A DNA stretch of 64,000 nt from Gallionellaceae bacterium (GTDB taxonomy: Bacteria > Pseudomonadota > Gammaproteobacteria > Burkholderiales > Thiobacillaceae). The DNA is taken from NCBI GenBank assembly GCA_028714875.1, contig JAQTLN010000002.1, positions 124,001 through 188,000 of the forward strand. The letters are read 5' to 3'. Shown here piece by piece: positions 1 through 64,000 of the stretch. Position 1 is the stretch's first letter, and the number at the start of each line of letters is the position of its first letter. Made by a program: the position numbers and the translations under genes. The notes beneath the pieces are model-generated. The model did not search any database. It saw only the letters and a program-made list of their open reading frames with translations, and was not told the origin of the DNA.

Positions 1-201
1 ACCCCGCAAGACTTGGGCGCCACGCCGGTGATCGACTTCGGCAGCCGCTACGACGGCTTCGAATTCAGGGGCAACGGCGACAAGAATTGGCTGGGCGACT
101 GGCTCACCGACGGCAAGAACAAGAAGCCCGACCTGGAAGCCTTGCGGATACAGCCGATCATCCAGCCCAAGGTGGCGCCGCGGTTGAGCTCGCGGCTGTA
201 A
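1..201 (+). CDS. C-terminal end of a giant LEPR-XLL-type protein (partial, 5' outside window)
   Basis: The reading frame is open from the first base and ends with TAA at 199-201. Its roughly 66 residues match the last 65 residues of the 7,406-residue protein at 817-23037 almost exactly (shared GATPVIDFGSRYDGFEF and PIIQPKVAPRLS). So this is the end of a paralogous giant protein lying upstream of the window. Nothing here shows the function of the missing part. Shared identity of the tail at DNA level suggests recent duplication or gene conversion. The tail has no RTX repeats and no PEP-CTERM signature; it could be a secretion or anchoring signal (inference). The ATG at 13 is an internal codon, not a start. 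Confidence 0.85.
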   Translation, partial: TPQDLGATPVIDFGSRYDGFEFRGNGDKNWLGDWLTDGKNKKPDLEALRIQPIIQPKVAPRLSSRL

Positions 202-218
202 GCGAAGTTGCAAGAACC

Positions 219-242
219 GGCTCCCTCCGCGAAGAGGGAGCC
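219..242 (+). promoter_or_regulatory. GC-rich hairpin between giant-gene stop and DUF3467 start
   Basis: A perfect 9-bp stem (GGCTCCCTC / GAGGGAGCC) with a 6-nt loop lies between the stop at 201 and the ATG at 300. It is not followed by a T-tract, so it does not look like a factor-independent terminator. It may be an RNA stability, processing or attenuation element. A hairpin of different sequence sits in the same place before the second DUF3467 gene. Confidence 0.5.
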
Positions 243-299
243 CAACACTGGAGCGCCCCCAAGGCGCGAACTTGAGTGAAACGAAGAAAGGAGCAGTAC

Positions 300-590
300 A
301 TGGCCGAAGTCCCCGCGGTTGAAAAGAAAGCCGAACCCGCGAACCCGCGGGTGAAGTGGAACGTCGAGCACCTGAAGAGCAGCTACGTCAACTTCGCCAA
401 CGCCAACTCGACGCGCGAGGAAGTGGCGATGAATTTCGGGCTGAATAACAATTGGGACCGCGGCCAGCCGGAGATGGAAATCGAACTGGCGCACCGCATC
501 GTGCTCAGTCCGTTCGCCGCGAAACGCCTGGCGGAACTGTTGAACAAGCTGATGGGCGAGTATGAGAGCCGCTATGGCGAACTGAAGTAG
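300..590 (+). CDS. DUF3467 family small protein (copy 1)
   Basis: A 96-residue soluble protein with no signal peptide or membrane segment. The ATG at 300 follows a strong ribosome-binding site, AAAGGAG at 287-293; an in-frame ATG at 276 lacks one. After a variable charged N-terminus it has the pattern VKWNVEHLKSSYVNFAN, then FGLNNNW, EIELAHRIVLSP, AAKRL and a helical C-terminus ending YESRYGELK. This fits my recall of DUF3467 proteins (short, beta strands then a C-terminal helix). Molecular function is unknown. It follows a giant LEPR-XLL gene and is nearly identical, also at DNA level, to the gene at 23156-23446, which also follows one. That pairing suggests a role tied to the giant proteins (inference). 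Confidence 0.8.
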   Translation: MAEVPAVEKKAEPANPRVKWNVEHLKSSYVNFANANSTREEVAMNFGLNNNWDRGQPEMEIELAHRIVLSPFAAKRLAELLNKLMGEYESRYGELK

Positions 591-609
591 CAGCCAGACA
601 AGAGATAGC

Positions 610-645
610 GGCGGACCGGGTGACCGGCCCGCCGTTTTTATTTTG
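610..645 (+). terminator. Rho-independent terminator after DUF3467 copy 1
   Basis: GGCGGACCGG (610-619), a GTGA loop and CCGGCCCGCC (624-633) form a 10-bp stem with one mismatch, followed by a T-rich run at 635-644. It lies 19 bp after the DUF3467 stop and separates that transcript from the giant gene starting at 817. Confidence 0.8.
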
Positions 646-816
646 TAATTTTGGCTAATCACAGCCTATTTGTTACCAGTTTGAAACCACCTATAAACCA
701 TGATTACCACTAAGGGATACTGGAGTCGGATGTGCTCGGCTTCGGCGTTGTCATGGTGGTTTTTGGATGGCTAGTCCTGCGTTTGGTCTGGTTATCCAGA
801 AGGAACGGGTGGGGAC

Positions 817-3800
817 ATGTCAGCGTATGAGACAACCAGAACCGCCAGGGGTGCGTTGCGTCGTGGCGTGATGCCATCTCTGCCTTTCAGCAAGATCAGT
901 CAATTAGTGGCGAACACGCTGGGCAAGACGGCCAGGCCAACACATGACAAGCTGGTCTTCGAGACGCTGGAGCCGCGCATTCTGCTGTCCGGGGATCTAC
1001 CCCTGCCGCAGTTGCATGGCTCGCTGGATGTGCCGGGCGAGGTGGATTGCTACTCCTTTACCCTGGAAAACGAAGTTCATGTCATCTTCGACGCCCAGAC
1101 CAATAGCGGTCTCCTCAACTGGAGCCTGAGTGGTCCGCGCGGAAATGAGGTTTCCGCTCGGGCTTTCAACGCCTCTGACGGCGGCGGTATGAGCGGCAAC
1201 CCGGTGCTTGACCTTCTGCCCGGTGCCTACACCCTTACGGTGGACGCTAGCGGCGACGCCACCGGCAGCTATGATTTCCGGCTACTCAACCTGGATCACG
1301 CTTCCACGATCTCACCCGGAACGGCGATCTCCGGCATCCTGGAACCGGGTAACGAAACGACCCTGTATCAACTCGACGTCAGTGCCGGCGACCACTTCCT
1401 GATTGACTGGCAGACTACGCCGGCGAACGCGCGCTGGCGTCTGATTGATCCATGGGGCAGGCAACTGGTCGGGCCGAGCCCCCTGACTGATTTCAGTGGC
1501 AGCTTGCTGGTCGGAGGCAGCTATACGCTGCTGATCGAAGGGGCGGTAACGGCCTCGATGCCGTCTGACTATGCCTTCACCGTTCAGCACCAGGGCAATA
1601 CCCCGCCACCGGCGCCATTGGGGCAGACCCTGAATCTGGGCGAGACGATCTACTTGCCGCAAGCCTCGGGCCAATGGACGGACTTCCATTTCACGGTTGG
1701 CGAGCCTGGTTTGTATTGGTTCGACGTAATGAACCACAACTGGGGTTCTTTCTGGACCCTTACCGATCCGCGCGGTGTGACTTTGGTCAGCGGGCGGAGC
1801 CTGGAACAAAGCGATCTCCAACTCGAACTGAATGCTCCCGGCACCTACCAGTTGCGCGTGAGCACGGACAATTCCGCCTATTTCCGGCTGCTTGATGTTT
1901 CCGCCGCAACGCTGCTGACCCCGGGTGCGACGGTGACCACACCCGCCGGGTCAGCCGACAAGGCGTACCTCTATCGTTTGCCCACTGAAACGGGGCAACG
2001 CCTCTATCTGGATACCAGCACGGGCTGGACCCGTCTATTGCTCGACCCCTGGGGCCGGCAGGTTTCCGGCTGGGCAGGCGGGGACGCCGACCTGGAGTTC
2101 ACGCCCACCTGGACGGGTGACTACATTCTGGCTGTGGCGAGCAATAGCGCGAGCTTCACTGTGCGACTAGCACCGGACGAGGTTTCTGTCCTGACCCTGG
2201 GCGCCACCACCAGCGGCGCCATCGACCAGATTGGCGAGCGCGACATCTACACTTTCAACCTCGCCCAGGACAGCCTGCTGTTCTTCGATACTCTGATGGG
2301 GTACTACGACGGCGGCACCTGGACCCTGACCGGACCCAATGGCACCTGGTATTCCCGCGATACCGGATCGTCCGACTATCCGTATTACGGGGACAACCAT
2401 ACGACCGGTGGCAACCCGGTGCTGGCCGCCTCGGCTGGGGACTACCGGCTGACCTTCGATACCAACGACGCGTCGCTGACGACTTATTCCTTCCGCCTGC
2501 TTGACCTGGCGGCGGCCGCGCCACTCGCCGTCGGGCAACAGATCAGCGGTTCCCTCGCCAGCGACACCCAGGCCTGGCGCTTCAGTGCCCAGGCTGGAGA
2601 GCGTTACCGCCTGACGGTCAGTGACCTGCTTCTGCGCGACCATACCCTCCGACTCATTGACCCCAACGGTTTGCAGGTCGCCCGGATCGACGCGGGGCTA
2701 TACAACGGTGTGGTGGAACTGCCGACGCTGGGCCTGGGCGGGATCTATACCCTGCTGCTCGACGGCGCAAATAGCGTCGCTTATGCCGACAACTATGCCT
2801 TCAGGCTGGAGGCCGCCGCCACCGCGCTCACGCCCTGGAGCGGCACCCCGGTTGCGCTGGGGCAGACCATCAGCAGCGGCATTAGTGTGGCGGGTGAGGT
2901 GGATGATTACGTTCTTTCCCTGGCTACCCCCGCCCAGCTCCTGTTCGATGTCCTCGGAACCACCGGCCAGAACTGGACGCTGTTCGGCCCGACCGGTCTC
3001 CAACTTGATTCGAAAAATCTGTCCGAGACGGAATACCTCAACGGCGGCAACCCCCTGAAAACCCTGCTGCCGGGTTCCTACCTGATCCGCATTGGCGGCG
3101 GCGCCGGCAACTACAGCTTCCGCCTGCTCGATGCCAACCATGCGCCCCTCCTCACCCCCGGAGCCGCTCAGAGCGGCACCCTCAGCCCCGGCAACAGCAC
3201 GGCCATCTACCGCTACCAGGGTCAGGCCGGCCAGCGCCTTTACCTCGACCAGTTGGCCAGTGGCGGCAACGTCTCCGGCCGCCTGATCGACCCGCACGGG
3301 CAAGAAATCTCGCGCAACAGCTTCGCCGATGTGGACGCCTTCACCCTGAGTCAGACCGGCACTTACACGCTGCTGGTGATGGGCGCGCTGGGCAATGCCA
3401 CCAATGTCTCTTACAGCATCAATGCCATCCCGGTACCCGTCACCACGACGAAGGCCATTGAGGGCCTTGAACCCGTCACCGAGCAGGATTTGATGGTGGC
3501 GGGGATCAACGTCACGGCAGACGATGGTATTCATGCCGGCGGTGAAATCACGGTCGCCTGGCGCGACACCAATGTTGGTGGCCGCGTGACCACGGGCAAC
3601 TGGCGCGACCGCCTCACCCTTTACGATGCCGCCGGCCAGGAGATCAGCGACACCTGGCTGGTCTGCGATGACGGCATGATCGCGGCTGGTGAAGCACGCC
3701 AGCGTCAGGTCACGCTGACGCTTCCCGCGGGCTATCCGGGGGCAGGCGAGTTGAGCGTCGCCATCTGGGTCGATGCCGACAATGCCCTGTTCGAGCGCAA

Positions 3801-6800
3801 CGCGGCCGGCGATGCCGAACTCAACAACCGGGACACGCTGACTTTCACTTCCACGCCGCCGGCCAACCATGCGCCCACAGCCTGGGCCACTGCGGCGCAG
3901 CGGGCACTGTCCTTCGATGGTGTTAATGACTACGTCGCACTGTCCAATGCCAGCCTGCTCACGGGCAGAAGCGCGTTTACCATCGAAGCCTGGGTAGAGA
4001 TCGATGACACGGCGACGGTGCGGCAGATCTACAACGAGAGCGACGCCGCCAGCGGCACCTGGCTCTATCTGTCGGTGACCCGAGAGGAGCACCTCGAATT
4101 CGGTATCTACCTATGGCCAGAAGGCATGCAATACGTGGTGAGCAACAGCGGCCTGATACCAGGCTGGCACCATGTCGCCGCCACTTTCAGTACGAGCCAG
4201 GGCCAGCGCCTCTACATCGACGGCAAGCTGGACGGCGAACTGGGCAATACATCCAATCCTGCTCGTAATACCCAGTCCCTGCTCGGTGCCGCCTATGTGT
4301 ATCGGGCGGACGGCGCGAAATGGGGCTTCTTCCAGGGCGGTATGGATGAAGTGCGGTTGTGGAGCGTGGCCCGCGATCAGGCTCAACTCCAGGCCACCAT
4401 GAACCAGGCGCTGACCGATAGCGAAGCGGGCCTGTTGCACTACTGGCAATTGAACGAGGCGAGCGGCGGCGACCTGTACGACCGGGTCAGCAGCGGCGCA
4501 TTCGGCCAACTCGGCAGCGGCCAGAGCGCCCCGGCCTGGTCGCCGGCTGATACGCCCCTCCACAACACCGTCACCACTTGGCGTGACACGGGGGTGGCCA
4601 TCACCCTTTCCGGCGCGGATGTGGATGGCGATGCCCTGACCTATGCCATCACTCGCCTGCCCAGCCAGGGCACGCTGTACCAGACCAGCGACGGCGTGAC
4701 CCGGGGCGATCCCGTCAACATGCTCGTCTCCAACCCACAGGGACAGGTGATTTACGTTCCGGCACCGGGCGCTAGCGGCCGCCCGTTCGATGATTTCGCT
4801 TTCGTGGCCTATGACGGGCAAACCGCATCGACCGTGGTCGAGGTGGGCATCGACGTGACCAACGACCTCAGCCCGGACTTGCAGGTCACGGATGTGGCAG
4901 TAACGGCCGCGCATGGCTACTGGCCTGGCGTCGAAATCGACATCACCTGGCAAGACTTCAATGCCGGCAATCAGTCAGTCGGCAATTGGATCGACCGCGT
5001 CATCCTGACCCGCGCGGGTACGGGTGTGGTGGTGGCCGAGCAAAGTGTCGCCCACGATGCCGTCGTCAGCGGCATGCTGGAAAGCGGCCAACGGCATGAC
5101 GGCCACGTCACCCTGCAACTGCCCGCCGGCCATGGGGGCATCGGCGAATTCATCGTCACGGTAATTACAGACGCTGACCATCAGGTCGCGGAGGCCACCC
5201 CGGACGGAAGCGCCGAGAGCAACAACACGGCGTGGCTTTCGATCCAGTCGCTTGATCCATCCCCCACGGCCTACGATGACTCGGCGATGACTGACGAGGA
5301 TTCCCCCGGCATCGCCATTGACGTCCTTGCCAATGACAGCGATCCGGCTGGCCAGCCACTGCAAATTTTCAATTTCATCCAGGCTGACCACGGCAGCGTC
5401 GAACTCACGATGGGTGGACAACTTCTCTACCGCCCCGACGCGGACTACTTCGGCTTAGACCACTTCCTCTACACCATTGGCAGCAACGCGGATTTCACCA
5501 GTACCGCCCATGTACTAGTCATGGTCAACCCGGTCAACGACACACCTTTAGCGGTGGACGAGGTATTCATCGGCGATGAAAACACGCAGCTGACAGGCAA
5601 CGTGCTGAGCAACGATAGTGATGCGGATGGCGACAGCCTGTATGCCTATCAACTCACCAGCCCGGCCCACGGCAGCGTGACGCTGAACCCCGACGGCAAC
5701 TTCAGCTATACGCCAGAACCCGGCTGGAGTGGCGAAGACCGTTTCACCTACCAGGCCCACGATGGCAGCGCCGCGAGCAATATTGCTACCGTTACCCTCA
5801 CGATCCGTCCGGTGAACGACGCTCCGGTCGCTATAAACGACACGGTCAGCGGCGACGAAGACACCGTGCTGACGGGCAATGTCCTGAGCAACGACACGGA
5901 CGCCGATGGCGACAACCTCTTGGCGGTGCTGGTTGATGCTCCGACCCACGGCAGTCTGGCTCTCAACGCCGATGGCAGCTTCAGCTACACCCCGGAAGCC
6001 AATTGGCATGGCGGCGACCGCTTCACTTATCAGGCCCACGACGGCAGCGCCGCCAGCAATGTCGCCACGGTGAACCTCACGATCAACCCGGTGAACGACG
6101 CCCCGGTCGCGCTGGAAGATACGGGCAGCACCCCCGCCGGAACCGCGATCCTGCTGGACGTGTTGGCCAATGACCACGATGTGGATGGCGATACGCTCGG
6201 CATCACCAGCTATACCCAACCCACGGCGGGACAGGTCGGCGAAGCTACCAACGGCCGCCTGATCTATACCCCCAACCCCGGCTACAGCGGCGAAGACAGC
6301 TTCACCTACACGGTGGCCGACGGCCACGGCGGCGAGGCGACGGCGACGGTCACGATCCAGGTGCAAGCGCCCGTATTCGACCCGCGCCAGGTCAGCACGT
6401 CGCTGGATGGCGGTCTGCTCGCCCTTTACGACGCCTTGCCGGAACTGGCTCAAGGTTTCGACTTGTCGGGGCTCCCCGGTTTCGATCTGCCCCTCCTGCC
6501 GGAAGATCTGGCCAGCGTGTTCAACCTGCGCGAAACGCTGCAACGCCTTGATGCCACCCGGCTGGCGGTTCAGGAAACGGTCGCCGGATTGATCGACGCC
6601 CTGGCCGAACAGGGCATCGAAGTCGTCGCCATCGAGGGCGGTTTCCACGACGCCAGCCACGACATCCCGGATACGCCGGCACCCGGCGATCTGATCCTGC
6701 TGCGTTACCGCCATAACCTCGCCAAGGTCCGGGGCGAAGCCGGATTCAGCCCGGCAACCCTTGGGTTGCTCGACAATCTGCCCGCGGCGGCCGACTTCGA

Positions 6801-9800
6801 CGGTAACCTGGACTGGCAAGGCGAACTCAGCCTCGACCTGGAATTCGGCGCCGATACGCAAGGCTTTTTCCTGCTCGGTGACAGCCGCTTTGCCCTCGAT
6901 CTCGCCGGTGGTGGCGAGATTCATGGCGCCTTCCCCCTGCTGGGCCAACTCACGGTCGAAGCCACCGGCACGGCCGGCATGGACCGCCTTTCCGTTGCCC
7001 TGACCGGAGCAACGGCTGAAACCCGCTACCGCGCGGGCGCCCTCGCCCATGCCCTGACCACTCAGGATGTGGATGGCGGTGCCACGCTCAGCCTGGATTT
7101 CGCGCTGCAACCCATCGCGCTCGACTGGAGCGGGCAATGGACGATCACGGTCACGGACAATGTGATCACCGTCCAGGACAGTCTGGACACGCCCTGCGCG
7201 ATCGACCTGGCGCAAGCCGCGCTGCCTTACCTGGCCGCGCAATGGGGGCCGACACTGGGCGCCGGCCTGGGGGCGCTGCTGGATGCGACGCCCTGGCCAC
7301 TGGCTGACATGGTGGACCCGGACGCGGGCGTGGCCGCCGCGCTCGACCTGGCGCCCGAAGTGCTTTCCACCCTGGCCAGCGGCGAGTTGCCCGCGGACTG
7401 GCGCGACGCCCTGGCGACGGCGGGGTTCGAGGTCGAGCACATCCTGAACTGCCAGGAAGTCGCCGATCTGTTGACCGGCCGCCTGGATCAGGTCGGCGAT
7501 CTCGTCCGCCTGCGCTATCACGGCAACCCGCAAGCGCAATCGCTGCAAGCCAGCCATGACTTTGACGCCGCCGACATCGGTGGTCTGGCCGGGCTCGATC
7601 TGCAAGGCCAGGTCGAAGCTGAGGCGCTGGCGCGGCCCGACATCGGCTTCGGCCTCGACCTGGATGGCTTCTTCGTGACCGCCGATTCCGCGCTGGCCGC
7701 GGAAATCACCGGCACGGCCGAGGCGATCGGCAGCCTGGGCGGCTTTGCCGTCAGCGCCACCGGCACATTCGACCTGACGCCCGAACTGGCCCTGAGCCCG
7801 CTGGATGGCGACAGCGACGGCAAGCTGCGCGGCGATGAGTTCGCCGACCATTTCGACAGCCTTTCCGTCGACCTGGGAACCGCCACGGCCGACCTGACCC
7901 TGGCGCTCGATTTCGGCCTGCTCGACTACGTCGACGCCGATGGTGATGCCGGCAACAACACCGCCCACGGCGGCGACCCGTTCCGCTTCGCCGCCGCCAC
8001 CACTTTGAACGCCGCCCTCCGAGACGGCCAGGGCGTGCGCTTCGACTGGGGCGACATCGAGCCGCTCAATCCGGACGTGGACCAGGACGGCACGCCCGAC
8101 TTCACCGCCGTCGTGCTGGCCGAGGACGTGGCGCGACTGGTTCGGGACATCGCCGATGGCCAGCGCCTCGATTTCCTCAATGAATTGCTGGAAGCCTTCC
8201 GACGCCAGCGCCTGCCGCTTTCCAGCGATACCCTGGCGCAGGCTTTGCACCTGGCGGAAGCCATCGCGCAAGCGATCCGTGACCATACCGAAGTGCTGTA
8301 CCTAGCGGATTTCGCTACCGTGGCTGGCTGGCTGAACGGGGGCCTGCCCGGAGGCGCGGCCGACATCGTCCGCCTGCGCACCGACCTGGCTGGCCTGGCC
8401 CTCGATCCGCTGGCCGATCTCGACGAGGATTTCAGCGCCTTGCTGGACAGCGCGGTCGACGGCCGCCTCGCCATCGAGAACACGCAATTGCGCGGCGATC
8501 TGGTGTATGGCCTGGACACCGCCGACACCCCCCTCTACCTGCTGCTCGCCCCTGACGCGATCCGCCCGGATGCCATCACCGATTTCGGCCTGGGCTACGA
8601 CCTGAGCGCCGACCTCTCCGGCCTCGACATCCTGGATGGCGCCATCCAACTCGACACAGCCGGCGCCACCTTGCCGGTCGGCATCGTCGTGGGCCTGAGC
8701 GGCCCCGGAAAACTGCGCCTGGGACAACTGCCCGATCACCTCGACGCCAGCCTGGCCCAGCCGCTCCGCCTCGACTTTACGGCCACCGGCGCGACCCTGG
8801 CCTCCAATCTCGGCGGTGGCGTGCGCCTGCTGGACGACGACCCGAGCGACGATCTGCCCGCCCTCTATGGTCATCTTGACCTGACCAACCAGCGTCTCGA
8901 TTTCGCCGCTCGCCAACTGCTCACCGACCTGGGCGGGGTGGTGAACCTCACCGCGACGGGCGTGGACGTGATCATCGACGCCCAGGCCGACGCGAAAGAC
9001 AACCTGCTGCATGTCGACAATGCCGTCGGCCGCCTCGACGCCCTGACCGTGGACGGGAAGACCCCGACGCTAAGCCTCGACACCTTCGGCCTGCACCAGG
9101 ACGGCAGCGCTTACCTGAGCGGCGCCGATCTGAACGTGCCCACGGGCTATACCAATGCGCTCGGCATCGCCGGCTTCCTGCCGCTGGAAGTGACCGACCT
9201 CAATATCGCCTTCCCAAACCCGGACGACCTGGACGCCTTCAGGTTGGGCGCCAGAGGGCGCTTCCTGACGGCGGAACTGGATGCGCTCCTGCCCTTCACG
9301 CCCTACATCAAGGTGGGCGGCGTGGGGAAAATCAACGCCTTCGACTTCTCCATCGACGTCGCCTCGCTCAGTGAAGGGCGCTTTGCCCCCGACGATTTCG
9401 GTCCCATCACCCTGGGCGTGCGTAATTTGCGCGTGCCCGTTCCCGGTTTCGCAAATGATGTATTGCTTGAAGGCGAGATCACCCTGGGCGGTTACGAGGA
9501 TGGCGTCTGGCAGAGTGCTGTCGAGGGCTTCTTGTCGGTCGTCACCGACGGCGATGACTCCTGGCTGGATGCCCGTATCGATCTTCTCGATGGCAGTACC
9601 CTGGGCATCACCGAAACCGGCGCCGATCTTAACCTGCATGCCAAGGCGACCCTGTCCGCCGCCGGCGGTTCCGGCCAGGCGCAGGGGGTTGAACTGACCT
9701 TCGGCTTGGTGCTCGGGGCGATCCGGCTCGACGATTTCCCCTATGTCCGCATCGAAGAATTCAATCCCAGTTTCAAGAGCGTCAGCGTGAGTCTGATCGA

Positions 9801-12800
9801 ATTCACCCTTGCGGATTTCCTGAAGGTCACCGCCACCGACCTGACTTACTTCAGCAACCCAACCGAGAACCTACCCATCGCCAGCGGCAACGCGACGATC
9901 GAATTCCTGGCGTTCCCGGAACTCGATCCGCTCACCGTCACGGGCTTCCATCTCTACGCCAACGACCGCGTCGTCCTCGACGACCTCGATATTCCAATCA
10001 GCGGCCGCCTGGGCGAGCTTGTCGAAGTGCGCGACCTCATGCTGGGCCTGCACGGCCTGGATGGAACCTGGACCAGCCCGGCGACGTTCAACCTCGATGC
10101 CGTCACGCTGACCGCGCTGGGTGCCGCGCTGCTGCCCGACACCACGACCACGGCGTTGGACGGCAAGGCCGTCCTGAGCGACGGTGACGATGCGGATGAC
10201 TATGCGTTGACGGGCCGCTTCGACGTGGATGGCCAGTTCATCTTCAGCTTCGACACGCTCCATGCCAGCGTGCCCAACGTGTTCGATCTCAGCGCCCAGG
10301 GCGGCGGCATCGCCCTGGCCGAAGGCCAGCCGTTGCTCAGCGTCGACGCGGCGCAACTGACCCTGCCGCTGCTCGAGGACGAACTCACCTTCGGCGTTAC
10401 CGGGCTCGAACTCAGCCGCACCGGCGACTTCACCCTGGCCTCCGCCACGGTCGAATCCCAGAACGGTGTGCTCGATACCCTGGGCCTGGGCGGCATCCTG
10501 CCGCTGGACGTGACCAAGGTCGAACTAAGCGGCCTGAACGGCCAGCCCATCACCCTGGAACGTTGCCGCGTGGATATCACCGGGCAGGTGGACATGGAGG
10601 TGTTCCAGGTATTCGGCGGCGCTCATCCTGTCCTCAATCTGGGTACATGGACATTGCGGAGCGATGACGAATCCACCCCGTTAGTGGACGAAAGTGAATT
10701 CACTTTGGGTTTCATCCTGGAAAATGGCGACCTCCGCGCGGCCTTTGGCGACGGCGAAGTCACTGTCGGCCTGCTCGATGTCCCGCTCGGCTTCGCCGAA
10801 CTGGATGCCACCGTGACGCTGGGGAGCTTCCTGAATGGCGAATACCGGTTTGACCCGCTCGGAATCACCATCAAGGCTGTGGGTGACGATGACAATCTTT
10901 CATTGCACGCCTTGGGCCATTTATCTCGGGATGGCGGTCTCACTACTCTGAATTTCGAGGACATGGCCCTCGGCTTCGGATTCACCAGGGCATTGGGCTT
11001 CATCTCACTGCAAGCCGATGACGTGGCGGCGACCTTCGACATGGCCCTGTGCGTCGGACCTGGCTTCGAAGTTGATACAAGTCGGACTTACGTCCGCCTC
11101 GACAACGTCAAGGCCGTTCTGCTGGATATCGGCATCGGCGCAGCGGACAACCCCTTGCTGCGCTTCTCGGCGGAAAATGTCACGCTGTATCCGGAGGGTG
11201 AATGCCTGCTCAGCATCGGGGATGGCGGCATCACGGCTTCCTTGCCCGCCCTGGGTGGCCTATTTGCGGGTCTGGAAGGCAATGTCCGTAACTTCTCCAT
11301 TGGTCGCGACTTGAGTTTCGTGCCAAGCACCAACCCAGACTATCCCTTCGGCATTGAGTTTTCCGGCATCGATTCAACGGCGTTCGGCCTGCCCGAGTGG
11401 CTGCCTCTGGATGTCTCCGGCTTCGGGGTTGAATTCCTCGATGCGAACGAGGGTGAAGCTGGCCTGCAGATCGCGTTGGACAAAATCATCCTCATTCTCT
11501 CCGGCAGACTCGGCAACGACACCTGGCCCATCAATGCCAGCGTCGAGCGCTTGCGGATCAATCTGGAAAAACTGGCGACCGGCGAGGGTCTTGCCGCTTT
11601 CGAAGGCCTCGATGGCTGCTTCGTCGACTTCGACATCGGCGGTGTCAAGATCGGTGGCGGCCTGGGCCTCAGCACCGTCGATTACGACGGCAAGACCGCG
11701 CTGTATGGCGGCATCACCGGACAGTTCGAAGTGAGCGGGATCGGCGGCGGCATCGATCTCTTCCTCAGCGAGTACGGCCCGGTGGTGGCCAGCCTGGAAA
11801 TTCCTTTGGCCATCCCGTTGCCCCCCACGCCGCTGATGATTTCCGGTGTGACAGGCGGCTTCCGCTTTGGCGGCGAACTGCTCGACGTCCCGCGCCTGGA
11901 CCCCGTCGAACCCGGCACGCTCGGCGCACCCGACATCTTTGGCCTGATGCACGAGCAGACCACCTTCGATCTGCTCCATGTCGACATGAACTCGGCCATG
12001 CGGGAGGTCGTCAACCTGCTGAAAGAGAACGACGCGAATCCCGATGGCGAGAAGATATACACCTGGAACCTGCCCTTCACGCTGGCCATCTCGGGCGAAA
12101 TCGCCACCGACGTTCCCATCCTGACCGGCACGGTCAATCTGGCCGCGCAACTGGGGATCGGCGTCGACCCGAACTCGCCGATCTCGTTCAGCCTGCTCGG
12201 CTCGGGCACTCTGGACGTGTTCGGAATGCCGCTGGGTGGCGTCGGCGTGCTGTGGGATTTCAGCGACCCCCTCGCGCCCATCTACAACCTGGCCTGTGAG
12301 TTGCCGCTGTCCTCCAATCCGCTGAGTCTGTTCATTCCACTCAAGACCGACTTCGGCGTGCTGCTGGACAGCACGGGCATGGCCCAATCCATGCTGGTGG
12401 GCCTGAAAACCTTCGTCGGGAAGATGATCGATGGCGCAGTAGCGGGCGCGGACGGCATGCTGGATGCCCTGGCGAACAACCTGGACCGTGAGCGCGGCCG
12501 CCAGTTGGTTACCCTGCTGAATCTGAACAATGCCAGTGTGATCGATGCCGAGGCCTTGAAAGAGGCCCTTGTCGCCAAGCTGGAAACCATTCTCGGCAAA
12601 GTGCTCGAACCCATCGGCGACAACCCAAGCGACGCCCGGTTGAAAGAAGTCGAAGCCTACGGCCGGGAAGCGGCGCAACTGGTCAACGCGCTGACGCAGG
12701 AATTGTTCCAGGCGGCAGGCACGGCGTTGACCGACGCCGGCCAGCGCGCCGCCTTCCTGGAGAGCCTCGGTGAAACGGTCAAGACCGCCACGCTGGCGGC

Positions 12801-15800
12801 GTTGCAGGATGGCTTCGAACAGTTCAACCCCCGGCTGGAGATCGAGGGCGCCATGCAGCCGACCCTCCTGGGGATGCCCTTCGGCGAGCCCGATCAGACC
12901 GTGAAGCTGGCCATCGACAAGAACGGCATCGTCCTGGGGATGGGCGGCAGCCTGGTCGGGATGGCCGGAACCTATGCCAACCTGTTCACCGGCGGCTTGC
13001 CTATCGGCTCGCAAATGGTTGCCATGTCTACCGCCGGCTTCAAGGACTACCTGTCGTTCGAATTCAAGCTCGGCCTAGGCGGCATCTTCCAGAGCATTCT
13101 TGCGGGTAACGGCCTGCCCGAGATCAATCCCCTGGGCGACTGGATGGCCGGCATCGAGGGCAGCCTGTCCTGGATGGGCTTCCCCATCGGCGAGGTCAGC
13201 GGCTACTTGTTCTCCGCCGAAAGCAACGAGATCGACGCCCATGTCCTGCGCGAATTCGATCCCGGCGATTCGATCGGCGACATCCCCATCGCCCTGGAAG
13301 CGCAATACCAGTCGCTGTTCGACTACGGCGGCCTGCTGATGACCGGGCAGCTTTTCGCGCCGGCCTTGCTGGTGGACCCGCTGGCGGTCATCGACGCCAT
13401 GACGAAGAAATTGCTACATCCACCGGAATCCCCCCTGGAATATCCGGACTGGATCAAGAACGACCTCATCGCCCCGCTCACGGCCTCGCAGGAACTGGCC
13501 CGCATGCAGTTCTTCGTTCCGTCGCTCATGACCCTGCCCGAGGACGTTGAATGGGATAAGGGCCTGCCTGGGCTGCAAGCCGCCCTCCAGAAATACCAGG
13601 ATGAAGTCACCGCGAGGCTGAACTCGATTTATCTCACCGGCTTCCTCGCCGGTGAGGATGGAGGCCCCGTCAAGCTGCTCGGCATTCCGCTCGCCAAGGG
13701 ACGGGTCGATGCGAATTCCGACGGCATCTCCGCCAGTGCCGAACTGCCCTGGCTGCTGGACGTGGAGACGAAGTTCGACCTGCACAACAAGCAACTCGTG
13801 GTGAACCAGTTCGTCGAGGATCTGGCGCATCAAGCCGGTCTGCTCGATCTCGACCTGACCAACGACCAGGTTCCAGCTGTGGAAGTGGAATTCCCCGTAG
13901 CCGCGGCCACCGCCACCCTGGACTCGGCGCGCATGGCGGACATACTGGAGGACACCTTCGGCCTGCCGGCGGCCATCATCAACAACGCCGGCAACGCCAC
14001 CGCCAGCCTGGGCCTCTATTCGCCCGGCTACGGTTATGGCGACCCGCGGGCCACCCAGGTCGAACGCAACGGTGGCGTCGAGTTCGACGCCAGGCTGGAC
14101 ATCACCAATCTGCTCGACGACGCGGCCTTCCACTTCGAAATGCCGCTGTTTACCGACGTGGTGCCCGACTTCACGGCCCACGCCCATGTCACCAAACTGG
14201 CGGTCCCCGGCCTGGCGGACATGCCGGCGGACCTGTTCTCGCTCAGCCTCGACGCCGATCTGGCCAAGAACAATAACGTGCTGTCCTTTGGCCTCGATGG
14301 TGAGGTCAATCTGCTCGGCAAGGGCTTCACCGTGGACGGCGATCTGACGGTGAGCGCCGTACAGGGCGGTCTCTGGGGCAGCCTGGCATTGCAAGCAAGC
14401 GACAGTTACATCGGCAACAGCCTGTTCTCGCTCACTGGCGCGCTGTCGCTGGAAATCAACACCACCGATCAGGCGCATGGGGGACTGCGCGCGGAGCCTT
14501 ATCTGGGCGTGCATGTGGAAGACGGCCAACTGGAAGTCGGCGGCATGCTCACGGTCATGGGTGATTTCGACCTGCTGTTCAATCCGCATGGCTTCGACAT
14601 CAGCGTGGACGGCAAGGTGATAGGGGGGCTGGAACCGCTAACCGGCACGGCAAGCCTGGATGTGGCGGGCGACTTCACTTACCTCTCCGGAGAAGGTTTC
14701 TATGGCGCGCTGACTGTCGAGACCAACACGATCGACAATCCGGTCATCGCGCTGGATGCCCAGTTCGAACTGGGGATGAACAGCACAGCCGCCGTTCGCG
14801 GGGTCGTGCTCGACGGTCAACATGTGGCGCTGCCAGACCACACCTTGCGCATGCATGTGGGTGGGACGACGGCGAACACCCCGGCAAGCCTGAGCCTCAA
14901 AGGACTGGGTCTGGTGGCGGACCGCATCGCTTTGGCTGGCGAGTTCGATCTGACCATCTCAAACGAGTCCATGAGCCTCGCGGTGGACGCAGGCAGCCTG
15001 AGCATTGATTTGAAGGGCGCGCTGGGCGGCCTGGACCTGCATGTGGATGGCGCGTTAACCGTGCTTGCGCCCGGCAATCCGGATGCGCTGTTGGGCGGAC
15101 TGTATGGCTGGCTGAGCACCTCGACCGATGGCCACTATGAACAGGACTTTTTCGACCTGAGCGGCAGTTTCGGGGTGGGGGTCAATACGACCTCGGCCGC
15201 GCAGGCCCTGGGGAGCGTGACGTTGCCGCGCGGCCCGTATCTGGCGCTCCATGTGGACGGAACCTTGTCTGCATTTGGCGGAGCGGTGAGCCTGGAGGCG
15301 GATGTATTCGACTTTGCCGTTTCGTCCAGCAGCCTGTCCGTCGACGTCCAGGGCTCGCTGGCCGTGAACAACATCCCGGTGCCCTGGGATGACGCTGGCC
15401 TCGATGTCGCGCTCGACGTCAACGCTTCCATGACGCTGGCCGGGGGGCGAGTCGAGGGCAGCTTTTCCACCGACGGTTTCGAGGCCACGCTGTGCCGCTT
15501 TGGCTGTATCCAGGGCTATCTGGCCATGGAGCTGCCCGTGGTTGGCGACGTCGAACTGGATTTCGCCTTCGCCTTGCCCGGCGGCAGTTGCATGCAGCAG
15601 GTCTACCTCGACGATGTCTGGATCGAGGAAGGCGACACGGCTTGGGATTACGAATTGCCGATCGGGCTGTCACGCGCGGCGGAACGCCGGGTTTCCGTCG
15701 ATTACTCGATCAACGGTGGCGCGGTCGGGACGACGATCATCGACAAGGGGGCGCGCCACGGGATCATCTGGATTCCCATTCAAGGCAACGACAGCACGGC

Positions 15801-18800
15801 CACGGGAGACCGTGACATCCAGGTGACCCTGTCCAATGTGCATTACGTGGCGGACAACAAGGACGACAGGAATCTGCCCGCCTTGGCGCTCGACGACGGC
15901 GATGCCGTGGTGCATGTCCAGGAAGACGATTTCCCGCTGCCGGTCATCATCCACATCGACGAGACCCTGGTCCTGAGCGAGGGCGAATCCGGCAGCCTCG
16001 CCGTGTGGGCGGAGAATCTGGCGGCGAACGACCGTGTCCGTCTGAGTTACGCCGTGTTGCCGCGGACCGCCGGCCTCGGCACGGCGACGATGGTGGAGGA
16101 TTTTCGCACGCTCGGCGGCAGTATCGAATTGCGTGGCGGCGACATCCAGCACATCCAGATCACCACCTACGAGGACACGCTCTACGAGCTGGACGAGTCC
16201 TTCCGCATCGGCTTAACGGTGACTCGGGCGGCCAGCTATGGCGCCGGCACCCTGCTATCGGAAGACCGGGCCACGGTCACCATCCTCAACGACGACAACG
16301 ATCACCGTCAGCAAGCCCTGGTGTTCTATGACTTCGACCAGTGGGACAGCGATGCCGGCGCCTATGCCTTCACCACCGACGCCGATCTCGGTCTGCATGG
16401 CCTGGCGCGTCCCGGCCATCCCGTGGTGTTGTCGGCCAGCGATTTCCGCCATCGCGACGATGTGCCGAACTACGCCCTGTCCTTCACTCAAGACGACGAT
16501 CACGTCTATGTGACGCGCGCGCGGCCGACCGTGCCGGCGTTGCCGAACTATCCCGCGACCATCGAATTCTGGATGAAGCCCGATGCCCTGCCGGATAGCG
16601 GCAAACGCGCCGTTCTGTTCCAGACGGCATCCGGCGATCTCACCCTCTATCTCGATTCGGATGGATGGATCAAAGGCGCGGTGGGGGGGGGCAGCTACAA
16701 GCTGGCGCAGTATTCAGTCGGGCAATGGCAGCATGTGGCCGTGGCACTCACAGCGAATGGCGCGACGGCCTACGTCAACGGGGTACGCGCCATCTCCGGT
16801 GGCGGGATGGCGATTCCCACCCTGGCGGACGAATCAGGCTTCTATCTGGGCAACGACCGCAATCTCAGCCAGCCCTTCAAGGGGCAACTGGAAGCGTTCC
16901 ACATCTGGGGCCTGGCCGCCAATGTCACGCAGGTTGGCCAGATGAAGTCGGGGACGTTGACGGCGACCACCCCGGCGATCCGCTTCGATTTCGACGAAGG
17001 CGGCGGCGATCTGCTGAGCAACGCCGGCTCACTTGCCGGTTGGCAGGCGCGGCTGGGCAGCGTGGTTGAAACGACGATCGGCGGCAAGACCCTTTCCATC
17101 ACCAGCGGCCGACCAGACTGGCGCGTGGTGTCGGCTGAAGCAAACGGCCCGTCGATGTTGGGCGCGCGCTCGGAATCCGAGGTCAGCGAAGGCGGGATCG
17201 CCAAGGTCTGGCCAGCCGCGCCGGAAGCCGACGCCAGCCACGCGCTCGCGGCGGACAACTGGTGGGTGGCGAACCCATCCGATGTGGCCAGCCGACCCTA
17301 TTTCAGCTTCTCCGTGGGCATCGACGCCCCCACCTTCGGCGGGAAACTGGTCGCGGGGCAAAGCGCTTTCGTCAACGGCATCGACTTCTTCGACCGTTCC
17401 GAGTTGTATCTCGGCCCGACCGCGTGGGAACTGCGTTCCAGCCAGGACGGCTTCGCCAGCGTGCTGGCCTCGGGCGCGGCCAGCCAGACCATCGCCGGCT
17501 ATCTGCACCAGCGCGAGGCCTTCGCCGACACGTTGTATATCAAGGCCGGCGAGACAGTGGAATTCCGCCTCTACGGCCTGACGTCCTACGACGCCGAAAC
17601 CGGCGGCGACTGGACCCTGGACAATGTGTCCCTGATCGGCGGCCTGGGCAGTCCGGGCAGCGCGCCGACCGTGGCGGACGTCACCATGAGCGTGCCGATC
17701 GACTTGATCGACCAGCGCCTCGATGTCCTGGCCGGGGTGACGGACCCCGATGGCGACACGGCCTTCGTGCTGGATGTGCTCGCGCCCGTGGACGGCTCGA
17801 TCAGCCTGCTGGAGAACGGGGCCTATCAGGTGAGCACGGCCAACGGCACGCTGCTGCTGACGCCGAGCGAGCCGCCGGGGACGTATCTGCTGCGGCCGCT
17901 GGCGGGCGTGACCGGCGATCTCTCCGTGACCTTCGTGGTGGCCGACGACTGGCTGAACACGGCCGAGAAAACGGTGACCGTGCATCCGCTTGGCTACGTC
18001 TGGCCCGATCAGTTCCTGACGCATCCCGACCAGAAAATCAGTGGCAATGTCCTGGCGAACGATGTTCTTGCCACTGGCCTACCGGCCACGACCACCGTGG
18101 TGGCGGGCTCGGCCAAGGGCGGGAGTGTGGTTCTCGCGGCGGATGGTGGATTCAGCTTCACTCCGCTAAAGGGCGCGCTGAGCGGTGAATTCAGTTACCG
18201 GGTAACTGGCCAGGATATGTTCTGGGGCGTCGCCAAGGTCAGCATCGACATCAACGACGTGCCGGCCGCGCCGAATCGCTTCTATGCAGTGAGCGAGGAT
18301 GGCAGTCTGAGTGTGCCGGCCGGAAGCGGTCTGCTCAAAAGTCTGGCCGATGCCCAGGGCGATGCGCTCACGGCATCCTGGCTGCCGGAGGCGGTTGTGT
18401 TCGGCCATCAAAGCACCCTGCACGGCACGGTCAAGGTCAACGCGGATGGCAGCTTTGTCTACGCCCCCGAGGCTAATTACAGCGGTTCCGCCAGCTTCCA
18501 GTATCAGGTCAGCGATGGCCGTGAAATGAGCACGGGGACGGTCACGATCACAGTCAATCCGGTGAATGATCGGCCTGTCGCCGCAGCCCACTACTATGAA
18601 GTCCGGGAAGGGGGCGTGCTGACGGTAGATGCCGATACCGGCTTACTGTACCAGGCTGTCGACATCGACAGCGGGCGCCTGAAAGCCCTATTGGCGGGCA
18701 GCGGCCCGTCGCATGGCAGCGTGGCAGCTCAAGCGGATGGCTCCTTCGTCTATACGCCTGTTGTCGGATACCAGGGCCTGGATCGCTTCTGGTACAAGGT

Positions 18801-21800
18801 CTCGGATTTCCTAAGTGAGAGTGATCTGACCCAAGTTACCGTGCGGGTGACCAACAATCGTGCCCCAGTTGCCGTTAACGACGGATTTACGCTGTTGGAA
18901 GACCAATCGCTCCCAATCAACCTGATCGATTTGCTGAAAAACGACAGCGATCCGGATGGTGACGTGTTTAGCTACAACGGCAGGGGTCTGGCGCCGATGC
19001 ATGGCCTGCTGACGGCAACCTATTCGATGCAGAACGGGAAGTTGGTGCAGACCGGTCTGCGTTACCAGCCGAATCAGGATTATTCGGGAACGGACAACTT
19101 TACCTATGAGATCGTCGATGCATATGGCAAGACGGCGACCGGTACGGTGACCCTCACCATCACGCCCGTCAACGATTCGCCCATTGCGAAGGTTGGCCAG
19201 TCCTATACGTTGTATTTATCTACTGGCAACACATTGAATCCTGCCGCGCCCGGGGTGCTTACAGGCGCCAGCGATGCCGAGGGCGATGCCCTGACGGCGG
19301 AACTGATCACGAAACCTGCGCATGCGGCCAACAAGGGGGCTGACTTCACCCTGAACGCCAATGGAAGTTTCAGCTACAGACCGCAAGCTGGATTCACCGG
19401 AGACGACAGCTTTATCTTCCGGATCAGGGATAGCCAGGGCGCCTACAGTGAGGCGACAACAGTCAAGATCGTGGTCAGCAACATCGCGACTACCAGCAGT
19501 CAGTCCAAGCTTGAAAAAGGCTATGTCGACGGCGCCGAAGTTTTCCTGGACGCCAACGGCAACCGCCTGCACGACTACGAAGACCTGAACGGAAATGGCG
19601 TCTTCGATGCCGGCGAGCCGGGTGAACCGATGATGCTGACCGGGCCGGACGGCTCCGGTGTCATCCTCATCCCGGACAGCTACGATCTCGACGGCAGCGG
19701 CGTGATCGAGCCGTTGGAAGGTGTGCTGATCGCCCGTGGCGGCCTGCAACTGGCCACCCTGCAACCCTTGAACACCCCGCTCCTGGCTCCGGTGGGTGCG
19801 GCTGTCATCACCCCGCTGACCACTCTGCTGACCACACTGACTCTGGAGCAGGGACTGACGGTGGACGCGGCGCAGTCGGCCGTTGTGCACGCGCTCGGTC
19901 TGCCGGCGGTCGATCTGACCGCATTCGACCCCATCGCCGAAACGGCGTCCGGCAATCCGCTTGGGCCCGTGGTGCTCGCCAGCCATGATCAGGTGCACAT
20001 CCTGCATCTGGGTGTGGCCTCGCTGCTCCACGGCGCCGGCGCGGCTTCCCTGGACGTGGGCGCGGCGGCGCTGATGGGCGCCTTGGCGCAACATCTGGCC
20101 GAGGGTTCCGGCGTGCTCGACCTGACCGACGCGGCAGTCATTCATGAACTTGTCCTGGATACGGCGGCGCGTTTGGGCCTCGTGCTTGACCCTGCCGGCA
20201 TCGACGCGGCGGTCCGGATACTGGCCGAACTCAACCAGGCGGTTGCGGCGGTTCCGTCCACGGCGGATATGTCTTATGTGGAAATGCAGACTCGGACCGA
20301 ATCGGCACTGCAAAACGGCGTGGCACAGGACTTGGCCGAGTTGGGTGGTGGGCGTCTCGATGCGGATACCGCGCTCGACCGCTATACCGGCGCGGCATTG
20401 CAAAGCGTGATTCAGTCCGCCCCCCTCGGCGCCATCACGGTCAGCAGCGACGGCGCGCGCATCCTCACGCTTTCCGCAACCGATGTCGTGGAAGGCGGCA
20501 ATCTCGTGCTGACCGGTGGCCTGATCGGCGTCAATCCGGCCAAGACGCTGCAGCTGCTGGTCAACTGGGGCGACGGCGGCTTTGAAACCATCGCCCTGCC
20601 CGCCGGCGCGACGCAGTTCCAGGTGGAACATGCCTACGGCGACGACCACCCGAGCGGCACTTCCAGCGACCCGCTGCACATCGGCGTGGTGTTGCTGGAA
20701 GAGGGCACCGGCGTCGATACCGCCGTGGTGGAGACGAGCATCCACAACGCCGCTCCTGAAATCGTCGAGATGGCCATGCCTGATTTCGCTTTGGTGGGTC
20801 AGAGGGTTGACCTGATCGCCGAGACTTTCGATCTGTCTCCCGAAGACAGCCTGACGCTCTTCATCGATTGGGGGGATGGTCTGAGCGAAACCTTACTGCT
20901 CGGTCTGACCAGACCTTTCTCGGCTGGGCATGTCTACATGCAGGCCGGTGAACATGTCGGTTCGATCATGCTGACGGACGACGACAACGGAAGCGTGACG
21001 GCGGACTTTCTCATCACCATTGGACAAAACGAGGTGCCGGAAGCGGGCGACGACCGCTATACGTTGATGGCTGGCGCTGAGATTGTGGTGGATGCCATTG
21101 CGGGCCTGCTGTCCAATGACGCCGATGCCGAATCGCGGGAATTGTCGGTGTCGCTACTTGGCGGCCCGCTGCATGGCATGCTGGCCCTCAATGCCGACGG
21201 CGGCTTTAGCTACAGTCCGGAAGCCGGCTACAGCGGCATGGACAGTTTCACCTACCGTGCCAGCGACGGCGGCCTGTTCAGTAATCCCGCCACCGTCAAT
21301 CTCACGGTCCTCGCCGCCTTCCAGATCACCGCCTTCGAGCAAACCGACAGCGGCTTCCACCTCGGCTTCAACCACGCCATCGATGGCGGTGTGCTCAACC
21401 TCTACAGCGGTGTGGACGACGCCCCGAATAGTCCGATGGGCGTGGCCGACCTGACGCTGACCGATTCACGCGGCAACCTTGTGCGCGGCAACCTCATCCT
21501 CGACGCCGATCACCTGGGCGCCACCTACCTCAAGAGCGACGGCATCCTCGCCGCCGGCGATTACAACCTGCGGCTCTCCAGCCGCGCGGACGGCTGGCGC
21601 GACACGGGCGGCCAGCTCCTCGACGGCAACGGCGACGGCACTGGCGGCGACGACTACACCCGCGTTCTCAGCGTCGCCCCCAGCAACAGCGCCATCGTCA
21701 GCATCGGCGAACTCGCCCTCGGCGCCGGCCAGAGCATCGCCAGCACCCTCGGCGGCCTCCCCATCACCCTGCTCAACGGCGCCGGCGTCAGCCACATCCA

Positions 21801-23037
21801 GTTCAGCCTCGCCTACGATTCGGCGCTTCTCACAATCACCGGCGCCAGCCTCGGTAGCGGCCTCACCGGTAGCGTCGACCTCAGCGTCGCCGGACTCGTC
21901 CAGGTCAACCTCAGCAGTGCCGCCCCACTCGGCAACAGCGCCAAGGAAGTGCTCCGCCTCGAAGGCGACGTCCCGCTTGACGCGCAGAACCAATACGGCG
22001 GCAAGAACCTGCTCCACCTTTACGACGTCAGTCTGAGCAACGCCGGCGGCGGCGCCCTCGCCACGCGCGTCGACGACGGTCTTCACGTCGCCGCCTACGT
22101 CGGCGACGGCAACGGCGACGGCACCTACACCACGGTCGACGCCACGCGGCTGCTGCGCGTCCTCAGCCGCGCCGACACGGGCTACAACCTCTACCCCCTG
22201 GTCGACCCCAGCCTCATCGGTGACGTCAACAACAGCCACAACCTCAGCACCGTCGACTACGCCCTGATCCTGCGCGAAGCCACCTACCTCGCCAGCGGCA
22301 ACGCCGCCCTCAACTGGATCGGCATCCCCGACCTCCCCGGCGGCGTCAGCATCACCTTTGCCGGCGCCGACCCGCTGGTCAAACTCCCGGACAACCTCGA
22401 AGCCACCGCCGGCGGTGAAATCACGGTTCCCGTCCTCCTTGCCGAACTCGAATCCGGCCTCACCAGCATCCCGCTGGAAACGGTCACGATCCGGATCGCC
22501 TGGAACCCCGGCCAGCTTGAACTCCTCGACTGGAACCCGGGCAGCCTCACCGGCGACTTCGGCACCGTCATCACCCACAGCGAAGCCGGCCTGCTCATCC
22601 TCGACCTCAGCCATGACGGCGCCAAGGATGTCGGTCTCGGCAGCCTCGCCGAACTGCGCTTCCGGGTCACCGCCCAGGCCAGCGGCACGGTCAGGGTCGA
22701 CTTGCAGGAAGTCAAACTCAACGCCAGCCACCTCACCCTCAATCCCGCCCCGCAAATCGGCGCCGACTCCACCGACGGCCTGATCCGGGTCAACCTCCCG
22801 ATCGCCCCGGACCGCCTCGCCATCCCGGATAGCGGTGTCTCTCATGACCTGGGCGCCACGCCGGTGATCGACTTCGGCAGCCGCTACGACGGCTTCGAAT
22901 TCACGGGCAACGGCGACAAGAGCTGGCTGGGCGACTGGCTCACCGACGGCAAGAACAAGAAGCCCGACCTGGAAGCGCTGCGGATACAGCCGATCATCCA
23001 GCCCAAGGTGGCGCCGCGGTTGAGCGCCAGGGTGTAA
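817..23037 (+). CDS. Giant 7,406-residue LEPR-XLL multidomain surface/secreted protein
   Basis: Starts at ATG 817 after a purine-rich AAGGAACGGG; no internal stop over 22.2 kb. Residues 51-60 read LEPRILLSGD, the LEPR-XLL signature that I recall from the N-termini of exceptionally long exported proteins. Order by approximate residue: eight PPC-like beta units (61-875); CARDB-like (888-1015); LamG-like (1029-1242); cadherin-like; second CARDB-like (1352-1478); four cadherin-like units with xDEDTxLTGNVLSND motifs (1482-1848); about 3,000 residues of alternating hydrophobic beta-type sequence with no recognised family (1852-4925); Calx-beta-like (4928-5158); second LamG-like (5215-5395); tandem cadherin-like (5615-6222); EF-hand-like calcium loops (~6240-6275); PKD-like with NWGDG and DWGDG (6545-6732); cohesin-like, dockerin-like, cohesin-like (6958-7322); conserved tail. 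Likely a calcium-dependent adhesin or matrix protein; export route unknown and no transporter is adjacent. Followed by a DUF3467 gene. Confidence 0.9.
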   Translation: MSAYETTRTARGALRRGVMPSLPFSKISQLVANTLGKTARPTHDKLVFETLEPRILLSGDLPLPQLHGSLDVPGEVDCYSFTLENEVHVIFDAQTNSGLLNWSLSGPRGNEVSARAFNASDGGGMSGNPVLDLLPGAYTLTVDASGDATGSYDFRLLNLDHASTISPGTAISGILEPGNETTLYQLDVSAGDHFLIDWQTTPANARWRLIDPWGRQLVGPSPLTDFSGSLLVGGSYTLLIEGAVTASMPSDYAFTVQHQGNTPPPAPLGQTLNLGETIYLPQASGQWTDFHFTVGEPGLYWFDVMNHNWGSFWTLTDPRGVTLVSGRSLEQSDLQLELNAPGTYQLRVSTDNSAYFRLLDVSAATLLTPGATVTTPAGSADKAYLYRLPTETGQRLYLDTSTGWTRLLLDPWGRQVSGWAGGDADLEFTPTWTGDYILAVASNSASFTVRLAPDEVSVLTLGATTSGAIDQIGERDIYTFNLAQDSLLFFDTLMGYYDGGTWTLTGPNGTWYSRDTGSSDYPYYGDNHTTGGNPVLAASAGDYRLTFDTNDASLTTYSFRLLDLAAAAPLAVGQQISGSLASDTQAWRFSAQAGERYRLTVSDLLLRDHTLRLIDPNGLQVARIDAGLYNGVVELPTLGLGGIYTLLLDGANSVAYADNYAFRLEAAATALTPWSGTPVALGQTISSGISVAGEVDDYVLSLATPAQLLFDVLGTTGQNWTLFGPTGLQLDSKNLSETEYLNGGNPLKTLLPGSYLIRIGGGAGNYSFRLLDANHAPLLTPGAAQSGTLSPGNSTAIYRYQGQAGQRLYLDQLASGGNVSGRLIDPHGQEISRNSFADVDAFTLSQTGTYTLLVMGALGNATNVSYSINAIPVPVTTTKAIEGLEPVTEQDLMVAGINVTADDGIHAGGEITVAWRDTNVGGRVTTGNWRDRLTLYDAAGQEISDTWLVCDDGMIAAGEARQRQVTLTLPAGYPGAGELSVAIWVDADNALFERNAAGDAELNNRDTLTFTSTPPANHAPTAWATAAQRALSFDGVNDYVALSNASLLTGRSAFTIEAWVEIDDTATVRQIYNESDAASGTWLYLSVTREEHLEFGIYLWPEGMQYVVSNSGLIPGWHHVAATFSTSQGQRLYIDGKLDGELGNTSNPARNTQSLLGAAYVYRADGAKWGFFQGGMDEVRLWSVARDQAQLQATMNQALTDSEAGLLHYWQLNEASGGDLYDRVSSGAFGQLGSGQSAPAWSPADTPLHNTVTTWRDTGVAITLSGADVDGDALTYAITRLPSQGTLYQTSDGVTRGDPVNMLVSNPQGQVIYVPAPGASGRPFDDFAFVAYDGQTASTVVEVGIDVTNDLSPDLQVTDVAVTAAHGYWPGVEIDITWQDFNAGNQSVGNWIDRVILTRAGTGVVVAEQSVAHDAVVSGMLESGQRHDGHVTLQLPAGHGGIGEFIVTVITDADHQVAEATPDGSAESNNTAWLSIQSLDPSPTAYDDSAMTDEDSPGIAIDVLANDSDPAGQPLQIFNFIQADHGSVELTMGGQLLYRPDADYFGLDHFLYTIGSNADFTSTAHVLVMVNPVNDTPLAVDEVFIGDENTQLTGNVLSNDSDADGDSLYAYQLTSPAHGSVTLNPDGNFSYTPEPGWSGEDRFTYQAHDGSAASNIATVTLTIRPVNDAPVAINDTVSGDEDTVLTGNVLSNDTDADGDNLLAVLVDAPTHGSLALNADGSFSYTPEANWHGGDRFTYQAHDGSAASNVATVNLTINPVNDAPVALEDTGSTPAGTAILLDVLANDHDVDGDTLGITSYTQPTAGQVGEATNGRLIYTPNPGYSGEDSFTYTVADGHGGEATATVTIQVQAPVFDPRQVSTSLDGGLLALYDALPELAQGFDLSGLPGFDLPLLPEDLASVFNLRETLQRLDATRLAVQETVAGLIDALAEQGIEVVAIEGGFHDASHDIPDTPAPGDLILLRYRHNLAKVRGEAGFSPATLGLLDNLPAAADFDGNLDWQGELSLDLEFGADTQGFFLLGDSRFALDLAGGGEIHGAFPLLGQLTVEATGTAGMDRLSVALTGATAETRYRAGALAHALTTQDVDGGATLSLDFALQPIALDWSGQWTITVTDNVITVQDSLDTPCAIDLAQAALPYLAAQWGPTLGAGLGALLDATPWPLADMVDPDAGVAAALDLAPEVLSTLASGELPADWRDALATAGFEVEHILNCQEVADLLTGRLDQVGDLVRLRYHGNPQAQSLQASHDFDAADIGGLAGLDLQGQVEAEALARPDIGFGLDLDGFFVTADSALAAEITGTAEAIGSLGGFAVSATGTFDLTPELALSPLDGDSDGKLRGDEFADHFDSLSVDLGTATADLTLALDFGLLDYVDADGDAGNNTAHGGDPFRFAAATTLNAALRDGQGVRFDWGDIEPLNPDVDQDGTPDFTAVVLAEDVARLVRDIADGQRLDFLNELLEAFRRQRLPLSSDTLAQALHLAEAIAQAIRDHTEVLYLADFATVAGWLNGGLPGGAADIVRLRTDLAGLALDPLADLDEDFSALLDSAVDGRLAIENTQLRGDLVYGLDTADTPLYLLLAPDAIRPDAITDFGLGYDLSADLSGLDILDGAIQLDTAGATLPVGIVVGLSGPGKLRLGQLPDHLDASLAQPLRLDFTATGATLASNLGGGVRLLDDDPSDDLPALYGHLDLTNQRLDFAARQLLTDLGGVVNLTATGVDVIIDAQADAKDNLLHVDNAVGRLDALTVDGKTPTLSLDTFGLHQDGSAYLSGADLNVPTGYTNALGIAGFLPLEVTDLNIAFPNPDDLDAFRLGARGRFLTAELDALLPFTPYIKVGGVGKINAFDFSIDVASLSEGRFAPDDFGPITLGVRNLRVPVPGFANDVLLEGEITLGGYEDGVWQSAVEGFLSVVTDGDDSWLDARIDLLDGSTLGITETGADLNLHAKATLSAAGGSGQAQGVELTFGLVLGAIRLDDFPYVRIEEFNPSFKSVSVSLIEFTLADFLKVTATDLTYFSNPTENLPIASGNATIEFLAFPELDPLTVTGFHLYANDRVVLDDLDIPISGRLGELVEVRDLMLGLHGLDGTWTSPATFNLDAVTLTALGAALLPDTTTTALDGKAVLSDGDDADDYALTGRFDVDGQFIFSFDTLHASVPNVFDLSAQGGGIALAEGQPLLSVDAAQLTLPLLEDELTFGVTGLELSRTGDFTLASATVESQNGVLDTLGLGGILPLDVTKVELSGLNGQPITLERCRVDITGQVDMEVFQVFGGAHPVLNLGTWTLRSDDESTPLVDESEFTLGFILENGDLRAAFGDGEVTVGLLDVPLGFAELDATVTLGSFLNGEYRFDPLGITIKAVGDDDNLSLHALGHLSRDGGLTTLNFEDMALGFGFTRALGFISLQADDVAATFDMALCVGPGFEVDTSRTYVRLDNVKAVLLDIGIGAADNPLLRFSAENVTLYPEGECLLSIGDGGITASLPALGGLFAGLEGNVRNFSIGRDLSFVPSTNPDYPFGIEFSGIDSTAFGLPEWLPLDVSGFGVEFLDANEGEAGLQIALDKIILILSGRLGNDTWPINASVERLRINLEKLATGEGLAAFEGLDGCFVDFDIGGVKIGGGLGLSTVDYDGKTALYGGITGQFEVSGIGGGIDLFLSEYGPVVASLEIPLAIPLPPTPLMISGVTGGFRFGGELLDVPRLDPVEPGTLGAPDIFGLMHEQTTFDLLHVDMNSAMREVVNLLKENDANPDGEKIYTWNLPFTLAISGEIATDVPILTGTVNLAAQLGIGVDPNSPISFSLLGSGTLDVFGMPLGGVGVLWDFSDPLAPIYNLACELPLSSNPLSLFIPLKTDFGVLLDSTGMAQSMLVGLKTFVGKMIDGAVAGADGMLDALANNLDRERGRQLVTLLNLNNASVIDAEALKEALVAKLETILGKVLEPIGDNPSDARLKEVEAYGREAAQLVNALTQELFQAAGTALTDAGQRAAFLESLGETVKTATLAALQDGFEQFNPRLEIEGAMQPTLLGMPFGEPDQTVKLAIDKNGIVLGMGGSLVGMAGTYANLFTGGLPIGSQMVAMSTAGFKDYLSFEFKLGLGGIFQSILAGNGLPEINPLGDWMAGIEGSLSWMGFPIGEVSGYLFSAESNEIDAHVLREFDPGDSIGDIPIALEAQYQSLFDYGGLLMTGQLFAPALLVDPLAVIDAMTKKLLHPPESPLEYPDWIKNDLIAPLTASQELARMQFFVPSLMTLPEDVEWDKGLPGLQAALQKYQDEVTARLNSIYLTGFLAGEDGGPVKLLGIPLAKGRVDANSDGISASAELPWLLDVETKFDLHNKQLVVNQFVEDLAHQAGLLDLDLTNDQVPAVEVEFPVAAATATLDSARMADILEDTFGLPAAIINNAGNATASLGLYSPGYGYGDPRATQVERNGGVEFDARLDITNLLDDAAFHFEMPLFTDVVPDFTAHAHVTKLAVPGLADMPADLFSLSLDADLAKNNNVLSFGLDGEVNLLGKGFTVDGDLTVSAVQGGLWGSLALQASDSYIGNSLFSLTGALSLEINTTDQAHGGLRAEPYLGVHVEDGQLEVGGMLTVMGDFDLLFNPHGFDISVDGKVIGGLEPLTGTASLDVAGDFTYLSGEGFYGALTVETNTIDNPVIALDAQFELGMNSTAAVRGVVLDGQHVALPDHTLRMHVGGTTANTPASLSLKGLGLVADRIALAGEFDLTISNESMSLAVDAGSLSIDLKGALGGLDLHVDGALTVLAPGNPDALLGGLYGWLSTSTDGHYEQDFFDLSGSFGVGVNTTSAAQALGSVTLPRGPYLALHVDGTLSAFGGAVSLEADVFDFAVSSSSLSVDVQGSLAVNNIPVPWDDAGLDVALDVNASMTLAGGRVEGSFSTDGFEATLCRFGCIQGYLAMELPVVGDVELDFAFALPGGSCMQQVYLDDVWIEEGDTAWDYELPIGLSRAAERRVSVDYSINGGAVGTTIIDKGARHGIIWIPIQGNDSTATGDRDIQVTLSNVHYVADNKDDRNLPALALDDGDAVVHVQEDDFPLPVIIHIDETLVLSEGESGSLAVWAENLAANDRVRLSYAVLPRTAGLGTATMVEDFRTLGGSIELRGGDIQHIQITTYEDTLYELDESFRIGLTVTRAASYGAGTLLSEDRATVTILNDDNDHRQQALVFYDFDQWDSDAGAYAFTTDADLGLHGLARPGHPVVLSASDFRHRDDVPNYALSFTQDDDHVYVTRARPTVPALPNYPATIEFWMKPDALPDSGKRAVLFQTASGDLTLYLDSDGWIKGAVGGGSYKLAQYSVGQWQHVAVALTANGATAYVNGVRAISGGGMAIPTLADESGFYLGNDRNLSQPFKGQLEAFHIWGLAANVTQVGQMKSGTLTATTPAIRFDFDEGGGDLLSNAGSLAGWQARLGSVVETTIGGKTLSITSGRPDWRVVSAEANGPSMLGARSESEVSEGGIAKVWPAAPEADASHALAADNWWVANPSDVASRPYFSFSVGIDAPTFGGKLVAGQSAFVNGIDFFDRSELYLGPTAWELRSSQDGFASVLASGAASQTIAGYLHQREAFADTLYIKAGETVEFRLYGLTSYDAETGGDWTLDNVSLIGGLGSPGSAPTVADVTMSVPIDLIDQRLDVLAGVTDPDGDTAFVLDVLAPVDGSISLLENGAYQVSTANGTLLLTPSEPPGTYLLRPLAGVTGDLSVTFVVADDWLNTAEKTVTVHPLGYVWPDQFLTHPDQKISGNVLANDVLATGLPATTTVVAGSAKGGSVVLAADGGFSFTPLKGALSGEFSYRVTGQDMFWGVAKVSIDINDVPAAPNRFYAVSEDGSLSVPAGSGLLKSLADAQGDALTASWLPEAVVFGHQSTLHGTVKVNADGSFVYAPEANYSGSASFQYQVSDGREMSTGTVTITVNPVNDRPVAAAHYYEVREGGVLTVDADTGLLYQAVDIDSGRLKALLAGSGPSHGSVAAQADGSFVYTPVVGYQGLDRFWYKVSDFLSESDLTQVTVRVTNNRAPVAVNDGFTLLEDQSLPINLIDLLKNDSDPDGDVFSYNGRGLAPMHGLLTATYSMQNGKLVQTGLRYQPNQDYSGTDNFTYEIVDAYGKTATGTVTLTITPVNDSPIAKVGQSYTLYLSTGNTLNPAAPGVLTGASDAEGDALTAELITKPAHAANKGADFTLNANGSFSYRPQAGFTGDDSFIFRIRDSQGAYSEATTVKIVVSNIATTSSQSKLEKGYVDGAEVFLDANGNRLHDYEDLNGNGVFDAGEPGEPMMLTGPDGSGVILIPDSYDLDGSGVIEPLEGVLIARGGLQLATLQPLNTPLLAPVGAAVITPLTTLLTTLTLEQGLTVDAAQSAVVHALGLPAVDLTAFDPIAETASGNPLGPVVLASHDQVHILHLGVASLLHGAGAASLDVGAAALMGALAQHLAEGSGVLDLTDAAVIHELVLDTAARLGLVLDPAGIDAAVRILAELNQAVAAVPSTADMSYVEMQTRTESALQNGVAQDLAELGGGRLDADTALDRYTGAALQSVIQSAPLGAITVSSDGARILTLSATDVVEGGNLVLTGGLIGVNPAKTLQLLVNWGDGGFETIALPAGATQFQVEHAYGDDHPSGTSSDPLHIGVVLLEEGTGVDTAVVETSIHNAAPEIVEMAMPDFALVGQRVDLIAETFDLSPEDSLTLFIDWGDGLSETLLLGLTRPFSAGHVYMQAGEHVGSIMLTDDDNGSVTADFLITIGQNEVPEAGDDRYTLMAGAEIVVDAIAGLLSNDADAESRELSVSLLGGPLHGMLALNADGGFSYSPEAGYSGMDSFTYRASDGGLFSNPATVNLTVLAAFQITAFEQTDSGFHLGFNHAIDGGVLNLYSGVDDAPNSPMGVADLTLTDSRGNLVRGNLILDADHLGATYLKSDGILAAGDYNLRLSSRADGWRDTGGQLLDGNGDGTGGDDYTRVLSVAPSNSAIVSIGELALGAGQSIASTLGGLPITLLNGAGVSHIQFSLAYDSALLTITGASLGSGLTGSVDLSVAGLVQVNLSSAAPLGNSAKEVLRLEGDVPLDAQNQYGGKNLLHLYDVSLSNAGGGALATRVDDGLHVAAYVGDGNGDGTYTTVDATRLLRVLSRADTGYNLYPLVDPSLIGDVNNSHNLSTVDYALILREATYLASGNAALNWIGIPDLPGGVSITFAGADPLVKLPDNLEATAGGEITVPVLLAELESGLTSIPLETVTIRIAWNPGQLELLDWNPGSLTGDFGTVITHSEAGLLILDLSHDGAKDVGLGSLAELRFRVTAQASGTVRVDLQEVKLNASHLTLNPAPQIGADSTDGLIRVNLPIAPDRLAIPDSGVSHDLGATPVIDFGSRYDGFEFTGNGDKSWLGDWLTDGKNKKPDLEALRIQPIIQPKVAPRLSARV
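22099..22300 (+). other. Dockerin-like calcium-loop pair inside the giant protein
   Basis: Two loops about 40 residues apart: GDGNGDGTYTTVDATRLLRVL (loop ligands D/N/D/T/D) and GDVNNSHNLSTVDYALILREA. Both match the F-hand pattern of type I dockerins (calcium loop followed by a helix). They lie between two cohesin-like beta domains of the same polypeptide. Family assignment rests on the motif only. Confidence 0.6.
22840..23037 (+). other. Conserved C-terminal tail shared by adjacent giant paralogues
   Basis: The last ~65 residues differ from the paralogue ending at 201 by only a handful of residues, including R/T, NW/SW and the last few positions. At DNA level the two stretches are almost identical, while the following spacers are unrelated. 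The tail is charged and polar (WLGDWLTDGKNKKPDLEAL) with an IIQPKVAPRL end. It is a candidate export or anchoring tag (inference). Confidence 0.75.
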
Positions 23038-23108
23038 CTTGTAGCGCCGGCGACGTGGGGCTGATCAGACGAACGAGGTTGGTGGCGACGTCGGCGTTAC
23101 AGTAGGTA

Positions 23109-23126
23109 CCCCGGCAACCGCCGGGG
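23109..23126 (+). promoter_or_regulatory. GC hairpin upstream of DUF3467 copy 2
   Basis: Perfect 7-bp stem CCCCGGC / GCCGGGG with loop AACC, 29 nt before the ATG at 23156, without a T-tract. Position parallels the hairpin at 219-242 although the sequences are unrelated. Confidence 0.4.
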
Positions 23127-23155
23127 GATGCAAGCGAACCTGATAGGAGCCACAG

Positions 23156-23446
23156 ATGGCCGAAACGGAAAAGAAAGTCGCGGAGCAAACAGCCGCGAAC
23201 CCCCAGGTGAAGTGGAACGTCGAGCACCTGAAGAGCAGCTACGTCAATTTCGCCAACGCCAACTCGACGCGCGAGGAAGTGGTGATGAATTTCGGGCTGA
23301 ACAACAGTTGGGACCGCAGCCAGCCGGAGATGGAAATCGAACTGGCGCACCGCATCGTGCTCAGTCCGTTCGCCGCGAAACGCCTGGCGGAACTGTTGAA
23401 CAAGCTGATGGGCGAGTATGAGAGCCGCTATGGCGAACTGAAGTAA
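23156..23446 (+). CDS. DUF3467 family small protein (copy 2)
   Basis: A 96-residue protein starting at ATG 23156, with AGGAGC a few bases upstream as ribosome-binding site. From about residue 18 onward it is nearly identical to the copy at 300-590 (differences such as VVMNF for VAMNF, NNSW for NNNW, DRSQ for DRGQ). The first 17 residues differ more (MAETEKKVAEQ versus MAEVPAVEKKAE). No signal peptide, no membrane segment, function unknown. It lies 118 bp after the giant gene and is followed by a terminator, so the giant gene and this gene probably share a transcript (inference). Confidence 0.8.
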   Translation: MAETEKKVAEQTAANPQVKWNVEHLKSSYVNFANANSTREEVVMNFGLNNSWDRSQPEMEIELAHRIVLSPFAAKRLAELLNKLMGEYESRYGELK

Positions 23447-23460
23447 GTCGCCGCAACACT

Positions 23461-23491
23461 GAAAACGGGACGGCCTGGCCGTCCCGTTTTC
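23461..23491. terminator. Terminator after DUF3467 copy 2
   Basis: Perfect 14-bp stem GAAAACGGGACGGC / GCCGTCCCGTTTTC with a 3-nt loop. The arms end in A4 and T4, so it could work in both directions between the plus-strand DUF3467 gene and the minus-strand gene at 23589. Bases 23492-23588 hold nothing further that I can support. Confidence 0.8.
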
Positions 23492-23588
23492 GTTGCCGCG
23501 CCCGATAGGGGCGCGCTCTTGCAGCCGAAGGCTGCTTCCGCGAAACGGGGCGCGCGCAAAGGCTGACGCGGAAATATGGAGCGAAACC

Positions 23589-23888
23589 TCAGCAGAGGAG
23601 TCCGTGCGGGCCGCACAGGTGGCGCTTGACCAGCGCCAGCAGAATCCAGAGGCAGAACAGCAGGAAGAACGCCAGCGGGGGCACCTGGCTGTCGTGGATG
23701 AAACGCGGTGAGAGCATGCGCGCGACGCTCACCACCGGCCCACTGATGATTTGCAGAATTCGGTAGAACAGATTGCCGTGGCGTTGCTTCCCCGCTATCA
23801 GCGCCAGCAGGCCCTGGCCGATCAGCGCGAATCCGGCGACTTCCACCAGCGCGCGCGCCGTGCTGACCAGGAGGAGATCGAAGTGCAT
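23589..23888 (-). CDS. Small membrane protein of unknown function
   Basis: A 99-residue protein with hydrophobic segments near residues 4-31 (LLLVSTARALVEVAGFALIG and onward) and 68-87 (VPPLAFFLLFCLWILLALV), and a moderately hydrophobic middle (RILQIISGPVVSVARML). It resembles small hypothetical membrane proteins that I recall beside aspS in betaproteobacteria, but I cannot name a family. It lies downstream of aspS on the same strand, separated by about 136 bp, so it may be a separate unit. No catalytic motif is visible. Confidence 0.6.
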   Translation of the reverse strand: MHFDLLLVSTARALVEVAGFALIGQGLLALIAGKQRHGNLFYRILQIISGPVVSVARMLSPRFIHDSQVPPLAFFLLFCLWILLALVKRHLCGPHGLLC

Positions 23889-24002
23889 GAAATTGGCCCA
23901 AGTGAGTAAGCCGCCTCGGTAGCCGCCGGGCTTGCCGCAAGGTTGGCGAACTCACGGCCGCGGGGCCTTTTGGCGGAACGCCCGTCCAGTGCGTGAACGT
24001 AT

Positions 24003-24018
24003 GTAGCGCCGGCGCTAC
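24003..24018. repeat. 16-bp perfect palindrome GTAGCGCCGGCGCTAC
   Basis: A perfect palindrome just downstream of aspS. Its arms match the outer ends of the longer GTAGCGC...GCGCTAC inverted repeats at 26874, 29087, 39069 and 52287, so it looks like a minimal or internally deleted copy of that family. Confidence 0.6.
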
Positions 24019-24024
24019 TCGCGT

Positions 24025-25809
24025 TCAGCTTGGATCGACCGCTTTCTGGCGCAGACGAATGTGGAGTTCGCGCAACTGCTTTTCGTCCACCGCGTTGGGC
24101 GCGCTGGTCATCAGGCAGGAGGCGCGCTGGGTTTTCGGGAAGGCGATCACGTCGCGGATCGATTCGGCGCCGGTCATCAGGGTGACCAGACGATCCAGGC
24201 CGAAGGCGAGGCCGCCGTGCGGCGGTGCGCCGTATTGCAGGGCGTCGAGGAGGAAGCCGAACTTCTCGCGGCGCTCTTCCTCGCCGATGTTGAGCGCGGC
24301 GAACACCTTCTCCTGCACGGCTTCCTTGTGGATACGCACCGAGCCGCCGCCGACTTCCCAGCCGTTCAGCACCATGTCATAGGCCTTGGACAAGGCCTTG
24401 CCGGGATCGCTCGCCAGGTATTCCTCGTGGCCGTCTTTCGGGCTGGTGAAGGGGTGATGCAGGGCGTCCCAGCGATTCTCGTCCTCGTTGAACTCGAACA
24501 TGGGGAAGTCCACCACCCACAGCGGCGCCCAGGCGCGGCCGTCGACGTGGCCCTTCTCGTGGCCGATCTTGGCGCGCAAAGCGCCGAGGGCGTCGTTGAC
24601 CACCTTGGCCTTGTCGGCGCCGAAGAACAGGATGTCGCCATCCTGGGCGCCGCTGCGCGCCAGGATTTCAGCCAGCGCGGCATCGTGAATGTTTTTCACA
24701 ATGGGCGATTGCAGACCGTCTCTGCCTTTCGCTGCTTCGTTGACCTTGATCCAGGCCAGGCCCTTGGCGCCGTAGATCTTGGCGAACTCGGTGAGGCCGT
24801 CGATCTCGCCGCGCGACATTTCGCCGCCTTTCGGCACGCGCAGGGCGGCGACGCGGCCTTTGGCATCGTTGGCGGGGCCGGAGAACACCTTGAAGTCGAC
24901 GTCCTTCATCACGTCGGTGAGTTCGGTGATTTCCAGGGTGACGCGCATGTCCGGCTTGTCGGAACCGTAGCGGGCCATTGCTTCCGCGTAGGTCATGCGC
25001 GCGAAGGCGGACGGCAGTTCGACGCCCTGCGCCTTCTGGAACATGTCGCGGATCATGCCTTCCACCAGGCCCATGATTTCTTCCTTGCCCATGAACGAGG
25101 TTTCCAGGTCGACCTGGGTGAATTCCGGCTGGCGGTCGGCGCGCAGGTCTTCGTCGCGGAAGCACTTGGTGATCTGGAAGTAGCGGTCGAAGCCGGCCAC
25201 CATCAGCAACTGCTTGAACAACTGCGGCGACTGCGGCAGCGCGTAGAACATGCCGTCATGCACGCGGGAGGGCACCAGATAATCGCGCGCGCCTTCCGGG
25301 GTGCTGCGGGTCAACATCGGCGTTTCCACTTCCATGAAGCCGTTGCCGTCCAGGTAGTCGCGCATCAGCTTGGAGACGCGGTAACGCAGGCGCATGTTCT
25401 TCTGCATCGGCTCGCGCCGCAGGTCGAGGTAGCGGTATTGCAGGCGGATGTTCTCGCTGAGGTTCTCGTCGTCGATCTGGAACGGCGGCGTCAGCGAGGG
25501 ATTCAACACTTCCAGCGATTGCGTCAGCACTTCGATCATGCCGGTGGGCAGGTTGGCGTTCTCGGTGCCGGCGGGGCGAGCGCGCACGCGGCCGACGACC
25601 TTCAACACAAATTCGTTTCGGGTGTCCTCGGCGGTCTTGAAGGCTTCCGGAGTATCGGGGTCGATCACCACTTGCACCGTGCCTTCACGGTCGCGCAGGT
25701 CGATGAAGATGACGCCGCCGTGGTCGCGCCGGCGCGAGGCCCAGCCGCAGAGGGTGACGATCTGGTCGATGTGGTCGGCGTTGACGACGCCGCAGTAGTG
25801 AGTACGCAT
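24025..25809 (-). CDS. aspS: Aspartyl-tRNA synthetase, probably non-discriminating (Asp/Asn)
   Basis: A 594-residue class II synthetase of full bacterial length. It has an N-terminal OB-fold anticodon domain ([19 protein letters not shown]), motif 2 ([18 protein letters not shown]), the GAD-type insertion and motif 3 ([10 protein letters not shown]). It charges tRNA with aspartate in the cytoplasm. Residue 30 is His (RRDHGG) and a Gly follows RPA near residue 80. In Pseudomonas AspRS the equivalent His/Gly pair marks enzymes that also charge tRNA-Asn, which then needs GatCAB; this reading rests on recalled family knowledge. ATG 25809 lies 28 bp after the upstream DUF502 gene, so the two are probably co-transcribed. 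Confidence 0.97.
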
Positions 25810-25837
25810 GAGGAATCCTGCTAATCAGTAAAAAAGG

Positions 25838-26464
25838 TCAATCGCCGGGGTAGTTGGCCACTTCCAGCTTCATGACGGGGGCGACGACGCCCATGGAAAC
25901 GATGGCTTTGAGCGCGACCTCGACCGGCATGTCGAGTTCGATGACCGCGTCGCGCCGTACATAGAAATAGAAGCCGTTGACCGGGCTGGGCGTGGTGGGA
26001 ATGAACACGGCCACATGCTCCGCGTCGAACTGCGCTTTGACCTCGCTCGGGATGTTGGTCTGGAACGCCAGCGACCAGGCCTCGGGGTGCGGATAGCGCA
26101 CCAGCAGCACCTTCTTGAAGGCCAGGCCGGAGCCGGATAACAGGGTGTCTGAGACTTGTTTGACGCTGCCGTAGATGGATTTCACCACCGGAATGCGCTG
26201 CAGCAGGCTTTCCCAGAACCGCACGAGACGTTGGCCGATCAGGTTGGCGGCGAACAGGCCGGTGATGACGATCACCACGCCGGTGAGTATCACACCGAGA
26301 CCGGGGATATAAATACCCAGCCAGTAATACGGGCGCCAGTGTTCCGGCAGCAATAGCAGGGTCTGATCCATCGCCCCGATCAGGGCGGAGATCACCCAGA
26401 TCGTGATGCCCAGGGGCACCCAGATCAACAGGCCGGTAATGAAATAGCGTTTCAGGGCGGACAT
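25838..26464 (-). CDS. DUF502 family inner-membrane protein
   Basis: A 208-residue protein with two transmembrane helices, near residues 8-29 (FITGLLIWVPLGITIWVISA) and 55-75 (IPGLGVILTGVVIVITGLF). A conserved soluble part follows, with the PVVKSIYGSVKQV motif (about residues 93-105) and VAVFIPTTPSPVNGFYFYV. These features are typical of DUF502. Biochemical role is unknown. The order fmdB - DUF502 - aspS is common in beta- and gammaproteobacteria. Start is ATG 26464. A hairpin separates it from fmdB. Confidence 0.88.
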   Translation of the reverse strand: MSALKRYFITGLLIWVPLGITIWVISALIGAMDQTLLLLPEHWRPYYWLGIYIPGLGVILTGVVIVITGLFAANLIGQRLVRFWESLLQRIPVVKSIYGSVKQVSDTLLSGSGLAFKKVLLVRYPHPEAWSLAFQTNIPSEVKAQFDAEHVAVFIPTTPSPVNGFYFYVRRDAVIELDMPVEVALKAIVSMGVVAPVMKLEVANYPGD

Positions 26465-26479
26465 GCTTGGCTCATAAAC

Positions 26480-26514
26480 AAATCGGGCAAACGCACATGG
26501 CGTTTGCCCGATTT
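26480..26514 (-). terminator. Hairpin/terminator between fmdB and DUF502 gene
   Basis: Perfect 15-bp stem AAATCGGGCAAACGC / GCGTTTGCCCGATTT with a 5-nt loop. Read on the minus strand it is followed by TTTGTTTAT-like sequence, so it can act as a terminator or attenuator after fmdB. It overlaps the region where a DUF502 leader would begin. Confidence 0.7.
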
Positions 26515-26530
26515 GACGGGTAACCCGGAA

Positions 26531-26770
26531 TCAACTGACGCAGGCCGGACAGGCACCGGTGCCACAGGCGGGGGAGGGCGCTTCCGGCTTGTTCTTGAAG
26601 TCGGTGGCGTAGTAGCCGTTGCCCTTGAGATGGAAGCCGGCGGCGGTGAGTTGTTTGGCATACGTCGCCTGACCGCAGGCGGGGCAGGTATCGAGCGGGG
26701 CGTCGCTCATTTTCTGCATGACATCTTCTTCATGGCCGCAGGCGGAACATTTGTAAGCGTAGATCGGCAT
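26531..26770 (-). CDS. FmdB family zinc-ribbon protein
   Basis: A 79-residue protein beginning MPIYAYKCSACGHEEDVMQKM. It has a CxxC pair at residues 8-11, a second pair at 32-35 (CPACGQ) and a Cys-rich end (CGTGACPACVS). This is the classic FmdB_1/CxxC_CxxC_SSSS regulatory-protein zinc ribbon, usually 70-110 residues. It probably binds one zinc through the first two pairs; regulatory function is suggested for the family but not proven. It is the first gene of the fmdB-DUF502-aspS group. A GGAGACC ribosome-binding site precedes the ATG. Confidence 0.9.
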   Translation of the reverse strand: MPIYAYKCSACGHEEDVMQKMSDAPLDTCPACGQATYAKQLTAAGFHLKGNGYYATDFKNKPEAPSPACGTGACPACVS

Positions 26771-26873
26771 GGGGGTCTCCTGAACGCGAGAGTGGGCGCA
26801 ATTGGGCGCGGATTATATCAACGAAATCTTATATTTAGGCGGCAAGGTGGCTTTCAAGGCGGGAGCCGCTTTT

Positions 26874-26931
26874 GTAGCGCAGGCGTCTCGCCTGCCGGGG
26901 TTAAAAGACGCGGGCGAGACGCCCGCGCTAC
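26874..26931. repeat. GTAGCGC-type inverted repeat (copy 1)
   Basis: 58-bp imperfect palindrome with outer ends GTAGCGC / GCGCTAC and inner GGCGTCTCGCC / GGGCGAGACGCC arms. It is followed by ATGTGGGCC, as is the copy at 52287. It sits between fmdB and the ABC ATPase gene; the remainder of 26771-26996 shows no gene. Confidence 0.75.
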
Positions 26932-26996
26932 ATGTGGGCCGCCTCCGTCGTCTCGGCAAACGGGCCATTTGGGTTAACAGTCGCCGTCTGGAAGCG

Positions 26997-27860
26997 CTAC
27001 AGCGCCCGGCCTTCTCCCGCTTCCTCGTAAGTTCGCCCATCGCGGATGTGATAGATGCGCTTGAAGGTGGGGATGATCTTCTCGTCGTGGGTGACGACGA
27101 TGATGGCGGTGCGGTACTGGCTGGCCATCTGGTTGAGGATGCGCATGACGCCCAGCGCGCGTTCGCTGTCGAGTGGGGCGGTGGGTTCGTCGGCGAGGAT
27201 GACCGGCGGCTGGTTGGCCAGGGCGCGGGCGATGGAGACGCGCTGTTGCTCGCCGCCGGACAGTTGCGACGGCTGCGCTTTCGCCCGGTGCGCGACGTCG
27301 AGCGCCTCCAACAGTTCCACGGCGCGCCGGCGCGCTTCGCCGTTGGGGCGACCCGAAAGCATGGGCAGCAAGGCGACGTTATCGGTCACGTCGAGAAAGG
27401 GGATCAGGTAAGGCGCCTGGAACACGAAGCCGATGCGGTCGCGGCGCAGCGCGCGTAGATCGCGGGTTTTCCAGGCGTTGTCGTAGATCGTCTCGCCGCC
27501 CAGGGTCATGCGCCCGGCGCTAGGTTCGATCACCGCGCCCAGGCACTTGAGCAGGGTGCTCTTGCCCGAGCCGCTGGGGCCGACCAGGCCGACCACTTCG
27601 CCGGGGGCGACGCGCATGTTCACGTCCTTCAAGGCGTCCACCGCCGTGTCGCCGGCGCCATAGCGTTTGCGCAGACCTTCGATGAGGATGCCCGCGTCTT
27701 CGGTTGACGTGCTCCCCCCTTTTTCAAAGGGGGGCCGGGGGGGATTTGCGGGCGTTCCACTGTCGGCCGGCGTCGGAAAATCCCCACTGCCCCCCTTTTC
27801 CAAAGGGGGGGTCTCTGCATCACGATTGGATTGGTTAGCGCTCAACTTAGTCCCGTTCAT
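26997..27860 (-). CDS. ABC exporter ATPase (DevA/LolD/MacB-like) with N-terminal repeat-encoded insert
   Basis: A 287-residue ATPase that powers the FtsX-type permease encoded just upstream. Walker A is GPSGSGKST, the signature LSGGEQQR, Walker B VILADEPT followed by PLDS, and the switch His is in VTHDE. Length is about 50 residues above the family norm. The excess is N-terminal: residues 17-49 are encoded by a palindromic element (27714-27811) and read as proline/glycine/lysine-rich sequence with PPLEKGG and PPFEKGG. The true ABC fold begins at ILIEGLRKRYG (about 58). ATG 27860 follows a GGAGG site and lies one base past the permease stop, so translation is probably coupled. Substrate is unknown. 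Confidence 0.92.
   Translation of the reverse strand: MNGTKLSANQSNRDAETPPLEKGGSGDFPTPADSGTPANPPRPPFEKGGSTSTEDAGILIEGLRKRYGAGDTAVDALKDVNMRVAPGEVVGLVGPSGSGKSTLLKCLGAVIEPSAGRMTLGGETIYDNAWKTRDLRALRRDRIGFVFQAPYLIPFLDVTDNVALLPMLSGRPNGEARRRAVELLEALDVAHRAKAQPSQLSGGEQQRVSIARALANQPPVILADEPTAPLDSERALGVMRILNQMASQYRTAIIVVTHDEKIIPTFKRIYHIRDGRTYEEAGEGRAL
27714..27811. repeat. C-tract/G-tract palindromic element A (in frame in ABC ATPase N-terminus)
   Basis: About 98 bp. Each end is itself a small hairpin: C6 TTTTTC AAAG6 on the left, C6 TTTTCC AAAG7 on the right. Inner blocks CCGGGGGGGATTT and AAATCCCC complete a terminal inverted repeat of about 34 bp. The centre is not conserved between copies. On the minus strand it is read through without a stop as part of the ATPase. 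Confidence 0.85.
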
Positions 27861-27861
27861 C

Positions 27862-29055
27862 TCAACCTCCGATCGCGGTGGCCGGGTCCACCCGCAGCGC
27901 GGCGCGGATGGCCAGGGTGCTGGCGAGGGCGCAGATCAGCATGACCGCGACGAAGCCGCGCAACGCGTCCTCCGGAGTGAGCAGCACGTATTTGGGAAAC
28001 GCCGGCGCCCAGAAGGTGGCGGCGACCTTGCCCACGGCGAAACCGATCAGGCCCAGGCCCAACGCCTGCTGCAGGATCATGCCGGCGATGGTGCGGCTCT
28101 TCGTGCCGATGAGTTTCAGCACGGCGATCTCGCGGATCTTGCCCAGGGTCATGGTGTAGATGATGAAGGCGACGATGGCCGCGCTGACGATGGCCAGGAT
28201 CACCAGGAACATGGCGATCTGCCGCGCCGAGGTGGCGATCAGCTTGGCCACCAGGATTTCTTCCATCTGCGCGCGGGTGTAGGCCTGGAGATGCTTCCAG
28301 CGGCGTATTTCCTGGGCCACGGTCTCCGGGGCGTACCCGGCGGCCGCGCGCACCAGCACGGTGTTGACGTTGTGGTTGCTGGACTGGGACGCCTGGATGG
28401 CGTCGAGCAAGCCGGGCACGCCGGGGCGGTTCAGGGCCGGGTTGGCGGCGGTGCGCGCGCGGTCGTTGCGGATGGCCTCGTTGTCCTTGAGGAACTGCGC
28501 CTCCTGGGCATCTTTGAGCGGGATGAACAGCATCGGGTCGCCCCCCGACGAGACCATGCGCCGGGTCAGCCCCACCACCGAGTAGTCGTGGCGGCGAATG
28601 CGGACGACTTCGCCCAGCGCGAAGCCGGTCTTTACATCGGCGACCGCTTCGTAATGGCCGCGTGTGAGCTGGCGACCGGCGACCAGGTAGCCGGGTTCGC
28701 CCGGCTGGCCGGGGGTGATGCCCACCACCATCGCCCGCACATCTGAATCACCACGGCGCACCTGCATGGTGAGATAGGTGACGTTGGCGGCGGCGGCCAC
28801 GCCGGGCAGGCCGAGCAGGTTGCGATAAATATCGTCGCGCAGGCTGGAAGGCTCGGCATACGGCCCCAGCGTGTCCTTCTGTACCACCCAGAGATCGGCG
28901 CCGCTGTTCTCCAGCAGCACTTTGGCGTCGTCCACCATACCCCGGTAGACCCCGGCCATGGTCAAGGTCACGCCGATCAACAGCCCGAGGCCGACGCCGG
29001 TGAAAACGAACTTGGCCCAGGAATGCAGGATGTCGCGCCCGGCCAGGCTGATCAT
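27862..29055 (-). CDS. FtsX-like ABC exporter permease (DevC type)
   Basis: A 397-residue inner-membrane permease. One N-terminal membrane helix (FVFTGVGLGLLIGVTLTMA) is followed by a large periplasmic MacB-type region and three C-terminal helices (around FLVILAIVSAAIVAFIIYT, ILQQALGLGLIGFAVG and GFVAVMLICALASTLAI). This MacB/DevC topology suits exporters working with an HlyD adaptor. I chose ATG 29055 because GGAGG lies 7 nt upstream; an in-frame ATG at 29079 lacks this. The downstream ATPase starts one base after the stop and the HlyD gene lies upstream. The cargo cannot be inferred; DevBCA homologues export glycolipids and MacAB exports macrolides or peptides. Confidence 0.9.
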   Translation of the reverse strand: MISLAGRDILHSWAKFVFTGVGLGLLIGVTLTMAGVYRGMVDDAKVLLENSGADLWVVQKDTLGPYAEPSSLRDDIYRNLLGLPGVAAAANVTYLTMQVRRGDSDVRAMVVGITPGQPGEPGYLVAGRQLTRGHYEAVADVKTGFALGEVVRIRRHDYSVVGLTRRMVSSGGDPMLFIPLKDAQEAQFLKDNEAIRNDRARTAANPALNRPGVPGLLDAIQASQSSNHNVNTVLVRAAAGYAPETVAQEIRRWKHLQAYTRAQMEEILVAKLIATSARQIAMFLVILAIVSAAIVAFIIYTMTLGKIREIAVLKLIGTKSRTIAGMILQQALGLGLIGFAVGKVAATFWAPAFPKYVLLTPEDALRGFVAVMLICALASTLAIRAALRVDPATAIGG

Positions 29056-29086
29056 TGGGGATGCCTCCGAGCAGCGCACCCGATAG

Positions 29087-29152
29087 GTAGCGCCGGCATC
29101 CTGCCGGCGTCTTTGCGCTGACCAGATGAGCCGGCAAGGATGCCGGCGCTAC
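29087..29152. repeat. GTAGCGC-type inverted repeat (copy 2)
   Basis: 66 bp, ends GTAGCGCCGGCATCCTGCCGGC and the matching GCCGGCAAGGATGCCGGCGCTAC arm in inverted orientation, lying between the HlyD gene and the permease gene of the same operon. It could form a strong hairpin in the operon mRNA. Confidence 0.75.
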
Positions 29153-29194
29153 ATAGGTGGCACTCATCCGTTTGGCGGGGGGCGCCAAAGGTAC

Positions 29195-30382
29195 TCATGG
29201 TTTTTGCCCCGCCAGAGCCGGTACCACCTTGACGCGACTGGTGGCGGCCAGTTCGCGTTCGCTGTAGACCACCACTTCGCTGCCGGCCTTCAGGCCGTCG
29301 AGAATTTGCACCCGGCCGTCGAGGCCGCGCGCGCCCGCTTTCACGGGGACGAAACGCGGGTGTCCGTCGGCGATCACCCAGACCCCGCTCTGCTCATCCA
29401 ACTGCTTCAAGCTGGCGTTGGGCACGACCGGGGAGGGCGCGGCGGCGGGCAGATCAAGGGTGACTTCCGCCAGCTCGCCGATGGAAACCGTGGTGGGTGG
29501 GGTGGTGAACACTATCTGCGCGATGCGCTCCTCGGTGATGGCATCGCTGACCAATTCGACCCGCGCCACCTTGCCCGGCAGCGCTGTTTTCGGCTGGGAA
29601 CGGAGCACGATGCGCGCCGGCAGACCCTCGGCCAGCCCTTCGGAGCGGCCCTGATCGAAGCGTACCCGCAGCCACAGGCTGGCCGGGTCGACCAGCCGCA
29701 ACACCGCCTGGCCGGCCACCACTGTGGAGCCGGGTTCGGCCTCGCGCGCGCTGACCACGCCGTCGCTCGGCGCCAGCAGACGCACATTGGCGCGCTGTTG
29801 GCGCAGCCCCTGCCGTTCCGCCGCCTGGCGCTCAATGTCCTGACGCGCGCCGACGAGCGCCGCCGCCGCCCCCTCCAGCCCGGCGCGGGCGGATTGCTCT
29901 TCCTGAATCTTGGCGTCCACCACGCTCTGGCTGACGAACATCCGCGCCCCCAACTCCGTGTAGCGGCGCGCGTTGATGGCCGCGAGTTCGCGTTTGCTGG
30001 CGGCGTCTTGTTGCTGCGCCTGCGCCACGGCCACCGCGCTGCGCGCGCGCGCCAGGCCGGCATCCAGGGCCGCTACCCGTTGGTCCAGGTCCACCGGGTC
30101 CATTTCCGCCAGTAACTGCCCGGCGCGTACCGGATCGCCGACATCGACCAGCACCCGTTTCACCCGACCGGCGACCGTGGGGCCGATCAGATAAGCCCGC
30201 CGTGCTTCCACCGTGCCGATGCCGAACAGCGCCGGCGCCACCGTACCCTGTTCCACCTTGGCCACGGTCACGCGGATCGGCGCCAGGGGGCCGCTCCGCG
30301 CCACGACGAAGCCCAGGCCCGCGAGCAACAAGAGGCCCATGAGGGCAAACAGCCATTTGCCGGAGACGGTGGGGAGTTTCAT
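29195..30382 (-). CDS. HlyD-family periplasmic adaptor of ABC exporter (DevB/MacA-like)
   Basis: A 395-residue membrane-fusion protein. It has one N-terminal anchor (WLFALMGLLLLAGLGFVVA, residues 10-28), a first biotinyl-lipoyl half (GPTVAGRVKRVLVDVGDPV), a long Ala/Gln/Arg coiled-coil hairpin (about 100-200), the second lipoyl half (LLAPSDGVVSAREAEPGSTV) and beta-barrel and membrane-proximal domains (ending VKVVPALAGQ). It should link the permease to an outer-membrane channel; no TolC-type gene is nearby. ATG 30382 has a GGAGG site. It precedes the permease and ATPase genes in the same direction, forming a tripartite-exporter operon. Confidence 0.92.
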   Translation of the reverse strand: MKLPTVSGKWLFALMGLLLLAGLGFVVARSGPLAPIRVTVAKVEQGTVAPALFGIGTVEARRAYLIGPTVAGRVKRVLVDVGDPVRAGQLLAEMDPVDLDQRVAALDAGLARARSAVAVAQAQQQDAASKRELAAINARRYTELGARMFVSQSVVDAKIQEEQSARAGLEGAAAALVGARQDIERQAAERQGLRQQRANVRLLAPSDGVVSAREAEPGSTVVAGQAVLRLVDPASLWLRVRFDQGRSEGLAEGLPARIVLRSQPKTALPGKVARVELVSDAITEERIAQIVFTTPPTTVSIGELAEVTLDLPAAAPSPVVPNASLKQLDEQSGVWVIADGHPRFVPVKAGARGLDGRVQILDGLKAGSEVVVYSERELAATSRVKVVPALAGQKP

Positions 30383-30430
30383 TGCACCTCCCGGTGGCGG
30401 GTGGCGTGCAACTCGGCATTCAATGTCGCG

Positions 30431-30589
30431 CTATTCAAGGCGTAGCTCCTCGGGCTGGAGGGGGGGGAAACAATCGTCAAATGAGGCTACCAGGCGCTCC
30501 AGGTCGGCAAACAGGTCATAGCGCGTGGTTTCCAGCCAGCGCGCCAGATGCGCCGGCTCGAATTGTCCCGATTTCTCAACGCGCGCCAT
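30431..30589 (-). CDS. Possible 52-residue small protein between cytochrome c' and HlyD genes
   Basis: Starts with ATG 30589 overlapping the end of the cytochrome c' gene by 14 bp and ends 48 bp before the HlyD gene. The product (MARVEKSGQFEPAHLARWLE and onward) is acidic and probably helical, with no membrane segment or signal. The overlap and orientation suggest translational coupling. I do not recognise a family, and the open frame extends upstream inside the cytochrome gene, so it could be chance. Confidence 0.4.
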   Translation of the reverse strand: MARVEKSGQFEPAHLARWLETTRYDLFADLERLVASFDDCFPPLQPEELRLE

Positions 30590-31004
30590 AGAAATGGTTG
30601 ACGAACGGCTTGCGGAATTCGCGGTGGCAGTCGTAGCAACTGGTCTGGAGTTTCTCGAAGGCCAGGATGACACCCGCGCCATCCCCGGTTTTGGCGGCTT
30701 TGCCGAGTGCCTGCGCCTGGGCGTGGGTTTCACTGTCATGCGCCTTGAATTTGCCCATGTCGCTGCCCATGAAACTCATGATGCGCATCTTTTCGGAGAG
30801 CGGCGGCTGCGGGTGGTTGGCGATCAGGGGCGCGGTTTTTTCCACCAGTGCCCAGTCTTCACGGGAAATGCCGTCGGTAATGGTTTGCATGTTGCCGCCC
30901 AGGTCACGCATGACCTTCTGGAGAACGAGCGGCTCGGCCGCTTGCGCGCCGATGGCGGCGAGCGCCAGGCAAGCGGCGAGGATGGGTTTAAGCGCGTTGT
31001 TCAT
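30576..31004 (-). CDS. Cytochrome c' (class II, C-terminal haem)
   Basis: A 142-residue periplasmic protein: signal peptide MNNALKPILAACLALAAIGAQA, then a four-helix-type sequence with the haem motif CYDCH at 123-127, near the C-terminus as in class II cytochromes c. Length and motif place fit cytochrome c'. Such proteins bind NO or serve as electron carriers; which applies here cannot be read from the sequence. I chose ATG 31004 because a good signal peptide starts there; the open frame extends far upstream without sense. It lies directly upstream of the small gene and HlyD gene and may be in their operon. Confidence 0.85.
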   Translation of the reverse strand: MNNALKPILAACLALAAIGAQAAEPLVLQKVMRDLGGNMQTITDGISREDWALVEKTAPLIANHPQPPLSEKMRIMSFMGSDMGKFKAHDSETHAQAQALGKAAKTGDGAGVILAFEKLQTSCYDCHREFRKPFVNHFYGAR

Positions 31005-31065
31005 GTCAGGCACCTTTATCGGAAACGATCTGGAGGTGGCGGGCGGGTGTAACCGCCTGCCGCGC

Positions 31066-31419
31066 TTATTGCGGCGTGATGATGCTGTCCTGCCCGGTCT
31101 GGCGATGTTCCTGGCGCATTTCGCTGTTTTGTCGTGTCTCGCGGTTCTGTTGCATGTCACCGGACTGGGAAGCGTCGCGTGTCCGGGTGCGATCGCGCGC
31201 CATATCCTCCGATTGTGAAGCATCGCGTGAGCGAGTCCTCGTCATGTCGCCGGAACCCTGTCCACCGCCCTGGCCGCCGCCCTGGCCACCCATCTGGCCG
31301 GAACCCATGCCACCGCCGCTCATGCCACCACCGCCACCACCGCGCGCTTCGGCGTCGAGGGTCATGCCGATGGCAAGAAGGGTGACGAAGGCCGCGATAA
31401 GAGATTTCGATTTGTTCAT
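31066..31419 (-). CDS. Secreted Gly-rich low-complexity protein
   Basis: A 117-residue protein starting at ATG 31419 after GGAGC. Signal peptide MNKSKSLIAAFVTLLAIGMTLDAEA is followed by a glycine-rich block (GGGGGGMSGGGMGSGQMGGQ) and an Arg/Asp/Gln-rich part holding an imperfect repeat, RTRSRDASQSEDM and RTRTRDASQSGDM. Probably periplasmic or surface, intrinsically disordered. I recognise no family. It is upstream of cytochrome c' on the same strand. Confidence 0.65.
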   Translation of the reverse strand: MNKSKSLIAAFVTLLAIGMTLDAEARGGGGGGMSGGGMGSGQMGGQGGGQGGGQGSGDMTRTRSRDASQSEDMARDRTRTRDASQSGDMQQNRETRQNSEMRQEHRQTGQDSIITPQ

Positions 31420-31480
31420 GGTGTTGCTCCTGTCTGTTGCCTGTGAATAAAGGAAATTGCTTCCAGCCTGGCGTCGTGCC

Positions 31481-31756
31481 TTAACGGCCATGGCCGCGCT
31501 CGCCACGCGCGCCGAGGCCCTGGCGGGCTTCGTAGCCGGTGCCGTAGCGAGCGCCGCCGCGCGGCGTGGTGCTGAATCGACTGCCCCATTCCCTGTCTCC
31601 GCCGAGATCGGGCAGACGGGATTCAGGCGGGGGCGGGTACAGCGCAGTGACTGGCGACGCGGCTTCTTCGTTCACCTTCGGCTCGTCTCTCGGCGCTGCC
31701 TGAGCGGCTGTGGCGAAGAGCAGGACGGTGAATGGAAGCAATCGGCTGGGCCTCAT
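31481..31756 (-). CDS. Small secreted protein of unknown function
   Basis: A 91-residue product with a clear signal peptide (MRPSRLLPFTVLLFATAAQAA) and a mature part rich in Pro, Gly and Arg (YPPPPESRLPDLGGDREWG; RGGARYGTGYEARQGLGARG). No cysteine and no domain that I recognise. Likely periplasmic and disordered. It precedes the Gly-rich protein gene on the same strand and lies divergently from the response regulator. The signal peptide is the main support for it being real. Confidence 0.55.
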   Translation of the reverse strand: MRPSRLLPFTVLLFATAAQAAPRDEPKVNEEAASPVTALYPPPPESRLPDLGGDREWGSRFSTTPRGGARYGTGYEARQGLGARGERGHGR

Positions 31757-31923
31757 GGCATTGCGTGGCTGTTGATGGAGGCTGAAGTATCCGGCCCGGC
31801 CATTTCCCCCTGTTTACCCAGCCGACACAGGTTGTTTCAGGTTGTTTCGCGGCATTCGGCGGCGGCGCGCTTGCCGGTAACATGGCGCGTCCCCGCATTC
31901 CGGGCGGGGGAGGAGTGGTGGAC

Positions 31924-32652
31924 GTGGGCGAGGAAGCAAAGCAACGTATTCTGCTGGTGGACGACGACGCGGCGCTGCGCGAACTGGTGACCGATTACCT
32001 CGGCGCCAGCGGTTTCCAGGTGGACGGCGTCGGTGACGGCGCCGCTTTGCGCGTTCGCATGGCGGAGCGCGGCGCCGATCTGGTGGTGCTCGATCTGATG
32101 TTGCCGGGCGAGGACGGTCTGAGTTTGCTCAGATGGTTGCGCGCCGAGGGTGGCCCGCCGGTGATCATCGTCTCGGCGCGCGGCGAGGAAGTGGACCGGG
32201 TGGTGGGCCTGGAACTCGGCGCCGACGACTATCTGGCGAAGCCGTTCGGCCCGCGCGAACTGCTCGCGCGGGTGCGCGCGGTGTTGCGCCGCGGCGCCGC
32301 CGAGAGCGCGGCGAAAGAATCCAGCATGGCGGCCGAGGTCGCCACATTCGGCCCCTTCCGGCTCGATCTCGCCACCCATGTATTGGTGTGCGATGGCCGC
32401 GAAATCGGCCTGACCTCGGGCGAATTCACGCTGCTGCGCATTTTTCTCGAACATCCCAACCAAGTGCTGACCCGCGACCATTTGATCACCCTGGTCAAGG
32501 GGTATGAACGCGCGCCCTTCGACCGCAGCGTGGACGTGCGGGTGACTCGTCTGCGCCGCAAGATCGAGCCGAATCCGGAAGCGCCGATCTATCTGCGCAC
32601 CATCTGGGGCGAGGGCTACCTGTTCTCGCCGCGTGGCGAAGGGGCCGCTTGA
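31924..32652 (+). CDS. OmpR-family response regulator
   Basis: About 242 residues. The receiver domain has acidic pair DDD (13-15), phosphoacceptor D57 (VVLDLMLPGEDG) and K106 (AKPFGPREL). A winged-helix DNA-binding domain follows (GLTSGEFTLLRIFLEHPNQV, then TIWGEGYLFSP). I chose GTG 31924 because GGGGAGGAG lies about 9 nt upstream; ATG 31882, also in frame, has no such site. It overlaps the following histidine kinase gene, so the pair is co-translated. Target genes are unknown; the divergent small secreted protein gene is a possible one. Confidence 0.93.
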   Translation: MGEEAKQRILLVDDDAALRELVTDYLGASGFQVDGVGDGAALRVRMAERGADLVVLDLMLPGEDGLSLLRWLRAEGGPPVIIVSARGEEVDRVVGLELGADDYLAKPFGPRELLARVRAVLRRGAAESAAKESSMAAEVATFGPFRLDLATHVLVCDGREIGLTSGEFTLLRIFLEHPNQVLTRDHLITLVKGYERAPFDRSVDVRVTRLRRKIEPNPEAPIYLRTIWGEGYLFSPRGEGAA

Positions 32653-33965
32653 AACCGCGCCACACCCTGTTTCGTCGTACCGCGCTGATCGTGGCGGCCG
32701 GCCTGCTGGCGTTTCAGCTCGTCTCCGGCGCGGCCATTTTCTTCAATCTCATGCTGCCGCTGGCGCAACGTTCGGCCGACGACCTCGCCGCCCTGCTGGT
32801 GCTGTCAGCGCGCACCTGGGTGGAACTCCCGCCCGCCACACGCGCCGCGTTCGAGGCGGAATTGCGCGGCAGCCACGGCCTGGACCTGCGCGAGGTCAGC
32901 ACGTCCTCGGGCGCCGAAATTCGCTATTACCCTTATCTCAACTTTCTCCGCGCGGCCCTCGTCGCCCGCCTTGGCCCCGGCTCTGCGCCGCGTGTGTTGG
33001 AAACAGCGGATGGACGTTTTCATGTGGACATTGCGATGGCTCAGCGCATGCTGCATTTCAGTCTTTCCAAGGAACTGATCGCGCCACGCCCGTCCCAGGC
33101 CCTGGCCTGGAGCATCGCCGCCGGCCTGCTGGTCACCCTGATCACGGCCTGGTTGCTCGCGCGCCGCATCACCGCGCCGGTGGCGCGGCTGGCGGCCGCG
33201 GCGCGCCAGATCGGCAGTGGCGAGCGGCCGCCCAATCTGCCCGAATCGGGTGAACAGGAACTGGCCGATCTGGCGCGGGTGTTCAACCAGACCGGCGCCC
33301 AGCTCGCGGCGCGGCGCGAGAACCAGAGCACGCTGCTGGCTGGCGTTTCGCACGACCTGCGCAGCCCGCTCGGCCGTCTCAAAATGGCCCTGGGCATGCT
33401 CGCCGAGGAGCGCGCCTCGCCGTTGCTGGCGCGCATGGAGCGCGATGTCGCGGAAATGGAAAGTCTCATCGGCGCGCAACTGGAGCTCGCACGCGCCCAG
33501 GAAATAGAGGGGGCGGAAAGCACCGACATCGACGCCTTGCTGGCTGAATTGCTGGAAGCGGCGGAGGCGCGCTCGCCCGGACAAACCCGTTTGCGCGTCG
33601 CGGGGCCGCCTTGCCGGGCGGTCATCGCCCCCCTGGCGCTGCGGCGCATCGTCACCAATCTATTGGAAAACGCCCTGCGCTACGCCGGGCCGGGGCGCCT
33701 GCAACTGGTGAGACGACGTTGCGCCGGCGGCCTGCTGATCGGTGTGCGCGATTCCGGGCCGGGCATCCCCGCCGAGATGCGCGAGGCGGTGTTCCGCCCC
33801 TTCTTTCGCCTCGACCCCTCGCGCAACCGCGCCACCGGCGGCAGCGGCCTGGGCCTGGCCATCGTCCGGCAATTGGCGGAAACCCAGGGCTGGAAGATCG
33901 CCGTCAAGCCGCGTTTGAGTGGTGGCGCCAGTGTCTGGCTGGCGATTCCGTTATCGGATCGGTAG
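32649..33965 (+). CDS. EnvZ-type sensor histidine kinase
   Basis: A 438-residue membrane kinase starting with TTG 32649, which overlaps the regulator stop (TTGA). Helices near 11-36 and 152-171 frame a periplasmic sensor domain of about 115 residues. HAMP follows (RRITAPVARLAAAARQIGSG), then the H-box with H235 (GVSHDLRSPLGRLK), the N-box (IVTNLLENALRYAG) and G-boxes (RDSGPGIP; GSGLGLAIVRQL). It should autophosphorylate and pass the phosphate to the adjacent OmpR-type regulator. Its TAG stop lies inside the left end of an inverted repeat at 33962. Confidence 0.93.
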   Translation: MKPRHTLFRRTALIVAAGLLAFQLVSGAAIFFNLMLPLAQRSADDLAALLVLSARTWVELPPATRAAFEAELRGSHGLDLREVSTSSGAEIRYYPYLNFLRAALVARLGPGSAPRVLETADGRFHVDIAMAQRMLHFSLSKELIAPRPSQALAWSIAAGLLVTLITAWLLARRITAPVARLAAAARQIGSGERPPNLPESGEQELADLARVFNQTGAQLAARRENQSTLLAGVSHDLRSPLGRLKMALGMLAEERASPLLARMERDVAEMESLIGAQLELARAQEIEGAESTDIDALLAELLEAAEARSPGQTRLRVAGPPCRAVIAPLALRRIVTNLLENALRYAGPGRLQLVRRRCAGGLLIGVRDSGPGIPAEMREAVFRPFFRLDPSRNRATGGSGLGLAIVRQLAETQGWKIAVKPRLSGGASVWLAIPLSDR

Positions 33966-34061
33966 GTCGGGTTAGGCGCGGTTTTTTGCGCCGTAACCCG
34001 ACAACGGCGGCCACCCGCGAGTCTCCTCGGGTTACGCGATAAGGCCGCTAACCCGACCTAC
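33962..34061. repeat. GTAGGTCGGGTTA inverted-repeat element supplying two stop codons
   Basis: 100 bp with perfect 13-bp ends GTAGGTCGGGTTA / TAACCCGACCTAC and inner hairpins (GTCGGGTTAGGCGC with GCGCCGTAACCCGAC around a T6 loop). The left TAG is the stop of the histidine kinase and the right TAG (minus strand) is the stop of the acyl-CoA synthetase. It probably also terminates both convergent transcripts. Confidence 0.8.
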
Positions 34062-35611
34062 GAGCTGGTCGCCGCTTCCTTCAGGCGCGGGTAATCGATC
34101 TTGCCGGTGCCCAGGGTGGGCAGTTCCTCGATGACCCGGATGCGGCGCGGGAGGGCGATTTCCGGGAGGCCAAGGTTTTTGGCCGCGGCCGCGAGCTGCT
34201 CGCGGGTGAGGCCGGGGTCGGTGGTGAACAGCACAATGGCTTCACCGCGCGCCGGATCACTGATGTTGATGGCGGCATGGCTGGCATCGGCGGAGACGGC
34301 GCGGGCGATGCTTTCCACCACTTCCAGCGAGACCATTTCGCCGGCCACCTTGGCGAAGCGTTTCAGGCGGCCGAGGATGGTCAGATAGCCGTCCGCGTCG
34401 AGTTCGGCGACATCGCCGGTGTCATGCCAGCCCGTGCCGGCTTCGGAACTGGGCGGTTCCAGCAGGGTGGGCGTGTCGAAGCGGTAGTAGCCGGACATGA
34501 GGTTGGGGCCGCGCACATGCAGTTCGCCGCCGCGCTCGATGCCGGGCACCGGGATGAGCCGGGCTTCGATGCCGGGCAGCAACTGCCCGACCGTGCCGGG
34601 GCGGCTGTGGCCGGGATAGTTCACCGCCAGCACCGGCGCGGTCTCCGTGGCGCCATAGCCTTCCATGATGTCGATGGCGAAACGCTCGCGCCAGGCCTGG
34701 CGCACGCTGTCGGCCAGCTTTTCGGCGCCGGCGACGACGATCTTCATGGACTTGAAGTCATCCGCTTCGGCGTTGCGCGCGTAGTGGTGCAGGAAGGTGC
34801 TGGTGCCGAACATCACCGTGCAGTGTTTGTCGCGCACCAGTTCCGGGATGGTCTTGAAATGCAGCGGGCTGGTGTAGAGCACCAGACGGGCGCCGCTGAC
34901 CAGCGGAATCAGGGTGCCGGCGGTGAGCCCGAAGGAGTGGAAGATGGGCAGGGCGTTGAGGATGGTGTCGCTCGGGCCGAACGGGAAGATGCGCATGATC
35001 TGCGCCACGTTGGCGAGCAGGGCGCGATGCGACAGCACGACGCCCTTGGGCTTGCCCTCGGAGCCGGAGGTGAACAGCACCACGGCGGGCAACTCGGGGT
35101 CGCCGCGCGGCACGGCCAGGCGCGGGAAGGGCAGGGCATAGGTGATCAGCCAGAGCTTGTCGGCCAGGGTGAAGCGGCGGCGCAGGTCTTCCAGATAAAC
35201 CAGGCGCACGTCGCGCAGATCCGCCACCTGTTCGATCAGGCCGGCCTTGTCGAGAAAGACTCGTGAAGTGATGACGGTATGCACGCCGGCCGCGCGGCAG
35301 GCGTTCCGCATGCCTTCCGCGCCTGCGGTGTAATTGAGCATGCAGGGGACGCGGTGGAAGGCGGAGAGGCCGATCAGCAGCGCCACCGAGGCGGCCATGT
35401 TGGGCATCAACACGCCGACATGTTCGCCCGGTTCGCTCACCTTGGCGCCCAGGCGGCCGAGGGCGAGGGTCATCCTGATCAACTCGGCGTGGGAATAGGC
35501 CCCCGGTTTCATGTCCTCCCATTGCTCCGGCGTGTGGCGGCCGCAACGGCCAGCGGCGGCGAGCAGGGCACTGAACAGGGTGTCTCGGGCGTGGTAGGTG
35601 AAGTCGCTCAT
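34058..35611 (-). CDS. AMP-forming acyl-CoA/acyl-ACP synthetase
   Basis: A 517-residue adenylating enzyme of the ANL superfamily. AMP-binding loop FTSGSEGKPKGVVLSH (about residues 177-192), A5-type motif MEGYGATETAPV, A7/A8 region DTGDVAELDADGYLTILGRLKR and the catalytic Lys in GTGKIDYPRL near the end are all present. It activates a fatty or other carboxylic acid with ATP. Sequence style is close to the ligase half of Aas (acylglycerophosphoethanolamine acyltransferase), but no acyltransferase domain is attached, so the acyl acceptor is open. Stop codon lies within the repeat at 33962-34061. It stands alone on its strand. Confidence 0.88.
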   Translation of the reverse strand: MSDFTYHARDTLFSALLAAAGRCGRHTPEQWEDMKPGAYSHAELIRMTLALGRLGAKVSEPGEHVGVLMPNMAASVALLIGLSAFHRVPCMLNYTAGAEGMRNACRAAGVHTVITSRVFLDKAGLIEQVADLRDVRLVYLEDLRRRFTLADKLWLITYALPFPRLAVPRGDPELPAVVLFTSGSEGKPKGVVLSHRALLANVAQIMRIFPFGPSDTILNALPIFHSFGLTAGTLIPLVSGARLVLYTSPLHFKTIPELVRDKHCTVMFGTSTFLHHYARNAEADDFKSMKIVVAGAEKLADSVRQAWRERFAIDIMEGYGATETAPVLAVNYPGHSRPGTVGQLLPGIEARLIPVPGIERGGELHVRGPNLMSGYYRFDTPTLLEPPSSEAGTGWHDTGDVAELDADGYLTILGRLKRFAKVAGEMVSLEVVESIARAVSADASHAAINISDPARGEAIVLFTTDPGLTREQLAAAAKNLGLPEIALPRRIRVIEELPTLGTGKIDYPRLKEAATSS

Positions 35612-35825
35612 GGGGAGGCTCTCGTGCGGTGGACGGAGGGAACCGAATGTCGAGTTACGGCTTTCGACGCGGGAAGTTTAGCGGGGTAATTCGGCATTCC
35701 CGTGTAAGCCTGAGTAGTACAGCGTAAGCCGAAGATCCTTGGTTAAAGTTTTTTTGCTCTCTGCCGATACCCAGAGCGAAACCCGGTTGGCCCGTGGGGC
35801 CGGCCGGATAATTGACGAGGCTGCC

Positions 35826-36767
35826 ATGTCGGAATTGTTGAGACGCATCGACGCACGAACCAAGCTGGCGGGGGCGAACAAGCTGGAAATTCTCTTGTTC
35901 ACCCTGGGCACGGACAGGAATACCAGTCGCAAGGAAACCTTCGGCATCAACGTGTTCAAGGTGCGCGAGGTGATGCGCATTCCCGCGATCACGCGGGCGC
36001 CGGATATGCCGGCGGCGGTGGAAGGCATGGTCTCGTTGCGCGGCGCGTTGGTGCCGGTGGTGGATCTGGCCCGCTATATCGGCATTTCCACCGAGGCGCC
36101 GCCGGCGATCATGATCGTCACCGAATACAACGGCCATACCCAGGGCTTCCTGGTCGGCGAGGTGGATACCATCCTGCGCCTGGACTGGTCCGAGATGCGG
36201 GTGCCGCCCGCCATGCTCACGGCGCAGATGGGGGGGCTGGTGACGGCGGTGACCGAACTCAAGGACGCTCGCCTGGTGATGATGCTGGACGTGGAAAAAA
36301 TCCTCTCCGATACCACTCAGATTGATGACAGCCACCTGTTCGCCAATCTTGCTCCCATCGAAAAAACCAATCGCACGGTGTTCTTCGCGGATGACTCCTC
36401 GGTGGCGCGCAAGCAGATCGAACGCACCCTGGAAGCACTGGGTATACGTGGAATCAGCTCGATCAATGGCCGTCAGGGCTGGGAAGAGTTGCGTCGCATC
36501 GCCGCGCAGGCGGAGATGGCCGGGCGACCGGTTTCGGATTTCATCCAGATCGTGCTGACCGACGTGGAAATGCCGGAAATGGACGGCTATGTGCTGACCA
36601 AGAACATCAAATCGGACCCGCGTTTCGCCGATATTCCGGTGCTCATGCACTCCTCGCTGTCTTCCGAGGCCAATCGCCAACTGGGCATTTCGGTGGGCGT
36701 GGATGAATATGTGCCCAAATTCGAGCCGCACCGCCTGGCCGAGGTGCTGGGCCGACTCATTAAATAA
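35826..36767 (+). CDS. cheV: CheV chemotaxis coupling/receiver protein (copy 1)
   Basis: A 313-residue protein: CheW-like coupling domain (about 20-165; ETFGINVFKVREVMRIP, MVSLRGALVPVVDLARYIG) then a receiver domain (about 184-313) with DDSS, phosphoacceptor D in VLTDVEMPEMDGYVL, and a K in VPKFEP. CheV links receptors to CheA and is phosphorylated by it. ATG 35826 was chosen at the start of the conserved MSELLRRIDARTKLAG; the frame is open further upstream, but no conserved sequence is there. A second cheV follows 14 bp later, then cheY, cheZ and cheA. Confidence 0.92.
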   Translation: MSELLRRIDARTKLAGANKLEILLFTLGTDRNTSRKETFGINVFKVREVMRIPAITRAPDMPAAVEGMVSLRGALVPVVDLARYIGISTEAPPAIMIVTEYNGHTQGFLVGEVDTILRLDWSEMRVPPAMLTAQMGGLVTAVTELKDARLVMMLDVEKILSDTTQIDDSHLFANLAPIEKTNRTVFFADDSSVARKQIERTLEALGIRGISSINGRQGWEELRRIAAQAEMAGRPVSDFIQIVLTDVEMPEMDGYVLTKNIKSDPRFADIPVLMHSSLSSEANRQLGISVGVDEYVPKFEPHRLAEVLGRLIK

Positions 36768-36781
36768 CCGGGATACAACTT

Positions 36782-37720
36782 ATGAATCCGCTGGAACCGA
36801 CCAAGCTGCTGGATTCCATTGATGCCCGCACCAAACTCGCGGGCTCCAACAAGATGGAGTTGCTGCTGTTCTCGCTGGGCACGCATGAGACCTTCGGCAT
36901 CAACGTGTTCAAGGTGCGCGAGGTGTCGCCGACGCCGTCCATCACCCTCACGCCCAACATGCCGGCCGGCGTGGAAGGCGTGATTTCGCTGCGCGGCAGC
37001 ATCATTCCGGTGATTACCCTGGCGCATTTCATCAAACTGGAAGGCGCGCCACAGGGCATCGGCGAAACCATGATCGTCACCGAGTTTTCGCGCCATACCC
37101 AAGGCTTCCTGGTGGAGAGCGTGGACCGCATCATCCGGGTGGACTGGGACAAGGTGAAACCGCCGGAAAACATGCTGGCCGGCCAGGACGGCATGATTAC
37201 CGCCATTACCGAACTGGACGATGGCCGCCTGGTCTCCATCCTCGACGTGGAACGGGTGCTGGTCGAAGTGCTGGGCGAGAAGCCGGTGCCGACCCTGCCG
37301 CGCATGGAGACTCAGCAGGATCTGACCGTGTTCTTCGCCGACGACTCCAGCGTGGCGCGCAAGGAAATCGTTTCGGTGCTGGACAAGATCGGCGTGAAAT
37401 ACATCCAGGCCAACGACGGCCTTGAGGCCTGGGACAAGCTGGTCAACATGGCCAAGCGCGCCGCCTCCGAACACAGCACCATGAAAAACCAGGTTCAGCT
37501 CATCCTGGTGGACGCGGAAATGCCCGAGATGGATGGCTATGTGCTTACCCGCAACATCAAGTCGGACAACCGCTTCGCCGGCATCCCGGTGATCATGCAT
37601 TCATCGCTTTCGTCGGAAGCCAACCGCACCATGGGGCAGCGCGTGGGTGTCGATGCTTATGTGGCCAAGTTCGACCCGGCGGTGCTGGCGGATACCCTGA
37701 TGGCCTTTTTGAAGCGTTGA
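36782..37720 (+). CDS. cheV: CheV chemotaxis coupling/receiver protein (copy 2)
   Basis: A 312-residue paralogue of the preceding gene, with the same layout: CheW-like domain (TFGINVFKVREVSPTPSI, VISLRGSIIPVITLAHFI) and receiver (DDSSVARKEI, phosphoacceptor D in LVDAEMPEMDGYVL, AKFDP). The copies are clearly diverged, so the duplication is old and both are probably functional. It carries a longer stretch between the receiver acidic pair and the phosphoacceptor (KRAASEHSTMKNQ). Start is ATG 36782. It sits between cheV copy 1 and cheY on the same strand, probably in one operon. Confidence 0.92.
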   Translation: MNPLEPTKLLDSIDARTKLAGSNKMELLLFSLGTHETFGINVFKVREVSPTPSITLTPNMPAGVEGVISLRGSIIPVITLAHFIKLEGAPQGIGETMIVTEFSRHTQGFLVESVDRIIRVDWDKVKPPENMLAGQDGMITAITELDDGRLVSILDVERVLVEVLGEKPVPTLPRMETQQDLTVFFADDSSVARKEIVSVLDKIGVKYIQANDGLEAWDKLVNMAKRAASEHSTMKNQVQLILVDAEMPEMDGYVLTRNIKSDNRFAGIPVIMHSSLSSEANRTMGQRVGVDAYVAKFDPAVLADTLMAFLKR

Positions 37721-37773
37721 CATGAAACAAGCGCGCGTCTCCACTGTGGCGCCGGCGCTACGAGCGGGGGGCT

Positions 37774-37796
37774 GGCCTCGCCGCCGTGCCCGTTAG
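37774..37796 (+). repeat. 23-bp direct repeat upstream of cheY (copy 1)
   Basis: GGCCTCGCCGCCGTGCCCG plus TTAG; the same 23-mer with one change occurs at 39155-39177 before cheA. Both follow a GCGCTAC half-site of the inverted-repeat family, so they may be one mobile or duplicated block. Confidence 0.6.
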
Positions 37797-37833
37797 TTAG
37801 AATCGGGCAATTCCCCTAATTAGAGAGGACCAA

Positions 37834-38223
37834 ATGGCCGACAAGAATCTGAAATTCCTGGTGGTGGACGACTTTTCCACTATGCGCCGCATCGTGCGCA
37901 ACCTGTTGAAGGAACTGGGCTACACCAATGTGGACGAGGCGGAAGACGGCGTTGCCGCCTTGCAGAAGCTCAAGGGTAGCAATTTCCAGTTTGTCGTCAC
38001 CGACTGGAACATGCCCAACATGACCGGCATCGAGTTGCTCCAGGCCATCCGCGCGGATGCCGGCTTGAAGCACCTGCCGGTCCTCATGATCACCGCCGAG
38101 GCGAAGAAGGAAAACATCATCGAGGCCGCCAAGAGCGGCGCCTCCGGCTACATCGTCAAGCCCTTCACCGCCGGTACGCTGGAAGAGAAGTTGAATAAAG
38201 TTTTCGAAAAATACGGCATGTAA
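37834..38223 (+). CDS. cheY: CheY chemotaxis response regulator
   Basis: A 129-residue single-domain receiver. Numbering coincides with Escherichia coli CheY: acidic pair D12/D13, phosphoacceptor D57 ([12 protein letters not shown]), T87 (MITAEA) and K109 (IVKPFT). Phospho-CheY binds the flagellar switch FliM. ATG 37834 follows GAGAGGACCAA. cheZ lies 41 bp downstream. Strong match; the alternative of a generic receiver is made unlikely by the locus. Confidence 0.97.
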
Positions 38224-38264
38224 TCCGGGCCTTTTGAGACCTGTTGACAACAAGAGGAAGCAAG

Positions 38265-39050
38265 ATGATCGACGACTCCCCGGAACTGGAAGCCCTGTTC
38301 GACAGCATCGCTCTCACGACCGAACCGGAACCCGCCAAGGCGGCGCCCAAGATCGAGGTGGCCGACACCCCCGAGCTGGAAACCCTGTTCGACAGCATTG
38401 CCCTGGCGGTATCGCGTGAGGGTGGCGAGGGTGAGGAGGGCCACTGCCCCGAGCGCGTGTTCTCGCAACTGGGCCAGATGACGCGTGGCCTTCATAACCT
38501 GTTGCGCGAACTCGGCTATGACAAGGCGCTGGGCCAGATTGCCCAGGACATGCCGAACAACCGCGACCGCCTCAACTACATCGCCGCGATGACGGCGCAG
38601 GCGGCGGAACGCACCCTCAATGCCGCCGAAGCCGCGCAACCATTCCAGGAAAAACTGGGCGCCGGCGCGCGCGACCTGTCCGGCAAGTGGGACCGACTGT
38701 TCGACAAGAAACTGGGTGTGGACGAATTCAAGGCTCTGGTGCATGACACCCGCGCTTACCTGAAAGAGGCGCCGGCCCAGGCTGAAGCCACCAATGCGCA
38801 ATTGATGGAAATCATCATGGCGCAGGACTTCCAGGATCTCACCGGACAGGTCATCAAACGCATTCTCGAAGCGGCGCAGAACCTGGAAAGCCAGTTGCTC
38901 TCGTTGCTGATCGAAACCACCCCGGAAGGGGTGCGCCAGTCGGTCGACCCCGGCCTGCTCAACGGCCCGGTGATCAATTCCAGCGGCCGCAACGACGTGG
39001 TGACCAGCCAGGAGCAGGTGGATGATTTGCTTGAGAGTCTGGGGTTTTAA
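38265..39050 (+). CDS. cheZ: CheZ phosphatase with duplicated N-terminal motif
   Basis: A 261-residue cytoplasmic protein that dephosphorylates phospho-CheY. Long helical hairpin with the catalytic region AQDFQDLTGQVIKRI, where the Gln after D..FQDLT is the expected active-site residue, and the C-terminal CheY-docking peptide QVDDLLESLGF. The N-terminus is unusual: SPELEALFDSIAL (5-17) is repeated as TPELETLFDSIAL (35-47), 30 residues apart. Both resemble the C-terminal docking peptide. Start ATG 38265 follows AGAGGAAG. E. coli CheZ is about 214 residues, so most of the extra length is this N-terminal part. Confidence 0.94.
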   Translation: MIDDSPELEALFDSIALTTEPEPAKAAPKIEVADTPELETLFDSIALAVSREGGEGEEGHCPERVFSQLGQMTRGLHNLLRELGYDKALGQIAQDMPNNRDRLNYIAAMTAQAAERTLNAAEAAQPFQEKLGAGARDLSGKWDRLFDKKLGVDEFKALVHDTRAYLKEAPAQAEATNAQLMEIIMAQDFQDLTGQVIKRILEAAQNLESQLLSLLIETTPEGVRQSVDPGLLNGPVINSSGRNDVVTSQEQVDDLLESLGF

Positions 39051-39068
39051 CGTGCGACAAGCGCGCCC

Positions 39069-39126
39069 CTGTAGCGCAGGCGTCCCGCCCGCACCTGGCG
39101 CTGAATGCAGGCGGGACGCCTGCGCT
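39069..39126. repeat. GTAGCGC-type inverted repeat (copy 3)
   Basis: 58 bp between cheZ and cheA with ends GTAGCGCAGGCGTCCCGCC and the matching inverted arm GGCGGGACGCCTGCGCTAC, a nearly perfect 19-bp stem. It may attenuate or terminate transcription before cheA. Confidence 0.8.
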
Positions 39127-39154
39127 ACAGGCGCGCCCGGTTTCATCATTCGGG

Positions 39155-39177
39155 GCGGCCCCGCCGCCGTGCCCGTT
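39155..39177 (+). repeat. 23-bp direct repeat upstream of cheA (copy 2)
   Basis: Matches 37774-37796 at 22 of 23 positions and ends in TTAG; the following GAGAG completes the cheA ribosome-binding site (TTAGGAGAG), 11 nt before ATG 39189. Confidence 0.6.
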
Positions 39178-39188
39178 AGGAGAGAAAA

Positions 39189-41063
39189 ATGAGTGACTTC
39201 GCCGGAATGGAAGAGCTGTTGCAGGACTTCCTCATGGAAGCCGGAGAGCTGCTGTCCCAGGTGGACAACAAGCTGGTGGATCTGGAGAAGCGGCCGGGCG
39301 ACAAGGAGTTGCTCAATGACATCTTCCGCGGCTTCCACACCATCAAGGGCGGCGCGGGTTTTCTCAACGCCGAGAACCTGGTGGCGCTGTGCCACCGCAC
39401 GGAAAATCTGTTCGACAAGTTGCGCAACCTCGAACTCACGCTGTCACCGGAGTTGATGGACATCATCATGGCCGCCACCGGCAGTGTGCGCGACATGTTC
39501 GGCGACCTGTCCCAGGCGACGCAGCCGAAAGCCGCTGATTCCAGTTTGATCGCGCGTCTGGAAGCGGCGCTGCATGGCCAGTTGCACGCGGCGCCCGTCG
39601 CCGCCGCGGCCCCGGTTGCCGCGCCCGCCCCGGCGCCCGTGCCCGCCGCCGTCGGCGAGCCGGCGGGCGGCGATGACATCAACTGGGATGTGCTGCATGC
39701 CGTGCTGACCGGCGCGCCGATCCCGCAACCCACCGCTCCCGCTCCGGCGCCGACGCCGGCGGCCACGTTCACGCCCGCGCCCGCCGCGCCCCGTCCCGCG
39801 CCGGTTCAGGATCTGCCGACGCCCTCACGCGGGGCCGGCGCGCCACCACCGCAGAACCTGCAGAAAGAGACCACCATCCGCATCGACACGGTGCGCCTGG
39901 ACCAGGTGCTCAATCTCTCCGGCGAGATCGGCCTGACCAAGAACCGCATCGCCAATCTGAAATCACAGATCATGCACGGCAACGTCGACCAGGAAACCCT
40001 GAAGGCGTTGGATATTGCCGTCAGCCAGCTCGATCTACTGGTGTCCGACTTGCAGAACGCGGTGATGAAGACGCGCATGCAGCCCATCGGCCGCCTGTTC
40101 CAGAAATACCCGCGCCTGGCGCGCGATCTGGCGCGGCAATTGGGCAAGGATGTGGAACTGGTGTTGTCCGGCGAGGAAACCGAGCTGGACAAGACCATGA
40201 TCGAGGATCTCAACGACCCCTTGGTCCACCTGGTGCGCAATGCCGTCGACCACGGCGTCGAGAGCGCGGAAGAACGCGCGGCCTCGCACAAGCCGCCCAA
40301 GGCCATCGTCACCCTTTCCGCCAGCCAGATGGGCGACCACATCTACATCGAGATTTCCGATGACGGCAAGGGCATGCGCCCGGATGTGATTCGCCGCAAG
40401 GCGGTGGAAAAGGGCGTGATCGACGCGGAAACCGCCAATGGCCTGGACGATCGGCAAAGCCTGCATCTGGTGTTCCTGCCCGGGTTCTCGACCAAGGAGG
40501 AAATCTCCAGCGTGTCCGGGCGTGGCGTCGGCATGGATGTGGTGAAGACCAACATCAACAAGCTCAACGGCAAGATCGACGTGGTTTCCGTGCCGGGGCA
40601 GGGGTCCACCTTCACCATCTCCCTGCCGTTGACGCTCGCGATCCTGCCGGTGCTGGTGGTGCGCCTCAACAACCAGTCGTTCGCCGTGCCGCTGTCGATG
40701 GTGCGCGAGATCATTCCGATGAAGCCGAAGGAAGTGCAGCGTGTCTCCGGGCGCGCGACCATGGTGGTGCGCGACGAGGTCCTGCCGATTCGCAGCCTGG
40801 CCCGGATGATCGGTTGGGAAGCGCAACGCGCTCCCGCTTTCGGGGTGCTCATGCACGCCGCCGAGACCACCTTCATCCTCGCCGTGGATGGTTTCGTCGG
40901 GCGCGACGACGTGGTGATCAAGCCCTTGTCGGACATCAAGCCGCGCGGCATCGCCGGCGCCACGTTGTCCGGTGACGGTTCCATCGTATTGGTGCTGGAC
41001 ATGGAGGAGTTGCTCTCCAACGTGCAGGCCGATACCCCCATGAGCCTGTTCTCGCAGGCATGA
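39189..41063 (+). CDS. cheA: CheA chemotaxis histidine kinase lacking an evident P2 domain
   Basis: A 624-residue kinase. P1/Hpt domain with phosphorylated H50 (GFHTIKGGAGF); then an Ala/Pro-rich linker (about 130-225) where a P2 CheY-binding domain would normally be; dimerisation P3 (LNLSGEIGLTKNR); P4 ATPase with N-box (HLVRNAVDHGVE), DDGKGM and GRGVGMDVVKTN; and a C-terminal CheW-like P5 (LTLAILPVLVVRLNNQSFAV). It phosphorylates CheY and the two CheV proteins encoded upstream. Only a short possible peptide (DDINWDVLHAVLTGA) interrupts the linker. ATG 39189 has a GGAGAG site. Confidence 0.96.
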   Translation: MSDFAGMEELLQDFLMEAGELLSQVDNKLVDLEKRPGDKELLNDIFRGFHTIKGGAGFLNAENLVALCHRTENLFDKLRNLELTLSPELMDIIMAATGSVRDMFGDLSQATQPKAADSSLIARLEAALHGQLHAAPVAAAAPVAAPAPAPVPAAVGEPAGGDDINWDVLHAVLTGAPIPQPTAPAPAPTPAATFTPAPAAPRPAPVQDLPTPSRGAGAPPPQNLQKETTIRIDTVRLDQVLNLSGEIGLTKNRIANLKSQIMHGNVDQETLKALDIAVSQLDLLVSDLQNAVMKTRMQPIGRLFQKYPRLARDLARQLGKDVELVLSGEETELDKTMIEDLNDPLVHLVRNAVDHGVESAEERAASHKPPKAIVTLSASQMGDHIYIEISDDGKGMRPDVIRRKAVEKGVIDAETANGLDDRQSLHLVFLPGFSTKEEISSVSGRGVGMDVVKTNINKLNGKIDVVSVPGQGSTFTISLPLTLAILPVLVVRLNNQSFAVPLSMVREIIPMKPKEVQRVSGRATMVVRDEVLPIRSLARMIGWEAQRAPAFGVLMHAAETTFILAVDGFVGRDDVVIKPLSDIKPRGIAGATLSGDGSIVLVLDMEELLSNVQADTPMSLFSQA

Positions 41064-41097
41064 GATGCGGCATTCGGCTCGGTTCGCGCGCTTTTCG

Positions 41098-41192
41098 CCC
41101 TCCCCCCGGGAGAGGGCCGGGGAGAGGGAGCAACGTCGGCCAGGCGAGGCGGGTTCCCTCTCCCCCAGCCCCTCCCCCGCCGGGGGAGGGGA
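41098..41192. repeat. CCCTCTCC/GGAGAGGG palindromic element (copy 1)
   Basis: 95 bp between cheA and the EAL-HDOD gene. Outer hairpins CCCTCCCCCCGGGAGAGGG and CCTCCCCCGCCGGGGGAGG flank a variable centre; the right half shares TTCCCTCTCCCCC.GCCCCTCCCC with the copy at 62262. Ends 25 bp before the next start codon. Confidence 0.8.
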
Positions 41193-41216
41193 GCGTGATC
41201 GTTGGGATAACCATTC

Positions 41217-42434
41217 ATGAGCAATAACGCCTACATCGCCCGGCAACCCATCGTCGACGGCGAGCATCGCCTGATCGCCTACGAACTGCTGTTCCGCCAT
41301 TCCGCCCACGCCCAGAGCGCGCATATCGACACGGACGTGGATGCCGGCATCACGGTCATTTCCAACACCCTGTTCAACATGGGCACGGAGTGGCTGCTCA
41401 AGGGCAAGCTGGCTTTCGTCAACATGGAGGTTTCCATGCTGATGAGCAGTTTCTCCACCCTGCTGCCGCGAGAAAACGTGGTGATCGAGGTGCTGGAGAC
41501 GGTGCGCGTCACGCCCGAGGTGCTGGCGCGTCTTCAGGAACTCAGGGAAGCCGGCTATCGTTTCGCGCTGGATGACTTCAACTATCTGCCGGAATCCGAG
41601 CCGCTGTTGCCGCTCGCCGACTACGTCAAGCTGGACGTGCTGGCGCACACGCCGGAGGAACTGACGCGGCTGGTGCATGCCATCCGCAAGTACCCGGTCA
41701 AGCTGGTGGCGGAAAAGGTGGAAACCCCGGAACAGTTCCGCCATTGCCGTTCACTCGGCTTCGATTTTTTCCAGGGCTATTACTTTGCGCGCCCGGAAAA
41801 TATCGTCACCCGGATCATCAACCCCACTCACGCCACCGTCCTGCAACTCATGGAAAAGGTGCGCACGGATGCCGACCTCAAAGACCTGGAGAACCTGTTC
41901 AAGAAGGATGTCGCGCTCACCTTCAAGCTGTTGCGCTACATCAATTCGGCCGGATTCGGTTTGTCCTGCGAAGTGCAGTCGATCCGCCACGCGGTCAGCA
42001 TCCTCGGCATGCAGCCGCTCTACCGCTGGCTCAGCCTGCTCCTGGTTACCGCCGGCACCGGCCCCACCGCGCCCACTTTGGCGCGCACCGCCATCACGCG
42101 CGGGCGTCTGTGCGAACTACTCGGCAAACAGAGCCTGGCGCGCAACGACCAGGACAACCTGTTCATCGTTGGTGTCTTCTCCCTGTTGCCCGCTCTGCTG
42201 GAAATCACCATGGAGCAGTTGCTGGATCGGGTCGTCATTCCGGAATCCTTCGCCGACGCGCTACTCAATCGCCTGGGCCTCTATGGCCCCTTCCTGGCGT
42301 TGGCCGAAGCGATGGAAAGCGGCGAACTGGAACGCCTGGAAGACCTCAGCACCTCGCTCATGCTCACCAGCGGCCGGGTCAATGAAGCGCACATGCAGGC
42401 GCTGGCCTGGGTGGAGCAGTTGGGAATCGACTGA
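41217..42434 (+). CDS. EAL-HDOD signalling protein (YuxH/CdgJ-like)
   Basis: A 405-residue cytoplasmic protein. An N-terminal EAL-type domain (1-200) keeps YELLFR in place of EAL, DDFNY, KLDVL, AEKVE and FQGYYF. A C-terminal HDOD domain (205-400) begins NPTHATVLQLME, with LLRYINSAGFG and HAVSILGMQPLYRWLSLL. The EAL metal and catalytic residues look incomplete, so c-di-GMP binding or no hydrolysis is more likely than phosphodiesterase activity (inference from family). Homologues affect motility and sit near chemotaxis genes, which fits its position after cheA. Confidence 0.9.
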   Translation: MSNNAYIARQPIVDGEHRLIAYELLFRHSAHAQSAHIDTDVDAGITVISNTLFNMGTEWLLKGKLAFVNMEVSMLMSSFSTLLPRENVVIEVLETVRVTPEVLARLQELREAGYRFALDDFNYLPESEPLLPLADYVKLDVLAHTPEELTRLVHAIRKYPVKLVAEKVETPEQFRHCRSLGFDFFQGYYFARPENIVTRIINPTHATVLQLMEKVRTDADLKDLENLFKKDVALTFKLLRYINSAGFGLSCEVQSIRHAVSILGMQPLYRWLSLLLVTAGTGPTAPTLARTAITRGRLCELLGKQSLARNDQDNLFIVGVFSLLPALLEITMEQLLDRVVIPESFADALLNRLGLYGPFLALAEAMESGELERLEDLSTSLMLTSGRVNEAHMQALAWVEQLGID

Positions 42435-42523
42435 TTTCGGATGTCGGATTTCGGATTTCGGATTTTTCTCGCGCGGCTGGCCGCGCCTGACTCCCGAAAT
42501 CCGAAATCCGAAATCCGAAATCG
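42433..42523. repeat. Inverted array of 7-bp GGATTTC units between convergent genes
   Basis: Left arm holds tandem GGATTTC/GGATGTC units; right arm holds four GAAATCC units in inverse orientation around a GC-rich core (GCGCGGCTGGCCGCGC). It separates the EAL-HDOD gene and sixA (minus strand). The hairpin could terminate both. Confidence 0.75.
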
Positions 42524-42976
42524 CTACAGCATTTCCGCCGTCATGGCAGCCTTGATCAGGGTTTGCGGCATCTCGCCGCGCACGCGGTTGGTCAGCCAGA
42601 TCACGCCGCCTTTCTTGATGGAGAGGCCGCGGGTTTCGCCGAACAGCAGCAGGCTTGCCGCTTCTCCCAGGGTGGGTTGATGCCCGACCACGAGCACCGC
42701 GCCGGCGGCCTCGGGCCAGCCCGCCGCCGCCAGCAGATGCGCGGCCTCGGCGCCTGGCACCAGATGTTTGTCTGTTTCGTAGTCGCGCCCCAATGCATCG
42801 GCGGTTTCGCGCGTGCGTCGTGCCGGGCTCACCAGAATGCGCGTGTCTTTCGGCAGATGCGCGTTCAACCACGCCGCCATCCGCTCCGCCTGCTTGCGCC
42901 CCTTGTTGGTCAAAGGGCGGTCCATGTCCTGCTCGCCGTCCTGGGCATCCGCGTGACGCCAGAGAATCAGATCCAT
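42524..42976 (-). CDS. sixA: SixA-type phosphohistidine phosphatase
   Basis: A 150-residue histidine phosphatase of the small SixA class. It begins MDLILWRHADAQ, with the catalytic RHA motif at residues 7-9, and has SPARRTRETAD and the second His in VVGHQPTLGEA. E. coli SixA (161 residues) removes phosphate from the PTS protein NPr or phosphohistidine domains. I chose ATG 42976 because the fold starts there; a longer frame adds 25 residues without conserved sequence. It converges on the EAL-HDOD gene. Confidence 0.88.
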   Translation of the reverse strand: MDLILWRHADAQDGEQDMDRPLTNKGRKQAERMAAWLNAHLPKDTRILVSPARRTRETADALGRDYETDKHLVPGAEAAHLLAAAGWPEAAGAVLVVGHQPTLGEAASLLLFGETRGLSIKKGGVIWLTNRVRGEMPQTLIKAAMTAEML

Positions 42977-43067
42977 CGTCGTATCCCGCTGCAAGGTAAA
43001 GCCCGGCAGATTAGCCGCCGCATGTGACCGGCTCATGACGGCGGCCGTCATGCCTGGTGCTGGCCGC

Positions 43068-43856
43068 TCAATCGCGATCGCCGTTGAGGAAGCCGCCCAG
43101 CAAGCCGCCTTCGCCGACCTGTTTGTTGCCGGCCTGTGGCGCCGCCGCGAGGACGCGGTTGGCCAGGCGCGAGAACGGCAGTGATTGCAACCAGACCTTG
43201 CCGGGGCCGGTGAGCTGCGCCAGGAACAGGCCTTCGCCGCCGAACAGGGCCGTTTTCACCTTGCCGACGAACTGGATGTCGAAATCCACCGAGGGTTGCA
43301 ACGCGGCCACGCAGCCGGTATCGACCCGGATGGTTTCACCCGGCGCCAGGTTCTTTTCCGCCAGAGTGCCGCCGGCATGGAAGAAAACCATGCCGTCGCC
43401 TTCCAGTTTTTGCAGGATGAAGCCCTCGCCGCCGAAGAAACCGACCCCCAGGCGCCGCTGCAAGGCAATGCCCAGGCTCACGCCTTTGGCCGCGCAGAGA
43501 AAGGCATCTTTCTGGCAGATCAGGGTGCCGCCGATCTGGCCCAGGTCGATCGGCACGATCTTGCCGGGATAGGGCGCCGAGAAGGCCACGCGGCGCTTGC
43601 CGCCGGCCTGGTTGGAATAAACGGTGGTGAACAACGATTCCCCGGTAAGCAGCCGCTTGCCCGCCCCCATCAATTTGCCGAGCAGGCCGGACTGGGCGGC
43701 GGAGCCATCGCCGAAGATGGTCTCGAAGTCGATGCCATCCTGCATGAACATCATCATGCCGGCCTCGCCCACGGCGGCCTCGCCGGGATCGAGCTCGATC
43801 TCCACATACTGCATGTCGTCGCCGAAGATGTCGTAGTCGATTACATCCATAGCCAT
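43068..43856 (-). CDS. AIM24/TIGR00266 family protein
   Basis: A 262-residue soluble protein made of repeated beta strands. [61 protein letters not shown] and [24 protein letters not shown] are typical of the AIM24 (DUF124, TIGR00266) family. Function in bacteria is unknown. The C-terminus is glycine-rich ([13 protein letters not shown]). It ends 92 bp before the sixA start and shares its strand. Confidence 0.88.
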
Positions 43857-43875
43857 GATTTGCTCCCGGAACGGG

Positions 43876-44586
43876 TCAGATAGGCAGAAACACGAATGAA
43901 GCCACGCCCTGGATAGTGCGTGTGATGGCGCGGTTGCTGCGGTCCTCGATGAGTTGGGCGAGAAGGTCCTGATCGGCGATGAGCTTGCCGAATTCGCGCT
44001 CGAAGCTGAGGTTGGCTATCTCGCCATCCAGCGTGTTGGTGACCAGGTATTTGGCGCCGGACGGCAGCTTGGCGTTGGACAGTTTCCACACCGCGATTTC
44101 GACGTTGCGGGCGCTGTTGTAGAGTTTCTGGGCGGAGAGTTCGTCAGTGACGTAGAACTGGCTTTTGTGCTCATACGAGGCCATCACCATGCTGGTGAGC
44201 GCGCTCATGAAGGCATAGACGCGGTCGCCGGTGTAACCCTCCAGGAAGGTGAGCTTGAAGCTCTCCTCCCAGTTGAGTTTGGCCAGATGCGATTCCGGCC
44301 ATTTCGGCAGTTCGTCGAACAGGCGCGCGGTGGCCGCGTCGACCGATTCCATGCCCGCCTTGCGGTATTCCTGCGGATTGCGTTTATAGAGCTTCTCGGT
44401 CAACAACCTGAGACTCTTCAAGGTCTCGCGTTGGGCCAGTTCACAGGCGACATCGACATCGCTCTTGGCCAGGTTGGCCACGGAAAACTCGCGCGCGCTC
44501 TTGCTGCCATCCTTGCGTTTGATGTCCTGATTGGCGCAGCCGGAGAGCAGCAGAACGGCGAGGAGAAGGGAGAGTGAGATTCGCAT
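43876..44586 (-). CDS. Putative lipoprotein of unknown function
   Basis: A 236-residue product with a lipoprotein signal ([20 protein letters not shown]; lipobox LSGC, lipidated C17). The mature part is mostly helical and polar ([29 protein letters not shown]) with a mildly hydrophobic stretch [18 protein letters not shown] recognise no family; no catalytic motif is apparent. Probably anchored in the outer membrane facing the periplasm. It precedes the AIM24 gene with a short gap, so they may share a transcript. Confidence 0.7.
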
Positions 44587-44674
44587 TTGGGCGGGCCGAT
44601 TCCGAAGACCGGGGCATTGTAGCCCAGCACCGTGACCTCCCCGGGCGTCGCCGTAAGTGAAACCGCTCCACCAA

Positions 44675-44699
44675 TAAAAACGGCGACCGAAGTCGCCGC
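44675..44699 (-). terminator. Terminator after PEP-CTERM gene
   Basis: On the minus strand, a CGGCGAC / GTCGCCG stem with a TTCG tetraloop followed by TTTTTATTGG. It lies just beyond the stop of the PEP-CTERM gene at 44719. Confidence 0.75.
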
Positions 44700-44718
44700 C
44701 ATTGGGCTGCCGAGTGGT

Positions 44719-45393
44719 TCAAGCCTTGCGCCGACGGGCAAAGCCCAGGCCGGCCAGGCCGAGGCTAAATAGGGCGAAGGAGGTGGGTTCCGGCACTGTA
44801 CCAGCGACATCAACCCGCACATTGTCAAGACTGAAACCGAAACGCGCGTTATAGACATATGAATTGTTCAGCCCCCTGAATGTCACCTTATCCACTAGCG
44901 CCGGGGCGAAGCTGGCTGTCTGGAAATCGTTGTTCCCGCCGAAGCCATCGTTTAAGAAGTCCATGGTGTACGTGTAGGAAAACACGGCGGAATTCAAGAG
45001 AAAGCCCTGTATCGAGAGCTTCTGGGCGGTGCCATCCGCATATGCCGGCCCGCCGGAAAAGGTTTCACCATATTCAAAGCCGCTGATTTCAAACGTTCCC
45101 CCCGCCGTGCGTGTCATCGTCAGGTCGCCGTTGCTGTCGAATGAAATCAGCGTTGTCGTGCCGTTGGTGGCGCAAGAGGGATAACAGATCGTTCCAGCGC
45201 CCGGATTCAAGTACAGCGTGGCGGGACCGGAAAATGTGAATCCCTGGCTTGGGATGGTGTGGACGCCATAGTAGGCGTAAGACGTGGGCGGCGGGACCAG
45301 ATCCTGGAAGTCGATGACCAGAGGTGTGGCTACCACACCACCCGAGACAAGCAGGAGAAGCGGAGTCAGGGTAATAACCGATTTGCTCGACAA
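44719..45393 (-). CDS. PEP-CTERM sorting domain protein
   Basis: A 224-residue secreted protein. It begins with TTG 45393 after AGAGGC, has an N-terminal signal (ITLTPLLLLVSGGVVATP), a beta-rich middle (DFQDLVPPPTSYAYYG; FEISGFEYGETFSGG) and a classic C-terminal tag: VPEPTSFALFSLGLAGLGFARRRK, meaning a VPEP motif, hydrophobic helix and Arg cluster. The tag is cut and sorted by an exosortase (EpsH/XrtA), normally in extracellular-polysaccharide producers; no exosortase is in the window. A second PEP-CTERM gene lies upstream on the same strand. Confidence 0.88.
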   Translation of the reverse strand: MSSKSVITLTPLLLLVSGGVVATPLVIDFQDLVPPPTSYAYYGVHTIPSQGFTFSGPATLYLNPGAGTICYPSCATNGTTTLISFDSNGDLTMTRTAGGTFEISGFEYGETFSGGPAYADGTAQKLSIQGFLLNSAVFSYTYTMDFLNDGFGGNNDFQTASFAPALVDKVTFRGLNNSYVYNARFGFSLDNVRVDVAGTVPEPTSFALFSLGLAGLGFARRRKA

Positions 45394-45459
45394 TTGGGCC
45401 TCTGATCTCGCGGTTATTGGTGAGGGAGTAGCGGTAAGACTAATCAGGAATAAGGCTAA

Positions 45460-46284
45460 TCAGCCTTTGCGCCGGCGCGTGAAGCCTAGGCCAGCCATGC
45501 CCAGACCAAGCAGTGCGAGGGAGGCGGGTTCGGGGACGGCGGCGGAAGTCGGGGTGATCAGGATCGACGAGCCGCTTGCCAGCACCGCCTGGTCGCTGGA
45601 CCACTGGAGATAGCGGCCATTGATGTCGGCATTGGCGTCACGGATGCCGACCGTGGCGGTGGCGCCGAATGAGGCGTCGGGGTTGACCGAACTGCCGCCG
45701 GTATCCATGTCGATGTAGCGCAACTCGATACTGTTGCTGGCCTCGTACAACACCACTTCGAAGCTGACCGGGCTGGAGTTGCTGTTGCTCGCGTTGTCAT
45801 ACTTTTTCGTGTTGCGCCACTCCACGACGAAGCTCTTGTTCCCCGGGCTGCCCAGCGTGGTGTAGTACACCCCGTCGGTGCCGGAATAGGTGGTGGTCCA
45901 GTCATCCCAGGCCACGGCGATGGCCGGCATGGAGAGCGCGGGCAAGGCGCCGCCCAGGGGGGCGTTGTGGTTGTCTGTGGTGGTACCGGCGAAAGTCAGC
46001 AGGCCATTGGAAGTGATGTAGGCCTGGCTGTAGGTCTGGTTGAACAGCGTGAAGTTGAAGCCCAGGTTGATCGCTCCGGTGGCGCTGTCGTCGTTGTTGC
46101 CCAGCGTTCGGGTGGCGCCGCTGATGGGGGTGTTGCTCGATGTGCCCAGTTCGGTCCACTGGAACGCCAAGGCATCGGTGGCGCTGTAGCCGCCGTTGCT
46201 GATGGTCGTGGCTCGCGCGAGCGGAGACAGGGCGAGGCCCATGGCGAGTACGGAGCAGGCAAACAAGCGGGAAGAGGTAAACAT
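45460..46284 (-). CDS. PEP-CTERM protein with nidogen-like domain
   Basis: A 274-residue protein with signal peptide MFTSSRLFACSVLAMGLALSP and onward. The middle (LGFNFTLFNQTYSQAYITSNG, FVVEWRNTKKY, FEVVLYEASNSIELRYIDMD, ATVGIRDANAD) resembles nidogen-like extracellular domains. The C-terminal tag is VPEPASLALLGLGMAGLGF followed by TRRRK. Probably a surface or biofilm matrix protein handled by exosortase. It shares tag and orientation with the neighbour at 44719. Confidence 0.88.
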   Translation of the reverse strand: MFTSSRLFACSVLAMGLALSPLARATTISNGGYSATDALAFQWTELGTSSNTPISGATRTLGNNDDSATGAINLGFNFTLFNQTYSQAYITSNGLLTFAGTTTDNHNAPLGGALPALSMPAIAVAWDDWTTTYSGTDGVYYTTLGSPGNKSFVVEWRNTKKYDNASNSNSSPVSFEVVLYEASNSIELRYIDMDTGGSSVNPDASFGATATVGIRDANADINGRYLQWSSDQAVLASGSSILITPTSAAVPEPASLALLGLGMAGLGFTRRRKG

Positions 46285-46599
46285 GGGCGGCTCACAGGGA
46301 AGCTGGTCGATGGATTTAGATTACCGATCGGCTTTCCGCTTGTGCATCCCCTGACCAGGGGTGTCGGGTTTCTTTACTCGCCAGCCTCGGCGTCGCCTCG
46401 TTCCAGCCGCTCCAGCCGCAGCCGCAGTCGCACCGCCATCCAGACGATCTCCCCACTCAGTTGCGCGGCGCGATGCGCTCGGGCAAACCTCGGCCGTTGT
46501 CGTCCCGCCGGCGAGAGTGACGGCGATCAGGTTTCGAGCGGGGCTCTAGGCGGTAACCACAATGGTGGGTCGAACGGAGGCGCGGAACGGCTACGCTGT
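46285..46599. other. 315-bp gene-free interval
   Basis: No gene with a start, ribosome-binding site and conserved sequence is visible. It contains the upstream region of the PEP-CTERM gene (46285 onward). On the minus strand around 46480-46505 a short DDNGRGLPER stretch reminiscent of a histidine-kinase G-box can be read, but stops interrupt it. Confidence 0.4.
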
Positions 46600-47229
46600 T
46601 CACGCCAACCCGAGATTGCGCGCCGTCAAAGCCGCTTCGGCGCGCGAGGAGACATTGAGCTTGCGGTAGATTTCCTTCACATAGGAAGGCACCGTGTTGA
46701 CGCTGATTTTCAGGATGCGTGCCACCTCGGCGCTGGTCAGGCCGCGCGCGATCAGGCGCAGCACTTCGGTTTCGCGTTCGGTGAGCATGGGGCTGGTCAG
46801 CTCGGGGGCGACGCGAAAATGGCTGAGCATCTTGCGCGCCACTGCCGGCGATAAGGGTGGCCGTCCGGCGATGATGCCCTGAAGCAGTTCGGTGATGGCT
46901 TCCTGGCCTTGATCCTTGAGCAGATAGCCCTGTGCGCCGGCGCGCAGGGCCGGAAAGATGTGCTGGTCGTCATCGAAAATGCTCGCCACCACACAAATGG
47001 TTTGGGGTGCCCGGTAGTTGAGTTCGGCGATGAAATCAGCGCCGTTGCCGTCGGGCAGGCCCAGATCCACCAGGGCGAGATCGGGCGCGGGATGGCGGGC
47101 AATCCAGGTGCGCGCCTCGGCCAGACTGGCAACCGCGGCAACGACGATGCCCGGAAAGCTGGCGCGCGCGGCACGCGTCAGCCATTCGCTTGCCTCGGGC
47201 ACATCCTCAAGCAATAGACAGGTTTGCAT
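46600..47229 (-). CDS. NarL/LuxR-family response regulator
   Basis: A 209-residue regulator. Receiver domain with acidic ED (8-9) and phosphoacceptor D55 (LALVDLGLPDGNG), Lys in LLKDQG, then a LuxR-type helix-turn-helix (LTEREIEVLRLIARGL-like start, then SAEVARILKISVNTVPSYVKE and IYRKLNVSSR). ATG 47229 has GGAGAAATG upstream. The likely partner is the HisKA_3 kinase at 48584-50407 on the same strand; an oppositely oriented outer-membrane protein gene lies between them and may be a target (inference). Confidence 0.92.
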   Translation of the reverse strand: MQTCLLLEDVPEASEWLTRAARASFPGIVVAAVASLAEARTWIARHPAPDLALVDLGLPDGNGADFIAELNYRAPQTICVVASIFDDDQHIFPALRAGAQGYLLKDQGQEAITELLQGIIAGRPPLSPAVARKMLSHFRVAPELTSPMLTERETEVLRLIARGLTSAEVARILKISVNTVPSYVKEIYRKLNVSSRAEAALTARNLGLA

Positions 47230-47308
47230 GTCATTTCTCCTGTCGTGAAAATAGCGCCTTTCTGCTGTAACCAACATCCCCGATCCTGGGGGAAAGAAGG
47301 AAAAAATA

Positions 47309-48505
47309 ATGTCCCGTCCCCAAATCGGCTACCACCGCCAAGCGTATGGCGTCGTCGCGATTCTCGGCTTTGCCTGTGCGCTCACGACCCTTCCCGCTTT
47401 CGCCCAGGATCTGGCCGCGCCAGGCGCGTTTGGCGCCGATATGTTGCCCAAAGGGCGAGCGGCGGTGCGTCTGGAAACGCGGGAGACATGGGCGAGCGAG
47501 GAATACAACCACAACGGCGAACGCCAGGCGCTTGGCTCGAACTACGACGGAATGAGCCTGAATGCGACGGTATTTCCGGCGCTTGCGTTTTTTGGCCCGG
47601 GCGCCACCTTGGGCACGACTGATCTTTCCGCGCACATGACCGGGCGGCAGGCGCGTCTGACCGTGGGGTATGGGATCGGCGAGGATGTCACGGTGGGATT
47701 CCAGGTCGGCTATGGCGAGGTGGTGAATCATGTCAGCGTCTCGGTGCGGCCGGGCAACGTCCCGCCCGGCTTGGTTTCTCCGGGGGCGGCAAGCGCGACC
47801 GAAGCCGTTCAAAACCTGCTGACGGGCGCCACCTACGGTTACAAGCGGGTGCAATCGAGTACCTGGCATAGCGCGCTGGACCCTTTGGTCGGCCTGCGCT
47901 GGCGCTTCGAAAAGGGCGAAAACCATGCCACCGTGTTCGCGCCCAGCCTGCGTTTCGGCGTGGCCAAGGAGCCCGATCCCGACGATCTGATGCAGATGGT
48001 GCTGGGTGACGGTACCAATGACATCCTGTTCGGCCTGCTGCACACCAGGAAACTGTCAGAACATTGGGATATGCAACTGACCGCGCAGTACACAGTGCAA
48101 TTGGCCGACCATGTGACTGCCCGCGCGCGTTCCTCCAGTGAACTGCTGGTGCCTGCAAGTCACCGGGAAAGATTGCGACGTGATCGCACCGATCCCATTG
48201 AATTCACGGCCGAGACCGGCTACTCCGTGGGGGCCTGGCGCTGGTCCGGGCGGCTGGAATACGCGCGCGGCGGCCGTGACCACTATTCCTCGCCCAGCGG
48301 CCAGGACGTTTCCGGGTTGGAAGCCGATAGCGATTTCCACTTTCTGCTTGGATATCTGGGCGTGAGTTGGAATGGCCTCCCCGCCTATCTACGCGGAGAG
48401 CAAAAAATCCCGGCACTGGTTTCCCTGGTGGCGGCCACCACCTTGGCAGCGAAGAACACCATGGCGCCGGATAGCCTCTATCTCACGCTCACCCTGCCGT
48501 TCTGA
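47309..48505 (+). CDS. Predicted outer-membrane beta-barrel protein
   Basis: A 398-residue protein with signal peptide ending LTTLPAFAQ (about residue 33) and a mature part of alternating strands (ARLTVGYGIGEDVTVGFQVGYGE; WDMQLTAQYTVQLADHV; IEFTAETGYSVGAWRWSGRLEYARGG). It ends with a terminal aromatic strand (SLYLTLTLPF), the usual outer-membrane insertion signal. It resembles MetA-pathway/transporter-like barrels, but I cannot assign a substrate. ATG 47309 follows AAGGAAAAA. It starts 79 bp from the divergent regulator gene, a layout that suits regulation by it. Confidence 0.75.
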   Translation: MSRPQIGYHRQAYGVVAILGFACALTTLPAFAQDLAAPGAFGADMLPKGRAAVRLETRETWASEEYNHNGERQALGSNYDGMSLNATVFPALAFFGPGATLGTTDLSAHMTGRQARLTVGYGIGEDVTVGFQVGYGEVVNHVSVSVRPGNVPPGLVSPGAASATEAVQNLLTGATYGYKRVQSSTWHSALDPLVGLRWRFEKGENHATVFAPSLRFGVAKEPDPDDLMQMVLGDGTNDILFGLLHTRKLSEHWDMQLTAQYTVQLADHVTARARSSSELLVPASHRERLRRDRTDPIEFTAETGYSVGAWRWSGRLEYARGGRDHYSSPSGQDVSGLEADSDFHFLLGYLGVSWNGLPAYLRGEQKIPALVSLVAATTLAAKNTMAPDSLYLTLTLPF

Positions 48506-48583
48506 ATGCGGCCTGGAAACGGCTATTGAACGTGCCCGACCGGAGCGCGTGATCAAAGGCGCGCGCACCCCGGATATCCAGGT

Positions 48584-50407
48584 TCAGCCCGCTGGCTTGG
48601 AGTCCGCGGCGGTGGCGGGGAATTCGAGCATTACCCGGCAACCATGTTCGCCCCAGGTCCAATCGATCACGCCGCCCAACTGGGCTGCTCTCGCCCGCAT
48701 GTTGCGCATGCCACGCCCTGGCGCGCGTGGTTTGCCCTGCCCGTCGTCTTCAAGCGCAATCTGGTACTGCCCATGAGCGAAATGCACGCCTAGCACCACG
48801 GCTCGGGCCTCCGCGTGGCGCAGGATGTTGGACAGGGCTTCGCGCAGGATGCGGCCGAGGTTCAAGGCATCGGCCGCAGTCATGTTCCGCTCGGGCAAAT
48901 CTTCCGGCTGGTTCCAGACCAGACGCAGATCGGCAGCCGCGCATCGGCCGATGATCTCGACCCGCCAGTCGGCGAGCAGATCGCTCAGGGGGGCATCGGC
49001 CTGCGCCGAGCGTGACACCACATCGCGCAGATCCTGCAAGGCGGAACGCGCAATGTCGGCAATTTGGGAGTCCTTGGCGCGTATGGCGAGTGAAAGCAGT
49101 TTGGCGCCGATATCGTCGTGCAGGTCGCGGTAGATGCGTTCCCGTTCTTCGGCGGCGGCGGTTTCCCGCTCCAACAGGGTGCGGCGTTGATAGCTTTCCG
49201 TCAGCGCTTGCGCGCTGGCCTCGACGCGCCTCTCCAGTTCGCGGTTGAAGGATTCCGCCTGGGTCAGCGCATCGGCGAAGCGTCGCCCCAGGTGTCCGGT
49301 GAGAAACAGCAGCACCACGGGCGCGGCGAAATGCAGGGAGAAGAAGTGGTACTTGAGACGAATGTGCGCGATCTTCGCGCCCAGCAGATCGGGTGGCAGG
49401 CTCAACAGCAAGTCGTGCAGACTGGCCAGCACCAGCGCGACGAGCGCAAGTCCCAATAGGTAATGTTCGCGCCACTGGTTCTGCCGCCAGCGTTGAAATA
49501 CCTGCCAGGTCAGCGCGCAGATGATGATAAAACCCAGACTGTGGTCGAAGGCATAGACATAGCCCGGCCATATCCAGGGTGAGAGGGTCAAGGCGACCGC
49601 CAGCGCCAGGTAAGCCAGCAACATGCGCTCGACGCGGCGGGATCGTTGCCCCAGATAGTGCTGGACGAACATCGCCATGCAGACCGCCCAGATGTCCATC
49701 GCCAAATGTGAAAGCGAGCGGAACCATGGCCCGGGCATGGGTGGGTCGCGCACGATCAGATAGGCGGAAAACACCGCCCACGCCAGGCACGCGAGTCCAA
49801 ACCAGAAATACTGGGGATCGTGCCGGCGCCGCCACCACACCGCCAACACCAGCGAGGCGGCGATCAGTAAGGTCAAGGTGAGGCCGCGCGCGAGATCCAC
49901 CTGCAAGACCCGGCGCAATTCGTAATCCGGCCGCAACTGTTCCAGCGGGCCGATTTCCACCGGAGACAGGATGCCCCAGCCGGGGTCGCTCTTGATCCGG
50001 ATCAGGACTTCGTTCGTCCCCGCATGCCAATCACCCAGTGGCAGGACGAAAAGGAAGGGCTTGTTCCAGTTACGCGCGATGGGTTCGTCAAAGCGACCGC
50101 CATCGCCGAGAAATTCGTCGTTGAAATAGAACGCGGCGTTGAGGTTGAGCCACCAGACATAAATGGCTTGCGGCTCCGCTGGCACCACGTCGGTGTGGAT
50201 GCGGAAGCGAAACCAACCGCCGGTCGCGGTGACCGCATCCTGTTTCAGGGCGTGTGGCAATCGCACCGGATGCCAGCGTGAATCGTTCGGAGTGGGTGGC
50301 GTCGCGGTGTCGGCGAGGATGAACTCGGCTTGCCAGATTTCGCGCGCGGGGACGGCGAAAGCAGGCATGGCGAGCACAAGGCCGAGCAGGAGGATGAACA
50401 GGCGCAT
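48584..50407 (-). CDS. 7TM-type sensor histidine kinase (HisKA_3, NarX/LiaS class)
   Basis: A 607-residue kinase. Signal sequence (1-18), a periplasmic galactose-binding-like sensor domain (about 25-155; WWLNLNAAFYFNDEFLGDGG), about seven membrane helices (175-370), a coiled coil (380-425), the HisKA_3 phosphoacceptor H430 (IYRDLHDDIGAKLL), the N-box (LREALSNILRHAEA), DDGQGKP and GMRNMRARAAQLGG. The layout fits 7TMR-DISM receptors. Start taken at ATG 50407 (ATG 50416 is equally possible); the frame runs on upstream across the opposite thioredoxin gene. Its probable partner is the NarL-type regulator at 46600. Confidence 0.92.
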   Translation of the reverse strand: MRLFILLLGLVLAMPAFAVPAREIWQAEFILADTATPPTPNDSRWHPVRLPHALKQDAVTATGGWFRFRIHTDVVPAEPQAIYVWWLNLNAAFYFNDEFLGDGGRFDEPIARNWNKPFLFVLPLGDWHAGTNEVLIRIKSDPGWGILSPVEIGPLEQLRPDYELRRVLQVDLARGLTLTLLIAASLVLAVWWRRRHDPQYFWFGLACLAWAVFSAYLIVRDPPMPGPWFRSLSHLAMDIWAVCMAMFVQHYLGQRSRRVERMLLAYLALAVALTLSPWIWPGYVYAFDHSLGFIIICALTWQVFQRWRQNQWREHYLLGLALVALVLASLHDLLLSLPPDLLGAKIAHIRLKYHFFSLHFAAPVVLLFLTGHLGRRFADALTQAESFNRELERRVEASAQALTESYQRRTLLERETAAAEERERIYRDLHDDIGAKLLSLAIRAKDSQIADIARSALQDLRDVVSRSAQADAPLSDLLADWRVEIIGRCAAADLRLVWNQPEDLPERNMTAADALNLGRILREALSNILRHAEARAVVLGVHFAHGQYQIALEDDGQGKPRAPGRGMRNMRARAAQLGGVIDWTWGEHGCRVMLEFPATAADSKPAG

Positions 50408-50551
50408 GGGCGCCATTGTTCCGCACCCGCGTCCTGGCCGGTATCCCCAAAACAAAGGGGGGCCGCCACCCGTCCCCACCACCCATTTGTGCCATGTCCA
50501 TCGTGATGGGGCGGCGCGCAGAATCGAGCGTCCATCTTTCGGAGACGACTC

Positions 50552-51040
50552 ATGAACGCGCGCGCCTGTCTGATCCTGTTTCTGGCCTGCTTGTCCGTCT
50601 CCGCCCTGGCCGACCCGCCGCCGGGTTATCCCTTCGTCGCGCATGATGCCGGCATGAAGCAGGCGCGCGAGGAGGGCAAGCCCATCCTGCTCTACTTCGG
50701 CCGCTACGGCTGCGCCTGGTGCGACCATGTCAACCGCAAGACCTTCTCCGATTCCGGGCTGAAGCAACTGTTCTCGGAAAACTATGTGTTGATCTATGTC
50801 GATGCGGAGGGCGGCAAGCGCATCCGCCTGGCCGGCGGCGAGCGGCTCACCGAGGGCGAACTGGGCGCGCGTCTGGGCGCATTCGCCACGCCGTTGTTTG
50901 TGTTCATGACCGCGGAAGGCAAAGTGATCGCCAAGATTCCCGGCTTCAAGACGGTGGCGGATTTCCAGGATTACGATCGTTATGTGCGCGGTGGCCACTA
51001 CCAGAAACAGACGCTACTGGAGTTTTTGGGCAGCAAGTAG
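50552..51040 (+). CDS. Periplasmic thioredoxin-fold protein
   Basis: A 162-residue protein. Signal peptide ends SALADPP (about residue 21); then a thioredoxin-like domain with YFGRYGCAWCDHVNRKTF, that is, a CxxC active site (CAWC), and the cis-Pro region ATPLFVFM. It resembles SoxW/DsbD-gamma-like reductases. Likely a periplasmic thiol-disulfide enzyme; its partner is not shown. ATG 50552 follows a GGAGACG site. A gene for a secreted propeller-like protein follows 47 bp later. Confidence 0.85.
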   Translation: MNARACLILFLACLSVSALADPPPGYPFVAHDAGMKQAREEGKPILLYFGRYGCAWCDHVNRKTFSDSGLKQLFSENYVLIYVDAEGGKRIRLAGGERLTEGELGARLGAFATPLFVFMTAEGKVIAKIPGFKTVADFQDYDRYVRGGHYQKQTLLEFLGSK

Positions 51041-51087
51041 GCGCGCATCAATTCGTGCCTGTTACCACGTCAATCGAGGAAATCCGG

Positions 51088-52260
51088 ATGAGAGGCTTGT
51101 TTGCCGTTTTCCTGGCTCTTGCGGCGGTCGCCGCTGTCGCCGCGCCCATCGACGTCGCCCCGATGGGTATCTATCACCATCTCGACGCCTCCGGGCGGCG
51201 GAATCTGGCGCTGGCCGGCGGCCAGGTGGCCCTGGTCTGGGAAGACAGCCGATCGGGTTCGCCGCGTTGTTACCTGGGCCTGAAGGCCGGCGGCGAAACC
51301 ACGTTCCGGGAATATTCCCTGGGCCACGGCGAGTGCTTCGATCCGGTCGTGGCCGCGCTCGATGGCCAGCGTTTCCTGCTCGCCTGGGAGGATGAGAGCG
51401 GCATCAACAGTTCCATTGCCGACGCCGCCGGCCCCGGCGCGAGCATCAATCTGGGCGCCGGCTCGCATGCCAGTGTGGCCGCGCATCCGGTGGTTGGCGC
51501 CCATGTCGCCTGGAATGCGCCGGCGGGGCGCTGGCAGCGCGTCTGGCGCGCGCAATTGCGTGTGGAGGGGGCGCGATTGCGCGCCGGCAAGGCGCAAGCC
51601 GCCGATGGCGCGCCGCCCAGTGACGACCAGAGTTTCCCCGCCCTGGCGGCGAGTGAACACGGCGTGCTGCTGGCCTGGGAAGATCGTCGCCACGGCCACA
51701 CCGTCATCTATGCCAGCCGTAGCGCGGACGGCCAGATATGGAACGCGCCGCTGCGGGTGAGCGGCAATCCCACCGGCAAGGCGCAAAACGATCTGGGGCG
51801 CGGCACCGGCGCCATGCGTCCAGCCGTGGCCGGCTTCGGCGCGCGCTTCGCCGCCGCCTGGCTGGACAAGCGCGATTTTCTTTCCGGCTACGACGTCTAC
51901 GCCGCTCTGAGCGAGGGCGCGGGTTTCGCCAAGGACGTGAAAGCCCAGGACAGTTTCGGCGACGCCATCGCGCAATGGCATGTGGCGGCGGCCGGCAACC
52001 GGCGCGGCGATTTGCTGATCGCCTGGGATGACGAGCGCGACGGGACTTCCGATATCTGGCTCACCCGGTTGACGCCGGGCGGCTACAGTGAGGACTTCAC
52101 CTTCCCGGACCTCTCCGGCCCGGCGCGCCAGAGCGATCCGGCCATCGCCCTCGATGAAGCCGGCAATCTCCACCTGGCGTGGATCGAGCGGGCGGCCGGC
52201 GGCGAAAGTAACGGGCCGACACGTCTGCGCTACACGGTGCTGCCGTTGCCGATGCAGTAG
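51088..52260 (+). CDS. Secreted sialidase-like/beta-propeller protein
   Basis: A 390-residue exported protein with a signal peptide (MRGLFAVFLALAAVAAVAAP). The mature part repeats blades of the type VALVWEDSRSG, FLLAWEDESG, VLLAWEDRRHG, FAAAWLDKRD, LLIAWDDERDG and LHLAWIERAAGG, about one per 50-70 residues. These are BNR/sialidase-like propeller strands, but no catalytic sialidase set is evident, so it may be a binding protein. ATG 51088 follows CGAGGA. Co-oriented with the thioredoxin gene. Confidence 0.75.
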   Translation: MRGLFAVFLALAAVAAVAAPIDVAPMGIYHHLDASGRRNLALAGGQVALVWEDSRSGSPRCYLGLKAGGETTFREYSLGHGECFDPVVAALDGQRFLLAWEDESGINSSIADAAGPGASINLGAGSHASVAAHPVVGAHVAWNAPAGRWQRVWRAQLRVEGARLRAGKAQAADGAPPSDDQSFPALAASEHGVLLAWEDRRHGHTVIYASRSADGQIWNAPLRVSGNPTGKAQNDLGRGTGAMRPAVAGFGARFAAAWLDKRDFLSGYDVYAALSEGAGFAKDVKAQDSFGDAIAQWHVAAAGNRRGDLLIAWDDERDGTSDIWLTRLTPGGYSEDFTFPDLSGPARQSDPAIALDEAGNLHLAWIERAAGGESNGPTRLRYTVLPLPMQ

Positions 52261-52286
52261 GTTGAGCATGGCGCGGCGCCTCCAGA

Positions 52287-52356
52287 GTAGCGCGGGCGTC
52301 CCGCCTGCTTCGTAGGCCTGATCGGAAGGACGAAGCAGGCGGGACGCCTGCGCTAC
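52287..52356. repeat. GTAGCGC-type inverted repeat (copy 4)
   Basis: 70 bp; arms GTAGCGCGGGCGTCCCGCCTG and the inverse CAGGCGGGACGCCTGCGCTAC with an internal GCTTCGT / ACGAAGC extension. It is followed by ATGTGGGCC as at 26931. Located between convergent genes, so it may serve as a terminator. Confidence 0.8.
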
Positions 52357-52384
52357 ATGTGGGCCTCCGGCTAATGGACCGTGT

Positions 52385-52864
52385 TCAACGCATGTAGGCG
52401 TAACCCTCCTGTTGCAGACGGACGATTTCCGCGTCGGCCATCGGCACCAGGCTGACGAAGCCGTGAATGTCTTTCGGCAGCAAGCCGTGCCCTTCCGCCG
52501 CCAGCTTGCACATGCGGAATTCAATCAGGCCGGTGAGCGTCGCGCTCTGGGCGCGTTGCATCAATTCGCGATACTTGCCCAGGTTCTTCACGGCAAAAAA
52601 GGGAATCTCGTCGCCGTGCAGGACGATGACCACTTTGTTGTCGAATGGGTCGCTGCCGTTAAGATCGACCAGCAATTGCGCGCGGCTGATCACGGAGCGC
52701 ACGGCCGCCTCGGAACTGGTCGCCACGTCATACACCACCTTCTGCTTGGCATAGGCTTGCGCCACCGCCTTGCCGCGTCCCCAGGGCGTCTCGGAGTCGG
52801 CCGCCGAGGCCGCGTTGAAAGGGAGCGAGAGGGCGGCAATCAACAACAATAACGACCAGCGCAT
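52385..52864 (-). CDS. Secreted DsrE/DsrF-like protein
   Basis: A 159-residue protein with signal peptide MRWSLLLLIAALSLPFNAASA. A DsrE-like fold follows: KVVYDVATSSEAAVRSVIS, KVVIVLHGDEIPFFA, a Cys in FRMCKLAAEGHG (about residue 120) and the end FVSLVPMADAEIVRLQQEGY. Family members bind or transfer sulfur through a conserved Cys; periplasmic members are poorly characterised. It is divergent from the ABC importer operon at 53070. Confidence 0.82.
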   Translation of the reverse strand: MRWSLLLLIAALSLPFNAASAADSETPWGRGKAVAQAYAKQKVVYDVATSSEAAVRSVISRAQLLVDLNGSDPFDNKVVIVLHGDEIPFFAVKNLGKYRELMQRAQSATLTGLIEFRMCKLAAEGHGLLPKDIHGFVSLVPMADAEIVRLQQEGYAYMR

Positions 52865-53069
52865 GGCGTTCTCCTGGTGGGTGGGGTAGTGCGTGGAGCG
52901 GTATGGAAGCGGTTTGGTTGCGCGAGATCTCGTGGCCGCTTGCGTTACAACCAGGATGCAACACTACACTAGCGGCCTTTTGCTACTGGATCAGCGCTCG
53001 GCATCAGGCGGAGCAGGTAGCATCAAACCCATCCGTTGCACGACGAATAACCAGGTAAAACCCAGTCGT

Positions 53070-55430
53070 ATGAGCCCGCCCGATGTTCTGACGCAGCAAT
53101 CCAGGCCCCCGAGGCTGGAGCATTTCCCCGCTGCGGGCTACCTGGGTCGCGCCCTGTCGCTGTGCTGTGTTTTTTTCATCGCCGCCTGTTCCGGGCCGGT
53201 CAACAGCCCCTATCCGGCGTCCGAGGGTGGAAAGCGTGGTGCGTCCAGCGCTTACTCCGCCTTTGGCGAGCGGCCCAAACACCTCGACCCGGCGCGTTCC
53301 TACAGCGAGAACGAATACGTCTTTCTCGGCAACATCTACGAGGCGCCGCTGCAATACCACTATCTGAAGCGGCCCTACCAACTGGAACCGCAGACCACCA
53401 CCGCGATGCCGACGGTGCGTTATCTCGATGCCCAGGGGCGGGGGCTGCCGGCCAACGTGGCGGCGGCGAAGATCGCGGTGTCGGAGTACGAGATTCACAT
53501 CAAGCCGGGTATCCGCTACCAGCCGCATCCGGCCCTCGCCAGGGACGCGGCGGGCAAGCAGCGTTATGTGCCGATCAAGCCGGAGGAGTTGGAGCGCATT
53601 GCCCGCTTCGAGGATTTCCCGGAGAAGGGTAGCCGCGAGTTGACCGCCGCCGATTACGTCTATCAGGTGCGCCGCCTGGCGCACCCGCGCGTGCAATCGC
53701 CCATCCTCGGGCTGATGGCGGATGCCATCGTCGGCTTGAAAGACCTGGCGCGGGACCTGGGCAAAGCGGCCAAGAATCAGCCGAAGGACGCTTATCTGGA
53801 CATCGCGAAGTTTGATTTCCCCGGCGCCTATGTGGTGGATCGTTACACCTATCGCATCCGCGTCAAGGGCAAGTATCCGCAGTTCGTTTATTGGCTGGCC
53901 ATGCCCTTCTTCGCGCCGGTGCCGGAGGAGGCGGAGCGCTTCTATCGTCAGCCGGGCATGGCGGAACGGAATTTCACCCTGGATTGGCAGCCGGTGGGCA
54001 CGGGCGCCTATTACCTGGCCGAGAACGACCCTAACCGGGTCATGCGCTTGCGGAAGAATCCTTATTACCACGATGATTTCTATCCCTCGGAAGGTGACCA
54101 CGGCGACCGCGAGGCGGGCATGCTCGATGACGCGGGCAAGCGTCTGCCGATGGTGGAGTCGGTGATCTATTCCCTGGAAAAAGAGGATGTGCCGTACTGG
54201 AACAAGTTCTTGCAGGGCTATTACGACGCCTCCGGCGTGAGCTCCGACAGCTTCGACCAGGCCATCCGCATGAACGCCAAAGGTGAGCCGGATCTGACCG
54301 ACGACATGCGCCAACGCGGCATCCTGCTCTCCACCGCCGCGCGGCCGTCGCTCAACTACATGGGCTTCAACATGCTCGACCCGGTGGTGGGCGGCCTGTC
54401 GGAAAGGGCGCGCAAGTTGCGCCAGGCCTTGTCGATCGCCATCGATTACGACGAGTTCATTTCCATCTTCCTCAACGGCCGCGGCCTGCCGGGGCAGGGG
54501 CCGTTGCCGCCGGGAATATTCGGTTATCGGGACGGGCTGGCGGGGATGAATCCGGTGGTGTATCGGGCGGATTGCGGGAACCCCCCTTTTCCAAAGGGGG
54601 GCAGGGGGGATTTAGCAACGTCGGCAGAGGCGCAACCCTCGCTGAAATCCCCCCCAGCCCCCCTTTGGAAAAGGGGGGAGTCGGTCTCGCCGAGTCCCGC
54701 CGACTGCGCCCGCTTCAAACGCCGCCCCCTGGACGACGCGAAGAAACTGCTCGCCGAAGCGGGTTACCCCAACGGCCGCGACGCCGCCACCGGGCAGCCG
54801 CTCACCCTGTACTTCGACACCGCCGCGAGTGGACCAGAAGCCAAGAGCCGCATGGACTGGTTCCGCAAGCAGTTCGCCAAGTTGGATATCCAGTTGGTGA
54901 TTCGCGCCAGCGACTACAACCGTTTCCAGGACAAGATGAGCAAGGGCAGTGAGCAGATATTCGAGTGGGGCTGGAACGCCGATTACCCCGATCCGGAGAA
55001 TTTCCTGTTCCTGCTCTACGGCCCCAACAAGAAAGTCGGCGGTGGCGGCGAGAACGCGGCGAACTACCACAATCCGGAATTCGACCGCCTGTTCGAGCGC
55101 ATGAAGGACATGGACAACGGCCCGGAACGCCAGGCGGTGATCGACGCGTTGGTGAAACTCGCGCGCGAGGACGCGCCCTGGATCTACGCCTTCCACCCCA
55201 AGAGCTTCGGCCTGCGCCACGGCTGGGTGAAGAACGCCAAGCCCAATCTGATGACCCACAACTTGCTCAAGTACCGCCGTATCGACCCGGCCGCGCGCGC
55301 CGCCTATCAGGCGAAATGGAACCGCCCCGTGCTGTGGCCGGTGCCGGCTACCCTGGCCGTGCTGGTGGCGTTGATCTGGCCGGCAGTGGCGGGGTATCGG
55401 CGGCGATTGAAGGCGACGGCCCATGCTTAA
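53070..55430 (+). CDS. Oligopeptide-type ABC substrate-binding lipoprotein with in-frame palindromic insert
   Basis: A 786-residue SBP_bac_5 (DppA/OppA/YejA) protein. The lipobox IAAC puts the lipidated Cys at residue 40. Typical motifs: AFGERPKHLDPARSYSENEY, then TGAYYLAENDPNRVMRLRKNPYYHD, and ARPSLNYMGFNMLDPV. About 500 residues in, residues 504-537 are encoded by a palindromic element (54581-54678) and read NPPFPKGGRGDL... PLWKRGES. The residues ADC occur on both sides of the insert (RADC before, PADC after). The C-terminus has an unusual membrane helix (about 752-775; ATLAVLVALIWPAVAGY). Start ATG 53070 is the first that gives a lipoprotein signal. Stop overlaps the next gene by 8 bp. Confidence 0.9.
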   Translation: MSPPDVLTQQSRPPRLEHFPAAGYLGRALSLCCVFFIAACSGPVNSPYPASEGGKRGASSAYSAFGERPKHLDPARSYSENEYVFLGNIYEAPLQYHYLKRPYQLEPQTTTAMPTVRYLDAQGRGLPANVAAAKIAVSEYEIHIKPGIRYQPHPALARDAAGKQRYVPIKPEELERIARFEDFPEKGSRELTAADYVYQVRRLAHPRVQSPILGLMADAIVGLKDLARDLGKAAKNQPKDAYLDIAKFDFPGAYVVDRYTYRIRVKGKYPQFVYWLAMPFFAPVPEEAERFYRQPGMAERNFTLDWQPVGTGAYYLAENDPNRVMRLRKNPYYHDDFYPSEGDHGDREAGMLDDAGKRLPMVESVIYSLEKEDVPYWNKFLQGYYDASGVSSDSFDQAIRMNAKGEPDLTDDMRQRGILLSTAARPSLNYMGFNMLDPVVGGLSERARKLRQALSIAIDYDEFISIFLNGRGLPGQGPLPPGIFGYRDGLAGMNPVVYRADCGNPPFPKGGRGDLATSAEAQPSLKSPPAPLWKRGESVSPSPADCARFKRRPLDDAKKLLAEAGYPNGRDAATGQPLTLYFDTAASGPEAKSRMDWFRKQFAKLDIQLVIRASDYNRFQDKMSKGSEQIFEWGWNADYPDPENFLFLLYGPNKKVGGGGENAANYHNPEFDRLFERMKDMDNGPERQAVIDALVKLAREDAPWIYAFHPKSFGLRHGWVKNAKPNLMTHNLLKYRRIDPAARAAYQAKWNRPVLWPVPATLAVLVALIWPAVAGYRRRLKATAHA
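54581..54678. repeat. C-tract/G-tract palindromic element B (in frame in binding-protein gene)
   Basis: 98 bp. Left end C6 TTTTCC AAAG6 CAGGGGGGATTT; right end AAATCCCCCCC AGCC C6 TTTGGAAAAG6. The ends are inverted copies of about 33 bp. Near-identical 9-mers flank it (GCGGATTGC upstream, GCCGACTGC downstream), possibly a decayed target duplication. Confidence 0.88.
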
Positions 55431-56400
55431 CTACCTCATCCGCCGCATCCTCTATGCCATCCCCATATTGCTGGGGGTGAATCTGCTGACCTTCGCGCTG
55501 TTCTTCATGGTCAACACGCCGGATGACATGGCGCGCATCCATCTCGGCGTGAAGCATGTCACGGCGGACTCAATCAGCCGCTGGAAGATCGAGCATGGCT
55601 ACGACAAACCCTTGTTCTTCAATGAAAAAGCGGTGGGCGCGGCGCGGGCGGCGGATACCTTGTTCGTGGAGAAGTCGCTCAAGCTGTTCGCCCTGGATTT
55701 CGGCGCCGCCGACGACGGCCGCGACATCGCCCGCGAGATCAAGACGCGGATGTGGCCCAGTCTGGCGATCGCGCTGCCCACCTTCCTGGTCGGCCTGCTG
55801 GCGTACATCAGTTTCGCGCTGTTGTTGGTGTTCTTCCGCGGCACTCGCCTGGATACGGCCGGGGTGGTGTTGTGCGTGGCGCTGATGTCGATCTCCGGCC
55901 TGTTCTATGTGATCGGCGGCCAATACCTGATGGGCAAGCTGTGGCACTGGTTTCCCATTTCCGGCTATCAGCCGGGGCTGGATGCCTGGAAGTTTCTCGT
56001 GATGCCGGTGCTGGTCAGCGCGGTGGCGAGCATCGGCGACTCCACCCGCTTCTACCGTTCCCTGTTTTTCGAGGAGATCGCCAAGGATTACGTGCGCACC
56101 GCGCGCGCCAAGGGCTTGTCGGAACTTCGCGTCCTGTTCCGCCATGTGCTGGGCAACGCGATGATTCCGATCCTGACCGGCGTGGTGGTGGTGATACCGC
56201 GCCTGTTCATGGGCAGCCTGATCATCGAATCCTTCTTCGGCATTCCCGGCCTCGGCAGCTACACCATCGACGCCATCCAGGCGCAGGACTTCGCCATCGT
56301 CCGCTCCATGGTGTTTCTCGGCTCGCTGCTCTACATCCTCGGCCTGGTGCTGACCGATATTTCCTACACGCTGGTGGACCCGCGGGTGAGGCTGGAATGA
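55423..56400 (+). CDS. Peptide-type ABC importer permease (DppB/YejB class)
   Basis: A 325-residue inner-membrane permease. N-terminal helix MLNYLIRRILYAIPILLGVN, a periplasmic segment with VTADSISRWKIEHGYDKP, about five further helices, and the EAA cytoplasmic loop IAKDYVRTARAKGLSELRVLF that docks on the ATPase. It ends YTLVDPRVRLE as DppB-class proteins do. It overlaps the binding-protein gene by 8 bp and precedes the second permease, separated by palindromic element C. Confidence 0.92.
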   Translation: MLNYLIRRILYAIPILLGVNLLTFALFFMVNTPDDMARIHLGVKHVTADSISRWKIEHGYDKPLFFNEKAVGAARAADTLFVEKSLKLFALDFGAADDGRDIAREIKTRMWPSLAIALPTFLVGLLAYISFALLLVFFRGTRLDTAGVVLCVALMSISGLFYVIGGQYLMGKLWHWFPISGYQPGLDAWKFLVMPVLVSAVASIGDSTRFYRSLFFEEIAKDYVRTARAKGLSELRVLFRHVLGNAMIPILTGVVVVIPRLFMGSLIIESFFGIPGLGSYTIDAIQAQDFAIVRSMVFLGSLLYILGLVLTDISYTLVDPRVRLE

Positions 56401-56433
56401 AAGTGATCGCTCAAGTGTCGGCGCGGGTTTGCC

Positions 56434-56531
56434 TCCCCCTTTTTCAAAGGGGGATCGAGGGGGATTTTGGTTTTTTTACTTCGCGCAAGCGTCAGCTAAA
56501 TCCCCCCCCACCCCCCTTTGAGAAAGGGGGG
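56434..56531. repeat. C-tract/G-tract palindromic element C (between the two permease genes)
   Basis: About 98 bp. Left end C5 TTTTTC AAAG5 ATCGAGGGGGATTT; right end AAATCCCCCCCC ACC... TTTGAGAAAG6. Its right-hand GGGGGGAG ends about 6 nt before GTG 56540, so the element appears to provide the ribosome-binding site of the next gene. Confidence 0.85.
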
Positions 56532-56539
56532 AGTTGGCT

Positions 56540-57958
56540 GTGATCAAACCCGTCCTGCTCTGGTCCGATGCCCTGATCCTGCTGCTTTTGTGGAGCGTGG
56601 CCGGCCTGGTCTGGCTGGCGCGCAACAACGAGACGCTGCGCGGCCCCTGGCGCCAGTTGCTGCGCAATCCGGTGGGCGCCAGTACCGCTCTGATTCTCGC
56701 GGTCTATGTCGCCATCGGCCTGCTCGATTCCGTGCATTACGTCGAACGCCTGCCCGACACGCCCGGCCAGGCGGCGCGGTACAGCGGCGAGGTGCGCTCG
56801 GGCCTGGATTGGGCGCTGACACCGCTACGCGAGAACGTCGAGAAGACCTATTCGGCGCCGTTCGCCACGCATCTTTATGCCAAGGAAACCTTGAAGGGGC
56901 CAGATGGCGGTGAACTGCGCGATTTCCCCCGGCTGAAATACGGCGGCGCGCATCTGGCCGACGCGCGACAGGACTTCTGGCCGGATCTGCTGACGCGGGG
57001 CGGTCTGGGGATGCTGGCCGGATTGATCGCCTGGCTGGTTTTCTTCCCCCTTTTTCAAAGGGGGAGCGAGGGGGATTTAGTGGCGACCGCATCCAGTGCC
57101 AAGAACAAATCCCCCCTAACCCTCCTTTGGGAAAGGGGGGGATTGGCCCCCGCGTTCGCCTGGACCCTCCTTGCCATCCTGCTTCTCGTCGGCTTGCTCA
57201 TCGCGCTCGCGCCGAACTATCACATTCTCGGCACCGATAAGGTGGGCCAGGACGTGCTTTACCTGTCGCTCAAGTCCATCCGCACCGGTCTCCTGATCGG
57301 CAGCCTCACCACCCTGGTGATGCTGCCCTTCGCCCTGGGGTTGGGCATCGCCGCCGGCTATTTCGGCGGCCGCGTCGACGATGTCATTCAGTACCTCTAT
57401 ACGACCTTGAACTCCATTCCCGGCGTCTTGCTGATTGCCGCCGCCGTGCTGGTGGTGCAGGTGCAGATCGAAGCCCACGCCGAACTGTTCAACACCGCCG
57501 CCGCGCGTTCCGATGTGCGTCTGCTCGCCTTGTGCGGGATTCTCGGCGTCACCGGCTGGACCGGCCTGGCGCGGCTGTTGCGCGCCGAGGCGCTGAAATT
57601 GCGTGAGCTGGAATTCGTACAGGCGGCGCGCGCTTTCGGCGTCACTCACAGCCGCATCCTGCTGCGCCATCTGCTGCCCAATGTCATGCACCTGGTGCTG
57701 ATTACCGTGGTGCTCGATTTCTCCGGCCTGGTGCTGGCCGAGGCGGTGCTGTCCTATGTCGGGGTGGGCGTCGATCCGGGCATGATCAGCTTCGGCAACA
57801 TGATCAACGGCGCGCGTCTGGAACTGGCGCGCGAGCCGGTGGTGTGGTGGCAACTGGCCGCCGCTTTCCTGTTCATGTTCGTGCTGGTGCTGGCCGCCAA
57901 TCTGTTCGCCGACCAGGTGCGAGACGCGCTCGATCCGAAATCGAGTGGACGCAAATGA
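56540..57958 (+). CDS. Peptide-type ABC importer permease (DppC/YejE class) with in-frame palindromic insert
   Basis: A 472-residue permease, longer than the usual 290-340. Helix near residues 6-27 (LLWSDALILLLLWSVAGLVW), a second after NPVGAS, a periplasmic stretch, a third (GLGMLAGLIAWLVFF), then an insert at about 169-201 encoded by a palindromic element (57046-57140), then further helices and the EAA loop (EFVQAARAFGVTHSRILLRHLLPN). I chose GTG 56540 because GGGGGGAG, from element C, is spaced correctly; TTG 56534 is the alternative. It overlaps the ATPase gene by four bases (ATGA). Confidence 0.9.
   Translation: MIKPVLLWSDALILLLLWSVAGLVWLARNNETLRGPWRQLLRNPVGASTALILAVYVAIGLLDSVHYVERLPDTPGQAARYSGEVRSGLDWALTPLRENVEKTYSAPFATHLYAKETLKGPDGGELRDFPRLKYGGAHLADARQDFWPDLLTRGGLGMLAGLIAWLVFFPLFQRGSEGDLVATASSAKNKSPLTLLWERGGLAPAFAWTLLAILLLVGLLIALAPNYHILGTDKVGQDVLYLSLKSIRTGLLIGSLTTLVMLPFALGLGIAAGYFGGRVDDVIQYLYTTLNSIPGVLLIAAAVLVVQVQIEAHAELFNTAAARSDVRLLALCGILGVTGWTGLARLLRAEALKLRELEFVQAARAFGVTHSRILLRHLLPNVMHLVLITVVLDFSGLVLAEAVLSYVGVGVDPGMISFGNMINGARLELAREPVVWWQLAAAFLFMFVLVLAANLFADQVRDALDPKSSGRK
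57046..57140. repeat. C-tract/G-tract palindromic element D (in frame in second permease)
   Basis: About 95 bp. Left end C5 TTTTTC AAAG5 AGCGAGGGGGATTT; right end AAATCCCCCC TAACC CTCC TTTGGGAAAG7. Encodes FPLFQRGSEGDLV ... SPLTLLWERGGL, a different reading frame at the left end from element B. Confidence 0.85.
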
Positions 57959-59835
57959 AAACGCCCATGAAAGGACTTTCGGTTGAAAACCTGAGTGTGG
58001 AAATCAGCGCCGGCAACCGTCTGTTGAAGCCGGTGGAGGGCGTGAGCTTCGCCATCGGTCGCGACGAATGCGTGGCCCTGCTGGGCGAATCCGGCTGCGG
58101 CAAGTCGATGACCGCGCTGGCCTTGATGCGTTTGTTGCCGGACGGCGCGCGGGTGGCTTCGGGCAGCGCGCGGCTGGAAGGCGAGGAACTGTTCGCCCTG
58201 ACGGAAGCGGCGATGGGCGACGTGCGCGGCGGCCGTCTGGCGATGATCTTCCAGGAGCCGCAAACCAGCCTGAACCCGGTGATGACCGTCGCCGAGCAGA
58301 TTGCCGAGGCGCTCGCCGCGCATCGCGACCTGAGCGGCAATGCCGTGTCGGCCGAGGCCGGGCGCTTGCTGGAAGCGGTGGGCCTGGAGCGCGACCGGCT
58401 CGCCGCCTACCCGTTCCAGCTTTCCGGCGGCCAGCGGCAGCGCGCCCTGATTGCCATGATGCTGGCGGGCGAACCCGAGGTGCTGATCGCCGACGAACCC
58501 ACCACCGCGCTGGACGTGACCGTACAGGCGCAGATCCTGGCCCTGTTGCGCGACCTGCAACGGCAACGCGGCATGGGCTTGCTGCTGATCACCCACGACC
58601 TCGACGTGGCGAGCGACATGGCGGACCGCGTGGCGGTGATGTATGCCGGCCAGATCGTCGAATGGGCCGACCGCGACAGCCTCTATGCCACGCCGCGCCA
58701 CCCCTACACGCAAAAGCTGTTCGCCGTGCTGCCGCGCCTGGACCGGCGCGGCGAACGCCTGGACAGCCTGCCCGGCCGCGTGCCGCCGCCCGATGCCGTG
58801 ATCATCGGTTGCCGTTTCGCGGAACGCTGTCCGGCGGTCTTCGCGCGTTGCCGCAAGGAGGCGCCCGGTTTCCATGAGTCGGCGCCGGGGCATTTCGCGA
58901 GGTGCCATCTGGCCGAAGCGCAAACCATCCCCCCCTTTCTCAAAGGGGGGCCAGGGGGGATTTCTACGCACGCCGGTGTTCCCACTGCCGCAAATCCCCC
59001 CCCGCCCCCCTTTGAAAAAGAGGGGAGTGACGTACTTGCCGTCCGCGACCTCGCCGTCCACTTCCCCATCCGCAAAGGCCTGTTCCGCCACACCGTCGAC
59101 CACTTCAAGGCGGTGGACGGGGTCAGCCTGTCCATCCAGGCCGGCGAGACGCTGGCATTGGTGGGCGAATCCGGCTGTGGCAAGAGCACCCTGGCGCGCG
59201 CGGTATTGCGCCTGATCGAACCCACTCGTGGCGAAGTATGGGTGGCGGGTGTGGCGGTTGGCGGGCTTTCCGGCGAGGTGTTGCGGAAGAAGCGCGCCGA
59301 GATGCAGATCGTGTTCCAGGACCCGTTCTCCTCGCTCAACCCGCGCATGCGCGTCGGCGAAATCCTGGAAGAGGGCATGGCCGCGCTGCTACCGCTGACG
59401 GCCGCCGAGCGGCGCGCGCGGATCGCGCAATTGCTCGATCAGGTCGGCCTGCCCGGCGACGCGGTCGGCCGCTATCCACACGAATTCTCCGGCGGCCAAC
59501 GGCAACGCATCGCCATCGCCCGCGCCCTGGCGGTACAGCCCAAGCTGTTGATTCTCGACGAGCCGACCAGCGCGCTGGACGTCTCGGTGCAGGCGCAAAT
59601 CCTCAACCTGCTGGCGGATTTGCAGGCGGCGCACGGCCTGGCCTATCTATTCATCACCCATAACCTGCCAGTGGTGGGCTACCTGGCACAGCGCGTGGCG
59701 GTGATGCGGGCGGGGCGCATCGTCGAGGAAGGCCCGGCGGAACGCCTGTTGACCGCGCCACAACATGAATACACCCGTCTGTTGCTGGATTCGGCGCCGG
59801 GCAAGCACCCCTTTGTAGGTCAGGTTGGCGCGTAG
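57955..59835 (+). CDS. Fused double ATPase of peptide-type ABC importer (DppDF/YejF class) with palindromic linker
   Basis: A 626-residue protein with two ABC domains. First: Walker A GESGCGKS (about 44), signature LSGGQRQR, Walker B VLIADEPTTALD, then the oligopeptide-transporter C-tail with CRFAERCPAVFARC. Second: Walker A GESGCGKST (about 404), FSGGQRQR, LLILDEPTSALD. Between them residues 325-358 come from a palindromic element (58929-59027). The fused form matches YejF (about 529 residues). It powers the two permeases upstream. ATG 57955 overlaps the permease stop. Its last residues (FVGQVGA) and stop are encoded within an inverted repeat at 59815. Confidence 0.93.
   Translation: MKTPMKGLSVENLSVEISAGNRLLKPVEGVSFAIGRDECVALLGESGCGKSMTALALMRLLPDGARVASGSARLEGEELFALTEAAMGDVRGGRLAMIFQEPQTSLNPVMTVAEQIAEALAAHRDLSGNAVSAEAGRLLEAVGLERDRLAAYPFQLSGGQRQRALIAMMLAGEPEVLIADEPTTALDVTVQAQILALLRDLQRQRGMGLLLITHDLDVASDMADRVAVMYAGQIVEWADRDSLYATPRHPYTQKLFAVLPRLDRRGERLDSLPGRVPPPDAVIIGCRFAERCPAVFARCRKEAPGFHESAPGHFARCHLAEAQTIPPFLKGGPGGISTHAGVPTAANPPPPPFEKEGSDVLAVRDLAVHFPIRKGLFRHTVDHFKAVDGVSLSIQAGETLALVGESGCGKSTLARAVLRLIEPTRGEVWVAGVAVGGLSGEVLRKKRAEMQIVFQDPFSSLNPRMRVGEILEEGMAALLPLTAAERRARIAQLLDQVGLPGDAVGRYPHEFSGGQRQRIAIARALAVQPKLLILDEPTSALDVSVQAQILNLLADLQAAHGLAYLFITHNLPVVGYLAQRVAVMRAGRIVEEGPAERLLTAPQHEYTRLLLDSAPGKHPFVGQVGA
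58929..59027. repeat. C-tract/G-tract palindromic element E (in frame in ATPase linker)
   Basis: About 99 bp. Left end C7 TTTCTC AAAG6 CCAGGGGGGATTT; right end AAATCCCCCCCC GCC C5 TTTGAAAAAGAGGGGAG. Encodes IPPFLKGGPGGI ... NPPPPPFEKEGS, joining the two ATPase halves. Confidence 0.85.
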
Positions 59836-59901
59836 CGTCTACCTGACGATCGTCCTGGTTCGAGGGTGGATCGCCAGGTAGCCTTCGGCAACCTGGCCTA
59901 C
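59815..59901. repeat. GTAGGTCAGGTTG inverted repeat overlapping the ATPase 3' end
   Basis: 87 bp with ends GTAGGTCAGGTTG / CAACCTGGCCTAC (one mismatch), a variant of the element at 33962. The ATPase gene ends inside it. Confidence 0.7.
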
Positions 59902-59933
59902 GATGTCGCGCCTATGCGGGAAGCTGTGGAGCA

Positions 59934-59965
59934 ACAAAAAAGCGGGCCGAAGCCCGCTTTTTTGT
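59934..59965. terminator. Bidirectional Rho-independent terminator
   Basis: Perfect 14-bp stem ACAAAAAAGCGGGC / GCCCGCTTTTTTGT with a CGAA tetraloop, T6 on both strands. It lies between the plus-strand ATPase gene and the minus-strand cytochrome c gene. Confidence 0.92.
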
Positions 59966-59983
59966 TCATCACTGCTTGCTGAA

Positions 59984-60286
59984 TCAATGAGACATGATGA
60001 ACTTGGCCAGCGCGGCGGCGTCGCCCGCGGCTTTGGCTTGCGGCGGCATCGGGATCTTGCCGTAGGCGCCCTTGCTGCCCTTGGCGATCACGTCAATGAT
60101 TTTCTGCTCGGCGGCCTTGTCGCCCTTGTGCTTGGCGGCGATGTCCTTCCAGGTGGGGCCCATCTTCTTGGCGGTAGCGTCGTGGCAGACGAAACAGCCA
60201 TTCTTTTTCGCCAGGTCGGCATCGGCGAAAGCGGCGGCGGAGGTGGCCAGGGCGGCGGCGATTGCAAGGGTGGTCAGAAGTTTCAT
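59984..60286 (-). CDS. Class I cytochrome c (c551/c552 type)
   Basis: A 100-residue periplasmic monohaem cytochrome. Signal peptide ends AAAFA (about residue 21); haem motif CFVCH at 31-35; axial Met80 in KIPMPPQ; helix AAALAKFIMSH at the end. Size and layout fit the small c551/c552 electron donors to oxidases or nitrite reductase. ATG 60286 has AAGGAACG upstream. It shares the strand of murI and queG but is separated by 77 bp. Confidence 0.93.
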   Translation of the reverse strand: MKLLTTLAIAAALATSAAAFADADLAKKNGCFVCHDATAKKMGPTWKDIAAKHKGDKAAEQKIIDVIAKGSKGAYGKIPMPPQAKAAGDAAALAKFIMSH

Positions 60287-60363
60287 AAGCGTTCCTTTCA
60301 GGTGGAGTGAGGTGGCAAAAGTATATAAGAAGTCGCTAAACAGTAATTGATCTATGTCACTCG

Positions 60364-61176
60364 CTACCACGACACCACATGCACATTGGAAAGCGTGCGA
60401 CCGAGGAAGCGTTCGCCGATGGTCTGGAAACGTAGCGGCACATCAGTGACCCAGAAATGATAGTCCGGCGGCGTGCGGTTCGGGTTGTGAAGATTGAGTT
60501 CAGTGAGCAGGTCGGCGGTTTGTTCCGCCATTGCTTCGGCGGAATCAACCAGTTTGATGTCGGGGCCGACCACCTCCTGCAACAGGGATTTCAACAAGGG
60601 GTAATGGGTGCAGCCCAGCACCAGGCTGTCTACCTTCTCGGCCAGCACCGGTTTTAGGTATTCCTGCGCGGTCATGCGGGTAACCGGGTGGTCCAGCCAG
60701 CCTTCTTCCACCAGCGGCACCAGCAGGGCGCAGGCCTGCGAGGTGAGGCGCGCCTCGGGTTCGATGTTGTGGATGGCGCGCGCGTAGGCATTGCTGTTGA
60801 TGGTGGTGGGCGTGCCGATGACGCCGATGCGCCGCGTCCGCGTGGCGGCGAGGGCGGACAGGGCGCCGGCCTCGATCACGTCCAGCACCGGCGTCGGCGA
60901 GAGATCGCGCACCACCTGGGCGGCGACGGCGGCCATCGTGTTGCAGGCGATGATCAGCACCTTGACCCGTTTTTCCAGCAGGAATTCGGCGATCTGGGTG
61001 GTGTAGTGGGAAATGGTCTGCACCGACTTGACACCATAGGGCACCCGCGCGGTGTCGCCGAAGTAATGGATGGATTCAAACGGCAGCCGTTCCATCAGGG
61101 CGCGCACCACGGTCAGCCCGCCGACGCCGGAGTCGAACACACCGATGGGGCTGCGCGGATCAAGATGGCTCTGCAT
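60364..61176 (-). CDS. murI: Glutamate racemase
   Basis: A 270-residue cytoplasmic enzyme that makes D-glutamate for peptidoglycan. IGVFDSGVGGLTV (11-23), catalytic Cys78 in IACNTMAA, and catalytic Cys189 in LGCTHYPLL are present, with DTARVPYG and LVDSAEAMAEQ. ATG 61176 was chosen at MQSHLDPRSPIGVFD; it overlaps the end of queG by 17 bp. Length matches the family. Confidence 0.97.
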   Translation of the reverse strand: MQSHLDPRSPIGVFDSGVGGLTVVRALMERLPFESIHYFGDTARVPYGVKSVQTISHYTTQIAEFLLEKRVKVLIIACNTMAAVAAQVVRDLSPTPVLDVIEAGALSALAATRTRRIGVIGTPTTINSNAYARAIHNIEPEARLTSQACALLVPLVEEGWLDHPVTRMTAQEYLKPVLAEKVDSLVLGCTHYPLLKSLLQEVVGPDIKLVDSAEAMAEQTADLLTELNLHNPNRTPPDYHFWVTDVPLRFQTIGERFLGRTLSNVHVVSW

Positions 61177-62239
61177 GGTTTTCTGCCTGGCGGGAAAGCG
61201 CCCATTGTAAATGTTCGCGCAGTTGCGCCGAGGGGTGGTCGCCGCGTGTTTCCAGGGCGGCGACGGCGGCTGGCGAGTGTGGCGCGTTACCCAGCGCCAC
61301 GGCGATGTTGCGCAGCCAACGCTCATGGCCGATGCGGCGGATGGCCGAACCTTCAAGTCGGGCCAGGAATTCCGCCTCGCTCCATGCGAACAGGTCGATC
61401 AGCATCGCTGTGTCCAGCTTGTTGCGCGGCAGGAAGTCGGGGACCGTGCCTGGCTGTGCGAAGCGGTTCCACGGGCAGGCAAGCTGGCAGTCGTCGCAGC
61501 CGTAGATGCGGTTGCCCAGCAGCGGGCGCAATTCAACCGGGATGGCGCCGGCGTGTTCGATGGTCAGATAGGAGATGCAGCGGCGCGCGTCCACCTGGTA
61601 AGGCGCGACGATGGCGCCGGTCGGGCAGAGGTCGAGGCAGGCACGGCAACTGCCGCAATGGCTTTCATCCGGAGCGTCTGGCAAAAACGGCAGATCGGTG
61701 AACAGTTCGCCGAGAAAAAACCAGGAACCTTGCCGGGTCAGCAGCAGGGTGTGCTTGCCGCGCCAACCCAGGCTGGCGCGGCTGGCCAGGGCGACCTCCA
61801 GGACCGGCGCGCTGTCGGAAAAGGGTCGCGCCTGAAACGGGCCGATTTCAGCGGCGATGCGTTCCGCCAGCTTTTGCAGACGGCCGCGCATCAGCTTGTG
61901 ATAGTCGCGCCCCAGGGCATAGCGGGAGACATAGGCGCGTTCCGGGTCGGCGAGGTTCTCCCAGGACTCGGCGGCATCCGGCCGATAGTCCAGACGCACA
62001 CTGATGATGCCGACGGTTCCAGGCACCAGTTCGGCGGGGCGCGCGCGGGTGGCGCCGTGCCGGGCCATATAATCCATGTCTCCGTGAAATCCCCGCGCCA
62101 GCCAATCCATGAGTTCCGCTTCCGCAGTCCCCAATTCGACGGGCGCGAATCCCACCGCGCTGAAACCCAGTTGCTGTCCCCATTGTCGGATCAGCGGTTT
62201 CAATGCGGCCAGTGTTGCGGGAGAACGGTCGTGAGTCAT
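61160..62239 (-). CDS. queG: Epoxyqueuosine reductase
   Basis: A 359-residue enzyme of the last step of queuosine synthesis in tRNA. It has two 4Fe-4S clusters in the C-terminal half (CGSCRACLDLCPTGAI and CDDCQLACPW), the cobalamin-binding reductase region (YALGRDYHKLMRGRLQKLAE; FSDSAPVLEVALA) and the family start LGFSAVGFAPVEL. ATG 62239 is divergent from tsaE; a HEAT-like tail (about 300-350) follows the clusters. It overlaps murI, so the two are probably translated together. Confidence 0.96.
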   Translation of the reverse strand: MTHDRSPATLAALKPLIRQWGQQLGFSAVGFAPVELGTAEAELMDWLARGFHGDMDYMARHGATRARPAELVPGTVGIISVRLDYRPDAAESWENLADPERAYVSRYALGRDYHKLMRGRLQKLAERIAAEIGPFQARPFSDSAPVLEVALASRASLGWRGKHTLLLTRQGSWFFLGELFTDLPFLPDAPDESHCGSCRACLDLCPTGAIVAPYQVDARRCISYLTIEHAGAIPVELRPLLGNRIYGCDDCQLACPWNRFAQPGTVPDFLPRNKLDTAMLIDLFAWSEAEFLARLEGSAIRRIGHERWLRNIAVALGNAPHSPAAVAALETRGDHPSAQLREHLQWALSRQAENHAEPS

Positions 62240-62261
62240 GCCGACGATGATAACGGTTTGC

Positions 62262-62370
62262 CCCCTCTCCCCTCGGGAGAGGGAAATGCGCGTGCGCTCG
62301 GTGATGGCGTGATTCGTGGCGCAAATGTTGTTCCCTCTCCCCCTGCCCCTCCCCAGGCGGGGGAGGGGAG
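62262..62370. repeat. CCCTCTCC/GGAGAGGG palindromic element (copy 2) at the start of tsaE
   Basis: 109 bp: CCCCTCTCCCC TCGGGAGAGGG, variable centre, then CCCTCTCCCCC TGCCCCTCCCC and GGGGGAGGGGAG. Homologous to 41098-41192. It fills the queG-tsaE intergenic space and runs into the tsaE reading frame. Confidence 0.8.
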
Positions 62371-62830
62371 TCCGTATTCGGCGACGCTGCCCGACGATAC
62401 CGCCACCCAGGCGCTGGGCGCGCGACTGGCGCGGGTACTTGAACCGGGTTTGAGCATCTGGCTAAGCGGCGATCTGGGGGCGGGGAAGACCACGTTGACG
62501 CGTGGTCTGTTGCGGGAACTGGGTTATGGTGGACGTGTCAAGAGTCCGACCTATACTCTGGTTGAACTTTATCCGTTTTCGAGTTTCAATCTATACCACT
62601 TTGATTTGTATCGTTTTGTTGATCAGGATGAATGGGAAGATGCGGGCTTCCGCGAATACTTCAACGACACCAGCCTGTGCTTGGTGGAATGGCCGGAAAA
62701 GGGCGGCGCGCTGCTGCCCGGGCCGGATGTCCGGGTTGATCTGGATATCCTCGACACGGGGCGTATCGCCCATGTGCAAGGGCTGACGGAGGCTGGCAAA
62801 AAATGTATCGCGCGCTTATTCATACCCTGA
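62309..62830 (+). CDS. tsaE: tRNA t6A-modification ATPase TsaE (start uncertain)
   Basis: Needed with TsaB, TsaC and TsaD to make t6A37 on tRNA. Walker A GDLGAGKTT, then SPTYTLVELY, FNLYHFDLYRF and VEWPEK are all family motifs. The recognisable protein begins at about 62388 (LPDDTATQALGARLARVL). Upstream the frame passes through a palindromic element and holds no ATG; GTG 62309, TTG 62258 or GTG 62231 are the possible starts, and none has a convincing ribosome-binding site. If GTG 62309 is used, about 27 N-terminal residues are repeat-encoded. The end overlaps the amidase gene by 28 bp. Confidence 0.9.
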   Translation: MIRGANVVPSPPAPPQAGEGSPYSATLPDDTATQALGARLARVLEPGLSIWLSGDLGAGKTTLTRGLLRELGYGGRVKSPTYTLVELYPFSSFNLYHFDLYRFVDQDEWEDAGFREYFNDTSLCLVEWPEKGGALLPGPDVRVDLDILDTGRIAHVQGLTEAGKKCIARLFIP

Positions 62831-64000
62831 TTCTGCTGTTTGGGCTTTGCTCCACGCTGGCCGCGCAAGCCATTGAGGTCAAGGCGAGCGGGGTTAAAGC
62901 CGTACGTCTATGGCCGTCGCCGGAATACAGCCGCATCACCCTCGAACTTTCGGAAGCGGCGAGCTACAAGTATTTCAGCCTGAAAAACCCTGAACGTCTG
63001 GTACTGGACCTGGAAGGTGTGGAGCCGGAAGGCGCGCTGCTGGAAATAGCGGCTATGGTGGCGCCGCAGGATCCGCAGATCGCCTCGATCCGGGTGGCCA
63101 AGAACCGTCCCGGCGTGACCCGCGTGGTGGTGGAACTGAAAACCGAAATCCGCCCCCAGGTATTCACCCTCAAACCAATGGGTGACTACGGCCACCGCTT
63201 GGTGCTGGATGTCTATCCCACCTCATTGGAGGCTGTGGAGAAGCAGGTCGAGGCGGCCATCGGCAAGGCCGACAAGGCATCGGCCGAGAAACAGACGGAG
63301 GCCCGTTCCGGCAAACCTGCCGCCAAGCCCGAATACGTCCGCCTGATCACCGTCGCCATCGACGCCGGCCACGGCGGTGAAGACCCCGGCGCCAAGGGCG
63401 CCAACGGTTCGCACGAGAAAGACATCACCCTGTCCATCGCGCGTCGCCTCAAGGCGCAGATCGACAAGCAGGAAAACATGCGCGCCTACCTCACCCGCGA
63501 TGGCGACTACTTCATCCCGCTGCATGACCGGGTCAATAAGGCACGCCGGGCGCAGGCCGACCTGTTCGTTTCCATCCATGCCGATGCTTTCGTCAAGCCG
63601 CACGCGCGCGGCTCCTCGGTGTTCGCGCTATCGGAAAAGGGCGCCACCTCGGCGGCGGCCAAGTGGCTGGCCCGGCACGAAAACGAGGCCGACCTGATCG
63701 GCGGCATCAATATCGATGTCAAGGACGTCTACCTCAAGCAGACCCTGATCGACCTCTCACAAACCGCCGCCATCGCCGACAGCCTGAGACTCGGCCGCGC
63801 TGTGTTGCAGGAAATCGGCGGCATCAACCAGTTGCACAAGGGACAGGTGGAACAAGCCGGCTTCGCCGTTCTGAAAGCGCCGGACATCCCCTCCATCCTG
63901 GTGGAAACCGCTTTCATCTCGAACCCGGAAGAAGAAAAGCGCCTCACCGACGATGCCTACCAGGACAGCATGGCCGCCGCCATCGTCACCGGCATCAAGC
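62803..64000 (+). CDS. amiC: N-acetylmuramoyl-L-alanine amidase, AmiC type (3' end outside window)
   Basis: About 399 residues are visible. Signal peptide (MYRALIHTLILLFGLCSTLAAQA), an AMIN domain (VRLWPSPEYSRITLELSEAA; LVLDLEGVEPEGALLE), a charged linker, and an Amidase_3 domain with the zinc ligands His in AGHGGEDPGA, Glu in SHEKDI and His in SIHADA, plus the catalytic Glu in LVETAFISNPEEE. It cleaves peptide stems from glycan during cell separation. ATG 62803 has GGAGG upstream and overlaps tsaE, the usual order in proteobacteria. Confidence 0.93.
   Translation, partial: MYRALIHTLILLFGLCSTLAAQAIEVKASGVKAVRLWPSPEYSRITLELSEAASYKYFSLKNPERLVLDLEGVEPEGALLEIAAMVAPQDPQIASIRVAKNRPGVTRVVVELKTEIRPQVFTLKPMGDYGHRLVLDVYPTSLEAVEKQVEAAIGKADKASAEKQTEARSGKPAAKPEYVRLITVAIDAGHGGEDPGAKGANGSHEKDITLSIARRLKAQIDKQENMRAYLTRDGDYFIPLHDRVNKARRAQADLFVSIHADAFVKPHARGSSVFALSEKGATSAAAKWLARHENEADLIGGINIDVKDVYLKQTLIDLSQTAAIADSLRLGRAVLQEIGGINQLHKGQVEQAGFAVLKAPDIPSILVETAFISNPEEEKRLTDDAYQDSMAAAIVTGIK

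Follow-up and report, generated by a model that had tools for sequence, protein, structure and literature searches.

A dispersed double-hairpin repeat with in-frame copies in a yej-like operon of a Gallionellaceae bacterium, and a full-length form with IS1595-like ends

A first-pass annotation of one stretch of DNA from a Gallionellaceae bacterium (assembly GCA_028714875.1, contig JAQTLN010000002.1, positions 124,001 to 188,000; 64,000 nucleotides, here called the window) pointed to five palindromic units, all touching ABC-transporter genes and four of them said to lie inside genes with the reading frame kept. Does an element family invade transporter genes here, or is the window a local view of something more widespread? 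We compared the window's own genome (G000) with other genomes of the genus, which are referred to by G-numbers. The repeat is real and of a mobile type, it is mostly ordinary in its location, and the ABC-transporter theme is local. The reading that we hold to be probable, with some reserve, is that a non-autonomous, selfish palindromic repeat accounts for all five features, its full-length form having been moved by an IS1595-family transposase and its sites in genes refilled in frame by several repeat families.

The five units and their family

All five units were found, with lengths of 95–99 bp (n = 5) and no strand assigned to them. Each consists of two C-tract-TTTNNNAAA-G-tract hairpins; in each of the units at 57046 and 58929, one arm carries a base change in the tract. 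The GGGGGATTT / AAATCCCCC blocks are likewise present in all five, except that in the unit at 27714 the second block reads AAATCCCC followed by A. The hairpin ends and paired blocks described earlier were thus recovered with these changes.

The first unit (27714..27811) lies in the open N-terminal extension of a minus-strand ABC ATPase gene (26997..27860; ORF with ABC_tran at 2.5e-35; LolD-like, a name given by inference); the gene caller cut off this extension, and the unit was classed as "edge." The other four lie along a plus-strand yej-like operon. In the gene of a family 5 solute-binding protein (yejA-like, 52893..55430; ORF with SBP_bac_5 at 3.9e-46), the unit at 54581..54678 sits in frame at about residues 504–536, counted from 53070, and is shared with G017. 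The yejB-like permease gene (55423..56400; ORF, name likewise inferred) has no insert and served as the anchor for finding the loci of relatives, its best match in each of 22 relatives being 85%–95% identical. The unit at 56434..56531 is intergenic, in the yejB/yejE gap. The unit at 57046..57140 lies in frame in the N-terminal part of a yejE-like permease gene (56534..57958; ORF with BPD_transp_1 at 9e-26) and is common to G000, G006, and G017. The last unit (58929..59027) is in frame in the linker joining the two ATPase halves of a fused, yejF-like protein (57967..59835; gene call with ABC_tran in two stretches). In-frame placement within a gene therefore stands for yejA, yejE, and yejF; the two remaining units are at a gene edge and between genes.

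In the 4.08-Mb genome, exact matches to the hairpin CCCCTTTNNNAAAGGGG number 507, against none for the reversed-pattern control, and the five units are members of a genome-wide repeat family far above chance. With a stricter core pattern, 156 matches were obtained on the forward strand and 157 on the reverse, many units matching on both. The centres of the units do differ, as first described, but they are not unrelated. Their length is 29–31 bp in 51 of 64 sampled cores, and many are weakly alike, sharing a AGCRACGTTYGC-like half. At least two of six frames are open in 58 of 66 copies, as had been noted for the arms, but random 97-mers of the same GC-rich genome are open slightly more often, so that no special openness of reading frames was seen.

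Beyond this genome, 12 of the 23 genomes of the genus, G000 included, have the arm pattern, the number of matches per strand ranging from 0 to about 200. Four of 38 further genomes of the family (1–2 matches each) and 2 of 40 other genomes of the order also have it. Of 398 genomes sampled from the phylum, only 5 do, G000 again included. Record titles from many phyla, and also viral contigs, are among the matches listed. A plasmid search for the 193-bp unit described below gave no match, and the literature searched, with most subscription papers outside its reach, yielded no published name, sequence, or peptide for the hairpin repeat.

The full-length form and its likely source of movement

Some units have outer flanks of 45 and 55 bases. 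These belong to a full-length form of ~193 bp, in which imperfect terminal inverted repeats (GGCTCTGTTCGCGTTAAC-like) surround the ~97-bp double hairpin. A profile built from five flanked copies and run on the G000 sample and on G006 stretches matched 129 distinct loci, most of them over the inner unit only; 13 matches span >170 bp. Both ends are readable in 10 of these 13 long copies, seven of which are exactly 193 bp. Exact 8-bp direct repeats border four of the ten full-length copies (AAGAAAAA, TTTGAGAA, TTGGGAAA, and TTTTTCAT), which is the target duplication expected of an IS1595-type MITE; in the remaining copies seven of eight flank bases match in one, six in two, and 1, 3, and 5 in three others. 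At random places, not AT-matched, an 8/8 match at 193-bp spacing was met 6 times in 20,000. For one copy in G006, the counterpart site in G000 is empty. By eye, 4 of the 10 full-length copies, two of them with exact duplications, have a C-tract on one side and a G-tract on the other, at TTTNNNAA-like sites, and these look as if they lay inside sibling hairpins.

IS1595-family transposases (PF12762) were found at 14 loci in 8 of the 23 genus genomes. Ends of the repeat's type were seen at only two of the 14, several loci being truncated. One of the two, in G022 (L349), has ends GGCTGTGTTCGCAAATCA and an exact 8-bp duplication. The other, in G004 (L346), has ends GGCTCTGTTCGCGAATACTG, with 3 of 8 flank bases matching and no exact duplication; it shares 13 identical leading bases (GGCTCTGTTCGCG) with one copy of the repeat (L323). 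A further IS1595-family element, in G017 (L339), has different ends together with an 8-bp repeat. G022, which lacks any match to the arm pattern, contains a 173-bp element whose ends are similar to those of the full-length form, with an 8-bp repeat that is exact. Because of its 8-bp duplications and of ends like those of two IS1595 elements of the genus, the full-length form is, on sequence grounds, best read as an IS1595-type MITE, which a DDE transposase of that family would have moved in trans. The GGCTCTGTTCGCG-type ends and the duplications are what it shares with such elements; it differs from them in being ~193 bp long, in having no transposase gene, and in carrying the double hairpin. 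For ISApl4, the accessible part of the report (PMC12561309) gives A/T-rich 8-bp repeats and ends GGGGCTGTACTAGA, unlike those of the hairpin repeat.

A cognate transposase was not detected in G000 (no PF12762 hit at E 0.001). IS1595 hits occur in 5 of 12 genomes with the repeat and in 3 of 11 without it, and none was found in the repeat-rich G000, G012, G016, and G020. Since the hits do not track the repeat, present IS1595 activity on it is not supported. ISL3 was considered as a source and rejected: the sole G000 hit to PF01610 is partial, lies (by eye) in a long desaturase-like frame, and has no matching ends. Strong ISL3 hits are present in G008, G009, G012, and G020, and none of the ISL3 loci examined combines ends of the repeat's type with a duplication.

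Most sampled copies consist of the inner double-hairpin module only, without recognisable ends. In only 14 of 66 units, against 1 of 66 control stretches, did one or both flanks score ≥5 bits; five of the 14 had been in the profile's training set, and none of the eight in-gene or edge units is among them. All in-gene copies are bare ~97-bp modules that lack recognisable terminal ends, and for bare units, these included, the terminal inverted repeats and duplications of an IS1595-type MITE were not found. At 87 distinct unit boundaries, MITE-flanked ones kept in, direct repeats of ≥4 bp were no more frequent than after shuffling (8, against a mean of 8.6), while repeats of 6–7 bp numbered two against a shuffled mean of 0.8. 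Bare units may be MITEs worn down by decay or deletion of their outer parts, or they may move separately. In eight orthologous pairs, whose flanks are 76%–95% identical, 19 of 48 positions differ in the three-base loops of the hairpins and 3 of 224 in the stems, the latter figure being biased since detection requires the stem. The stretch between the hairpins differs at 48 of 294 positions in the five pairs of equal length, 28 of these differences falling in one pair.

Separate movement is the core of a REPIN-like explanation, by which the ~97-bp double hairpin travels as single-stranded DNA through a Y1 transposase (RAYT) and the 193-bp form is a MITE that was hit once by it. We regard this as unlikely, if still deserving of weight. 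As far as the part of the source seen describes them (PMC3116915), REPINs consist of two inverted REP-like hairpins with a spacer, in many dispersed copies; the repeat described here also has two inverted hairpins with a variable centre and many dispersed copies, and its unit boundaries are not enriched in target duplications. Five Y1_Tnp genes are present in G000, and one other locus (L114) holds a GTAG-type repeat inside another stretch bounded by terminal inverted repeats. However, an exact hairpin or arm was found within ~1.5 kb of none of the 33 Y1_Tnp loci examined (58 matches listed), the five of G000 among them, and G016, G020, and G021 carry the repeat with no Y1_Tnp hit. The GTAG or CGTC tag is absent at the hairpin foot, where the outer flank base counts are of CT-type bases. 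The full-length form with its duplications points instead to a DDE transposase, as the IS1595 reading would have it.

The same sites in related genomes

The yejE and yejF sites could be compared in 21 relatives and the yejA site in only 10 of 22. The frame is kept at yejA in 9 of 10 (broken in G005), at yejE in 21 of 21, and at yejF in 20 of 21 (broken in G013). Some relatives have no insert at all at yejA and yejE. An insert was called palindromic when its best inverted repeat exceeded the best of 50 shuffles. At the yejF linker this holds for 7 of 21 relatives, the frame-broken G013 among them, and these together with the window's genome display at least six palindrome families: arms of GTAGCCCGG in G011 (by eye also in G022), GTAGGGCGG in G017, the C-tract family in G006 and the window, CCCTCCCCC in G012, CGTAGGGTGCGCC in G013, and GTAGGTTGGG in G007. 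The other 14 have no repeat above shuffles, although some resemble decayed copies by eye. At the yejE site, 4 of 21 relatives exceed shuffles with three kinds of repeat: the window's family in G006 and G017, a GTAGCGCC repeat in G011, and a CCCTC-type repeat in G022. Short PLWQRG-like peptides at this site in G005, G015, G016, and G020 have, by eye, the look of remnants. At yejA, G017 alone exceeds shuffles, palindromes in G011, G015, and G020 being seen by eye only. The intergenic site at 56434 is empty in some relatives, and in others holds other palindromes or the same family (G006 and G012).

A blind scan of 166 kb from the yej loci of 22 relatives found 18 strong inverted repeats, against none in the shuffled control. 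Six are at gene junctions, one at the yejA site, five at the yejF linker (five different ones), and six around the operon end, one of the last being a weak repeat that falls within yejF, close to the end of the gene. The scan dropped repeats >400 bases from an alignment, and the yejE site was below its threshold. At a linker of MutL, discussed below, G022 has another sequence, also in frame, in which the best inverted repeat scores 8 against 12 for shuffles.

G000 also contains a second unit type, CTCCCC(T/C)CTCCC-loop-GGGAGAGGGG with CTG/CCG/TTA and GGGGGTGAGGG. Its layout and linking trinucleotides resemble those of the family reported here, and an AGC[AG]ACG-like core start follows within 14 bases in 5 of its 29 pattern matches (background 0.003 per 14-mer), compared with none of five in G022. 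Common ancestry is a suggestion. On that premise, the CCCTC-type repeats seen at yejE and yejF would be kin to the reported family instead of unrelated.

The yejF linker sequence has turned over repeatedly within the genus, and tolerant linkers seem to be refilled repeatedly by different palindromes. Several families of palindromic repeats would have come to fill such sites, each at its own time, so that the repeats would act as replaceable in-frame spacers. A tentative extension, to which we give a modest chance, is that a palindrome in a tolerant linker attracts later palindromes, so that families replace one another at the same codons in a self-renewing in-frame linker. The TTTNNNAA-like sites of four of the ten full-length copies and the six or more families at the yejF linker hint at such docking.

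The yej palindromes could instead be functional RNA or regulatory hairpins that tune operon expression by pausing, coupling, or mRNA decay. They do lie at junctions and within genes of one operon in several species, and the full-length form has a strong predicted fold. Set against this, the region 52800–60000 has no Rfam match at gathering score, relatives have different repeats or none at the same sites, and the same repeat is scattered genome-wide; we consider the idea quite improbable. Three low-threshold microRNA hits (L067), one over the 193-bp unit, are far below gathering scores and were taken as chance.

Still less probable are ancestral loops in place of insertions. Two yejF homologues from other genera do have a linker at the same place, shorter by ~15 residues, and the yejE insert is common to three genomes. 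The absence of the insert from some relatives contradicts such an origin at yejA and yejE, and different species have different repeats at the yejF linker. Insertion into genes, as first proposed, thus holds for yejA and yejE, whereas at yejF the repeat, given the shorter linkers of the two other genera, fills and lengthens an existing one.

Location of copies, precedents, and meaning

Locations were scored for 66 paired units in ~841 kb of the genome, the window included. Contig C1 was taken whole and some stretches of C3, C4, and C5 were picked for copies already known there, so the copy density of the sample is biased. Genes were called by a home-made codon-usage caller (coding fraction 0.80–0.92 per stretch), which would score a unit as intergenic where the insert had broken its gene. 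With these calls, 58 of the 66 units are intergenic, seven are inside genes, and one is at a gene edge; on C1 alone, 15 of 16 are intergenic and one is in a gene. A mostly intergenic distribution had been named beforehand as a sign that the in-gene bias is local chance, and this is borne out in part: the yej operon, with three in-gene copies within 4.5 kb (in the solute-binding protein, permease, and double ATPase genes), is a cluster nonetheless.

The other four in-gene hosts are mutL, an AcrB-type pump gene, a Cu-oxidase_4 gene, and a poorly classified gene whose sole Pfam match, B12-binding, is below the Pfam cut-off (470 of 674 residues scanned). Contact with ABC-transporter genes is thus true of the window's five copies and fails in the wider sample. 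No preference for such genes is seen among the eight in-gene or edge copies of the 841-kb sample: three are in one operon, one is at an ABC ATPase gene edge, and four are elsewhere, so the ABC link amounts to one operon and one gene edge and makes no rule. That ABC transporters are decorated with a PPFxKGG peptide in a targeted or adaptive way is scarcely credible, since the yej operon holds three of the seven in-gene copies but the four other hosts are not ABC transporters, the copies use different frames and peptides, and sister species have other repeats there.

Under the selfish-repeat reading, selection would purge most insertions from genes, judging by how rare copies are there. Survivors would sit where the protein tolerates extra residues and the frame is open, for example in the yejF interdomain linker or the MutL linker, where the unit is at about residue 341, between DNA_mis_repair (210–325) and MutL_C (438–580). 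The added peptide is most likely near-neutral, by prediction.

The likeness to rickettsial palindromic elements (RPEs) drawn in the first-pass annotation is right in kind, in that a repeated palindrome can lie in frame in unrelated proteins; by description, RPEs are the closest precedent for in-frame palindromes. RPEs are ~150 bp and nearly half are in ORFs, according to the part of the source seen (PMC10969869), whereas the repeat described here is mostly intergenic and has a full-length form with terminal inverted repeats and 8-bp duplications. For reoccupation of a site, the closest precedent, by analogy, is that of the GTAG/CGTC REPs. The accessible part of the study (Di Nocera 2013, PMC3733652) describes inverted hairpin pairs (REP dimers), mostly intergenic, some of which lie in genes, repair genes included, and code for 20–30 residues; in two species of Xanthomonas, recB has different REPs at nearly the same site. 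The hairpin repeat lacks their tag, and the 33 Y1_Tnp loci revealed no linked RAYT. QMITE1 and QMITE2 of Coxiella, in the portion of their report seen (PMC5896051), are MITEs that touch ORFs, sometimes in frame, QMITE2 containing a GTAG REP; they resemble the present repeat by description and differ in size.

A widely spread hairpin repeat, for which no name was found in the literature searched, is now linked to a MITE form with IS1595-like ends. The part worth pursuing is the recurrent in-frame filling of the same linkers by different palindromes across one genus. This genus offers filled, empty, and differently filled alleles at fixed protein positions, a natural in-frame replacement series, and hence both the route from mobile palindrome to protein sequence and the recurrent use of linkers become testable.

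Loop and structural variation of the double-hairpin unit

The three-base hairpin loops of the ~97-bp double-hairpin repeat were compared in eight orthologous unit pairs between the genome that contains the window (G000) and its relatives. Differences were found at 19 of 48 loop positions, and the loops look hypervariable relative to their flanks. Units of 117 bp also occur (G000 contigs C1:308013, C1:330408, and C3:57621, and the yejE permease gene site at locus L092); their length is due to approximately 24 extra bases, similar to TGATGAAGCCCCTACCCTTCGGTA, within the AAATCCCC block. At three G000 loci (L089 on contig C5, L090 on C4, and L070 on C2), the unit is repeated in tandem together with flanking host DNA, with periods of ~174 and ~204 bp in the L089 array. 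When IMG/VR viral contigs were scanned with the search pattern for the hairpin arm, matches were detected in at least 120 stretches.

Other palindromes in the window

At ~41109-41200 of the window, two hairpin arms of the CTCCCC type occur together with a core resembling AGCAACG, in a layout similar to that of the double-hairpin family. At ~42433-42522, a GC-rich centre is flanked by ATTTCGGATTTCGG units as an inverted repeat; six such arrangements were found in the ~841 kb G000 sample, which includes the window.

Other reading frames

From position 817 to 23037, the window consists of one open reading frame, 7406 amino acids long. At locus L016 (positions 1-2350), reading frames with repeated peptides adjoin a gene for a Y1 transposase domain (Y1_Tnp) protein; these frames probably represent a different repeat family translated as protein.
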